Shown here piece by piece: positions 1 through 64,000 of a stretch of DNA of 64,000 nt (the first letter of the stretch is position 1; each line of letters begins with the position of its first letter). The notes beneath the pieces were generated by a model, which worked only from the letters and a program-made list of their open reading frames with translations, was not told the origin of the DNA and searched no databases. A program made the position numbers and the translations under genes. The stretch lies in NCBI GenBank assembly GCA_029891345.1, contig CM056997.1:213505212-213569211 (forward strand), written 5' to 3'. The DNA comes from Dryococelus australis (taxonomy: Eukaryota > Arthropoda > Insecta > Phasmatodea > Phasmatidae).

Positions 1-2116
1 ACGCAAAGGATCTTAGAAATGAGTCGTGAATATAACAATAAATTTACTGGAAATAGTGAATATTAACTCTATTCGTACGTAATAAATCAATAGCCTTCCA
101 TTTGTAGACTCACCTTTTTGATTTCCCACATAACCCTAAGTAACAACATATACATGCACTCTCAAAACAGAACACTGATAATATAGAGATAACACCATTT
201 AATAAATCTGATTTACTTCTCCTTCATTTTAAGGGATGACTGTTCTCGTATTGGACACCTTTGACTAGGTTGTCCTGCACTCGAATCCTTAAAATTTATA
301 TAAAATAAAATATGCTACTGTCATTCACACCTGACTCTGCTAGACTTAACCTGTGAGTGTGTGGTCAGGGACGTGGTCAACACGAAATGTCCAACAACAC
401 TTGCGACAAAATTCTCTGACAGAGGAGACTGATGTACTGTGCCTATTCCAGCACTCAACACTATTTTACACCCTTTGTAATAATAGTTTAGGGTATATGC
501 CCGGCTCAGGCACATAGGACAAGTCCTAAGTGGAATTAACACGACTTGTTCCTGCAGAGGAGGTACTCGTTGAAGATCATGGTCCATTTCAGCTCAAGTT
601 AATTAATTCTGTTGATGATGTGCAAGTAGTGAATTTCCTCAACAGTTTTAGTAGATATTGTTATGATACCCATATAGTCAATTTCATTCTTATAATTCAC
701 ATTAATTACTTTACCAAAGTAGAAATTAAATTGATAAATAATAATTCAAAAGGTCTCAGTTTAATACATTTATTTAAATTATACTTCAAACATTCTTCAA
801 CAGTTAAAAATGCTACTACACTAAAATATTAAAGTAAATTGGGTGAAAATACTTTTCCTCCATCTCTAATGTCTAAGGAGTTTGTTCTACGAATGTTGGT
901 TTCTCACTCCACGCATTTTCTTAGTTAAGCTATTTGCAAGGGGACACTACTTGAAGTTGACATCAAACATTAAATTAAAATTCCATCACCTAAAATATAT
1001 CCAGACATCTTTTATTCGCTACTTAAACTACGATTTCACACATACCACTCTGTTGCAAGGTGCCGATGGGATGGAGAGTCCTCTGCTTCACCTAACCTTA
1101 CAATGCACTTCTTCTGCGGAGCTTACATGAGCGTCCGATACGCTCCTCACCGAGGTTCAAGCCAGAGTCCTCTTGCAGACTGCCAGAGCGGCCAATATCC
1201 ATCGCCTTCGTGATCCCCACTCCTCTCTTTCGGCACCTCCCTCACATCACGTGCTAGGTACAGGCAATCAACGGGCCATATGGCATCACTAGCAATACAC
1301 AAGGGTCTGCCAGGTCACCCGCCATCAAGGCAGTCCATTCATTTAGAATTATATAAAATAAAATGTTTATACAATGACAATCTGAAATATTGAGCAGCCT
1401 CGAGAAGATTTGCACAACAGTTACAATTAATTTCACATTTATCAATGTATCATTAACAATGGCTTTAATCTTTAATACATCACCAATATATAATAATAAT
1501 ATTTAATAATAAATACATTCATTAAAAGAGTGAGTCTCGGCACAATGGATATTTGTGTAACAATTTAAACAGCTGCAAAATTCAGAGCTGAGTTTGGAGG
1601 CCGTCTGACAAACCCCTTCCTAAATAATAGCATTACCCTTAGATGGCTGAGGTATTATCACACTAAAATTCCTAGTCCTCTAGGACAGAGAGAAGCAGCA
1701 GGACAAACAGCTATAACCTTTACCCTTACTTGAAATACACAAATTATAAGACTGGGAATAGAGTGACAAGTTGTTTAAGGTTTCAGTGTATAAAATCTTT
1801 CACTGGGTTCAAAGATATCTCTCATCGTAAATATACCAATAGCCATAGTTTGCCCACCGAGCAATACCCTTTTGCAAGTCTACCTGACATTGCAGTTTAC
1901 CAAAATTCTCCTATACCTGAAGCAAGTCACCTGGATCTTGCATTTTACCAATTTTCCTTTTCACCTTATGCAAGCCTCTTGGGCTTTGCAAAAAAAAAAA
2001 AATACCTTTGGTGCGCAACACCCTACCACCATTTTCACCCTATACTCAATTCTAACATCTCCATCACGGGGCGTGGAGGAAACCGATACTGGAGGGTGGA
2101 AAAGTACTAGGGAGCC
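1..2116. other. AT-rich stretch, no gene recognised
   Basis: I see no convincing gene, exon or structural RNA here. The only compositional feature is a GC-richer patch at about 1060-1330. Its plus-strand frames read like a short protein fragment with 'LLTEVQARVLLQTARAA', but I cannot assign it to a family. It may be transposon debris or chance. The rest is AT-rich with short homopolymer runs. Confidence 0.5.
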
Positions 2117-2120
2117 ATAT

Positions 2121-3262
2121 GCATTCCCCACAAACATGTCGTTCAAGATCGTAGTGCGTAGATTGTACCCACGACTGTAAGCGTGTATATAAACAACTTA
2201 GCACAAGATTTTCCAGACAACATCGCATTCCCCACAAACATGTCGTTCAAGATTGTAGTACGTAGATGTACCCACGACTGCAAGCGTGTATATGAACAAC
2301 TTAGCACAAGATTTTCCAGACAACATCGCATTCCCCACAAACATGTCATTCAAGATCGTAGTGCGTAGATTGTACCCACGACTGTAAACGTGTATATGAA
2401 CAACTTAGCACAAGATTTTCCAGACAACATCGCATTCCCCACAAACATGTCGTTCAAGATCGTAGTGCGTAGATTGTACCCACGACTGTAAACGTGTATA
2501 TGAACAACTTAGCACAAGATTTTCCAGACAACATCGCATTCCCCACAAACATGTCGTTCAAGATCGTAGTGCGTAGATTGTACCCACGACTGTAAACGTG
2601 TATATGAACAACTTAGCACAAGATTTTCCAGACAACATCGCATTCCCCACAAACATGTCATTCAAGATCGTAGTACGTAGATGTACCCACGACTGCAAGC
2701 GTGTATATGAAGAACTTAGCACAAGATTTTCCAGACAACATCGCATTCCCCACAAACATGTCGTTCAAGATTGTAGTACGTAGATGGTACCCACGACTGC
2801 AAGCGTGTATATGAAGAACTTAGCACAAGATTTTCCAGACAACATCGCATTCCCCACAAACATGTCGTTCAAGATCATAGTACGTAGATGGTACCCATGA
2901 CTGTAAGCGTGTATATGAACAATTTAGCACAAGATTTTCCAAACTACATCGCATTTCCCACAAACATGTCGTTCAAGATCGTAGTGCGTAGATTGTACCC
3001 ACGACTGTAAACGTGTATATGAACAACTTAGCACAAGATTTTCCAGACAACATCGCATTCCCCACAAACATGTCGTTCAAGATCGTAGTGCGTAGATTGT
3101 ACCCACGACTGTAAACGTGTATATGAACAATTTAGCACAAGATTTTCCAAACTACATCGCATTTCCCACAAACATGTCGTTCAAGATCGTAGTGCGTAGA
3201 TTGTACCCACGACTGTAAACGTGTATATGAACAACTTAGCACAAGATTTTCCAGACAACATC
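2121..3262. repeat. Tandem array, 11 units of 103-104 bp
   Basis: The anchor 'gcattcccca' (or 'gcatttccca') recurs at 2121, 2225, 2328, 2432, 2536, 2640, 2743, 2847, 2951, 3055 and 3159, a spacing of 103 or 104 each time. The last unit runs out near 3262. Units are about 95% alike. Differences are shared between units: some have 'gactgcaagcg' against 'gactgtaaacg', and units starting at 2951 and 3159 carry 'ttccaaactacatc' where the others read 'ttccagacaacatc'. Open frames across it in both strands are a by-product of the period, so I do not call genes. It is a minisatellite or short satellite array. Confidence 0.95.
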
Positions 3263-5569
3263 ATATGACTTATGAGGACACTTCGACCAACCTTAAAAAC
3301 ATCTAGAAGTCCTCTTTTCCGATCGCGGAATTACTCTCAACAGCTTCATCGTCCTATTGTTTTCTGAACTTTTAATAGGCGTGGAGTGAGGAAGATACCA
3401 TTACTAATTTTTCACTTATAGTAACACAGAACTATGGCAAGGTTGCCATTTTGAAACATTATTATAATGTAATGAATCTTCATTTTTAAATAATAGAATG
3501 CCAATTTATCAAGAAACACATTCAACATTAATATAAACAAAATCTTATAAAGTAGCAATTTCTCTATAACTATACCCAAAAAAAAAAAGTCTCTTGAATA
3601 ATGAGAGAACACATATCACAAATAATACAATTTTACTTACCATAATTTATCATATCTTTACAATTTCTGAATTATATCGCACCCAACAAGTAATGCTGTA
3701 AGATTTCAATTTTTAGAACACACAAAAGTAAAATGATTATAAATCAATTGACGAGTTTAACTCTTTAAAAGTGACAACTTAACCTGTCAGTGAGCCTCAT
3801 AACACAAAATTCCTGCCCAATTTCCTTAAAATGACTTACATGAATTGATATCTTCTAGGGCTCGTAGCCCAATCTCCTTAAATATACACTCAGACTAACA
3901 GCAATAAAGTCTATACAAATTCTTCAATACTTCAACACAATACAATGATGAAAAGGTATATTTGGCATCATGTCAACCAGTGAGTACAAGTGGGAAGTAA
4001 TTTATTTGAAGTGAATCTTTCAGATATATTCAATCATTCTTCATTATGTCAACACTACAAGTTCTTATGTTTAATAATCTTGCAAGAATCATTAGACACT
4101 ATCAATTACTTCTTTCTCAAAATCTCCGCAATTTAAATTGATTTCACCACCTAAAATTCAGTTTCACAATGCTTAAAGAATTTACATACTAGAACACAGA
4201 CGTATTTACTTTCCTCAAGAAAATTAGTCGACATGTAAAAGTTATCAGTTGATGTAAAATACCTTCTCATAATTTTCCAGGCAACAATCAAATTTCAAAA
4301 CACAAGTTACTTAGATCAAGCAATATTTAAACATTTTGCAACTACACTTGTTTCAGTGCTCGTTATAAAACAGCAGATTGTAAGACTTACCCAGTTTTTC
4401 TTTTATATAAAACAACCCATTTTCTTAAAAATGCTCAGCACTTCGATTTCCAGATAGTGTTAGAGTTTTAACAAATCCATGAAGTTTCAAGATGTGAGAT
4501 TATGTAATGTGCAAAGGTTTTTTAAGTTTCAAGATTTGGTGTCAAAATAAATTAAATTTATTATTTCTTTACTTACTAGTCAGTTTATCATTGCTTAATG
4601 TTAAGTTAATTAGTTTGCAATCAAAATTCTTTATCATTTATAGTAAGGAAAAAAAATTACTTTTATTGTAATATGTCACAAACAGAAATGATAACTTATT
4701 GGTTGATAATTTATTCTTGAGTAAATTTTGAATCCAATATCGAGGTGTGGAGCAGTACAGTGTATTCATTCATTTTCAGAAATGGAGCTTCTCCTTTTAT
4801 AATGGAAACGATATATCTTGTCATCTTTCTTACAAATGACAATAGTCAAGAGGTTTCTCATGTATTCAATAGTACTAGCTTTTGTTTAAATTTAAAATTA
4901 GAGGCATGGCATGTTCAACAATGTTTTAACTGAGGATAAAAATATTTTGAAAAGTTTTATAATTGATTATTCACAAAACTTATTGATTTCAATATTACTT
5001 GTTCTGTAACTTTAAAATATTTCTTAATATTTGTGAAGCAAGTTAAATATAGTTTTTAGAAAACTAAAGGGAATGGAATTTGGAATTTTTTAAAAAAGTT
5101 TCTGTGAATTTTTATTTTATAGTAAAATCTTTTTTTAAATAGTTACTGTGCAGAAAATTGAGAATGTTTATCAGAAATGGAGCATACAGTCTTTTGTTTT
5201 AGAAATAATAAATCATTAAATTTGAACATATAATGAGCCCCAATTTCACTATAGACAATTTAGTGGACTGATTTGCACACAATTTATGATATTTGTAGAA
5301 CGGTTCAACACTTTGCAAATTGTTTAAGTTTCAATATCAATTCATGACATTGACAAACTTGAGTTTAAAAAAAATTGATTTGTTTTCAGATTCATAATTA
5401 AGAATTTGAAGGCACTAAGTCTTTACCATTTTAATAACATTTTAAACTGAGTTATAACTTTTTCTATTGTAAATATGGTTGAAATAATTTTCAGAAAATT
5501 AATTGTTCTTCACATTCGAAAGCGTCACTTTCAATTTGAAATTATTTTCACTCGCACTGTAGAATTGTT
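3263..5569. other. AT-rich stretch, nothing recognised
   Basis: No coding frame of credible length or composition, no terminal inverted repeats and no tandem structure was seen. The sequence is strongly AT-rich with A/T homopolymers, as expected for intergenic or intronic DNA. Confidence 0.5.
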
Positions 5570-5890
5570 AGGTAAGGTCAGGTGAATGAAGCAGTTCTCA
5601 GGTCCTGTTCTCAGCCATTCGGATTTGTATGGGTGGAAGTATTCTGTTATGAACCACAACAGAGAATGCGCTGCTCTCTTCCAGGACGATGGTTGCGGGA
5701 ACAGCAACTACCTTGTGTGCCATCGTCACGCACCGACCCAGGAATCGGAGGGTCTCTCGTTCAGATCCCGTCCCATCCCTCAGTACGTAGCTACTCTGGT
5801 ACCGGCCAACTATGGTCACACATCATCATGTGGCAATCTTTATTATATTTCTCAATGTTTGGATATACAACCACACGATAAACTGCTCGA
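5570..5890. other. Unassigned GC-richer island in AT-rich DNA
   Basis: The base composition rises abruptly around 5580 and falls again near 5890. Two plus frames and one minus frame stay open across it, none of which I recognise. A stretch near 5745-5775 ('ctctcgttcagatcccgtcc') resembles a pol III B box, so a SINE or a processed-gene fragment is possible. There is no poly-A tail or target duplication that I could confirm. Confidence 0.3.
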
Positions 5891-6779
5891 CAGAACATGT
5901 CACATATTTCACCCTCCTATCTGAAATTATTGGCTCCTTAAAACGTCTGAATTTAATCAAATATATTATTTTCGAATTTAACTTATTAAACTTCATTAAC
6001 AAATTTCATTTACATTAATAGTTAACTTGATAAAAAAATATTTTAATTTACTTTATTTCAATTTCATTTCTCATCTGTTGAAAACTGCAAACAAAAAAAA
6101 TTAGAAAAAATTGTTCTTCATTTGAACCATGTAGTATTTCATATTTTAAGTGTCTCTCTTTATAGAACCATTTAGTATTCAAATCTAGCAAAACTCTTTA
6201 GATTTTAATATAAAAAAGAAATTTTTCTCAATTTTAAAATTCTCAAAAACACGTCACCCTTATCCCGTGGCGTATCTTCGGGCTGGGGCAACATCGGACA
6301 CCAAACTCCTAGTAGTAGAAAAATAGCAACGATTCAATTGCTCACTGGGGCCATACTATGCTTATTTTACGTATAATCATTTACATAACATGGTTGCTCT
6401 CTCTCAAAGAGCATACACGAGACCTTCAATTAAATATAGATATAAGCAGATTGAATAGTACACAATAACTTAAACATTGTCACTCTAATTAATTAAATCT
6501 TCAACACCATTGAAAAAATGAGAAAACATAAAGCGTGCACAAATTATATGTCATTTGGACATTTATATTAAAACTCAACTATTTAGAAAAATAGGCCAAT
6601 GAAACAATTATTTGACAGATTCGCCCTTAAAGATTGTAATTGATACAGACTCTGTAAAATAATCCAACGATATTATAAGCCCCCAATTTTAATAGCTTTC
6701 TTACTTGGACGTTATGGAATTAAACATTAATGATATAGTAAATGCTGTCAAAATTGGTAATTACAATAAACCTATACCT
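5891..6779. other. AT-rich stretch, nothing recognised
   Basis: Runs of A and T dominate. No gene, repeat boundary or RNA was identified. Confidence 0.5.
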
Positions 6780-7600
6780 TCGGACTCTTGTCTCACTACA
6801 AACAAAATTTTTCCTTTTAGGTGCTCCCTCTATATGGCTTAAATCTAACAAATTATTTAAATCAATTTCACTGTCATCAGGTACAAAATCAGCATAACTT
6901 AACTTCCTATCATTGCTATTTTCTCCGATTTCAGAATTCAGGGACTGATTTAAAAATTCCAGACTTTCTGAAGTGGTTTGATCATCTGAGTCTCACAAAA
7001 CATTTAAAATATACAATTTATTTTCAGCTTCAGTTTTGTCTATATTCTCATCAAAATTTTCGAAAAGGCCTGGCTAACCCTACTACCTTTCCACAGGGCA
7101 GGTGAACAAATTCTCCCGACATGTTCTTCAAAACAACAGGCACTTTGTTTCCTCCAAGAAGGCGGGTGGCACAACACTCCATTTCTAAGTTCTCTTTAAA
7201 ATGAGTTGGAGTAACAATAACTTCATGTCTTTGTGAACAGAGCGGAAACTTTGTACTCGCCTCTGTACTGGGAGGAGACGGATACATGGAGATATTACAT
7301 TTACCTTCACACTTTTTATCTGGAACTGTGTTGTTTTCTGGTCGGCAACTTTTGCTATTTGAAGGTGACGTGAGACATGGTAAATTTTGATTTTGTGAAA
7401 TTCTGTTGCGGTGGAATGAAAGATGCCTCAATAAATTTGTGATGGTAAAACCCCTGCTCTTGGAACCACCACGCAATATATTTGCTCCGCAAAATAAGCA
7501 CATTGCTTTTTGCACTATCCTTATTTGAAAGTTGAAAATATTGCCACACAAAACTAGTTTTATGCGTCATCGGTACTTGTGGAAACAATAAATTTCCAAC
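6780..7600 (-). pseudogene. BED-type zinc-finger / hAT transposase-like fragment
   Basis: Read on the minus strand, the start near 7588 gives 'TSFVWQYFQLSNKDSAK', then, in a second frame, 'MCLFCGANILRGG' and 'TNLLRHLSFHRN'. A W/Y-F lead followed by C-x2-C and a closing L-x2-H-x4-H is the pattern of a BED-type zinc finger, the DNA-binding head of hAT transposases and their domesticated relatives. The finger is split between two frames near 7500, so it is broken or interrupted. Downstream (7350 to about 6800) the frame becomes polar and acidic ('SESLEFLNQSLNSEIGE', 'DSEIDLNNLLDLS'), like the linker after such fingers. No catalytic core follows. It could instead be the first exon of a host ZBED-like gene. 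Confidence 0.55.
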
Positions 7601-9242
7601 CGTGGTTTAAAACAACAAATTTCTACCCCAATTCCCTCATAAAAGTTTAAATGTTAAGCAGCATTGACATTCTCGTGACTTAAACAATAAACACAGTACA
7701 AAAATTCATAATGGATTCGTTGTAATCGATGCTGGAAGTTAAACGCAGAAGAGAAAAGACACATGACAGTGAATCAACTCATTCAATAGAATCAATACGC
7801 TGATCGCTATGATCTCTGCACAGTTCAGTTATCTGCAGAATTGCTGTGCTTGCGTGGCAGGTAGCAACCATTTTTTGTTTGTTATGCATCCCGTGTGTTA
7901 AAGATCTTTCAGAGCGCAGCAAACCTCATTTAATTTGCAATTGCATAAGTGCAAGCTTAAAATAGGCACGGAAACAAAATTCCAGCGCAGAAACTTGTTA
8001 GTTTGATTGTTATTTACAATAGCTCAGACCACAAACACGTGAATTGTAACGTAAAAGGTAGAAAATATTCCCTTTTAAACGTGCGATAACAAATGTTATC
8101 AGAAGAAACAGTCTTAACATTTAGTGAAAAACTTTTGGTGCATTTTTATCTTAAAAATTGATTTGTGTATGTAATTCACATTAGTTTATCCAGGTAATGT
8201 TTGATGGTTCGAGTGCTGATTTAAAAGACAAAAACTTTTTAAAAAACTTGTATGATTTTTGTTCATTTTATTGCATCCGTAGGTTCTTTTCTAATACATA
8301 ATATTACATAATCAGAATTATTACGATCTGTAAAACTGTCAGTTATTTTGACCCGTGATGAATGCAGTGGTTAGGTTGCTGTATACTGATCAGCATCGGT
8401 ACTGATCGGCAACTGGCTTGCCGATTAGTACCGATGCCGATGCGTAAAAATCGGCCGATGACTATGATCCGTGATCAGCCTCAGCCCACCCCTTCAAATA
8501 CAAAAAAAAAATGTGGGAATACAGTTCATATGTATAAGAAATATGTACTGTATAATTTTATTAGATTATCAACAAACAATTTCAATGTTTTTTTTTTTAA
8601 CGGCAGCCGTGTTGGTAACGAGGAGCAAGAAGCAGCAGTGCCAGATTTTCGAGATATTTAATCGTGGTGCGATGTTGCCAACACACACAAGTTTTTTACT
8701 GAATATTTTTTTGTGAAAATTATGTATGCATTATGTATAAAAATGTATACTAATAAATATGTCTGGAAAGTTAGAAAAAGGGAACACAAAATTAAGGAAA
8801 CCCTATACACTGTGCTTCATCAATAACTATTCAAGTCGTACATGAGAAAAAATTTTGCTGCTGTACAAGAGAAAGATATCTTGTGTAGTTTGCACAGTCA
8901 CTGCCACCGCTGCACAAGTACACATCGATAGACACAATTTTGTGTAACGTGTTGCCGTGGTTTTGCTTTCTCGAGTCCCGTTACCATCTGTGGAATAGTG
9001 CTCGCACAGCGTTTATTTGTAAACTAGACGTGGGAGAAACGAGTCATTTTATTGATTCGAAACATTTGGATTAACTATGTTAGATGAGTCGACTCACTGA
9101 TTCGGCTCTTATGATTCGAGACATCTTGATGGCTCTTAACTGTACTAAATCAATAACTCTTCATGCAGGGTCATTCCATTTAAAATCAGCACATGCCTTT
9201 TGCATCACCATTTTTGATTTTAATGAAATTTCGTATGGAAAG
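7601..9242. other. Intergenic or intronic AT-rich DNA with one imperfect hairpin
   Basis: No gene was recognised. The one structure is a near-perfect inverted repeat at 8393-8412 and 8418-8437 (20-bp arms, one mismatch, 5-bp loop) built on 'gcatcggtactgatcggcaa'. The surrounding 'atcggc' words (8390-8470) resemble the subterminal motifs of the hAT elements found at 29385 and 32340, so this may be the remnant of one end of a related element. Confidence 0.45.
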
Positions 9243-9326
9243 ATCTCATCCTTTCTGAGCACAAAAACATTTTGTTTATATATATATATATAAACAAAAT
9301 GTTTTTGTGCTCAGAAAGGATGAGAT
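9243..9326. repeat. Perfect 84-bp palindrome
   Basis: Bases 9243-9284 and 9285-9326 are exact reverse complements: 42-bp arms with no loop. The outer arm contains 'atctcatcctttctgagcac' and the centre is an alternating AT run. The flanks (before 9243 and after 9326) are not complementary. In single-stranded DNA or RNA it would form a 42-bp hairpin. Confidence 0.97.
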
Positions 9327-9333
9327 TATTTAT

Positions 9334-9369
<36 letters not shown>

Positions 9370-9400
9370 GGGGGAGGGGGGGGGGGGGAGGGAGATGATA
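9327..9400. repeat. AT dinucleotide tract followed by G-rich run
   Basis: An alternating TA microsatellite (about 9330-9369) passes directly into a G-rich run (about 9370-9392). This is simple sequence continuous with the right flank of the palindrome. Confidence 0.9.
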
Positions 9401-10393
9401 TGAGTAACTGCTGTGAAGAAAAAGGTGACATTTCAGGGTTGCTTTTAAGGAGTCATAACTTTTTACCCCTTGCTGCTACAAAGCTCCTCCATAGCTCTTT
9501 GGAAAGCTTAAAAACCATGTATTTTATTATGTTGTGAACAAATATCTCCTTTAAAAAAAAAGACTAACCCTTTTTTTTTATTGTTGAATATGACCTTTAA
9601 TAACAGTTTCTGCAACATTTGGCTAGCCAAGAATCACTGAAGGGTTGGTAATAACAATTTAATTTTTTCACACGTAGATAGCAATGAGTACTACTAGGGT
9701 AATAGATAATTAAGTTGTTATTTGGCCCCCTTCAAGAGAGATGACCCTTCAAATTAACCAATTTTCCACAAAGTGCCCATTTTCGAGGTTGAAAAGGGGC
9801 AATGTGGGGGGATGGGGAAAAAATTTGTGTTTTATTTTTGAAAGATAGTACTTTTTAACTGCTTTCAAACAAAAAAAATTTCAGCTTGATACTCTGACTA
9901 CTTTGGACACTACAAGCTTCTGAATGTGTATGGAAAAGCCCGTGGAATGTGTATGGAAAAGCCCGTGGAATAGGCCTACTTTATTGATATTTCATGTACA
10001 GTATAAGGAAATAAAAAGATTTTAAAATAATGTTTGTCGTAGTGTACGTAATGTTTCTGTGAAAAAATAGCGTTTTGAGTTTTATATGTATGTGTTGACA
10101 AATGTGAACAACATAGTACTGCATCAAACATGCATAGACCTCCGACAGAAAAGGAAGTGGTGTTTTGGCATCTTTATATGCTCATCAGTGGTTGGGTATT
10201 AGTACCGTCATGTTTTTGTACTTAGGCTGGATGTACATATCTAATGAACAATATATAAAATAACACATGATGGAGGGTTCAGTAGGTGTTTTCAAGAATG
10301 AACCTTGTAATGTTTTAAGTTCTTACGGATATTCTACTATAGCTGATATGTTTCTGAGCATGGTGCCAGTGATATGAACTTACTTCACTTTGT
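9401..10393. other. Non-coding leader of the following repeat protein, tentative
   Basis: No coding frame is convincing. A 23-bp unit ('aatgtgtatggaaaagcccg' plus 'tgg') occurs twice in tandem at about 9926-9971. The stretch may belong to the same mobile element as the decayed gene at 10394, but I cannot show this. Confidence 0.35.
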
Positions 10394-11140
10394 ATGAGAA
10401 CTGGTTGTGATGCCATAAAAATTGTCTGCACTTATCACAAGAAAAATTTTTTACGAAAATTAACCCATTTGTATGGAATTTCATGCTGTGACCCATTTTC
10501 TGTACATAAGAAATTAATCACAAAGGCATTGTGGTTTATAAATTTAGATTATTGTGTAAAATATCCAGAACTGAATCTCATCCCTGCTAAATCTGTGTGT
10601 TGCAAATGTTTGTCCTCACTACAACAAAGTGAGTCATCTGATGATGATATTTATGAGTGTTTGTGGATTCTGTGAATGAAGCATGTAATGCTGTTGATGT
10701 ATTTCCTGTTCAAGTTCAAAAATTGTCAACTGATGCAAAACCGTCTATCAAAGAAAGTATCCAAACTTACAGAAACAGCCACTTGTAAATTGAATAAATC
10801 ATTCAACCCAGAGATTACACCTGATACTGAAAACCACACAAAACTACAAGACAAATTGTGTACACATTATAAAGCATTAGTAAGCATTAGTAGAAAAACT
10901 GCAGGAGAGAATGAAAATTGCAGTCGCTGTTCAAGAAAAGGTAAATATTTTGAGTGTTCTTCCTTCCGCTTACACGTATGCCAGAATCCAGACAGAATTT
11001 GGTGTAAGTAAATACTTAGCTCTTAAAACACGTGATTTGGTAAAGAAACAATGAGTTCTTCCAAAATAGAATCTAATAAGGCAAGTAATATCCTTGAAGT
11101 TGAAACAATTAATGCAGTGCAAGAGTTTTACCAAAATGAT
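10394..11140 (+). pseudogene. Decayed transposon-associated zinc-cluster protein ('CCDPF-HKK' type)
   Basis: The first frame (10394-10672) contains 'GISCCDPFSVHKK', 'KYPELNLIPAKSVCCKC' and an acidic 'SESSDDDIYE' tail. This arrangement (cysteine pairs, CCDPF..HKK, then LIP..K.C.KC) is typical of a multicopy, unnamed protein family that I associate from memory with arthropod and cnidarian mobile DNA. After a stop at 10673-10675 the reading continues at 10676-10890. It then moves to another frame giving 'EKVNILSVLPSAYTYARIQ' and 'FGVSKYLALKTRDLVKKQ' (about 10900-11040), a helix-turn-helix-like block of the same family, and then 'LEVETINAVQEFYQNDV' (11096-11145). At least one stop and two frame changes interrupt it, and the C-terminal part is absent, so it is not functional. 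Confidence 0.6.
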
Positions 11141-11639
11141 GTAGGCCTCTCACTCGTCTTATATTTTCTATTTTTTCAGCATGTGTCCTATATTTACCTG
11201 TATTTCCTATATTTTTTAGTTTGTCTAATATTTTCTTCACAAGATCCCAATGAAGTGAAACTGAGGGATATGTAACTTGCTCCAGTTTGCTGTAACCAAA
11301 ACTGTTGTACCATTTTCTTGCAAGTTGTCTTCAAGATTAGGAGTTTTATAGTTTCTGTCATCGCTTATTTTCTGATTCCCTTTATTACATTCATCACTGT
11401 CACTGTGTGGAATTAGTTCTCTTTTATATTTTTCATCTGTATATTTATCAGAACCTATTTTCTGTTGTCATGCCATGGGAAATTGTGCTTGTTATTGTTT
11501 GGTTACATAGAATGGATACATTTTGTTTCAGATGTACACCACATTGTGTACCTTTTTGCAGTGTTGATGAACAGAACAATAGCTTGGTATAAAATGCCTT
11601 GTAAATTCGTAATACATCATTTAGACACACATGGTTAAC

Positions 11640-13010
11640 AGAGGAGGATTGAAATGGACACACAATAGGATCATGGTTTGTTAAGGATAGTGAAAATGAT
11701 TTCAAAGCTCGGTGTTTTCTTTGTAAATTAGTGTTTGATACTAGGAACTCTGAAAACACCAGTTAGTACAGCAAGCAAACACAAGTCAGTTGCATTTCCA
11801 GTACTATCACAAAATCAAGCAAAATTTTCTTCAAGTGGTCAAATGTCTGCAACCGTCTCATTTAAACCTGGATCTTCAAAGCAGTGGACTATGGATGAAG
11901 CTGATAGTCATTAAAGCTGAAATTTTGTGGACTCTGAAAGTTGTGGAATCAGGTTACTCTTTCAGTTCATGTGATGGGTTGGCTGATATTTTTAAGCAAA
12001 TGTTTGATGATAATGAAATAGCCAAGTCTTTCACTTTAGGTTCGACAAAAGTAGCATATGAAATCTGTCATGGGCTTGGACCATATATTCATTTAGAGCT
12101 TGTAAAATCAATAAAGTCTAGCAACAATTTCTTTACTTTATCTTTTGGTGAGATTACTACTGATGCAGGAAATAAGCAGTTGAATATACATGTTCAATAT
12201 TGGGACACACAAAAGGATAAAGTCCTCAATCCTATTTTGCTATGAACTTGGTCATGTAAGAGCAGATATTTTAAAAGAGAAGTCACTTGATTCATTGTCA
12301 AGAGATACATTGCTTTTGAAGAAGTTATTGGCCATAGGCTCAGATGGCGCACCGGTAAATGCAAAATGTTTATGTGATTTAGACAGTCATCTGAAATCTG
12401 AAGGCGGTCACGGGCGGATACATATTAGAACATGTAACGTGCACATTGTTCACAATTCATTCAGACGGGGCATGTCAGATGTGTTGAGCCACTGGGAGAC
12501 AGATGATTTTCTTGATGTTCTTTCCAAGTTTCTACACAAATTTCCAGCAAGGATAGATTATTTTTCGAATATACAAATAGAACTTGGAATAGAGCAACTG
12601 ACAATGCTTAGATTTGTAAACAACTGATAGTTGTCAATGGTACCAGCCATTGCAAGAATCCTTGAGCAGTGGAGTGCATTGAGATAGTACTTTCTTAAGT
12701 ACATTCTCAAAAAAAAAAACACTTAACTTAAACTTCAATAAACAAGAACCTACAAATGCATCATATCTGCACTTGAAGATCCCTCTATGTTGGTTCGTCT
12801 GATGTTTCTTAAATTGGTAGGTGAAATATATGACAAATTCCTTCGTGTGATGCAATGTAATGAACCCCTCATTCACATTCTTTATGATGAGCTGTGTGCA
12901 GTCATTCAAAGCCTCAGGTCAAGAATAGTTAAGCCAGAGATCTTGGGAAAAGTTTCTGGAGCTACATTTAGAAGTCTTGACCTCTACAACATTGAAAATA
13001 CATTAGACGA
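11640..13010 (+). pseudogene. Broken hAT-superfamily transposase
   Basis: A BED-like start 'SWFVKDSENDFKARCFLC' lies at about 11666-11730. A frame around 11910-12240 gives 'GSTKVAYEICHGLGPYIH' and 'FGEITTDAGNKQLNIHVQYW', matching the first-aspartate region of hAT transposases of the ZBED/KIAA1586-like group. A shifted frame (12245-12625) gives 'LLAIGSDGAPVNAKCL' and 'CNVHIVHNSFRRG', matching the second catalytic block and the C-x2-H motif. A last piece at 12787-13000 gives 'KLVGEIYDKFLRVMQCNEPL'. Frame changes near 11900, at about 12244 and between 12630 and 12787, plus stops, mean it is dead. No hAT C-terminal dimerisation domain was seen. It lies just downstream of the decayed zinc-cluster protein; I see no reason to link them functionally. 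Confidence 0.75.
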
Positions 13011-13912
13011 CTGCCTGTTGCTTCCTATTACCCCGATCACCGAGGTGCTGGAGGTAAGGAACAGAGGAGCCCTGACCATTAGGAATACCTTCCAGCAGGG
13101 AAAGACAGCACAACCCTAGGTTGTATCACCTACCAGAGCACCTAGGTACTGGGGGCGGCATCGGCCTGGGAATTGCGGACTGGCCTTGATTGGGAAATCA
13201 TATTCAGTAGTAGTAGTGGTGGCCCACATGGCTCAACGTCTGTGATCAGCTGGTGGACGTGGGGGATCAGTGGAGACTCTTACCAAGCTTGTGCCACGAA
13301 TCAGCTACTGGACCTACACTATTATAGTGGTAATAGTTTCTCGCCCGGAGTGCACGACTCATCTTGTTCACGGTGAACCAAACTCTATGACTTACAAGAT
13401 AAGACATGCCCGAAGGTGTAGGGAACAAAAGATTGCTCATCTAGCTGCCCAGCAGTGAAGTACCGTAGCCCCTCCTACGCAGGAAAGACCTGCAGAACGA
13501 GACTGCGCTGCCTCACTGAGATTACGGGCAGTCTTGACTGTCCACATGGTACAATATATTCATTTACCACCGCTCATCCGAACCAGTACCGACTATCACC
13601 CGGTGTTGAAGGGTTTAGTCTGCCGGACTGAAGCTAGGTACGGACTAGCCAATCCTAACTTCTGGAGCCAAGAGTCAGCGGCCTGGAAACCTGAAGTATA
13701 ATATCATCAAAATCAAGGACTGTAGCAATAGTTGCATCACAGCCAGTTAACCACATTACTACCTGACCTAACCACGTTACTACCTGACCAAACACCTTCC
13801 GAGTAAGTCAGGTTTCTAACACCTCCCATCAGCTACCCATAACCGCGCACTTGGTCTAGCGCAATAAACTGCGACGATAGTGCCACACAGTCAATAGCCG
13901 GGCACGCAACAA
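13011..13912. mobile_element. Possible solo-LTR-like block, unassigned
   Basis: This is a GC-richer block of about 0.9 kb in AT-rich DNA. It starts near 'tgttgcttcc' and ends in 'ggcacgcaaca', so the ends form a short inverted TGTTGC...GCAACA, as LTRs often do. I found no matching target duplication and no second copy in the window. Frames inside resemble nothing I can name. It could equally be the 3' part of a retroelement. Treat as tentative. Confidence 0.3.
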
Positions 13913-13959
13913 TATTTTTAATTCAACAGATAAAAGGTTTTTTGTGTGTATTGATTTAA

Positions 13960-14397
13960 AGTGATCAACGTGCACCAATTGCATGGGTTTTCATGCATGT
14001 TTTTAAAGTGTTTTTGCATGAATATTTCATAATTTGAAATGGTATTCGAAAATTTGAATATTTGCACAGACCTAATTATTAAAATATAAACTTATATTTT
14101 ATATAATAATTGAAATAATTAATAAATTCATACTTCCCCTTGATTCTCAATTAAGTCAATTACAGCAAAAATACCTAATTTTGCAAGCTTGCAACCGACT
14201 TGCGACCAATTTAACTTAGTCCTCTACTACTAGCGCTGTTAGTTTGTATTTCAGTCTACCGCTACAGCTATGATACGACACCGTGGGGAATGTAAAGTAG
14301 GTACAATTTTTGCACAAGTTATTCAAAGTTCGAATGTGAATAATTTGTAAATTATTATTCAAATCTATTCAAAATTTTCAATACTCCCACACCCCTA
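13960..14397 (-). mobile_element. hAT-like repeat fragment, minus orientation
   Basis: The segment at about 14030-14160 is the reverse complement, at roughly 90% identity, of 22345-22510, which lies within the hAT element at 22322. The outer edge at 14397 reads, on the minus strand, 'taggggtgtgggagtattg', a hAT-like terminus. The other end and the target duplication were not found, so this is a partial or rearranged relative. Confidence 0.6.
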
Positions 14398-14762
14398 TTG
14401 CCAAACACTGCTCAACAGACCTCAGTGTGCCATCACTCACCACATGAAGTAGCTGGTCTAGCCACTGACACATCACAACTGCAGAAAATGTGTTAGTCCA
14501 CCTTTTTGTGTCTGTGAATACTGCCCAGTGAGTACTTGTTTATTATGTCTCATTTTCAAAATTTCCTTTTCCCACCATATAAAAATGTTCAAATCACTAC
14601 TAATGCCATAATAAAATATTTTAATGGGTATTTAAACAAGTATTCTAAATTTTTCTTGTTAATTTCATTGATATGATTACTGAAGATTCATATAATAGTA
14701 ATGCTAGCTATGATACATGTGCATTGAAGTGTGTGTGGGGGTTATACAGGATAGAATACCAG

Positions 14763-14957
14763 AGTCCAATCTCACGGGAGCTGACAAGGCTAATGAAGAT
14801 ACCTGTGGACAACTACAACAACCTCCTCACAGTACTGGAGCTGCATCACTATGGCCCGCTGCTAGACTACTTCGACTACCATGGTCGCAAGAGCCTGACT
14901 GCCTACCTGGTGGCTAACGCGCTCGACAACGAGACCCACTTGCCCACCCCTGACCAG
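14763..14957 (+). CDS. Vps35: Internal exon of Vps35, retromer core subunit
   Basis: The exon encodes 65 residues including 'SRELTRLMKIPVDNYNN' and 'YFDYHGRKSL'. From memory, human VPS35 reads SKELTRLLKIPVDTYNN and EYFDYESRKS in the middle of the protein, so the match is unambiguous. VPS35 is the alpha-solenoid scaffold of the retromer complex, which with VPS26 and VPS29 returns cargo from endosomes to the Golgi or plasma membrane. The donor is clear: 'gaccag|gtaaca' after 14957, in phase 0. For the acceptor I prefer AG at 14761-14762, which gives a symmetric phase 0-0 exon of exactly 65 codons; an alternative is AG at 14748-14749. Human VPS35 has a V after the same DQ, consistent with this junction. 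No other Vps35 exon was recognised, so both flanking introns are very long or the exon is a stray copy. Confidence 0.9.
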
Positions 14958-17039
14958 GTAACATCATCCCACCTGTGTCCTTTGTTATTTGAAGCTGAAT
15001 GTTTGAATGCCTGCAGTACATTTTATTTTTCCTAGTTTCATGGGACACTTTATATTTTGTTAGATTAGATTATGAATTCAACCTAACATATTAACACTTC
15101 ATAAATTTTTACACATTCTTTAATCAATAACATACCATTTTCACTATTTTTTCCATCTCACAGTGCTTTCTATTTCTTACTTACAGTCATACTTATCAAT
15201 TTCGTGTCCACTTCATTTACTATTTGTATATCACTTTCTTTCAAAACTCTATGTTTCAGGCTTCACAAGGGTTTTATTGTATTTGTGTTGTAAACAGACT
15301 TTTTTTTTTTTTACCAATTTGGTTTCTGCAAAATTACTATCAGCTTAGATTCAGGATTGGCAATTTTGCCTACATTTCCAACCAAGTTAATGGTAAATGG
15401 GCATTATATGTTCACCAGTATAGTTGTTGGTCTTGTACTAAACTAATCACATGGTGTGGATTCTTAAAGACATGAATGCACCACACAATGGCCAAGTGCT
15501 CCACCAAGTTTGACCTCTAGCAAGATCACTGCAATCACTGAGTATGTGATTGTATTCCGCTGTGGCACTGTGCTATTCCTATTGTTTCCAGATCCATCCG
15601 AAACAGCAGAAATGTTTTAAGTATTACCATTGCACAAAATAGTTTTATCAACCACATAGTATTTCAGTGCAAATTGTTTTGCCTGAAACAGCAATAAATT
15701 TTAACAAGTTGCAATATTTTCAAAGGTGTTTTCTTTTAATTGGTGTTGAGAACACTCCATTAATATGTAACAAAACTATTGGCATGTCCTTACACCATGA
15801 TGTACATAAATAAGGTTTCAACATCTGTGCAGCACTTCTGATCACAAAGCAAGGACAGTAGAGGTCTACGAGTAGTCTAAAATATAGCTTAAGCCAAACA
15901 CCTGCTTGCAGCTCGAGCTCGGCTCAAAAAATTGAGCTATTATTTCAATGTTAGAGCATTCAGTCAGTGACGGATGAGTCTGGCTTTTAGTGTTGACAAA
16001 TTAAAAAAACACATTTTTATTAATGAAATGTAAATGTTTAAAGGGTAGGTATGTTTCAGTATAAGTATTCTTTAGAAATGTAGATATGAATTCTGTTTAA
16101 TAGCAAAATTAGCCTAAAACTGGGCCGCAAATCCACTTGAGATGCAATGCCTGACAGAGCAGTTTGTTAAATATTTGCTAGAAAATAAGACATTATTCAT
16201 GTACAAAACTATTTTTTAAAAGGTAAATGTGTTAGGTTGAAATCATTCCTCATAATTGCATATATGAACAGAAATTCCCATAAAAATAAGCATAAAAATG
16301 GAGTCCGAAATCTGCCTAAGATGGCAGCTGACAATGAGACAGTTCGTTAGTAAAATATGACAATTCATAGCTACACATTTTTTGCAAGGCTTCGTGAAAT
16401 CACAAAAGAAATTGTAATTTTCTTATTTAAAATTGCCAAATAAAAAAAATTATTTTCAAAAATGTGAAATCATTATGTAAGATTCACATGTGAAGTAGTA
16501 GAACCATAGTTGTTTTCAGCGATCAGTTATAATTAGGGATAGGCAGATTCAAATTCTCAATACCACGATAACTTCAATACCACTAATTTCAAGAGGTATC
16601 AGCTATATGGGTTCTTCACCCAAAAAAAAATGTTCCTTGTAAACATTGGTGATGGGAAAAAAACGTGTCCAGCACTTGAGGTGTGAATTGAATGTTATTT
16701 GCTGCATTTTACTACCTTATTTACTCAATTCTAACTGCACTTTTTTCCAAAAAAAAAGTTTTGTAAAGCAAGGTGTGGATTAGAATCAAGTACCATAAAT
16801 TTTTTGGCCTACAAAAATTTTTAGTACAATGGTGCCGTTTATTTGAATAATTATTTTTAGTTGTTATAACCATGTCATTTATATTATTTACCAGTATACT
16901 AATAAATTGAAATATTACCTAGTTCTACAATTTTTAAAATAAGATAGTCAAGTTTTAAAAAAAATGTCAATGAAGATTTTTTTAGTAAAATTGTTCAAGG
17001 TTTAGGTACTACGTGAATTTTGTTTATAAAACTTACTGT
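14958..17039 (+). other. Vps35 intron sequence, AT-rich
   Basis: This follows the exon's donor site. There is no further exon that I recognise. A word near 16535 ('tagggataggcagattc') looks like a hAT-style terminus, but no partner end was found. Words near 16720-16800 ('ggtgtggattagaatcaag') resemble common DNA-transposon ends, also without a partner. Confidence 0.5.
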
Positions 17040-17255
17040 TTTTCTAGACACAATTGTATGCAGGGCGTGGAGTATGATATTTTGTGGTAATTCTGTAACC
17101 ATATTGGCCTAGTGTTTCCTCTCTAGCTATCTATCTATCTCTCTCTATCGGCTGTGCGTGCTTGCTGGTAATCACATGAATTTTAAGATTATCCATCGTT
17201 CAAACTAGTTGCGCCTATCATCATCATTATTACTACAAAGCAAAGGGTTGACACA
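17040..17255 (+). repeat. Dispersed repeat R, left part, cut by the LTR element
   Basis: The stretch 'cctagtgtttcctctctagc' to 'gttgcgcctatcat' and 'caaagcaaaggg' aligns with 62086-62340 of the copy at the right end of the window. The copy there continues without interruption into sequence that here is found only after 40502. The retroelement therefore sits inside this repeat. Confidence 0.7.
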
Positions 17256-17258
17256 TGA

Positions 17259-19161
17259 TGCATAGCTGGCGATATAAATTGTCTGAATCTACAACTTCAA
17301 CTTAGCCCGTGGTAAGCCACTGTCCCTACACCGGAGATTGCACCTGTACTGCTACGTCCCAAAGATGATTACTACACACAGTTGCCAGTAATATTAAATA
17401 CGCACGTCAATCATGTGCCCCTGCCTAGCCACCCTAATGAAGCCAGCCTGCTCCTAAGTGCTCATCGGATACCACCCGCATTCACAGAGCTACCCTGATT
17501 CCAACCCTAGCCAAGAGAACGCAGCAAGGGATAATGCTGCCCACACAGAGAGGAGTTGGCTGGCTGAATACAGTCGAACTTCCCCAAGGAAACCGAAGGA
17601 AGGCTGCATTCAGTATTTAGTGCCGGACAACCCCTCAGAATGTCATTTAATGTCGAGTTATCACTTTGGCTTTCTCTGCTTTGGCAACGTAGCAACTCGC
17701 CCTACCACTGCCATGCTAGGGCTCTTTGCCTCAACCAGATTTTCCATCAGCGAAGCATGCTACAACCCCCGAGACACCCTTTCCACTTGTAATTGCTTAC
17801 CCTGTCCCTTCAGGACTATCCTAGACAACAGTAGGGTTTGAGTAGTTTTCACAACTGCTTTATTAGTTGCTCTATACTTGGTCTGTGCTTAACAGGTCCC
17901 CTTCACCTGTTATTAAAGTATCTTTCACCAGTTTCTTGGTAACCACGAAAGCCTACGCGTTAGTACAGGTCACCATATTTATTCTCCCGAGAATAAATAC
18001 GTTCAAGTGTACACATTGCATTCTGATTCCAAGGGTTATTTATACCTCTCACCCCTCCTGTAAACGCAGTCCACCAAGGGAGCAGCAGGTGACAGTCTCT
18101 TGACAAACAGTTTCCACCAATAGAGTAGGACTGTGGGCTCCGTTAACTGGGTAGTACATATGTTGTAAAACACCACACAATTCGCCGGCAACCTATACTG
18201 TAGACCCATTACACAAAGGCACTTGGCGCACACGTACAGTAGAGCCCCGCGCTGGGTACACTCCATGAGGAAGCAACTGGACCACCCGAGTCAGCTAACC
18301 CACTATATCCGCCACATGAAATTCGCCAGTTGGAGTGCAAGGCATGACAAGGTGTGACCCAGTAGCTTATGAGTGGTTCACGATGAGGGTTTAGCGCAAT
18401 CTGGAGTCAGCTTACCTGCTCTATCCACTGCGAGAGATCTGCCGGTTGGAGCGCTATAACTAATGCGGCGTGACGTTATTGCACCTGGGTACTCTAGCTA
18501 GGGATTTTCTGTGATCTTCCGCTTGCTTGCTGCGACTACCCTTAGTACCTAACATCATGCCATTCACCTGATGAAGAGGTACTAAGTGGGTCAATAAGAC
18601 GGCATCTATGGTTCCTACCGCTAACTAATTGCTAAGTAACCAATCCCAGTCAGTTGGTCTTCAGTCTTTCCTCCACTGAGCATTGTGCATAAACCGCCCG
18701 CCAACTGCAGGGGCCTCACTCCTCAGTCCCCTCTACTTATTTATTTGAGCCACCCCAAAAGACCGGCGGGACACTGCATCCAGTCATCGTCTATCTCCAG
18801 CTCAGAATACCAGTGAGCCTGGGCCTCGCCAGCACCATCCACTGAGCGATGCTGCCTGTCGCCACCACCTGGAGTCCAGTAACTCCAGGACCAGTCAGCT
18901 CCAGCTGCCCCCAGACGGGGTCTGAAGAGTCGCCTACTACAGCCAGCCAATGATCAGCTGCAGCGTTGGTCTACAGATGGTAAACCAGCATCCACTGCCA
19001 ACCACACCAACCAGGCCTTCTCTGTACTCTGGCTCCTTAAGAGCCAGGGCAAATCCACAGTAATTAGCCCTTAAGGCCACCCAGGTTTCTCTGCCTAAAC
19101 CCACTCAAATACTCCCCTGTAGGCTAGGTGACATACCAAGCATCCGGGCCATCAAACGTCA
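17259..19161 (+). repeat. 5' LTR of element A
   Basis: It begins at 'tgcatagctggcg' and ends at 'atcaaacgtca'. It aligns throughout with 38594-40502 (for example the 'cgccctaccactg' block at about 17698 and 39041). The end is set by length agreement with the 3' LTR; an alternative end directly before the primer site (19183) cannot be excluded. I could not confirm a short target duplication. Confidence 0.85.
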
Positions 19162-19183
19162 AAGAGAGGGGGAGGGTTTTTCA

Positions 19184-19201
19184 TGGCGCCCAACGTGAGG
19201 C
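19184..19201 (+). promoter_or_regulatory. Primer-binding site of element A, tRNA-Lys type
   Basis: 'tggcgcccaacgtgaggc' differs at one position from the 18-base site complementary to the 3' end of tRNA-Lys1,2, as known in several retroviruses. It lies just downstream of the 5' LTR, where minus-strand synthesis would have been primed. Confidence 0.85.
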
Positions 19202-19329
19202 ATTACGTCTTGTTGTTCAGATAACAAGGAACGAGCTAGACAAGCGTGACTTTGGGACGGAGCAGAGGTAACCAGCTAGCCACCCTAGAGACTTAGTCAT
19301 AAAACACCCAGTGGCACTCAATAATAAAC

Positions 19330-20900
19330 CTAGATAATGGCTAAAACCAACCTGAACCTAGCTGAGCAAGGCGAAAATTACACCACAGCAGGTCAGGAGT
19401 AACCGAGAGATGCCGCGTTGCCACCTGCCATGAAGAGAGGCAACACGTGGTATATTGTGCTCATTCTGAGAATTAGTTTCACTATACCTGCATAGGTTGG
19501 TCAGACTAAGCCAGATATACAGACAGCCTAGAATTTAGATTTGCAGAGTGGCGATTGCGAAAAAATGCCTATTGTGCCAGGATAACCTGTACTAGTTGAA
19601 GGGTGAACACCATCAAATGCATGACTTGTGCCCAGACATTTAACTAACCTCTGCATCAGATGGCCTGATGAGCACATCACACCCACAGGAGCACATCACA
19701 ACCCCAGACCACACCACAGTACAGCCTGGAGTGGGAGTTCTGATGGGCCCCAGCCTGCCGGAGTTCGCAGGTAGACCGCAAGAAGACACCGTAGCATTCA
19801 TGCAAGAGTGTGAGAGCAAGTTGTAAGGACATTGGAGTCCATCTACCCCCCCCCCTCCCCTTCCTCCTCATCAGTGAGAAATTAGTTAAAATTCCCGCTG
19901 CCCCGGTCAGTAGAAAAGCTGGTGGAACAAGCGAGAGAAAGTGAAAGGAATTAAAAGGCGCAAGGTGTCGTAGACCACAGTAACGTAGGCAAGGGTAATG
20001 AGGAAGTGAAACTGACATCATGTTCACCCTCCCCTACTCTTCCTTCACTCCCACCAGCTTCCCTTACCACCCCAGCCCTCCCACGGGGCCAGCACTTTAA
20101 CAGAGACTGCCCAAACAAGCCTGATGCCTACTAGGAACAAAAATAATGAAGCGTGCCCAACCAATGAGCTCCCAAACAGAACGAGAATATATTGCAGTTG
20201 GAAAATGCCAAAACCGGGGAGCAAAGTGGGCCACCACCATTGGAAACCATGGACCCGTCGACATCCAACCATTGATTCTAGAACAAAACCTGCCTCTGAA
20301 GCCCCAAGAATTGAAATAGAGGTGAACAAATGGCCCACGACTGCCCTGCTTGATTCAGCGGCTATGGGAAATTTTATACGGAAAGAACTTTTACTCAAAA
20401 CATAATTGTAGGAGCTTTACCCCCAGACCTGCCAAATTCACATGGCTAGTGCCATGCACATGTTGCCAGTTGCTACTCATTGAAATTAAACCGGTATGAA
20501 TTTCCTACGGAATTTATAGTGGTACCAGATATCATGGAGAAAGTGATTCTGCGACAGCCATGGCTACAACAATAGCATCATTGTATCATGGACTGGGACC
20601 AGAGACTAATGTATATTGGGAGCAAAGAGAGAGTAGCTGTAAACTGAGAATTTAGTCATGAAGCCATCATGCCTCTTCCCATCACCCAGCATAAATTAAC
20701 CATCAATTGGAAACACCCGAATTTCCACAACTGCAGGAAATTCTAAGTAAACTTGCTACCACTTTGGGCCATGGGAGAATGCTATGTCAAACATGCAATA
20801 TTCAACACGAGTTATGGTTGACAGATGACAAGCCTGTGTACTCTACCGTGTATCCGCGGGAAGGAGACTAATCCTGGAGAAAGTGAAGGCCCTTAAAGCC
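19330..20900 (+). pseudogene. Element A: gag, protease and start of polymerase, fossil
   Basis: Scattered frames carry a partial zinc-knuckle end ('GQHFNRDCPNKPDAY' region, about 20085-20130), then a retropepsin-like core ('TTALLDSAAMGNFIRK', about 20340) and the following protease C-terminal block ('VVPDIMEKVILRQPWLQQ', about 20520-20575). A linker and the first residues of the reverse transcriptase region run up to the insertion at 20901. The order is that of Gypsy (Metaviridae). The stretch is broken in several places. Confidence 0.75.
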
Positions 20901-21527
20901 GTCCCTACACTATATCCAATTTCTGCTACCTTCTGTTATACCCATGGGCGCAACAGAAGGCATAAAAATTTCTATAGCAGAAGAGAAGAAAGAATGCATC
21001 AGTTCATACCCATACGTTACCTAAAGTGCTAACAGAAAATTGTAAATGGCAGCCAAATACAACTTGCAAATGGCAGACAGTCCGCAGTTGCCAGGGCTAT
21101 AAATACAATCAAATATTACATGTAGGAGCTTTGTGGTACATCCAAAAAGTACGAAGACTATTTTTTTTCCTGAAGACTGTATTTATTTCATTTTCTGAGT
21201 ACAAGTACTAGGCTAATAATGTATGGAAAATAATGTTAGTATGGCACTGCTTATGTATAAAAAACAAGGTAGTCTACTGTTTTCACATTTGTGTACAACG
21301 GACGTTTACGCATCTAATTAAAACATTATTAAATGATTTAAATTTTTATCTTAAAAAGTATATTAATCAATATTGTGCTTTCTGTAACTAAACAAGTTTA
21401 TACGTTAGGGGACTAAACGAAGGGGAAAATATCACAATACTAATAGGTAATAAAGCTTTTGTGTGTGGAGGTTATCACTCCTGCAACATCCATAAAATAC
21501 GCATTTACACAGTACATTTTCAAGTTG

Positions 21528-21600
21528 TGTGTGTAGCATAGTGGGTTAGTGCACTGGCTTTTACCTTATACCTTTTGGTTTAAGAGTTCAAATCTCAAGT
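21528..21600 (+). other. tRNA-like pol III promoter segment, left arm
   Basis: It has an A-box-like 'tagcatagtgg' (21534-21544) and a B-box-like 'gagttcaaatc' (21584-21594), 50 bp apart. The spacing and words are those of a tRNA-derived sequence, but the cloverleaf is degenerate. Its partner lies in inverted orientation on the other arm of the foldback element. Confidence 0.6.
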
Positions 21601-21877
21601 CATGTAACAAAATTTTTAGTTACTTTATGTAATACATTGTCATTTGTAATTTATGTTATTGTCAGAAAATGTTTATTTCTAGTATTTCTTTAGATAAAAA
21701 CAATAATACACAAGTAACTGCACAGTGCAATTAGCTGCCTGTGGTTCTTTTTGATTTAGCTGTGGTTTGTATTATTGCTTTTAGACAAGATATTCCAGAA
21801 ATAAGCTTTTTCTGGCAATAACTTAAATTATAAACAGCAATATTGTATCACTAAAATTACTAAAAGTTTCGCGACAC

Positions 21878-21950
21878 TGAGATTTGAACTCTAAAACCTA
21901 AAATTTTACAGTGCGAACCCATGCCTCAACCCACTGAGTTACAGACACAT
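21878..21950 (-). other. tRNA-like pol III promoter segment, right arm
   Basis: On the minus strand it reads 'taactcagtgggttgagg' (A-box region, about 21924-21944) and 'agagttcaaatc' (B box, 21881-21892). It is the inverted counterpart of the copy at 21528-21600, so the two internal promoters converge on the centre of the foldback element. Confidence 0.6.
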
Positions 21951-22321
21951 CTTCCTAGTTAGCTGTGAAGAGGTTATAAAGATAAAAGTTCATAGTTATC
22001 ACATATTTTCAAAGTTGTGTTTGTTTCATTATGACTGTGGGAGTTAATTGAAACGTTTCCCGTTACTTATGCACACATTAAGTTTCATTTTGTACATAAA
22101 CACGTTTTACAGAACCCGTACTTTTTCGTAAATGGATATATATGTCTCGAGGTTGCTACTCTGGTGTCTGCCATCTTGTCTGTCGCAGCTCCGTGGGTAT
22201 AGCAGAAATTTAGAACATGTTCTATTACCATTTTGGGCATGCCCATGGGTACGAAACCGGTTATACCCGGAGCCAGACCCCCCGGAGGGGGCTGGATTGT
22301 AACTTACATGGGAGCAGAAAC

Positions 22322-25115
22322 TAGGGGTGGGAAATTCAATTTCTCGATTACCTCAATTTTTACTGTAATTGACTTAATTGAGAATCGAGGGGAAGTATGA
22401 ATTTATGAATTATTATTTCAATTATTATATAAAATATAAGTTTATATTTTAATAACTAGGCCTGTGCGAATATTCAAATTTTCGAATACCATTTCAAATT
22501 ATGAAATATTCATATTCAATTCAATGTAGAATATAAATACTTAGAATTTTCGAATATTAAATTTTTTTCATAGTGTGAATGTTGATATTTAGAAACAGTA
22601 CTTTCAGACTATGGTTGTACGTATTTTTGTAGTGCTGATACTGTACCTGTCAACTTTGACAAGGATCCCTTATCTGATGTCGCCCAGCCAGCCATAAAGT
22701 GGAATTGCTTTGCTGGGAATCAAAATGGCTCAAGTCATGAATAGGTATATAACACCCACAAATCTTTACAATGTAATAAAAATGCTGCTACCATACAACC
22801 AGGTTACACACACCTATTTCATTGTGAATAGCTTTTCTTTAAAAGTAAATCAAATATATCATATTATTCATATAATAGCATCTCTTCTTGAAGGGTTTGT
22901 CATAAATAATGCAAAAATACTTCAACCTAAATAATTTTTTCACCACTTCACAGTTGTAGTTGTGAATTTAGGTTTAAATATTTTTCCCTCAAAAATATTT
23001 TTTAAGAAAGGGTTATCTTCCTTTTGGGTAAATACGGTATTCATATTCCCAGTAATTAAATCATTTGCAGTAAATTTTTGTGAAGTATTTAATAACGTTT
23101 CGCAGTACAAAGCACTTCTTCCATGAAAAGGACTTCACAAATACAATTCGCACTTGGACGCTTTTCAGTGTACGTACTTGGAAGTATTAAAACATTTTAT
23201 AATTCCAATTTAATTTATTTCAAAAGACCGTATTTGTGATGTAAAAAGAAAATTACCCATTACTGTCATTGTAAAGTAATTAATAAGTAGTGACTTAATG
23301 GTTTTAAAAGAATTCTTCGCTAGAAAATGCAAAAATCATTCAAATATTTAAGGAATAGCAAGAAATGTTGAGTATAGTGAAACCTCTTTAATACAAAACT
23401 GAAGGGACCTAAAATTTTGCCCTCTGTATTAACGAGGTTTGCATTAACAGGTGTAGGTAAGCGTACTCCCAAAAAAAATCAACAAAAGCTACCATTGAAT
23501 TTTGCAGAGAACTAATTCAGGACAATAAATAAATCATAAGTCATTTATTTTAGTTTCCACACAAAATGATTAAAGCAGTTTGATGTATTTTCTGATCACA
23601 TGTAATATAGTTCAGATCATTAAAAATATAAAAAAATAAAATAAAAAATTTGTAACTTATATGTCAGAAAGTGGTAAATAAAACACCTCAAAATTTGTAA
23701 ATAAATTACACAATGGCTGTGTTAAATATCATCATAAAATTTACAAGGCGCTGCCAAAAAGTGGTGTAAAAATTTTCAAAAAGTGGTGGAAAAATTTTCA
23801 AAAGCTGGAAAACATTTTAATTTCTAAATTACTCTCACAAGTACCTTCATGTATACATTTTCACATAAGTGTTATCAACTCATATTCACATCTATGACAG
23901 AAAAATCTTTGAGTAATATGATGAAAGCATTATTTCAATGTTTCCTACTTTTAAATTTGTGCGTAAATGTGTCAAAATATGACCAAAAGAAGAAAAAGCG
24001 TGTTCACTGTCCACAAGTAGCCTATTTGCACTAAAATTAAATTATTGGAGGCGGTAAAAATTTTGAAAAACGAGCACTGAAATTATTTCAAAGTGCAACT
24101 CAAAACACAGAATAACATTAGGCCGTACCTGTGGGTCATTTTTGTTGACCAGTAAAAGAATTGGCTTGCATTTTCATTTACGTTTCAGTTTATGCTGGGT
24201 TAGGCCTAACTACTATTTTGAGGCTATGCACATCAACACTTGCTTGTGAATTGGTTTGTAAAAATTCAATAATTACGGAACATACTAATAATGAAATTGC
24301 AGAAATTATTAACCTAGCTTTTCGGATGTAGAACAGTTTTCACATTCCTGCAAGAACAAATGCAAATGTTTACACGTGCACCGAAAAGTTATACCGTATT
24401 TTTTGTATAAATTACTAAAGACCACGGTACACAAATACGTGTTTGCAGGTTAAACTACAGCAGAAAGTTCACTTCCTATTCATTTTATTTGGGCAGAACA
24501 CTGTGCTTAGCCGTATATGTGTAAACAAAGGAGTCACGCACAGTATCCATACGTGTTTGCAGAAACTCGAACTCAATTTGAAGTTCGATACATATCGAAA
24601 CACTCAATTCTCGCTGCGTTGTTCGACATTACGGCTTCTGTTAACATTTAGAACTCTTTTGCCGCTAGAAAAAATCATGTTTTGATCAATTTGATAGGGT
24701 TTTTGCGGGTGTTGTGTAATTGTAATTCAATTTAGCCTATAAAATAACAATGGTACATTCTGTGAATGGACAAGAGGTTACTTTGTACTACATAGTAACA
24801 AAAATTTCGTATTAACAGTATGTTTTAACATTGAATTTGCTATCTCAACCTTTGTGGGGAATTAAAATGGTTTTTATCAAAGCAAATTTTGCATTAAGCG
24901 ATATTTCAGTAACGAGGTTTCACTGCATTACATTAGAACTGCAGACGTCCTGCTCTTTTTCGTTATCGTTTCTTTTTATTGTTGTGCACTTTAGAATTGT
25001 ACAATTTTTCTTGGAAATAGGATAATCGAGAATCAAATAATCTAGAATTCGACCTTCTTTCAAGTAATAATTGGGAATAAGTAATCGAGAAAAAACATTA
25101 ATCGTCCCATCTCTA
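22322..25115. mobile_element. hAT-type element with 8-bp target duplication
   Basis: Termini are 'taggggtggga' at 22322 and 'tcccatctcta' ending at 25115, inverted with two differences. Both sides carry the 8-bp direct repeat 'gcagaaac' (22314-22321 and 25116-25123). An 8-bp duplication and TAGGG-type ends mark the hAT superfamily. I see no transposase frame; the element is non-autonomous or degraded. About 1.24 kb remain after taking out the pogo-like element at 23375-24925. The subterminal part 22345-22510 recurs, inverted, at 14030-14160. Confidence 0.9.
23375..24925. mobile_element. Pogo/Tigger-like element nested in the hAT
   Basis: The left end 'tagtgaaacctctttaatac' follows TA (23373-23374). 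The right end, read inverted from 24925, is 'cagtgaaacctcgttactg', flanked by CA, probably a mutated TA. CAGTGAAACCTCGTTAATA-type ends with TA duplication are characteristic of the pogo/Tigger group of Tc1/mariner elements. At 1551 bp no transposase frame is visible, so it is a decayed or internally rearranged copy. Confidence 0.75.
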
Positions 25116-25175
25116 GCAGAAACGCTAGCAGTAAATGGGTATGAAAACTTCTATGGAAATGGGTATCATGTAGGG

Positions 25176-25286
25176 CCGGCCTAAGGAACAAGGTACGGTC
25201 GAACCCAGTGAATCGCCATAGAACTCCCACATAATTCTCGTACCCACGAAGGATAGACAATTATGCTTCTATGTTAACTATAGGTA
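25176..25286 (+). pseudogene. Element A: reverse transcriptase fragment between two insertions
   Basis: The frame 'IILVPTKDRQLCFYVNYR' (about 25233-25286) has the spacing of the V-V-x-V-x-K-K-D-G-x-x-R-x-C-V-D-Y-R block in the fingers of Gypsy reverse transcriptases. It is an isolated piece bounded by the foldback element on the left and the TIR element on the right. Confidence 0.7.
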
Positions 25287-28200
25287 GTTCACGGTAAAGT
25301 GAGCACTTTTGAAAGTGCTGCTAAAACTCTACTTTGTTGCCCATTATGTATCCTTCCACCACATGTAAACAAACATTGCTATGTGACTGCCATGTGATTG
25401 CCACATGTTAATAAACTCGATGTTTACATTTTAGGACTGCTAAATGTAACACATATATTATATATAAAACATGTAACATATGTGATGTATATAACACATT
25501 ATATATATAATGTATGCATATATATGTATATATATCATGTAAAATATAAAATATATATAAAATACGTAACATATATCATTGTTTGGGTCATCTCACAGCT
25601 CCGATAGACAAAAACTTTACACAACAAACAATTGAAAAATGAACGCCCCAGCGATGAAGTCCTGGAAACTGTGAAAAGGCAAACATTAAACTTTGGTGGT
25701 GAACAAGGATCAACACGACATGTTAAAAAAGGACACACATTAGTTAAGTCGAAAAATAATTTGGAAGGGCAGCCAAATCCAGATTTTGAAATATACAAGA
25801 AATACTGCACAACCAAGGTACAACACCACTTGTCACACAAATTACCAAACATTTAAAAACAAGACCGCAAACTTAACGTTTCCCATGACTCATCATTTTC
25901 TAAGTGCCCCATCGCTCTGTAGTGTGACAAGTAAAACATCAGCTCTAAAACATGGTAGCTGTGTTTGGCCTCAGCTGACTGAAGTTAGGTGCAACTAAGC
26001 CATCAGGAAAAAACATACATCCTGCAGTCATAAGGTAGCAGCGTAACGTAGCAGATGTCTGAAGCGTATAAAGTAGACAGAGTGAGGCCGTGCAAGGACA
26101 AAAATAAAAAATGATAAATTTAAAAAATAATGATGAGGGAAATGGAAAGGGGAAGGCAGGGAGGCAAGGAAAGATGAGGGGATCTGAGCCAAGCAAAGAG
26201 TACACCACTGCACAGAAGTAGATGGTGCAAATAAACTTAACGTGATGGCGTAAACGTGGCAGTATATAAAAATATGTAATATATAAAAAAGAAAAATATA
26301 TGAAATGTGTGCATGTATATTTACATTTTAAGGATAGTTTTAAATGCACCTTTATAAATGGAGATAAATATATTTCAACATAGGCCTATAATGTATATAT
26401 AAAATTAAAATAATTTACACTAAAAATATTAACATATCAACAAATGCAATTGTGTATATGTACATATAGTTTTTTTTTTGACACTGTTACTCTATCTTCG
26501 TACCTTTAAAAAAGAACTGAACATTTATACTGTGAATTGAAGTGGTAAAAGAAGGGTATACCAGGCTTGTAACTGGCACCACCTTCATTTGTACAAAATA
26601 ATTCTAAAAATAATGTATATTTTTTATAGCTAAGTGAAATGCCGATCCGGTGATGGCCATATTTCGTGTTTCTCTTGTGGCCCAAATGGGTGCGGCATTT
26701 CCTTTTTGTCGTACCCACACAGACCTCAAGAAACTAATTTTACAGGTAAAGTGCATGGACTCTCATCATTCTTGTGGTTTCTTCATTGCAATGACTGCAG
26801 CAAAACTGAAAATTTAAATGAGAAAAGTATTTAAAGAAAATTACTATACGTACAAAAATGGTTCATGCGTACACACACAAAGCTGAAATGTCTAATTAAT
26901 AATTAATAACATATCCACAAATGACAGCAAAATGATAATGTAAAGGACAAATTATAAAAGTAATACTTACAGGCAAGTTACTGTGCATAGTGATAAGCAC
27001 TTAGTTTGACTCTCCTTGTTACTATAGTTGTGCGTCAATAAACAGCCAATCAGAAGCCCCGACACTTATACTATGTTATCAATAGAAAAACTTATTTACA
27101 AATCAAGAAAGTGTGTATTTTGACTTCATTCCTTGGGAAGATATTTTCTTTTGTTTATTTATGGATAATCACAACCACGGAAGTTTTGTAATGTTTTAGG
27201 TAATGTGTAAAGTAAAAATTGAAATGTAAATAATTTACCGTATTAAAAATGTCTCAGCTCTATTGAAATTATTTATTTTTTAAAAAAACCACTACGAACT
27301 CTATGTACAGACCTTAATTTCTTCTGTACAAATGTAGCAACATAAACACACTAATATTATTATCGTTATATCAATTGTAGCCAGGCCACTGTGCTTTTGT
27401 GTTTTGTATGTGCTTATCGCTATAACTGTGAATGTGTTTCGTATGTTAATTGTAGCCCGGCCCTTATTGAAAGCTAGCTCATACAGCTTCTTTAGAAATA
27501 CTTAATTTAACACGTACACTGTGGAATGTAATCTAACCTTTACAAAACATGCATTTGCAAGTAAACAGGAGCTCTGGGAGCCTGGGGTGTTGACTATGCG
27601 GTGTTATTTACAGTTACATTAAATTTCAATAACTACAATATTTTTGTGGCCAAAGTGGCAGATATTACAAACAATTATGCCTACTCAATAACACATACTA
27701 TCTTCGTTGATAATTCTCAAAAGGTAGCAAGTTGTCTTGTTGAACATCCATTTCGAAATTTAAACATGGAATTGTTCTATAGGCCTTGACAATAATTGTA
27801 AATACTTTCTTACTATGGCAAGCATTACGAAATAAAACAATTAGGCCTACACTTGCATCACGAAAGAATGTCGGCAACAAGCACAGCTATAGGTCTATAG
27901 TTAACAAAACCAGCTTCACGATTTTATAGTTTATATGTTGGAACACCTTTAGTGTTGCATCAAACTGCGATGTTTATGTTATGTTAACAATAGTAAAACT
28001 TAACACTGTAACTTGGGATGTATAACTACATGAACATAAGTTTGAGGTTAGACCTACATTTCAAAATAACACAGTGAGTTCATAATGTGTCAAATTAATG
28101 TATAATTATTGACAGGCACATTTGCACGTGTTATTAAGGCAGATTTTAGAAAGGTTGCATCGCTGGGCATAAATAGATATGTACAGATGTATTTGAGGTT

Positions 28201-29227
28201 AGGCCTACATTACAAAACTACACATAGATATAAAAACATGTAAAATTAACGTATAATTATTGATTGCCAAATTTCCACTTGTTATAATGACAGATTTGAA
28301 AGAAAGGTTAAACAGATGGGAGTAGGTAGATAGGTACAGATAACTTTTAATATTAAATGTCAAACTTAGGATATAACATGTATTTCGCAAATTCACATGA
28401 ATACATTAATGTTGCGTTTCTGCTGTCGTTCGTTTACTTTATAATTTTTATTTAGCTTTCCGTTTATAATGTCACATTACTAACTGTAGATTTATACTTG
28501 TTATTTTTCATTTTTGTTACTGGGAATAAGCGGCGAAAGCACATCATAAAACACATTTAGATTTACCTCCGGACAGTTGCAGTTGAAATTTTCATAATTT
28601 CTGCAACTTGTTCGGTGACCTTTCATGGCTTCATCTCTCCTCGACAAATTAAAGAATAAATACTTTCGGTGAGATTTATAATGTCCTCCTGATGCTGAAT
28701 ATTTGTACGTACTTTGCTGGAACTCACAATTTTACACAAAATCACTGCAGCACAATTAAACACTATAAGACTTAGAATAAAACAATGCTTATTGCAGATA
28801 AGCTGAAAAATAAATGAAAAATATTAAAACACAACTACTTCCAGTTTCCAAATTTGTAGTTTGCCTCACAAGCTAAGCCAAGCAACAATCATGAAGGAAC
28901 CACAACAACGGACCGTTGGTTTTGACCTTTGCACCGATCACGCGACACAATATAAATATGAGTTACAGTAAATACATTATCTTTATTCCAATAATTACTT
29001 TAAAGTGTATAAAATAAACTTCAAACAGCTTAAGTAGCCATAAATTTAAACATTACACTTGCAATACCACATTATTTCGTAGAAGTACTTTTCACATTTC
29101 ACTGCCAACATAGCTGGGTGTGTTCATCCCCAGCCTGTGTGGTGACATACATGATTATGCATACGCAGTTGCGGGCAGTGGTTTTTTTTCAAAGGTTGAT
29201 TTCTAGAGTGCTCACTTTAACGTGAAC
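25287..29227. mobile_element. 3.9-kb TIR element of unknown superfamily
   Basis: The ends are 'gttcacggtaaagtgagcac' (from 25287) and its inverted partner 'gtgctcactttaacgtgaac' (ending 29227), one difference in 20. They lie exactly at the edges of two reverse transcriptase fragments, which supports an insertion. No long coding frame is evident; short frames at 25632-25853 (plus) and about 26510-26720 are unassigned. An AT-dinucleotide-rich tract lies at 25440-25580. I could not identify a target duplication or match the TIR to a superfamily. Confidence 0.75.
28041..28345. repeat. Two-copy tandem repeat, about 151-bp unit
   Basis: 'tttgaggttag.cctacatt' starts at 28041 and again at 28192. 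The two units stay alignable through 'aattattga' and 'gtacagat' to about 28345, at roughly 75-80% identity. It lies inside the 3.9-kb TIR element. Confidence 0.7.
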
Positions 29228-29384
29228 GGTCTTTATCAAGAGTTGAACGATGTTACACATCTCATAGCTCCACCCGCCATTTACCTGTCACACATGCTGA
29301 TGTAGGGACACCCAGGTGTTCAGCAGTTCAGACCTGCAGACCGTATACTGGTAGACTGCCTTGCACCCAGATAGTCGTAAATAT
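29228..29384 (+). pseudogene. Element A: reverse transcriptase fragment, second piece
   Basis: The frames contain 'LNDVTHLIAPPAIYLSHML' (about 29250-29305) and 'VFSSSDLQTVYW' (about 29323-29355), which have the spacing of the Y-P-L-P-x-I-x-x-x-L and V-F-S-x-L-D-L-x-S-G-Y-x-Q blocks of Gypsy reverse transcriptases. The piece is bounded by the TIR element on the left and a hAT on the right. It is broken. Confidence 0.7.
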
Positions 29385-30493
29385 TTTCGCTGGGCCAATG
29401 CCGATACCACAGTAGCTACAGATATTTATAGTATCGGAATCGGAAGTATCTGACAAAATAAATTCAGATACTCTGCACCGATACCGCAGTTTACCTGTGC
29501 TTGTCAGTAACACCAGATGGTCAGAAATAGGGTGGCAACTTAGGAGTATTGCAGGCTCAACTGCTGTTGTTTTGAGGTAATAGTTGTGCTGTTATTATTC
29601 AAAGAACTAAACTGACAGGCTGTCACTTAACAACCAAAAAAGATATGTGGGAAAAGATGCCCTGCTCTGAGATAATCATCAACTGTAGGAGGAAAGTGTA
29701 TGGAAGAGAGAGAGAGAAATGCTGTTCTCAACCCACTGTGGCTGCCTACAATGTAAGAGATAATCATCTACAGCGTGTTATGGGGGGTCAGGTCACCTAA
29801 TTACCAGCTTTGCAAGGGTCGCACAGCAGCTCCATCTTGTCATGTCAGTATTTAAAATATTTTAAAAGCAATATTAAATATGACACTAATTACCTGGCAA
29901 TTGACAGTGCATCAATTTTACTCTCATTAAAATAATGGGGTGCTGAATTTAAAAACTATACATACATATTAATAATTTTTAATTTTCTGAATATAAACAA
30001 AATTGGATTATACTGAGAAATGTGGTACCCTTGTAGATTTAATATTTTCTATATGATAAGTTTAAAACATAAATAGTTTAAGTTGCCCTGACCTAAGATT
30101 AAATATATATTACTAAAGTATTCTTTGAGTGTCACTTTTATTCTCCAATTTTGAAGAATTCTTGTGAAATTAATTTACCTATTGTTCTGTATGTTTACTT
30201 AAAGCATAAAATAGTACATAATGTACACTGATTTTAACACAGATTTCCATCAGCTTTCCAAAATACTTTTAATGCTAGTAGAAGTCTTCCAGTTCATTGT
30301 CTTAAATGTTCTTGGCTGAATACAATATATTTTAATAATAAATCATGAAAGTATGCAATTATTCTTTTATCACACAGTCTCTTCTAATGTGGGTATTTTA
30401 TCGGCAGTATTGGCTCACAAGAATTGGTATCTGTAGAATCTGCAAAAAGGGGTTTCTGTAGAATCGGCAAAAAGTGGTATCAGCCCAGCCCTA
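29385..30493. mobile_element. hAT-type element, 1.1 kb, 8-bp target duplication
   Basis: The 8-bp direct repeat 'gtaaatat' lies at 29377-29384 and 30494-30501. The right end, read inverted, is 'tagggctgggctgatacca'; the left end 'tttcgctgggccaatgccg' is a worn version of the same. 'gataccg'/'cggtatc' words crowd both ends, as in the element at 32340. No transposase frame was seen. It interrupts the reverse transcriptase region of element A. Confidence 0.88.
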
Positions 30494-32339
30494 GTAAATA
30501 TACTGAGTTTACAACACCCGAAGGAAAAACCCTGCAGTTCAAGGTCATGCCTTTCTGTCTCAAAAATGTGCCAGCCACATTCCAGCGATTGGTCGGCCGA
30601 AGTATTGACCAGTTACATAGGCGTATTTTGCTCGCCTGTCTAGACATCATCATTGTGTATTCACTCTCCTGGGAGGAACGCTGTGTACATTTACAGAGAG
30701 TCCTAGAGCACCTGGAAGTAGGTGGATTTAAACTGCAAGTTTTTCAAAAGCCATTTTGGTAAGAGGAGTATCGACTACGCGGGGCATATGGTCTTCCAGG
30801 AAAGGAACATTCCCAAACAAGCTCTATCCAAACAATATAAGAGGTGCTTCCTCGGCCTTTGCAACTAGCTGAGAGAGTTCGTACCTGACATCACCCAGCT
30901 GATGGCACCTGTTAACTCCGGGGAAAGATACATGCCGGCATTGGGGCCCTGAACACCAAGCCACCTTCCATAGCCTGAAAGACAGCTTCCGGAAAATCCA
31001 GCTTCTCCACAGGCCACAAGAAGGAATGCCACTTAACTTGTAAACCAATGCCTGTCAAGACAGCTTGGGCACGGTTTTATACCAGGAAGGCTCTGAACGA
31101 CACCACCAGGTGATATACGCAAGCACGATTGAACAGCACCAGTAAACATACCACATTAATGAATTGGAGTTTCTCGCAGAGATTTGAACAGTCAGCAAGT
31201 ATCGCTACCACCTGAAAGGATAGCGGTTAATCCTCAGAACCGACAGCAATGCCTTCCAGTGGCTACATGATTCCCGGAACACTAAAGCCAAGCTAGGAAG
31301 ATGGGTGATGTTCCTGACGGAATCCAATTTTGAAGTACAGTATAGGCCAGGAAAGTTAAATAACCCGCCCGACTCCCTGTCTGGGCAACCAGAAGTCCAG
31401 GGTGGAACGAAGGAAGATGAAGAGTGGGAGCACATGACCCCTCTGCCGACTCCACCCCAAAGTCCCGTCGAAGAAATCTGTCTCCTCTAACTCCAAGTCA
31501 GCAGGTACCAGCTCAACTACTTCCTGCAAAAGGATCCAGAGGCCCAAGACTTGCTAAGGAACCATCCCCCAACATTGTGAACTACGGAACGGGGTGATCT
31601 GGTCAAAGACAATAATCCCAGAGCACCATGGGAGATGGAGCTATGTGCCAACATCTGCCACACCATTGCAACCACCGCCAGGCAGCACATCCCAGCATGA
31701 AGGAGACTCTCTGAGACATAAGAGAGTAGTACATCTGGAACAGAATGAGTCGTGATATCAGACAGTATGTAGCTGGGTGTGAAACTTGCTGCAGGTGCAA
31801 GGCTTACCCGGCACGCAAGCTCGCCAGGAAGCCACAACCACCCCAAAGCCCTTGGACCCACTTGGCTGCTGACGTAATGGGACCTTATGCCAGGAGCATA
31901 GCAAAACCGCTACCTCGTTATTACAGGACCTGTTTACTCGTTGGTGGAGGCTTTCCTGTTATCCAACCAAGAAGCACTATTAATAATAAGGAAGTTTCAA
32001 AAATAGATTATTTCCCGCTGGGGATATTCTCAAGCTATCCTCGCCAACAATGGGACCCAGTTTACAGGTAGCAAGTGGCAGACAGCTTGTAATAAATGGG
32101 GATGAAAACCTGGACAACCGTGCCGTACAACCTGCAAGCCAACCCCACTGAGCAGAGAAACCAGGAACTAAAGAAGAGCCTCCGACTTAGTGTGGGAGTA
32201 GACCACCACGACATGAACCTACCTGATATTCTGTTCGCCTTTAGACGCCAGAATAACGAAGCCATAAACATGAGTCCCAGCCAGCTAGTCCTGGGGCACA
32301 TCCTCCTTCGCCCCGGGAGTGGCAGTGGGATGAGAAACC
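30494..32339 (+). pseudogene. Element A: polymerase palm, RNase H and integrase, fossil
   Basis: In order: 'KYTEFTTPEGKTLQF' and 'PATFQRLVGRSID' then 'LACLDIIIVYS' (the YLDD-box region) of reverse transcriptase (30495-30780); 'YHINELEFLAE', 'RTDSNAFQWL' and 'FEVQYRPGKLNNPPDSLS' of RNase H and its tether (about 31150-31380); 'MSRDIRQYVAGCETCCRCK' of the integrase HHCC finger (31745); 'HLAADVMGPYA' of the integrase core (about 31860). This is the Gypsy order. The region is broken in several places and is cut at 32340 by a hAT element. Confidence 0.85.
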
Positions 32340-32797
32340 TAGGGATGGGCCGATACTGATTAACCAGCCGATACCACATTCATCAGCATCTGTGCGATCT
32401 AAACATTATTTGCTGATTATTATTCACCTATTAGTAACACCACTTTTTTTAACACAGTGTTAAATAACCCGGCATGCTACATCTTGTAAAGCATTAATTT
32501 ACCGCATCCATCAATCAGGTATTCGGTCCGAAACCCAAAATATATTCGGAACAATTGTTTTTTGATGATTTGTTCCCGTTGTTTACATTTTACTGTATTT
32601 TCTGTTGTACATTCACCAAAGATTGTTTACATCATTCGTTTATGGACACTATGTGAATGCAAAACAACACAGTTAATCGACAACTGGTGCTATTGATAGT
32701 ATTGTTTACATCGTGCAAGAAGTTTTGTTTTATTTTCTTCTTACATTTTTACTATTTTTACAGCATTCGTATATTGGCAACAATGAGAAAGCAACCT

Positions 32798-32840
<43 letters not shown>

Positions 32841-33402
32841 CATAGGTTAGCTGGAATGAAAACACTGTTTTATTATTGAAAGTGATGAGTGAAAGCAAAC
32901 ACAAAAGATTTTGATGGGCGTTGTTATTATTGGAAAATGTCAGTTGTGGTTTTGGTTAGTGTGTTAAAGGTCTGAATAAGACTGGGACTTGCCAAAACAT
33001 TGTCGCAAATTTATGAGTTGTCATTTTAATTAAGAGATTGAGTATGGCTCAGCAGACAAAGGATTACTAAGCAAAAATATTAATATACATAAAAAAAAAT
33101 TTGCCTAATTTCAAGTGAATATTTAATATTAAATTGATTTAAAAAAATTATTTTCAATGACATCTTTAGGCTGTTGGTTTAAACAAAGTGCATGTTGAGG
33201 TTATGTATGGTATTTTTCAGATCTAATATCCAAGTCCGCATCAGATTGCCTGAAGTTTTGAAGGTTGACTTCCAAATATTGGGAATTGGCAATTATGATT
33301 GTGCTCATAAAAACTGGTATCGGCATCGGTGTAATCGACGGCATTGGCAGTTAAGAATCCGTATTGTTGGTATCTGCAAAATGTGGTATCGGCCCATTCC
33401 TA
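32340..33402. mobile_element. hAT-type element, 1.06 kb, 8-bp target duplication
   Basis: Termini are 'tagggatgggccgatact' (32340) and, inverted from 33402, 'taggaatgggccgatacca'. The 8-bp direct repeat 'gagaaacc' lies at 32332-32339 and 33403-33410. It contains a run of about 43 T (32798-32840) and multiple 'ggtatcgg' words near the ends. There is no transposase, so it is non-autonomous. It interrupts the integrase region of element A. Confidence 0.93.
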
Positions 33403-34870
33403 GAGAAACCCATGGTAATACTTCAGCAGTAAGACGTTCACTTGGAGGCCCTGGTACGTGCCAAGGAAGCAAGAGGGGCACAAGAATGGTACATCAACCA
33501 GAAATACCCACACCCCCAGATGGGAGTCTAGGAATTTGAGATGGGAGAAGCTGCCCTCCTCAGGAGCTACCAATTCAGCAAGGCAAGTGGCCAGTTAATC
33601 ACCGGACTGGCACCCAAGTGGGAAGACCCATACCACATTGTTGGACGATGGGACCAGGTGTATTGGGCCAAGGACTACTGTGGGAAGCATGGGAAGGTGA
33701 CCCGGGGACAGATGAGACTCTGTGCCGTCAGAATGTGATTCTCAGTACCTGCAGACCAAGGGGCGGATGTTGACGCTGACTATGAAGAGATGGACAATCT
33801 ACCAGAACCCGACCCCGAGAACGCTCTCTGATCGTGCAGACAGAACACTCGCTGTCAGCCGCCCCGACAGAGACAACCCAGGTCAAACCAAGGGCAGAAA
33901 GCACTGAACTCTACCAGCCACCAAAAGGAGTGATGTCCTTCCGGACCTTACCCTCCACGCTGACTTACTTCCGGTGGAGATGGCCCGTCCAACGGAGAGG
34001 AGAATCATTCCCATCTGGGTCGCAGATATCATGGAGAAGCCTCCTGGACCGGAGCGAGTCGCCACACTTCCACGCATCATCGCGAAGGAGACAGAGAAGG
34101 TGGCGGAACCCCAAGATCCCATGCCTCCGATGGCCACCCCAGCGGACGCAGGCAGCGGCAGAACCTCGGTGGAGTACAATCCCAGACCTTGCTGACTCCC
34201 TCAAAAATAGAGAGCCCAGCAGAGACGAGAAGTAGGGGGAGCCATAAGAGCCCTTTCTTCCAACTGCTAACCGTGCACACGTGGTGCACGACCAAACTGA
34301 CGAAATGAGGGAACCCCAAGAGCATTGCCTCAGTCGGCAACCCCAGGAGATGTGGGGCCTGGCAGGACCTTGGTGCTGGATGGCCCCGAGACATTGCCTG
34401 CCGGTTCTGAAACAGAGGAGCCCAGCAGGGCTGAGAAGGTTGAGAGAGCCGCAAGAGTCCTTGCCTCCGACGGCCACCCCAGTCGACGAGGGACCTAGCC
34501 GATCCGCAAAGCCTGATGGTTCTGAGATGTGGGCCACCAGCCCTGAAGCCGAGGAGCTCAGCAGCCAATCGAGGACCAGCAGGACCCACCAGATGCCCGC
34601 CCGAGTGTCGGACGGCCTACGAGGGACAATTGGGCCTGTACAAAGAGTTGCCCAGGCAACCAACCAAACACTTGGCCTACGTGAACACCAAGGCCGCCGT
34701 AACTTGTGAACCTGAACAGGGACTCTCGACACTGACTTTGAGAGGGAAGACCCCCTAGGTAACCAATGTGTAAATAGTACAGTGTTTACAGACTTCCTAA
34801 GGTAACCAATAATTACCTTGCCAACTAAGTGGTGCAGGGGGAATCAAACTGTGATAACAGTATGTCAGAC
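33403..34870 (+). pseudogene. Element A: integrase tail and proline-rich region, fossil
   Basis: 33541-33738 contains 'LAPKWEDPYHIVG' and 'GKVTRGQMRLC', the C-terminal DNA-binding part typical of arthropod Gypsy integrases. From about 33740 to 34870 the frames become rich in P, T, A, E and R, with a recurring 'LPPTATPVDEG'-like phrase (about 34120, 34315, 34455). The same phrase recurs in the element at 46150. No envelope features (signal peptide, membrane segment, furin site) were recognised. Confidence 0.65.
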
Positions 34871-35029
34871 ACGGATTTACCGGGCACAGAAGAACCACCC
34901 CTCCTCCCTGCTTCTAGATGGTCAACAATAACCCGTGTGAATTGCTTTCGAGAACACTTCAAACAGGAAGACTGCCACTAAACTGCGAAGCAGCACTCAG
35001 TGATGTTGAAATTGTACATAATACTGTCA

Positions 35030-38000
35030 TGTAGTCCTTGACATGTTTAGTTATTTCCTAAATACATCCTGTATCAATAGCATTTTATACTTGTGTTCAT
35101 AAAAGTTACTTTTTTTTTTTCTGCTAAATCAAAATGTTATTCATATTTTATCTAGAAATTATAATGCTCCATTTGTAAATTATCTGAATAAAAATCAGGG
35201 AGAAAATAGGAATGTTGGTAGCACCTAGTGAGAAATAGTCCTTATACAAAATACTGTTACACTTAGTGCGCACAAATGTTTGTGTGTTGACCACTGGTGA
35301 AATTCTCCAGATTTGTTAAGCTTAATTTGCACGCGGCAGAGGAATATCCTGGAAGTAGAACTTTTGCAGGGCTTCAGAAAAGGCTGAAGTAACCGTGAAT
35401 GGACTATAGTTGTATAGTTTTGAGTGCCAAATGTTTTTTTTTCTCTTGTAGGTGACTCCTATGCCATTACATAGTTAGGTATGTAAATAATTTTTTTTTA
35501 AGTGAAAGGGTTCCCCACATTAGCATAGGATGTACTTGGATACCGGCGTGACAGAAGACTTAGACTTAGCTTCGGCCTAGTTCATTGTCATATGCAAATT
35601 ACCTGCAATGCGACCATATGAGTGGCCACAGACCACAGAGCAAGGCCCATTGCTAACACACCTTCTGCACCATGGCAGATACAGCTAGAAGCTTACGTAC
35701 CCATTGTGAATTTTGGTTTTTAAAAAAAACTTTTTTTTTTTTTTCTCAGTGCTAAATACATCTGGATGCATGTATTTGCATTTCCAGATCAAACTGTATT
35801 AACTGATCTATTGTACCTACAGCTCTCGGCTGTTCTGTGTGAGTGCCACATCCTTTGCTTAAACAAGAAGGGTGCGTGCATTCACCTGACATTGGTACCA
35901 GTCCTGTAACATAATCTCCCCAGGAAGTTAAGCCATTATTGGGCCCTGTGCCGTTGGTAGCACCTTGTAGAAAGAAAACCACGCAATCTCCTACCAGTTG
36001 TGCCGCATGTATGATAAAAAGGGAAATAAATTAAGTAGTATGTCCACTTCAAAAGAAAAAACTCAGCCCTCAAAAATAGAATCACCACATAACATTGCAT
36101 AAACGTGGTTATAGTAACATGATAGGACTGAGAAAGAAAACATATATAAGGATAAGTGTCATAAGAAATACATTAATCATGCTGGGAATCGTACATGGCA
36201 CAAAAGGATGAAAATACTGTATAAAATGGGCAAGACTTCCTTGTCAAATAGAAATAAATATTAGGTCAAGAGGTAAATCAACTAGATTATGAATTTAAAA
36301 AACACGTTAATTGTGGTGATGTGCTAAAATCGCTTTTTGAATATTTATTGAATTCATTCTTGGTAAATTATTTTTTATTACAACATAGTAGGACATGAGT
36401 ATATGAATCGGAATAAATAGTTAATATCACTGTTGACATATCAGCACAGAAAACAATATTTAAAAAAATTTATATGAATGGTCTTATAATTTGGGGTAAC
36501 CATAATTTTAAATAAACATGACTGGGAATCTCAGAAAAGTCTCAATATAAAATATCTTTAGGTTTACCACAAGAATAAAAAATTTTAACATTATTTTGTT
36601 AGCAAAGAGGATCTTGAATGTCTGTACACAGACAAGAAAGTTCATGTATACAGCTGTTATATATTGATATATATTAGAGTGCCATATGGAGGAGTTTGTA
36701 TAAAAGACATTTTTCACATTAATCAATAGGCCATTAAAATCATAAAATATTCAGTGGATAATACTAGGCTTTCGGATGCATCGAGCCAATCGAAAGATAG
36801 TTACATATGACCAACAAAAAAATTACATTATGATATAATACTTATAATAAGCATATAATTGTCTCGTACAACTTTACCATCATTTAAGGAAGTTCATTAT
36901 TTTTTTGTATGATACTAAAAGTTTATTAAAATATTTTTTCCTAGACTTAGCTGGCAATGGAGAGTTGAGGAAATTAGAACTCGCAGAAATAGGCGAGAAG
37001 CAGATGCTCTGCATGATGTGAGAAGTAGCAATCTGCATTACTTGAAAAGTTATACTGGAGTACAGAATGTAGAATCTTTGCCGTAGAAAGACAGTGCAGA
37101 ACTGAAATAAAGCATGTAAATAACCATGCTCTGGCATGGGGTAGAATGAAATGGAACCTTGGAATGATGGGACCCTCTCTAAAAAAAAAACATGAAGGAA
37201 CTAAAATAATTAATAAAGTGAATCTGGCTGGGGACATATAGATACAACGTAATTAAATTAGACCAGTACTCACAGAGGGTAACCAAAATATCCTTACATG
37301 GTGACAGTAGTAGTCAGAAATACAAGAATAAAATTTTTTTAAATCACCACACCACAAAAGTTACATTTCGGCTCCACTACGTGATGTCAGGCATGTATAG
37401 AACACATGGTTAAAGGATTTCAAGTCCCAGAAAATACGTTCACGGCCACCGCATGGTGCAACCACGCCATGACTGTAGCGAGCCTGAAAGTCAAATGTGT
37501 AGAGGGAAGGACGGTGGAGCTGGAAGACACGAGAAAAGCGTAGTACCGCAATCGCAGCTAGATAGCATAGGTTGTACAAAAGGAGGTAGAGCGCTGCGTC
37601 GATGTTCGATAGCACGTGAAAATACTGCATTTTTTATAGGAAATCACTATCTAACTGCATGATCACATAAAGAAAATGCAGAATGAGCTATGGCAGAAAA
37701 AAAGCATGTTGAAGAGGGCTACGGCCGACGCGACAAAGGAATGTGCTACGTTTCACAGCACTTCTGGTGAAAAAGGAAAACGAGGACTGAAATACGGTTC
37801 TGGTTGCCGCTAAAGAGTTTGGAAGTACGACTTAAACAGTATTCTAAAGAAACTTAGGCTATAAATATTAAAATATTAATACTCATATGAAGTAGGTCGA
37901 GATAAGAAAATTAATCTATTTATATAGCCAGATAAAGCAATATAAGTTACTTGACGAAAATGAAAATGGAATTAAATAAGCATATAGGAAATAAACTTTA

Positions 38001-38370
38001 CTGGCTAATCAGACAACTCATATATACTTCAAAATGAGAAAAATAGTATTATTTACCATCATAATAAAAGTGACAAGACATACAATAAGAAAAACTCAGA
38101 ATATAGGCAATTAACTTGAATACAGACAATAATTAAAATTCAGTTGATTAGCAGAGGAAGAGACAATGATAATACTCAGTAATTTATAGTTGATAAAAAC
38201 ATTTAAAATTATGTTTTCAAAAAAGTTCAAAAATGAGACATCAAAAATTGATAGAGACGCATAAATTGCAAAAAAATACCAAAGATGCATAATCAAGAAA
38301 CAAAAATCGTAGGGACATAGTTTAAAACTTTAATGTCATAATTTAAAATGCATGTAAAAAGTAGTGTCGT
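35030..38370. other. Unassigned AT-rich block inside element A
   Basis: Composition switches from GC-rich retroelement DNA to AT-rich DNA near 35030 and back near 38370. There is no coding frame, terminal inverted repeat or target duplication that I could identify. Its size would explain why element A is longer (about 12.8 kb) than usual after removing the recognised inserts, so it may be another insertion. Confidence 0.4.
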
Positions 38371-38572
38371 ATTTGAGATGGCACAGCCCTCGCCTCACCC
38401 GACCACCACCTGGAAGAGAAAAACAGCGCTATGAGGAGAACTGGCCACCATTCACAAGTCCAAGTGAGCGCACACAAGATCGGGAGCTACAAAAGGCAAC
38501 GTCGGAGACTTCCTGTGACATTTCTACATCACTACAACCCCAGGACTCCACGAGCCGAGTTTATGTTGCAAT

Positions 38573-38589
38573 GGGGAGGGGGGGGGGAA
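38573..38589 (+). promoter_or_regulatory. Polypurine tract of element A
   Basis: An uninterrupted purine run of A and G ('ggggaggggggggggaa') lies directly before the 3' LTR, the site that would prime plus-strand synthesis. A similar G-run stands before the 3' LTR of element B. Confidence 0.85.
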
Positions 38590-38593
38590 TTTA

Positions 38594-40502
38594 TGCATGG
38601 CGCGTAACTGGCAATTTACCTTTTATGAATATACGACTTCAACTCAGTCCATGGGAAGTCACAGTACCCGCACCAGAGATTGAACCTGGACTGCTGTGTC
38701 CCGAAGATGATTACTACATTCTGTTGCCAGTAATACTAAATACACATGTCAATCATGTGCCACTTCCTAGCCACCCAAACGAAGCCGATCTGCGCCAAAG
38801 CGAACTTCAGATACCACCCATAACCACAGAGCTACCCCAATTCCAACTCTTGCCAAGATAGCGCAGCAAGTGATGTCACCATCCAGACAGGAAGGAGCTG
38901 GTGAATCGAAGATTTTTGAATAGCCTGAAGGAAACAGAAGAAAGGCTTCATTCAGTATTTAGGGCCAGATGAGCCCCCAGAATGTCATTTGACGTCGAGT
39001 TGTCGTTGGATTGGCTTCCTCTGTTTTGGCAACCCAGCAGCTCGCCCTACCACTGGCATACTAGGGCTCTCTGCCCCAACCAGATCTTCTGTCAATGAAG
39101 TTGCTTCAAACCCTGAGATACCCACTCCACTTGGGAGTGCTTACCTCCATCTCTTCAGGACTATACTAGACGACATTGGGGTTAGTCTTTTTTCACGTCT
39201 GCTTTATTTGTTGCTCTAGACTTGATCTTTGCTTAACAGGTCCCTTCACCTGTGGTAAACGTAACTTCGGCCGGTTGTTTCATGATCTAGAAAGCGCAAG
39301 AGTTAGTATCGGTCACCGTGTTTATTCTACCTAAAATAAATTGGTTCAAGTCTAAGCACTGTGTTCTGATTCCATAGGTGATTTGTACCTCTCAATCCCC
39401 CTATGGAGTGGTAGGTGACCGTGTCTTGCCAAACTGTTTCCAACAATAAGAGTAGGACTGCAGGCTCCCTTAACTGGGTAGTACATACATCGCAAAACAT
39501 CACACTATTCGCCAGCCACACATACTGTGGGCCGAGTACGCAATGACACTTCATGCACGTGTACGGTAGAGCCCCCTACTAGGTACACGCCACAAGGAAG
39601 TAACTGAACCACCAGAGTCAGCTAACCCATTCCATCCACCGTGTTGAATTCGCTGGTTGGTATGCCTGGCCTGACAAGGTGTGACTGGTAGCTTCTGAGT
39701 GGCTCACGACGAAGCTTTAGCCCCACCCCAAGTCAGCTAACTTGCTCCATACACCATGTGATATCTGCCAGTTGGAGCACTAGGACTGACACGGCATGAT
39801 GTTATTGCATGTGGGTACTCTAGCTAGGGAATTTGTCACCTACCCCTTGCGTGCGACAACCCTTAGTATGCAACACTATTCCATCCACACAATGAGGATT
39901 GACTAAGTGGGCCGATATGACATCTACGCATGGCTCCTACAGCCAACCAATTGCCAAGTAACCCATTCCAGTTATCCTTTGGCCTTTCCTACGCTGGTTA
40001 TCAGGCACAAGCTGCCCGCCGACTGAAGGGCGTCACTTTTCACTCCCCCCTAGTCATTTATTATAGCCACCCCAGAAGACTGGGGGGTAACTGCATCCTG
40101 TCGTTGTCCGTCTCCAGCTCAGATTCCCTGGGGCCTGGGCCTCACATGCACCATGCACCGAGCGACGCCTGCCACCGCCACCTGGAGCCCAGCAACCCAG
40201 GACCAGCCAGCTCCACCCGCATGCCAGCCGACCCAGAGGTTTGCCCACTGCTGCCAGCCAACAGTCAGTTACAGCGCCAGTTTGCAGGTGGTAAGCCAGC
40301 ACCCACTGCCAGCCATGCCACCTTAGATGCCTATGTAGCTTGCCGCCACCCGACCTGACTGATTCTGTACACCAGTTCCCTAAGCCAGGGAGAATCCACA
40401 GTAATCAGCCTGTAAGGCTACCCATGGTCCTCGCCCTGAACCCACTCAAAAACTCCCCTGTAGACTAGGTGACTTGCCTATCATCCTGGCCGTCACATGT
40501 CA
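38594..40502 (+). repeat. 3' LTR of element A
   Basis: It starts 'tgcatggcgcg' after the polypurine tract and ends 'gtcacatgtca'. Length is 1909 bp, against 1903 bp for the 5' LTR. It aligns with 17259-19161 along its length. Confidence 0.87.
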
Positions 40503-41400
40503 TGGGTTTGCCTGTGAATGTTACACAATGCATTTTAATGAGGAATGATTATTTGCAAATGTGTTTTCTTTTGTGATTAAAGGTATTTTTTCCCTTTAAG
40601 TTTGTGTTTAATTGTATATGGCATAAAATCAACATAAAAACAAAATGTTAATATAACTCATCAGGCAGCATCTTTGTGAATAAATTATATGCTTAGAAGC
40701 ATATACTTTACCACCCCTTGGTGCCAAAAATTGTTTGAATATCCAGCGACTTGTATTACCTAGGGTAAAGTTTGTTTGCAGTGACTTCCTGTGGGGAAAT
40801 CAGAGACTTTATATTTATTTATTTCAATAAACATGCATCTTTTGAATTAACTGATATCCTGTAAGGGTTTATTTAACACCATTTGTCATCTAATAATAGG
40901 TATGCACCGAGCCCGAGTGCAGGCGTAACTCATGACGAGGAAAATCAGAGGACGTGGTTTTGAATGATTAATTATTAAAGACCAAGGAGAAATCAACTTT
41001 TATCACTGTATTTATTCATTTCTGTCCTAAAATTACAAGAGTTTTGCAGTGGAATAATTACTTTAAAAGACAGAAATTTGCCACGCACATGTGCAAGGTG
41101 TCACCAACAGGTATTGGTGTTGAGGTATTCATTGTTTTACCCCTTCATACGCTTCCCCTACTCCATCTCACCTGCCATGAACACACTGCACAATCAATAA
41201 CCTCTCCGCGTGCTCTCAACTGATCGAGTTTGCATGGGACATTCAAAATATGACTTGCATTCAGTGTCGTATTATTTTCATTTTCAAAGGGTTAGAAAAG
41301 TTTTTGGTCGCTTGCATTTGATGTCTGATTACAATCAATTAATTATGTATGGCATTTTGAGATGTTATATTCTTGATTAAACAGGTTGAGGTGAAATGTT
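40503..41400 (+). repeat. Dispersed repeat R, right part
   Basis: It continues repeat R after the LTR element. 'gattatttgcaaatgtgttt' (40548), 'agaagcatat' (40696) and 'aaatcagaggacgtgg' (40942) align with 62385, 62535 and 62698 in the copy at the right end of the window. The last part (41150-41340) also aligns with 52890-53220. Confidence 0.85.
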
Positions 41401-42129
41401 TTTTAATGTATTATTTACAATATTACTAATGCAGTAATACTTTTTTTTTAATCCCCTTTTTGTTGTGTTTATTTGCTCAAATTTATTCGCAGAAAATGTA
41501 CTGCTTTCATTATGTACACAAAATTAAGTCTAATAAGCTCAGAAGTTGTATTTTAATGATGTACATGTCAGAACCCTCATCTACTGAAAATCCAGCATGT
41601 ATGGAAATTTTTTGACAGTCATATTTTATTGGGAAAGGAATTTATTTCCTTGGTGTTACAGTTTTATTTTCAGTGGACCTCATGTTTTGTTTTCAGTAAT
41701 CATCATTGTTTGCATAGTGAGTGAAGCCATGAGTTTAAATAGGTGTTCCTTCTTGGTTGAATTGGTATTAGATTCTGCAAATACTGAGGTTTGTTGTTTA
41801 TCGTTGCAGTGCTATTTGCTAACATAACGTAAACTGTTTGCAATTTCTTCCTACCATGGTTATGATTCTGTAAAAAAAGTTGTTTACCGTTAGTTAAATT
41901 GTAGTGTTACACGATGGAAGACTTAATGAAAATAAAATAATTAAATATGGTTTTAATTTATTTCTCAGTGAGCGCAATATTTAACGTATATTTCAAATTT
42001 CATTAATTTCCTTCACAATATCACTGTTTCGTTATATGTAGTCAATTAACTCATACTCATCATTAACACAAGTTCAGTCTGTCTTTCGCCGTAATTTGTA
42101 AAGTCTTTCACTCACGCATATAGTCAAAT
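41401..42129. other. AT-rich stretch, nothing recognised
   Basis: No gene, RNA or repeat end was identified between repeat R and the minus-strand LTR element D. Confidence 0.5.
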
Positions 42130-43515
42130 AGTCAGTCTGCCAGCCGCACTCTTCACTGCTTGATTCTCGCTGTAGCATATTTCCGTTCTGCTGGTTATGT
42201 CTCTCACCAATCATCGTCTATCGCTGAAACTCAGCCACTCATCCTTTCGACGACTACTCCCGGCCCGGAGGCCCATCGCACTATTTATCCCCGGCTAGCC
42301 TTGATCTGGAGAGTCCAAGCACCCAGAGTCATGCTTAAAGAAACTAGGGCAGCAAAATCACCCATGGCCATGCACCCTGCAGCGCTACTAGACTACGGTG
42401 GGTTGCATTCACCAATGCTCTGGCACAGAACATACGAACTCGCCTCCAACTTTGGTGAACCGGGTGCTATTATTTCATCGGGAATGCTAGTTTAAAATGG
42501 CAGTATGTGTCATGTGTGAATTCCCCTGGTCGGTGCAATGCTTACAGCCCTGTCATCGCATCAGCTTTCAGTTGTGCTTCTGCTATGCTCCTCCTTCTGT
42601 GGCTTTTCACTGCGTGCGCCGTGTGCTTACTTCTAACCTGGCGCTCCTGTGCATATCACGTGGTCAGTTGGTGCTTATCTTCTCTTCCCGTTCATGGTAA
42701 CTCGTTCGCCTGCTACTCAAGGTCATGTGCCCCCAAAACCGGTTATTTAGGCGTGTCAGTCTGCTCTTATAGAAATGTTACCCGTGGCTCTGCGGAAACA
42801 CCACTTACCTGAAAGCGTGGTTACTACAATGTACACATTCTTTTCGTTCAAACATCGCAGGCCATACAAACACCTGGGGACAGAAGTCAAAACTTCAGTC
42901 TCCTGGGCGGTTACAAATTTCATTCACTTAGTCCATGGTGTTTGGGGGGCAGGGGGGTGCTGGCACAAAAGCTAGACAGACTGTCATCGGGCCTACTTCT
43001 GCTATGGACAGCACATTAATGGACAAGTTTAACTTAATTTGAGACTTATACTTTAGTATGCTATACTAATCTACACTTAATTTAACTACGCCAATCTGGG
43101 TAACAAAGTAGTTTTGGACACTCTTACACACTATGACATATATAACCCTTGTATCACTATTTGCCCTATCTGATGTCTCCAGATCATAGTAATTATAAAT
43201 TCTCTGCTTCTGCCAACCTGGTAAGGTGATAGCTTCCTTGAAAACAGGCAAAACAGGTTTGTTCAGTGGATGGCCGGTAATAAGCAAGCTGCCTGTCAGC
43301 AGTTACGCATAGTGACATGGGTTTCACTTTACAGTACATGCAGCACGCAAGCTACTGAAAAGAAAAACACTCCTATCTGACTGGACTGGAAACTCATTTC
43401 CCGAGTTCAAAACTAAGTTCATGCAATGTTGTTGTTGTTGTGTTTTTTTTTTTTCTTCACTGCTAACATGAGCAGTCTTACGGTGAGTTGAAATAAAAAC
43501 ATAGTTACACTGGCA

Positions 43516-43522
<7 letters not shown>

Positions 43523-43564
<42 letters not shown>
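43523..43564. repeat. (CA)n microsatellite
   Basis: About 20 uninterrupted CA dinucleotides framed by 'tatata'. It interrupts an otherwise alignable stretch of element D; element C lacks it at the equivalent position (about 57480). Confidence 0.97.
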
Positions 43565-43570
<6 letters not shown>

Positions 43571-44249
43571 CAATTCCCATAACCTATCAGGTATTCAAGG
43601 CTTAGCTTTGTGCAAAGCTCAGTTAGGTCTCTTTCCTGGTCGGTGTTGCACACTTAATGCTCTTCATTCTACTGGTACCGGCATAGGGCCGTTGAGGCAC
43701 TGGGACATCCTGCCCTTTTACTCTATTGCCGGGGAGGCTTGTTGTACTTCTGGTCGGCATCAGGTCAGGCTCCTCCCCATAAAGATTCTCTGAGCGGGTG
43801 ACATGAGGCAAACAGACTTACCTCGTGCCACACAGTGTCTGTTACTGGGTTAGTCGGCTTGGCCCCTGGAACTGGCATGGTCTGTACCAGAGCCAATCTC
43901 TGTAGAAGCCGGGTCACTCGCGGTCTTGACAGTCACGCCAAGGCTTGATTCCCCTGGCCTCGTTCACCGCTATTGTTGGCTTAGAGAGCGCCTTGCCCCC
44001 CTGGATTCTTGAGAGCATGTGGGGGTAGGGCTCTCTTGCCTTCCTCTCATCCTTGTGTCCTAAGGCCATTCCAGACTGCTGCCGTCTCTCATCATTGGGT
44101 CGTGGCAGTCCGCCGGTACTTCCTCGCTTCCTCTATATTCGCTTGGTTTGATACTCTGTCTGTATTCAGTTATACCGGGCATCTTAGTGTTGCCCCATAC
44201 ACGCTGTTCGTTTCTTTCTCCACTCTCGCGCTCCCCTGCTCCGCTGTTT

Positions 44250-44830
44250 ACGGTTTCCGCTTTCTCTATCTCCCTTTCTTGTTCGCTTCCACCTACTACC
44301 TCTTTGTCATTTGCTTTTCGCCTCCATTTGCATCCCGTTCCCCCGTTTTTGTTTGCTTCCATCTGGTTTTCTTGCCTCCTTCTTCTCATTCGTTCTCCAC
44401 TCCTCACTCGCCTTCAACTGCTTCTTTGCTCTCTTTGTCACATTCACTCTCCCTTTCTTGCTCGCTGCCACTTTCCCTCTTGTTCTCCCGTTCTCACTTG
44501 TTCGCACTTTCTCTCTCATGCTCTCCTTCTCGCTCGTTTGCATCACCTCTCCTGCTCTCCCTTCCTCTCTCGCTCTACCTTTCTTGCCCGCTCACTATTG
44601 CTCTCTCTCCCCCTCTCCCTTTCTTGCCCTCTCGCTATTGCTCTCTCTCTCCCCCTCTCCCTTTCTTGCCCTCTCGCTATTGCTCTCTCTCTCCCTTTCT
44701 CGCCCGCTCGCCCGTGCTCTTTCGCTCCCTCTTTATCGCTCACTTTCACCTCCTCTCTCTGTCTCCCTTTCTCGCTTGTTCGCAGCTCCTCTCTCCTCTC
44801 TCATTCTCCCGTTCTTGTTCGTTTACACTT
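44250..44830 (-). repeat. Pyrimidine-rich minisatellite within element D
   Basis: On the plus strand, words such as 'ctctccctttcttgccctct' and 'cgctattgctctctct' repeat with a period near 50 bp at 44590-44700, and more loosely over the whole stretch. On the coding (minus) strand this reads as an Arg/Glu/Lys-rich low-complexity protein. The equivalent in element C is at 56440-56800. Confidence 0.8.
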
Positions 44831-47099
44831 ACAGATTGTCAGTTAGAGGGTCTTACCGGGACCCCAGTTACTGTTGTCTGCGGGCGTTGTTACTCAGGTG
44901 TCCTCAGGACTCGTACTTTTGGAGTAAGGGCACTGTTGGCTTTGCGGATTTATCCTTCTTTCCCTTTCTCTCTACGTTATCATCCACCATCCGGCGATCT
45001 AGTGGCATTTTTCGGGTTTCCTCTGGGTCGTACCGTGATGATTGTGCTGGAATCCCAGAGGGGCAGAGGAATAATGCAGCTCCAAGTTGGTGGTTCACCT
45101 CCTCACTCCAGATTTACTGTAGTTTTTGCTGGTTTGCTGGGGCTTCCCAGTTTATATCTATTCTATCCTGCTTACCTAAATATAATTGCTGTTGTCTATA
45201 GTCGTTATAGAGCTTTGGTCTGTTAGCCACTGTTGTCCGAGGATAACCTCCTCTAGATGCGGTGCGCCGAGGAATTCCGTTTCTACTACTTCTATACTCG
45301 TGGACAATGGCAACGTGACAATTCCCTCTATGGCAGTCGTGTCTCAGACTGAGTCAGTTTGATTATTCAGGAAGTTTTCTTTATCCAGGTTTTCTGTTCA
45401 TGTGTTAGCAACTGGCTTTCTCCCTAACGGCTGTGATGCAAGCTTTCACTGTGTGGCAGTCGTGATGTAGGTGCCTCTCTGGGCAATACCAACACTTCGG
45501 CAAGGTTCTCACCTCTTCGGATTTGGTATTCTCAGTCATTCTCCCTGGGTGGGTGGCTAAGAGGCAGGTGACAGGCATGTCGGAATACCTGCCTTCTCCT
45601 GCTCTTGGTAATGGAGTTTGGCTTTGCTCGCTCTCTCTACTAGCTCCTCTATCCTGGTTGCCCGCGGGTATTGAAGGGCACTTCATATGCCTTATATAAA
45701 TAATTTCATATGTACCCCCTTTGCCTAGGTTCTTCTTCAGGAGCGATTAGGGAATACATCTGCGCCTTTCTTTGAATAAGGATCTCTGCCTCCTCCTGCT
45801 TTTACTGCTTCTACATGTAAAACTCCATCCGTAGGGTATGTACATCTTCCTCAGTAAACCTATTGGTCAGGCGAGTAGCAATTTGTTCCCAGGTTGTTAC
45901 GAATTCGTCGTACCTGTTCCACTAGGTAAGGGTGGCATCCTTTAACTGGTGCCGTGCCTTCAGCATCCATCGCTTGTTGGGAATCTCGCCGACCTTTAAC
46001 TCTTGCTCACAAGTGTTTATAAACAACTCGGGGTTTTCGTGAAGCAGTATCCTACAACTCGCCACCTGATGAACTGGCCTAGCCAGCATAACATTGTGAT
46101 TGCCCAACCGTGTGGAAAATGTCGTCCTCCTCCTTTTATAGTATTAAATGCTTGATATATTTTCAGTGGTGTATAAATTGACTGACACTTTCCTGACATA
46201 TACGCAAATGACTTTGACTCATTTGTGCGTATTTCCTTGGCGCACCAGGCGGGATCCGAACCAGTACTACAACTACTAGAATGTCTACAGATTACGTCTC
46301 TTGTCATAGGGACTAATACAGACACGTCAGTTTTATAGTGTTTGACCACAATGTGAAAGCCATGCCACCCCCTCTCAGAAGATGAGTGAACCAGCAGCTT
46401 AGTTGCCAAAACCACCCTCTTTGGTCAAGTAGTTCAAGAACGCACCGAGGAATGACCCCACTACCGCTCAGGCCACCCACCAAACTCAGCTACCAGAATA
46501 CCCATGGCTTCGTCTGGTAGCATACAACTTGACCATCCCCACCCCGCAGCCCCGACAAGGGTGGGCTGACATGCTTATACCTACGCACTGCCCAGAAACA
46601 TCAGTTGTTTGCCTACAGTTGTTTAGATCCATCAGCTCGCTCCGCCACCTTGTGTGTGGGAGTTCTCTGCCGAACTGAACAACTTCCAGAAGATCTCCAC
46701 CAGTAGACTCCGAAGAAGTGGACAACTCCTCTTGCCTGGTTGTCCTGGTAATGGCAATACACCCCCGCTGTACCGTGTCCTGTAGGGACTTAGGGGGCCC
46801 ACTACCAGAAGGGCAGCGGGGGTGCGGAGCTTTGACGTAGGGGAAGTAGTCCTCCTGCAGCAACCCACTGAGCAAAGCCCACTGCCAGTACAGCGCGGGC
46901 CTGGCATTGGAAGGGGGGGAGGCATATAAGATAGTGGGCCGCCAGGAGAACGTTTCCTGTACTGAAGATATGAAGGGGTTCATCCGGGAGGCGACCAGGG
47001 GACAGTTACTCCCCTTCCCCGGAAAGGCTCCTAATCACGAAGTCCGTACCCAAGAATCTAAGGTCGACGCCGGCGAAGTAAGGGTGGACGACCCAGGGC

Positions 47100-48370
47100 C
47101 CACACCTGCCACCGCCAGGTCACCTCCACCCCAGGAAGCAGAGGTCAGGTTCGACGACGAAATGGTGAGCCAGCAGGCTACCCCAGTACGAGTAGATTTT
47201 CCAGTGCGTGAGGGAACAGCCTCCATAAGAACCCTGCCCTTGATGCCAACCAGTTTTCTACACTGTGCTGCCACAAAACACACCCAGATGTTGCCAGCAA
47301 CTACAGAAATTTTAGTGGCGAAGTCTGCTAGACTGCGAATCTCTCCGTCGACCCACGCCACCGAGCTTGATCCAGGAACGGACCGAACCACATCAGGCCC
47401 GGCAAGATAGAGGAGCATCAAGAGCCTCTACCTTCATCGGCCACCCAGCTCTCGCTAGTCCCGTAGGGCCTGGCCAACCTGGAGATTGCAGCATCGGATG
47501 AAGCCGTAGTCATCGCAGCTGCACTGCCTCCTGATCAGGAGGATGCCACCAGCCATGCCAAGGGGGCAGAGGTGTCCAAAGAGCCTCTGCCTCCGACTGC
47601 CACCTCAGTCCCAATGCCAGACGATGCCAGGATCGACACCACTACCCGTCCTTCCGGAAGGGAGGATGAACCCAGGAGTACTGTTGGGGTAGGGGGGACC
47701 CAGGAGCCCCTACCCCAGTTGGCTGGCAGTACCGGCCACGTCCAGCCCGGACGACATGGCCACCCACCAGGTCTCTTTACCAGGAGGCACCAAAGTCCAC
47801 CTATCAGCTAACTGACCTGAACGTGAGGTTGAGCCCAGCATACCAGTCGCCAAGGTCGAGGATACCAAAGAGCCTCAGCCTCCGCCGGCTACCCTGGCCA
47901 ATCCTACCAGGGAGACGATGTCAACCTGACCGCGAAGTCGGACGTTGCGGTGCTCACTGGAGCCCAACTGACCAAACAAGAGGATGCGTCCAGTAGTCCT
48001 GGTGAGGTTAGTCGACACCAGGAGTTCCTACCTCCACCAGCAGCCATGGCCACATCCTGCCCTTACAGTGTGGCCCAACCCCAAGTTCGTGTGTCAGGAG
48101 ACGCCTGCACCTCCACTACCAGGACCCCACCTTCCGAGGGGAAGGACAAGCCTAGCAGTGCGGAGGAGGTTGAGGTGTCCAAAGAACCTTGGCATCTTTC
48201 GGGCGCACAGCAGCCGCCCTTCCAGGAGGAGAGGGCCTCAGATCATCCCCTGGTGCCTGGTAGCCCCCAGCTGGTCACTATCGGGGATGATAACCCAGCA
48301 CTGGGGTGCCCCACGGCCGTATCCACTGCATGCGACCATGCGGAAGCAGGGCCGACCCGTGAGTAGAAGG
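47100..48370 (+). pseudogene. Element B: proline-rich repetitive region
   Basis: Plus frames are rich in P, T, A and E, with a phrase like 'EPLPPTATSV' recurring at about 47420, 47578, 47700, 47870, 48020 and 48180 (spacing 120-170 bp). The same phrase occurs three to four times in element A at 34100-34470, in the same position after integrase. I recognise no domain, membrane segment or enzymatic motif. Confidence 0.6.
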
Positions 48371-49566
48371 GCAATGAACGATATTACAGCTGTAAATTGC
48401 CGTTAAAAGGAATTTAATAAAAGAATGAACATTTAATTAGTGATTGTAAATTGCTGTACTAATCTAGTCAAACATAGTTCCAGGCTGCTCATAAAATAGT
48501 GCCAAAGTGAAAAGAAAAAACCAAAGAAAATAGACAATACTTTTAGCAGCAACAAATTTGCAGCTATTCACGAAGTGAAAGTGAAAACAGAACTCATTAT
48601 GTGAATAAACCAAGTTGCAAATTATTGGCATTGTGCTACACCAACCAGTAATGGCACCCAAGGACACTGTTTAAGTTCAAGTTCAACTATGTAAACAATA
48701 GATGCAGAGATGTCCCACCCGAATCCAGTGTATAGACACTTCCAATTCTGAAAAGCAAATGACAACAAACCTATGCCGACGTTTAAACCAAGGACTCTTC
48801 ACCAATGAGCAAATTTGAAATTTTGTAAACACTTTTCAGAGAAATGCTGTTGTAAATATTTTCAGTGCTCATGATTTCTTGAGGGTTTAACATGTTTTGT
48901 CAATAATGTGGGTGGTCCTTACAAGAATATGTTAGTTAACGTGTTTTATAGTGTACTCGTGTTGTATATATTTGTTAGTTTCTGCTGGCCTAGGTGACAA
49001 GGCATAGCACCATCATTCCCTTTAGCTGTCTTGTCACACGTAACTGCTACCTACCTTGCGACACATCAGGAAGGCTTAGGCAAAGCCACTTTTTCCTCAC
49101 CCTCAGCGCCATGGCTGGTAAAAGCCAGCTACAAACATGTCTCTCACGTGCGAGGCCTTGCAAACTCCCAAACTGTTCGATTTTTGATGTGTGCTGCTTG
49201 TGTTTTTTATTTTCTTTCCCCGCAAGTTGTAATGTGTAGAATTATTCTTATATTACGTAACCAAGCCTTCAGCTCATTCTTGTAAAGCGACACATTTAAA
49301 GAAAGAAGGATGTGACATCTCACTCGACACAGGAACCCATTATCTCACAATACATCACCAGTTCCTGTGGGTAGGGGGTGGAAGCCATTAACTGGTCCCT
49401 TCCAGCCGCCCTCTCCAAGTGATCCACGTAACGTGCGCCATCGCATTCTAGAGCCAGTGCACAGAGAAGCGAGCACTACAGAGCTAGAACCAGTCTTCTT
49501 GAGGTGACAGTAATACGTCACCACCATGAAGATGAAATCTTTTTGGCCATATGAGCCACCGTGACA
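48371..49566. other. Element B 3' non-coding stretch
   Basis: AT-rich sequence between the proline-rich region and the polypurine tract. There is no coding signal and no inverted termini that I recognise. Confidence 0.5.
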
Positions 49567-49585
49567 AAAAGGGGGGGGGGGGGGG
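49567..49585 (+). promoter_or_regulatory. Polypurine tract of element B
   Basis: A run of A then G ending in 'ggggcgaa' lies just before 'ttgatgcatgag', the start of the 3' LTR, as in element A. Confidence 0.8.
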
Positions 49586-50825
49586 CGAATTGATGCATGA
49601 GACTTTCCTGGCATATACACAAACAACTTTGTCTCATCTGAATGTATCTCCGTGGCGCACCAGGCATGGTCCGAACCAGAGTGCGTGCAGGTTACGTCTC
49701 TTGTCACAGGGACTAACGCACACACGTCAGTTTTGTACTGTTGGCCCAAGGTGTCAATGCAATGCCCCCACCCCCAGAAGATGAGTGAGCCAGCGGCCAA
49801 GCATCCGAAACCACCCTCTATGGTCAAGTAGTTCAAGAACGCACCGAGGGATGGCGCCACCACCACTCCGGCCACCCATTAGATGCCGCTAGCAGACAAC
49901 CCTTTACTCTGCCCGCTAGCAGATGACTTGACCACCCCCACCCCCGCAGCTGGACAGGGCAGGTGGGCAGATACTTACACCTGCACGTGGCCCAGAAACG
50001 TCAGTGGTTTGCCTGCTCTTCTAAGAGCAGTACACCTCCGACAACTCACTCCACCATCCTGTATGCGGGAATTCTCTGCCGACCTCGTCTTCCAGACTCA
50101 CCAGAAACTCTTCAGCGACTTCACCAGAGTGAAGCAGGAGATCTGAATTTGTACCACAGTTTCCAAACCTAGTTTAGGACTGCGAGCTCCCCTTTAGTGA
50201 CATTTGTGTCAGAACACACACATGCTCGATGGCCACCCGTTCTGTGCATCCCGGTGTACAGAAAGGTAGAGCCACAACCATTAGAAAGACAAACCATGAG
50301 GAGGGGCTAATCGACCAGTCCAGTTTGTGCTCTGTCCACCTTGCCATCTGTGTTGCCAGAGAGAGTATTTGACTGGTCCTGGAGGTCTGACCGCCTTTGG
50401 ACCCACACCCACAGTTGTTGTCAGACGCCTCAAAGAAAACCCTCCTTTCTGACCACCGATTGGGGATCAGGGTACGGCTCTGTGTTGGCTCAGCTTAGGC
50501 TGTGGCAGAACACACTAGTTAGGAACATCACCACCTGCTTTCCTCTCGTGAGACCGGTTTTAGTACCCATCAATGCTTTACATCCACAGGCTGTTGCTGT
50601 TTTTAAATCTCTCTGTGCACTTCTCTTGTGCTCTTTTGATGTGTGTGTGGCGATTATCATGCTAGCACATGTATTCTACTTTCTATGCTTGTGCTGTTCT
50701 GTGCTAAATCAATTGTAGCCTAGTCTTAATACATGGTATTGCTTTATATTATACATTCATGTCAACTGTCTCTTTTATGTGCATGCACAAATGCACTGGA
50801 TACATTGATTGATAAGTACTTTTTA

Positions 50826-52193
50826 TAATGATGGGACGTTTCCACAATTTTCCTATTCCTGTTCTTCAATTTGATTCCAGGTTCTTGGTTCTGATACCGG
50901 TTCTTGTACTGAATGACACTTAACTTGCACATTCACTGCTCATACTTGTTTAAGGACTTCAAAAATATGTGAGCAACAAATTTATTTTGTCTCAAGATTT
51001 ATGCCAAAACAGAGTCTTTCACCGTTATTAAGAATTTTTTCTAACACTGGGAATAAAAGTTTTTCACAGCAATGTGTTTGTGTTGCTTGTAAACATGTTT
51101 TCGAGGTTAGAAGTGCATAAGCATATTTGACATTGTTAATGTCAATCTTAAAATTATTCCACACCTCTGAAATGTTTAAAATGTGTCATGGTTCCGAACT
51201 ATATTTATTCCATGCTGAAAAAAAAAATGTATACACGCACTTGTGATGAGATGAAACAGTTAGTGCAGTGTTGCGAAGACAAAAACTTGTAATCTACCCT
51301 TCTATAATGAATTCCCATTTAAGTTCCAGCCTCGGGCCAGCAAAATTTATTATTGGTTGTGCGTTATTGTTTATATAGTGAAGCCTTTGCATTATTGAAA
51401 CATTTCTCTTGTGTCACATTAACATTATTCACTTACAAAAAAAATATGTCGTAGCAAGAAAACATTTAATTGTGTTTAATTACCATCAGATTAGCCAACA
51501 CACATTCAGCAAGTCGTAAGGAAAAAAATATTACGTATTTTGTGTAACGAGTGAGAAATAATGTCGCTCTGTACGGTGCAGGTTTTCGGAATTAATTTAT
51601 GAAACTAATTACCACACCACAAAAACTGTTTTAAAAGTTTCAAATGTAGTCAAATACCAATTTACGACCGCGTATCTTGTATCATTTGCGGTATTGAATC
51701 CTCTGGCTGTACGAGCTACAATGAGGTCAACAGTGCATTTTTACTTTGTTTACATTCTCACGTAGGACTAAACTTTTTGTTGCGAAGTGTAGTGACTCCA
51801 CCACAGATGTGGGTACATTTTGCTAAAAATATTAATACAAGAGGATACATAAATGTTTTTTTTTTTTCTGTTGAAACTAAACATAGCCATAGCCACACCA
51901 TTCATATTTTTGGCAGTATGCAACAGGAAAACCAAACAATCTATTAATATTGTGTTAATTTTTCATTTGTGTACCATTTTAGTGTATTATGATGGTATTG
52001 CTAGCGCAGATTTAGACCTCATTTTGTGCCGAAAATAAGAGTACACAGCAACTTTAATACAAATGTGAAACTACCTAATAGACAAGGTAAGGTTTGATAC
52101 AGAGAATTCAAGGTATAATCATATAGATTCCTGTTCGGTTCCTTTAAGAATCTGCGGTTCCAAGGAACTGAGGAACCGATCATCCCATCACTA
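50826..52193. mobile_element. hAT-type element, 1.37 kb, near-perfect target duplication
   Basis: Ends are 'taatgatggga' (50826) and, inverted from 52193, 'tagtgatggga'. The flanking direct repeats are 'acttttta' (50818-50825) and 'atttttta' (52194-52201), one difference in eight. The subterminal regions carry repeated 'ggttcc'/'ggaacc' words. No transposase frame was seen. Confidence 0.8.
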
Positions 52194-52201
52194 ATTTTTT
52201 A

Positions 52202-52879
52202 TTGAAATGGTAAATTTTTAACCACCAAAATAACATACATACATAAAATCAACACTAAAATTTTGTTTTTTGCTGGAAAAAAAAAATGTAAATGTACTCT
52301 ATTATAGCTTGTGATATAGTATTGCATTTTGCAAATCACAAAAATTTTAGAAAAAGTAGAATGTAATGAAATTATTTCACTAAAACTGAATAAACCAGAT
52401 ACATTTTCATAGAAAACAGGCATGCCTGTTTATTTATAAACAAAATAATTAATATGGTGAGCATGTCCTGTTAAAATTATTCCTTTGTACTGCAGAGATG
52501 AACAGAGATTACCTTCAAAAGACTATGTTATCGTTATTATAAAACTTATTTTTTGTCTGCAATGAAATAACTTGAACTTGAAGCTGGGAACTATTCAGTA
52601 GTCTTGATTGGGCTAGGCTTGAACTAAAAATCCCAGGCTCGCAGACCTCTAATGTGCGGTAACTTTTGATGTTGGGCAAGTCTGCAAGGGGTATAGTGAG
52701 GAATACGTGTTAAGTTTTTGATGTCATATAGCCTTTAGTGGTCATTATGATAAATTTTAACACAAATGTGATTTGGTATTTCACCAAACATCTTTAACTG
52801 GATTTTGCATGGGGAAATTGTGCCGGTAAATGTTGCTGGTTTGGTGAGTTTTCTCTAGGATCTCCATTTTTCCCCTGCT
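52202..52879. other. AT-rich stretch, nothing recognised
   Basis: No gene or repeat end was found. Confidence 0.5.
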
Positions 52880-53230
52880 CTTGCATGCTAGCATTACTCC
52901 ATACTCACCTTGCTTCACTCTCATTAGCTCTCAAAACCTAAGTGTTAGGAGCTGCCCAAATCTCTCCACTATACTCCACTTCATTTCACCCCTACTTTTT
53001 TTAATTATTTATTTATTTTACCACTGCTTGCTGCTGTTTCTTCACCACCTTTTACATGCTATGAACACACCGCCTGATCCACGTACTCTCAGCAGCTGAC
53101 TGTTCATATGTGGGATGTTAAAAATTTGGCTTGCATTCTCTCGTATGATTTTCTTTTAGATAGGCTTTAAAACTTTCAGGTCAGCTTGTTTTAGCTGTCT
53201 GCTTACAATCAATCAAATATGGTAACACAC
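52880..53230 (+). repeat. Dispersed repeat R, fragment
   Basis: 'catgctatgaacacaccgc', 'gtactctcagc.gctgact' and 'cttgcattctctcgtatgat' align with 41160-41290. Identity is roughly 75%. It is a partial third copy of repeat R. Confidence 0.7.
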
Positions 53231-53810
53231 TTAAATACACTCTGTATTGTATTTTAATGTAAGGTATGACTGTATGTTACCATAGTGTGTGGCACAAGTA
53301 ATTCCACCAACCAGTAATTACGTTTGTGCATAGTTACTTGGTTTGTCTCAAACAACATGTGGTAGGCATAATAAATTTTTCTTGAAGTGATGGAATTATA
53401 CATTTTTTTTGTAATTCCAATACAGACAGATCTTCTTGTTCATTCTCAATCCCAATTTCAATTCTTACACATCATAAATGTGTCAAAAATATTCAAATTA
53501 CTGGAATGTGAAACCAAAATGGAAACTTCGTGTGTTGCAGAAATGTTTGTGAAATTATGCTAACAATGTCTATGAGCTAATGTCTGTGGGCTGTACAGTA
53601 TGTTACTGAACATACAAAGCAATATCATATGATGTAAACAGGGCTGTTCAATTAAGATGTGTTTTCCCCAGATATCTACTTAACCGCTGAAGGTATCAAA
53701 ATTTTTATTTCAAATTCGTAAATGGCACTACAGGCATCATAAGACACCATCTATGTCTGTTCTACGGTGTAAATAAGTATTGAGATATCAGTATCAACTT
53801 TAGTTTTTCA
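53231..53810. other. AT-rich stretch before element C
   Basis: No gene, RNA or repeat end was recognised. Confidence 0.5.
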
Positions 53811-54388
53811 AACGGGTGACCCAACTTTGTAGCCTTGCAAGGCACATTGCCGCAAGGCCAGCCAGCCCGGCAGCGAGAATACACGGCCACGCAGCAGTGG
53901 GCTAAGGAATGGGTTGCACTCTGTGCTTGTGGCGGCGGCGTATAAAGCTCAATGCAAAGATATATGCAGCTACGTGCCGTCCAAACACCAGTTGATGCCA
54001 GAACCTCAAGGGAGAGGTCGCCTACTGGAGCCCTTGTTCCAGCCTTGAAGGAAAACACCAACAGAGACCACCATGCCACCAAAGAGATCCAGGCCCGATG
54101 GAAGATGCCAGCTGAGACCGCTACACAGATGAGAGCCCATGAAGGACCACTGAGCTGACCTGACCTCAACCTGCCGCCACAACCCCAGCAGTAGCCACAA
54201 ACAGCCAAGTGCCGGTGTTCGTCGCTCAAGGAACATTTTGAGTAATTTTGTGCCCAATGCTTAACAAAGCATTACTCAAGGTTTTAACCCTTGATGCCGT
54301 TAGGCACCAGTATTCTGGCCATAGAGGTAACGTGTACCGTACAAATCATCCTGTATATCACAGGGAGCAAGTAGCATCATTATTTTTT

Positions 54389-54406
54389 TGGCACCCAACG
54401 CCAAAG
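54389..54406 (+). promoter_or_regulatory. Primer-binding-site-like sequence of element C
   Basis: 'tggcacccaacgccaaag' follows the 5' LTR immediately. Its first 12 bases match the tRNA-Lys-type site of element A except for one base; the remainder is worn or belongs to another tRNA. Confidence 0.6.
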
Positions 54407-55259
54407 TGAATTCTGTGTAGGCAGAAGAATAGAACCAGACTACAGGATGCCCATGAGAAGGGGTCTCGCCTCTGCCAAGCTAGTCAGAATGTACAACGAG
54501 GCTTTGGGGAGTCTCTGACAAAACCCAGTCACGCCCAATAACCTATTACATCGAGATGAGTCGATTGTACTAGGCCTGCAGACAAAGAATCCTGATAGGA
54601 TGGTAAGCAGTATGGAGGAGATGCATACCATAGGATGAAAGTTCAGTGCGAGGACCAAGGAACATGAGCTGAAATAACCCTAAATAACCTCAGAACGAGG
54701 GAAAAGGGGAAGAAATCCTGTATGATAGTTACCATCTGGAGCAATGCAACACTCCCAGTGTCTTGGAACAGGACTGTACACAGTCATATGCAGCCACTGC
54801 CTGCATACGTTCCACCATATTAGTTTGGGATAACCCAACGATGCCAATAGCACAAGAGACATGCCAGGTATGCCAGAGATGAGTGTAATGGGAATTTCCT
54901 TTGAACCGGGGCCAAGACCCCAATGGCTGATCAGGTCAGGAACAGAGAATACGAGAGGCAATAGTACTGCCCAAATTTTCAGGAAGGCCCCATGAAGAAC
55001 CTAATTTTTTATAAATACTTGTGAGCGTGAGTTCAATGCCAGTGGGGATCCTGCTAAGCAATGGGTGCTAAAGGCAGATGACCAATTAAAGAGCACTGCC
55101 CTTACCTGGTGGAATCAGTATAGCTAATTTATCACCTGGGACCAATTTGCTGCTTGTCTGAACAATGATTTCGCTGGGGAAAATGTACTTACCACCCGAC
55201 GTATAGAGTTTTACATGCAGAAACAGTGAAAACAGGAGGAAGCGAAGATACTTATTCGG

Positions 55260-56140
55260 AGAAAAGAGCAGATGTATTCCCAAATTGCTCCTGAAAGTAC
55301 CGAGGCTGAAGGTGTGCATATCATTACAAAGTTATCAATACCACCCATACAAAGTGCCCTGACACCCGCGGGCAACCTGCATAGAGGAGCTAGTAGAGAG
55401 AGTAAGCGAAGCGGAACTCTATTACCAGGCGATAGAGAAGGTAGATGCTTCGGCTTGCCTGTCGCCCGTCCCGGTAGTGCCCACTCAGTGCGAAAGACAG
55501 AGAATGCCAAATCCACCAGAAGCGAAGAGGGGTGATTCTTGCCAATGTGTTATTATTGCCCAGAGAGGCACCTACATCGCAACTACACCACAATGAAACC
55601 TGGCATCGCAGCCGTTAGCAAGAAAGCCACCAAGGACCAGAATAGTGTAGACCTAGTTTCCTTCCTTGCACCAGGGTAGAGGAGCTGCCAGAACAATTAG
55701 AAGCAAGCGGCCAGGAAATGCCACAGCCAGGATGTCAAATCACCCTTCACCCTCGGTATAAGTGATATGGTGGAAAGACTTCAAACCTTGAGTCATCTCA
55801 GACCTGGAGCAATGCCCCTCTGATCGGAGTCCAAATAAATAACCATCACATTAAGACCATGCTGGACACCACCGCTACGGGAAATTTCATTCAAAGTCAG
55901 CTGCTAACACCCATACAGAAAATTCGGATAAAGGGAAGCTCCCAAAAATTCAAATGGCCCAGTCTGAGTCATGACTGGCCATACAAGGAATTGTCACATT
56001 GCCAGTTTCTACGAATGTAGGAACTACGGAAACCAAATTCTTTTGTGCCCTCCATTTAGGGGAGAGGTTGTCTTAGGACAACCGTGGTTAACAAACCAAA
56101 ACTGTATAATCAACTGAGGACAACAGCGATTACATTTAGG
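55260..56140 (+). pseudogene. Element C: gag C-terminus and protease, fossil
   Basis: 'MYSQIAPESTEAEG' and 'NLHRGASRESKRSGTL' correspond to 'MYSLIAPE' and 'NQDRGASRESEQSQTP' in the gag of element D. 'MCYYCPERHLHRNY' (about 55540) is a zinc-knuckle relic. 'IKTMLDTTATGNFIQSQLL' (about 55855) has the D-T/S-x-x-x-x-x-F-I spacing of Gypsy retropepsins. The region is broken. Confidence 0.7.
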
Positions 56141-56439
56141 CATGCAGGGTGGAATGGCTATTGACTGGGAAGCCCCAGCAAATCAGCAGTGAGGAGGTGA
56201 ACCACCAGCTTAGGACCATATTACAAATACCTAACACCACTGGAATCCTAGCACTGTCACTGAGGGATGACCCAGAGGAAACCCGCAGGATACCAGTAGA
56301 CCACTGGATGGTGGACAGTAATGTTCAGATAGAGGGCAAAAGGGATAAAACCTTACAGGCACCAGTCTTCTTACCCCAACGGAGCCCTACCCGAGTTGGA
56401 GTCCCAAGGACACCTGAGGAACCATGCTGGCCGGTAATG

Positions 56440-57000
56440 GTACCATGGGCCTCTTGTCAACAATACGAAAGTGTGAATGAACGAGAAGAGGAGAGCAAGA
56501 GAGGAAGTAAGTGAGCGAGAATGGGAGCGTGTGAAGGTGAATAGTAGTGAGCGAGAAGGGGAGAGCTAATAAGGAGAAGGGAGTGAGGAAACCAGTGGGA
56601 AGGGGAGAGCGAACAAGGAGAAGAGAGCAAGGAAGCAAGCAAGAAGGTGGGAGTGAACGAGGTGGAGGAGGATACAAAAGAATGAGATAGCAGTGAGCGA
56701 GAAAGGAGGAGCGAGGATGTGAATGGAGGCAGGACGCAAACGAGGAAGAGAAAGTAATTGGAAGTAGATGAGAAAGGGAGAGAGAGAAAGTGGCAACCAC
56801 GTGCGTGGGAGACAGAGTGGGGAAGGAAACGAGCAGTGTGTATACGGCAACACAAAGACGACCCTTACAACTGAACACAGACTGACAACCAAACCAAACG
56901 AGGATGGAAGAAGCGAGGAAGTATCGGGGGACCGCAGCCAACCAGGTGACGAGAGCCTGCAGCAGTCTAGAGAAGGCCCTAGGAGACGGACAAGAGGATG
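56440..57000 (+). repeat. Charged low-complexity region of element C
   Basis: Purine-rich words ('agcgagaa', 'ggagagcgaacaaggagaag') recur over about 550 bp. In the sense direction this reads Glu/Arg/Lys/Ser-rich. It corresponds to the pyrimidine-rich region 44250-44830 of element D read on its minus strand. Confidence 0.75.
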
Positions 57001-58945
57001 GCAAGAGGGCCATTCCCTTCGCATGCAATCCCAGTCCCAGTGCTGAGCGAGGCGCTCCCTAAGCAGACAATGGAGATGAGCGAGGCTAGGTGAATCCAGC
57101 CTTGGCATAGCTGCCGAAACCGAAATTGACCCAGCTTCTACCAAGAGCGTCCCTGGCACAGACCATGCCAGTTCTGGTGTCTGAGCCGGCCAACCCAGTG
57201 ACAGACACTGTGTGGCATGAGGTAAGTCTATTGTGCCTCGTAGAGAACCATGGTGGGGAGCCCGGCCTGAGGCCAACCGTAAGTGCAAAGAGCCTCCCCG
57301 GCACTGCCATAAAGGACTGGACGTCCCAGTGCCTCAATGGCGCAATGCTGCTACCAATGTAATGAAGAGTGAGTGTGCAACATCGTCAAGGAAAGAGACC
57401 TCACCTAGCTTCGCACAAGGCCCGCGCCTTTATCATCTGTTAAGTTTAGGAAACTCTGGGTCATCAGCAGAATTGTAGATATATTTCTTGCCAGTGTAAC
57501 TATGTTTTTTCTTTCAGCTCACCGTAAGACCACTGGTGTAAGTGGCAAAAATTGCATGAAATTAGTTTTAAACTCGGGAACAGAGTTTTCAGTCCAGTAA
57601 GATGACAGTGTTTTTCCTCTGAATGGCCTGCATGCCGCCCGTAACTGTAAAAAAGAAACCCAAGTCATTACTCATAACTGCTGCCAGGCAGCTGTGTCAG
57701 CATTCACACCGACCGGGAGGTATTGACACATGTTGCATACTGCTTTTATTCTAAAGCGCCACTGTCATACCCCCACCATCTTAAACCAGCATTCCAGACG
57801 AGAGAATAATACACGAGTCCCGTATGTTCTGCACTCGAGCGGGTGGCGATACAACCCACCGCAACCTAGTAGCCTAGTAGCAAGGCGCATTGCTACAAGG
57901 CCATCCGGCCCGGAAGTGAGCATACATGGCCACGCAGCGACAGAGTAAGGAAGAGGTTGAACTCTGCACTCATATCAGCAGTGTTCAAAGTTTGGCGAAA
58001 AGATAAATGCGGCGATGTGCCTTGCAAACGTCAGTTGATGCCGGCGACCTCAAGGCAGAGGTCGCCTACTGGAGCACTTACTCCAGCCCCAATGGAAGCC
58101 ACTAGCAGAGACCACGATGCCGCAGAAGAGACCCAATCTTAAAGGAAGCCACCAGCAGAGACCACCACGCCACCGAAGATATCCAGTCGCAAATGAAGAT
58201 GCCAGCTGAGACTGCCACGCTGGCGAGACCCAGCCGAGAGCCCGTGAAGGGCCACCTAGCTGACCTGACCTCAACCTGCTGTTGGAACTACTCCAGTAGG
58301 AGCCACAAACAGCTAAGTGCTGACGTTCGTTGCTCAAGGAACATCTTTGAGTATTTGTGTTCCCGATGTCTGACATCCTTAAACATCAGGATCGTAAGTG
58401 GGTTTACGCATCTAGTAATGTTGGTATTTGATCCCACTCTTAAGACCCGTAACTAGCTGGGTACACTCGGACAGTGTATCTGTTTTATGCAGAATAAAAT
58501 CGTGCTCTCTAACCCACAACTTGACAGGTGTACAGCTTTGTAAACACAGTTTAGTAGATCACTTAATTGTTTACCTCCACCTTTCTTGTTCGAGGGGAGG
58601 GGTGAATAGAACAGGAGGAGGGACCACAACCTCTAGATACCACCTATATCGCAGCTGTCATCAGTCGCAGACCCATCTCTCCCCTGGTAAGGGCAGTAAC
58701 ACCTCCTTCCCCTCCCCTGCCACAGAGGACAACAGCCATCTTGGTAAGACAGAATTATCGGCCTCCAAAAATTACCTCCCAGTGACGCATCGCCCTTACG
58801 GCGGCAGAGAAAAAGGTGGTGAAGCATTACTCAAGGTGTCAACCCTTGACACCCGAGGCATCCATAGTCTGCGCCAGAGAGGTAACTCGTACCCTACGAA
58901 TCATCTTGTATATCACAGGGAGCAAGTAGCATTGCGGAATTATAC

Positions 58946-60213
58946 ATTTTCTCCCAGTAGCATAACATGTTATTAAGGAACGAGTTCAGTGATGTGATTA
59001 TTTTAAAAATCCGACGACTGCTTTTTTAGATATAAGGGGGTGTTTTTATGTGTAAGCATTTGACTGTAGCTTTGGTGGGGTAGGTTGCATCATCTGCTGG
59101 ACGTCCAGCAGTGTGTTTCTACACAGGTGATGCACCTGCTAGTGATAACAGTAACACAGGTATCAAACGCATGTGACCATTGTACCATATTTGAGTTCTG
59201 TTGAAACTAAAGGAAATTTCATACACCAAGGAAAATCTCGATATCCTTCTGATTTATGGTGAATGTAAATGAAATGTGATGGCAGTTGTAGCATTATATG
59301 CACAGAGGACTTTGCAGGTAAATGTTACCTTGCTCTTGCACATAACCAAGTCTGTGCCTGAGCATTTATTCCGTCACGTGCCCCAACATAAAGTATGGAG
59401 GGCAAAGTCTATGGAGATAGCTGCTGTTCAGGCTAAATGTTCTGTGGAGCAGGAAGTCAACTGTCAAAGTGTATTGTAACTTACGAGAGGAAGCTGCTTG
59501 TCAGCGATCCAGCAGTACCACCTCAGCCTGCACTGCAAGCACCATAGAGAACCAGGAGCTTGAGGTCTGATCCAGCAGCTACGCTGTTCTAGTGTACCCA
59601 GGGCCATATCTGCACTATCACAAAACTTGCCTAAATACAATCCATCACCTACCAGACCATCCACTGTCACCTCAGTTACTTCCCAAGTTACCTTTCCTGC
59701 CTTTCTGCTATCCACGTAACCTATTAGCACATCCATTGTGTTTGCTGCTTCTCTGGTATCAAATCTGCGTGAGTGATTAGTTGCAGAGCCCCTGATGAAT
59801 GTCACCAAATACTGAAGTACCCCATTAATGGAGCTCCAGGCTTCCAGGGTCGTAGTGAGGCGAATCTCTACCACAACTCACATCCATGTTGCATGTCAGT
59901 ACATATATTACAGTGTGGTTCAACTATTTTTCAATTGTGGACTAGAGTTGTTTTATTGTTAAGATTTGAGGACCAGCGTAACACTTCAGGAGTTATAGCA
60001 TTTATATTACAGTCAGCTCTCGATGTATCGTTATCGCATGTGTTGATAAACTGCATCCACCACAATTTGTTGTGGTCCCCGCGAAATCCCTATGTAAATA
60101 ATGTTAACATAAACCGCTTGTATTGTTTATTGCATGGTGCATTGATCAAAGTATATTTAGGGTCCCTTCATGTAATATTTCCCGCAACTATCATTTTTAA
60201 GCTGGTTGTTTAT
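58946..60213. other. Unassigned stretch with one minus-strand open frame
   Basis: The minus strand stays open from about 59874 to 59464 (136 codons, 'EAWSSINGVLQYLVTFIRG' near its start) in a locally GC-richer patch. I do not recognise it, and composition alone does not prove coding. Near 60012 'cagtcagctctcgatgtatc' looks like one end of a pogo/Tigger-type element with no partner end found before the hAT at 60214. Confidence 0.35.
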
Positions 60214-61301
60214 TAGAGGTGTGCGGGAAAGCAAAATGACCCTTCTGGAAAAATTTGTGGTGAAAAAATTTTTTCACTCGGGAAATCGGGAAGAAATGGC
60301 AAAATTTTTTAACTGACTCAATTACAAAAGTAATCAATTTGTATTAAAAAATTAAATTAAATTAAATTAAATTATAACCTTAAACTAAAAATGTATCTCA
60401 ATGTGTCTGCTATGACACAAATACATACTGTGACTCAGACAAAGTAATTTTATTTAAATAAGCATTGGGTTTCATGTAAAAACACCTGCTACTGTGTCAC
60501 ATCAGTGTTCTGTCCACACATTTTCTGTTGATTTTAATAAAATATGTTTACAGACACAATAGAACACAAGAAAAGAGCACAAGGCAATATAAGATAATGC
60601 TTGTATTACTAAGGAAAAAGGTATAACAGATGACAAACATGGATACAAAAATGACAAGTTGGCTGATTTGTTGCAACTGAAATGCTAAACTACTACTGCC
60701 AATTTTAGATTACAAATTAAAAAATAACTGACAACTGACATATAATGCGTCATTGGCTCATCTTACAAGTTCACAAACATAACAAAAATACAAACGGCGC
60801 CATTTTCATGTGCTTTAATTTGCCTCAATTGCAAGCGTAAACTGGAAAGCACTCCGTTTTGTATGCCACAATAGGTAATACAGAAGTTGATGACCCTGCA
60901 ACTTTGTGTTTACATTATTTTATTTACGGTTACACACGTAAAGCATTTTTATAGCTGATGTAAAGTGTGTGTAAGATATAACAAATTATTTATCGGCGTT
61001 AATGTGAATTTATTTTAACACCGGTACACGTAAAGCTTTAGGTGGCTTAATATTTAAAAATTATGTACTTTACTTTTTGCAAGTGTGTGATTCTACATTG
61101 ACTTTGCCTTTTCGCATGCGCTATTCAGGTATATTCGTGAGTTATATTGAAATGTTTCTTTTTGGTTTATGTTTACTGCTTCAAAGTTTGTGTCAAATTT
61201 AGGTTTAACTGTAAAAAACCCAACCCTATATTCTCCGGAAAAAAAATTTTCCCGCCCGACGAGAAAACGGAAAAATTTTGTCGTGATCCCGCACACCTCT
61301 A
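60214..61301. mobile_element. hAT-type element, 1.09 kb, perfect TIR and target duplication
   Basis: The first 15 bases 'tagaggtgtgcggga' (60214) and the last 15 (inverted from 61301) are identical. The 8-bp direct repeat 'ttgtttat' lies at 60206-60213 and 61302-61309. A 'ttaaa' pentanucleotide run sits at about 60348-60372. No transposase frame was found. The clean termini suggest it is among the younger elements in the window. Confidence 0.95.
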
Positions 61302-61309
61302 TTGTTTAT

Positions 61310-62085
61310 GCAAACATCTATTAACTGGATGTGAAGTACGTCACGCACGCGACGTTATTTATAACTGCTCTGCAGCACGCTGTCAAGTGTCTTGTCTTCT
61401 CAACATGTCTGTCGACACTGTGGCATGTTGTGCAGTGTTGCCAACATGGAATGAGGCGATTTCACTACAGCTATAGTAAAATTCTATTACATTCCGCTAC
61501 ACAACAATTTTTTTTACTTTACTCAAAACATTTTTGGCGGAAAATGTGCCTGGCCTAAGAAACGAAGCGTGTACAGCCAGAAATACAATAAATCTCAAAA
61601 AAATAACTAAAAGCATGAACAAACATGACTACAAAATCTCCAAGATACGAAGTATCGAAAAATTATAAGTCCAGAAACTTGTCAAATGGCATACACACAA
61701 AATGACGTTACAACCCCATCACGGAAGGCGGATACCGAAGAACTGCTACACAATTATTAATGGGAGAGTAAAATGTACCTTTATGAAATCAAAAAAAAAA
61801 TCAGTAGAGTGAAGACATCAGACATTCATTGCATAATAGAGATGAATTCTGAACATTCCGCTGTCTTCAGCACAGTAGTGGTGGTGGTAACAATGGTCAG
61901 TAGTTAGTGACTGGTGCTTCGTTACGCAGTCATTGCACAAATTATATGTTCACAAAATCAGATAAATACTAAAAAACAAACTAATTAAAAATAATGTGTA
62001 AGCTTTAAAATGAAAACCTCACTCCGCTACTTCCCCTACATGCCTGATGAGAGGGGAAGTGGTTACCTATAGCAACGAGCATGAC
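61310..62085. other. AT-rich stretch, nothing recognised
   Basis: No gene or repeat boundary was found. Confidence 0.5.
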
Positions 62086-62945
62086 GACCTAGTGTCCTCT
62101 CTCTCACCCTTTCTGTCTCTCTCACAAGCCAATGAGAGGGAAAGTTGTTGTCTAGCATAAGATAAAGTACGTCCTCCCTCTCTCTCTCTTTCTCGGCCAC
62201 GCCTGCTTCGCTTGCCTTTCACACGCAGCCCACCTGCAGCAGAGCGAATAAAGTGCGCCTGGCGAACGTAATTTTATCAAGATTATGCGTCGCTCAAAAT
62301 AGTTGCATCTATCATAATTTGTATTTCAAAACAAATGGTTTCACCTAAAAATGTTGCACAAAACATGTTAATAAGGCATTATTATTTGCAAAGATGTTTT
62401 CTTTTGTGATTAATGGTAGTTTTTTTCCCGTAAGTTGGTTTTTCATTGTATCTGGCGTAAAATTAACATGATTTTAAAACTTGACATTTATTTAACTCAA
62501 TTGGCAGCATCTTCATGAATAAAATTATATGCCCAGAAGCATATGCTTGACCTCACCTTGTATCCAAATATTGTTTGAACATCGAGCAACTTGTATTATA
62601 ATTGTAAAGTTCATTGTAAGAGCCTATTTGACATCTTTTGCCTTCTAATAATGGGTAGATAAGCACCGAGCCAAGTGCAGTGTAACTTACGACAAGGAAA
62701 ATCAGAGGACGTGGTTTTGAATGATTAATTATTAAAGGTAGTTAAGAAATTGATATTAATAGTCTTATTTATTCTTTTCTGTCTCAAAATTACAAGTTTT
62801 CTTTGCAGTAAAATATGATTAATTACTTTAAAAGAGAGACATTTGCCACGGGCGCACGGTGTCGGCACTCGGCAACAAGTAGCGGCATGGAGCGTTAATC
62901 CTCTTACCGCCACCCCTCCCTCATCCATCAGCCGCAGTGTACTCA
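62086..62945 (+). repeat. Dispersed repeat R, uninterrupted copy
   Basis: It covers both the part matching 17040-17255 (62086-62340) and the part matching 40503-41150 (62341-62945), directly joined. It therefore shows the unoccupied arrangement of the site where element A inserted in the other copy. It abuts the minus-strand hAT transposase fragment, so R may be the 3' non-coding part of that transposon family. Confidence 0.8.
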
Positions 62946-62954
62946 CTATGCCAA

Positions 62955-63700
62955 TATTTTTACCTGTTTTATATTTAGCACCATCTGTCACTGCAGGAAC
63001 ATTTTGAAAATCCACAGCATTTCTCAACAACTGACAAGAACACGGTAGAATGGCTTTGGCACTGGTAGGTAGTGACACTAGATTGAGTAGTTCTTAGACA
63101 GAGAACTGTTCATCAACTGTCATTATAAAAATTAACAGCTGATACACCACTGTTAAGTCTGATCTTGTCCAATGCTGTGGGAAAAATATTTACTCTACAC
63201 AATTTCTTTACTCAGCTGTGCATCATATTTTTTACTTATTCTAACAATTCTTCTCGAAAGAGTCTGGTGGGAAAGTGACAATGTTTCAAAATTTTTCGCA
63301 AGTTTTTCAGTGCCAAAAGCTTTCACTATTTTAATTGTGCACTGTTTAATTACTTCACCGGATCTAAATGACATTTGATTTTTAGCCATTATTGCGCATA
63401 TCTCATAAGCTGCCCACACACAACTTCTGCATGTCCGTTGCTGTGGAGATGTTTCTTTGTCGTGGCGTCTTGGATTTGAGTTCACTGACCAAATGTATTC
63501 GTGCCTTGCCAATAACACAGTCTTATTTAATTTTGTATCGTTTCGCAATGATGATGGATGTTTTAGTCTGTTATTACCGACATCACTTGTCCGCATACAG
63601 TGCGTTGTGTCTTCCCTCCGAAGTCCATAAACAAAAACTCATTTTCCCAACTTTCAATGAACTGTCCTGTCTATTGTCAAACTCCAGTTTCCTTTTTTTT
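62955..63700 (-). pseudogene. hAT transposase fragment, GTF2IRD2/ZBED-like group
   Basis: Reading down the minus strand: 'KKRKLEFDNRQDSSLKVGK' (about 63690-63635), 'YEICAIMAKNQMSFRSGE' with 'VIKQCTIKIVKAFGTE' and 'LSLSHQTLSRRIVRI' (about 63410-63230), 'QLLIFIMTVDEQFSV' (about 63145-63100), and 'VPAVTDGAKYKTGKNIGIV' (about 63000-62950). These are successive landmarks of hAT transposases in the group that gave rise to GTF2IRD2: the leading basic segment, the 'S..T..RR' region, 'VDEQF.V.EELL' and 'VTDGAP.M.GKN.GLV'. Several frame changes and stops separate them, and the C-terminal half is absent, so it is dead. Confidence 0.75.
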
Positions 63701-64000
63701 GCTCAAAAAACTCATTGTGACACTTTTAAGTGACACAAGCTGATAAACAGTGTCTCTAATTCATGCTCTTTGCTTTCTTATTCAAGAGTTGCTACTGACA
63801 TGTACTGAAAATACATCGTAAATGTATTACATTTCATGTTCACGAAGCCTGCAGTTGCTATTTTTTCTTGGAAAAATAAACCATTAAGCCAGGAGAAGTA
63901 GCGGGGTATTGAATGTGACACCTGAACACAGACAACTACACCAGTGAAGGCTACAGGAAACAAAAACATATGAAATGAGTCCAACCTTTGTTCCTCGTTC
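63701..64000. other. Right edge, nothing recognised
   Basis: No gene or RNA was identified in the last 300 bases. A minus-strand frame at 63778-63984 has no recognisable features. Confidence 0.5.

Follow-up and report, generated by a model that had tools for sequence, protein, structure and literature searches.

Five nested transposable elements at one locus of Dryococelus australis, resolved by empty sites in copies from the same genome

The locus considered here raises the question of whether several transposable elements, each lying within another, record a succession of independent insertions, and what such a record can say about their families. Nested transposons and dating by interruption are well known; TRANScendence reportedly derives insertion order from interruption patterns, and transposon interruption analysis is said to derive it from which element interrupts which. 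The latter principle also underlies REANNOTATE, in which, as far as the available text describes it, LTR divergence further bounds the age of the contents of an element (PMC2672092). As described in the material available for them, these three approaches work genome-wide from repeat annotation, whereas a single locus was compared here with copies from the same genome. The window, i.e., the whole stretch of 64,000 nucleotides that was analysed (contig CM056997.1 of assembly GCA_029891345.1), likely carries the nest inside an intron of VPS35; a crude motif search for the next VPS35 exon did not find it.

The initial annotation had proposed a five-level nest, with three further DNA elements in the LTR element. 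All five levels were found, with paralogous empty sites at every junction, as were the three additional elements, referred to as E2, E3 and E4. The locus is almost certainly a stepwise nest built by independent insertions, in which a repeat R received the LTR element A, A received the foldback element F, F received the hAT-like element H, and H received the pogo/Tc1-like element P. Among copies matching both sides of a junction, taken from the rest of the same 3.4 Gb genome as the best-scoring ones rather than as a random sample, and with gaps at the junctions partly extrapolated from local matches, the host sequence continued over the insertion point in 24/24 (R/A), 18/18 (A/F), 16/16 (F/H) and 20/20 (H/P), and the corresponding tallies for the extra inserts were 21/21 (E2), 25/26 (E3) and 8/8 (E4). 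None of the copies examined was seen to cross a junction while carrying the insert, and the boundaries do coincide with the ends of other copies of H, P and F. These boundaries are accompanied by target duplications of 4-5 bp (A), TAA (F), GCAGAAAC (H) and TA, with a right copy reading CA (P); as a chance baseline for such flanks, exact 8-bp matches occurred in 16 of 400,000 random draws. The sequences of F, P, E3 and E4 had no match among 76 other loci compared.

The outermost level is a dispersed repeat on the forward strand, whose left piece (17154..17249) matches R2 at 62253-62340 better than any of 2974 random windows, and whose right piece (40504..41400, end approximate; 2735 first-look candidates genome-wide) matches R2 at 62337-62850. 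R2 (62253..62850, forward strand) is thus a copy of R without A, an empty site within the same window, in agreement with the earlier proposal that R is split by A. Among 29 genome copies, which had been fetched by the right piece and all match it, 24 also match on the left; 22 of these are continuous within 25 bp, the other two lying at -28 and -30, and a 4-5 bp overlap at the A site was seen in 10 of the 24. In line with this overlap, A (17249..40502, forward strand) is flanked on both sides by GGGT or GGGTT. Its 5' end was left uncertain by up to 7 bp because, among ten fetched stretches in which the LTR start was sought, five matched and only two came close to that start. The two LTRs (17249..19161, ends approximate, and 38590..40502, start approximate, both forward) align by BLAST over 17254-19161 and 38596-40502 with 74% identity; their p-distance is 0.228 and their K2P distance 0.277 in a gapped alignment including short flanks.

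Element A resembles Ty3/gypsy LTR retrotransposons in its two long LTRs, Ty3-like reverse transcriptase, weak integrase zinc-binding match and short target duplication, a likeness drawn at the level of the group; it differs from them in being decayed, in carrying at least four inserts and in LTRs of about 1.9 kb. The reverse transcriptase piece (30493..30759, forward) has the Ty3 enzyme 4ol8 as its best PDB match (E 7.3e-8), together with an RVT_1 match at 30388-30759 (E 1.3e-5) whose 25.4 bits lie under the Pfam cut-off of 29.6. An RNase H piece at 31224 is followed by an integrase zinc-binding piece (31730..32068, forward; Integrase_H2C2, E 7.5e-5, 23.2 bits, the cut-off being 25.5), which is the Ty3 order, both matches being under Pfam cut-offs. 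Neither integrase piece (31730..32068 and 32096-32339) gave a relevant PDB match, and the reverse transcriptase piece between E2 and E3 matched no reverse transcriptase in the PDB, its sole match being a topoisomerase (E 0.39). Relatives of the reverse transcriptase of A were sought in a protein database, which gave none, and in viral contigs, where none of 17 pattern matches was confirmed. Judging from duplication length and termini, from which the mechanisms proposed for all the elements were read, A may have entered R by reverse transcription and integration, which would have left the 4-5 bp duplication. An AT-rich block within A (35040..38360, unstranded) was delimited by a shift in G+C, mostly 0.21-0.47, compared with about 0.5-0.6 to its left and about 0.5 to its right, and its segment 35752-35947 recurs at one other locus; it perhaps represents one or more inserts, and a search for inverted ends and duplications over 35.0-38.4 kb found no ends of a further insert.

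The next level, the foldback element F, had been annotated at 20901-25175; its presence was upheld, and its ends were moved to 20897 and 25181 (forward strand) by the TAA duplication (20894-20896 and 25182-25184) and by the A copies, 29 of which were examined, those 18 with matches on both sides being continuous. Its terminal inverted repeats reach a score attained by none of 4848 random pairs, and the right end was also read in 16 F copies, being followed by TTA or TAA in 15, all of which have a preceding T. The sole copy with both ends read has TTA on the left and TAA on the right, which fits a TTAA target too. F comprises about 1.48 kb of its own sequence, with 1540 first-look candidates in the genome, around a palindromic core (21522..21953, unstranded) with inverted arms, which matches itself in inverted orientation over 444 columns (68%, E 9e-33). 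A three-base TWA target is a family trait of PIF/Harbinger elements. F may share such a target with them (TTA or TAA, with TTAA also fitting) and has inverted ends as they do; it departs from them in its palindromic core, hence foldback, and in the short frames seen, the longest stop-to-stop frames among those listed being of 77-81 aa. F may have entered A by PIF/Harbinger-like cut and paste, duplicating TAA. The heads of the palindrome, which looked tRNA-like by eye, were dropped as candidates: no tRNA was found in them, only four miRNA-family matches far under gathering scores.

For H, by contrast with F, the annotated boundaries (22322..25115, forward strand) stand unchanged, flanked by GCAGAAAC at 22314-22321 and 25116-25123. 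This duplication is 8/8 here and at least 6/8 in 15 of the 18 copies for which both ends are present; the terminal inverted repeats score as high in only one of 4835 random pairs, 34 of the 39 further copies scored share the left end, and H is absent from all 16 F copies examined, with a gap of 0. Outside P, the longest stop-to-stop frames among those listed measure 76-81 aa, and the genome holds 1849 first-look candidates. H is a hAT-like, probably non-autonomous element, which would have entered F with an 8-bp duplication. A hAT-like terminus at 22457, considered as a sixth level, was rejected: it belongs to the H family, since all 39 other scored H copies continue through it. Elsewhere in the window, a 158-bp inverted match (94%) lies at 14018-14172; it was considered as a sign of a composite, rejected as such, and read as an H-family fragment.

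The innermost element, P, was retained at 23375..24925 on the forward strand; of the TA flank claimed for it, the left copy holds, while the right one now reads CA. In the 20 H copies that reach both sides of the site, among 27 other copies examined, P is absent and empty copies carry a single TA. The left end lies at the first or second base in 34 of the 39 other copies scored, 14 of 16 examined copies have TA just before the terminus, and none of 4839 random pairs matches the score of the terminal inverted repeats. Against shuffled H, however, the inverted ends alone did not exceed chance, a pair as good being found in 6 of 20 shuffles; the element is settled by its empty sites. P, with 209 first-look candidates in the genome, resembles pogo/Tc1-mariner elements in its TA target and in copies starting with CAGTGAAACCTC, termini which we take to be pogo-like, and differs from them in its short frames (88 aa for the longest stop-to-stop frame among those listed). 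A literature search with the string CAGTGAAACCTC returned only unrelated matches. Insertion of P into H would have duplicated TA, as for a pogo/Tc1-like element.

Because composites of cut-and-paste elements can move, part of the nest could have been built elsewhere, an inner element being already in its host when the host moved, H carrying P into F for example. The duplications and ends of F, H and P give all three the look of cut-and-paste elements, and one locus alone cannot argue against such a history. The genome copies do so, since the inner element is present in none of the 20 H copies (P), the 16 F copies (H) or the 18 A copies (F), which makes a pre-built composite very improbable. 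Stepwise insertion is thus preferred, and every step would have occurred at this very locus.

Three more elements entered A at separate points. E2 (25281..29233, approximate, reverse strand) has 28-bp inverted ends with 89% identity which, taken at 25287 and 29227, were equalled by none of 4834 random pairs, and its overlap or duplication is TA or TAT. Of 29 A copies examined, the 21 that match on both sides are continuous at this site, and E2-related ends are present at other loci. E2 is probably Tc1/mariner-like; it differs from pogo/Tc1-mariner elements in having just a weak helix-turn-helix match (28563-28724, HTH_17, E 0.0023, under the cut-off). E3 (29385..30493) and E4 (32340..33402), both hAT-like and unstranded, are flanked by exact duplications of GTAAATAT and GAGAAACC, respectively. 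The inverted ends of E3 are weak, being matched or exceeded in 34 of 4850 random pairs, and this element too is settled by its empty sites: 26 of the 29 A copies match both sides and 25 are continuous, the exception having its flanks 1456 bp apart without any E3 match. E4 ranked first in an open search for inverted ends with an 8-bp duplication (15/16, against a best of 11 in five shuffles); none of 4839 random pairs was as good as its terminal inverted repeats, and the eight copies matching both sides, out of ten fetched, are continuous. A literature search with its end string returned nothing. H, E3 and E4 share 8-bp duplications with hAT elements, and the inverted ends of H and E4 start with TAGGG or similar, those of E3 being weaker; all three differ from hAT elements in the short frames seen, and their families are without a name here.

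The same junctions bear on the reliability of the assembly, in which repeats might have been wrongly joined. According to the available text of its description, this assembly is 63% repeat, has error-prone long reads as its raw data and lacks more than 1 Gb of the estimated genome (PMC10268593), a setting in which misjoins are a concern. Exact duplications at the F, H, E3 and E4 junctions, with empty sites placed to the base or close to it, nevertheless argue against a misjoin, which leaves no such insertion signatures, and we give this artefact scarcely any credence, even less than a composite built elsewhere. E2, E3 and E4 arrived later than A, and the locus does not give their order relative to F, H and P.

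The order of the main levels can be compared with a molecular clock. Half of the LTR K2P distance (0.138, from 0.277) exceeds the terminal branch of H (0.084), in agreement with A being older than H; for these two elements, the clock is consistent with the stratigraphy. The initial annotation went further, reading here which of five families had been active before which. This was an overreach, the locus ordering five insertions only: it is a single locus, each family may have had a long period of activity, and divergence is similar in the relatives of F, H and P (86-90%, 82-86% and 83-91% identity among those scored, respectively).

The nest is confirmed and ordinary in kind, such nests being common. 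A is decayed, F, H and P have short frames only, and no sign was seen of a role other than insertion and drift; the nest alone raises no new biological question. Its value is that of a clean, checked example, with other genome copies fixing each of seven junctions at single-base precision or close to it. The locus also supplies ends for several families in an assembly whose repeat, in the available text of its description, is mostly unclassified (PMC10268593). We consider the chances evenly balanced that F, H and P represent large, unnamed, non-autonomous phasmid families of similar divergence, of which this locus is one sample among many nests. If so, a large number of nests of this kind could resolve the sequence of overlapping bursts well enough for a test of succession against co-activity of these families.

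The repeats at this locus are nested in the order R, A, F, H, P, from the dispersed repeat R, split by the LTR element A, through the foldback element F and the hAT-like element H to the innermost pogo/Tc1-like element P. Each was compared with copies elsewhere in the same genome (3,415,067,245 bases, 646 contigs; the window found at G000:C5:213505212-213569211), 39 other copies being scored for each of the five. The published D. australis assembly comprises 3.42 Gb and includes 17 large scaffolds, with 63.29% repeats (PMC10268593).

The left piece of R (17154-17249) matches 62253-62340, and this match directly adjoins that of the right piece (40517-41085, matching 62350-62850), so that an R copy without A is present within the same window at 62253-62850. 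Random windows matched as well as 100-bp pieces of R in 0/2974 and 0/2984 cases. Among 29 other R copies retrieved for comparison, a match on either side of the A site was present in 24, the left match being undetectable in five; the site was continuous within 25 bp in 22 of these 24 (the remaining two at -28 and -30), and 10 had a 4-5 bp overlap, which is the duplication. The LTRs of A, located by BLAST of the window against itself, lie at 17254-19161 and 38596-40502, with a p-distance of 0.228 and a K2P of 0.277 in a gapped alignment, short flanks included. A is Ty3/gypsy-like from its reverse transcriptase (RT) match and domain order: the best PDB match of 30493-30759 was the Ty3 RT (E 7.3e-8), and RVT_1, RNase H and H2C2 matches followed the Ty3 order, all three under the Pfam cut-offs. 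Of two RT pieces that lie between inserts, each tested alone, 25183-25281 had the Ty3 RT (E 0.57) as its sole PDB match up to E 10; RT was not found in PDB with 29231-29368, nor any relevant PDB match for two pieces of the integrase region. At least one dispersed repeat (35752-35947, shared with locus L063), perhaps a further insert, lies in the AT-rich block of A (35040-38360), whose ends were looked for and not found.

Empty sites were indeed observed at each inner level. F occupies 20897-25181, flanked by TAA on both sides; the initial annotation had recognised it with ends 4 and 6 bases too far inside. Among 29 A copies examined, 18 matched to the left and right of the F site, all continuous within 12 bp and 11 with gap 0. 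The core of F (21522-21953) is an imperfect palindrome. TTA or TAA, the target of PIF/Harbinger elements, came next after the right end in 15 of 16 F copies, with a T before each of the 15. In the only copy read at both ends (L128 and L111), TTA on the left and TAA on the right would also fit a TTAA target, a possible alternative; the left end was absent from its predicted place in three of four attempts. H, annotated at 22322-25115 with an 8-bp flank duplication, indeed carries GCAGAAAC on both sides, and its site had gap 0 in all 16 F copies examined, with a single 8-mer or a variant of it. The start base was shared by 34/39 other H copies, and, among the 18 in which both ends were present, 15 had at least 6 of 8 bases of the duplication; H here is about 120-170 bp shorter near 22605 than most others. 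For P (23375-24925), 20 of 27 other H copies reached both sides of the site and none of the 20 contained P; in one of these (L027) the site itself was duplicated, and seven further copies did not reach it. Many of the 20 show a single TA there, compared with TA on the left and CA on the right at the present locus. Other P copies started at base 1 or 2 in 34/39, with TA directly before the start in 14 of 16 examined.

Three further DNA elements annotated inside A were likewise confirmed by empty sites, in the same 29 A copies for E2 and E3. The site of E2 (about 25281-29233) was continuous within 19 bp in 21/21 two-sided copies (18 with gap 0), and that of E3 (29385-30493) within 30 bp in 25/26 (17 with gap 0). 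The one discontinuous copy, L041, has 1456 bp between the flanks, yet no match to E3. For E4 (32340-33402), 10 pieces were fetched, the left match was absent in two, and 8/8 were continuous within 11 bp. In 76 other loci compared, F, P, E3 and E4 had no match, and E2 had two, one starting at its inverted end.

Upstream of the nest lies an exon of VPS35 (retromer) at 14748-14960 (Vps35, E 4.5e-10); a crude motif search found no next VPS35 exon within the window. A decayed region (11754-13119 and 14018-14397) is presumably hAT-like and gave no Pfam match. Its frame at 12184-12624 shares 59% identity with a hypothetical protein of D. australis; the region also includes a fragment of the H family in inverted orientation (94% over 158 bp) and, at 14397, a hAT-like end. 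A BED zinc finger match at 7054-7566 (E 2.4e-4, just above the Pfam cut-off) is perhaps another transposase piece. At 2121-3262 a 104-bp unit is present eleven times in tandem (95% matches), and one stretch occurs as two diverged copies in opposite orientation (43287-46026 and 55005-57693, 70-73% identity).

Insertion order has been read from interruptions by TRANScendence (PMC5657132) and transposon interruption analysis (PMC2517846), and from nests dated by LTRs by REANNOTATE, according to which 48% of the repeats on human chromosome 2 lie within another repeat (PMC2672092, Table 3). In a limited search on stick insects, hAT and nesting, none of the 12 papers listed, out of 808, bore a title on the present locus. 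Half the LTR K2P of A (0.138) exceeds the terminal branch of H (0.084; all H terminal branches 0.071-0.122, mean K2P to 19 copies 0.128), and A is therefore older than H, independently of nesting. Scored relatives of F, H and P have overlapping identities over the queried stretches (86-90%, 82-86% and 83-91%), so that divergence cannot rank these three. The five-level insertion order of the initial annotation stands; its extension to the order of family activity goes beyond the evidence, the nest not demonstrating successive activity of families. No copy examined carried the next inner element, which speaks against composites moving together and for stepwise insertion here: each element would have inserted at the present locus, step by step.
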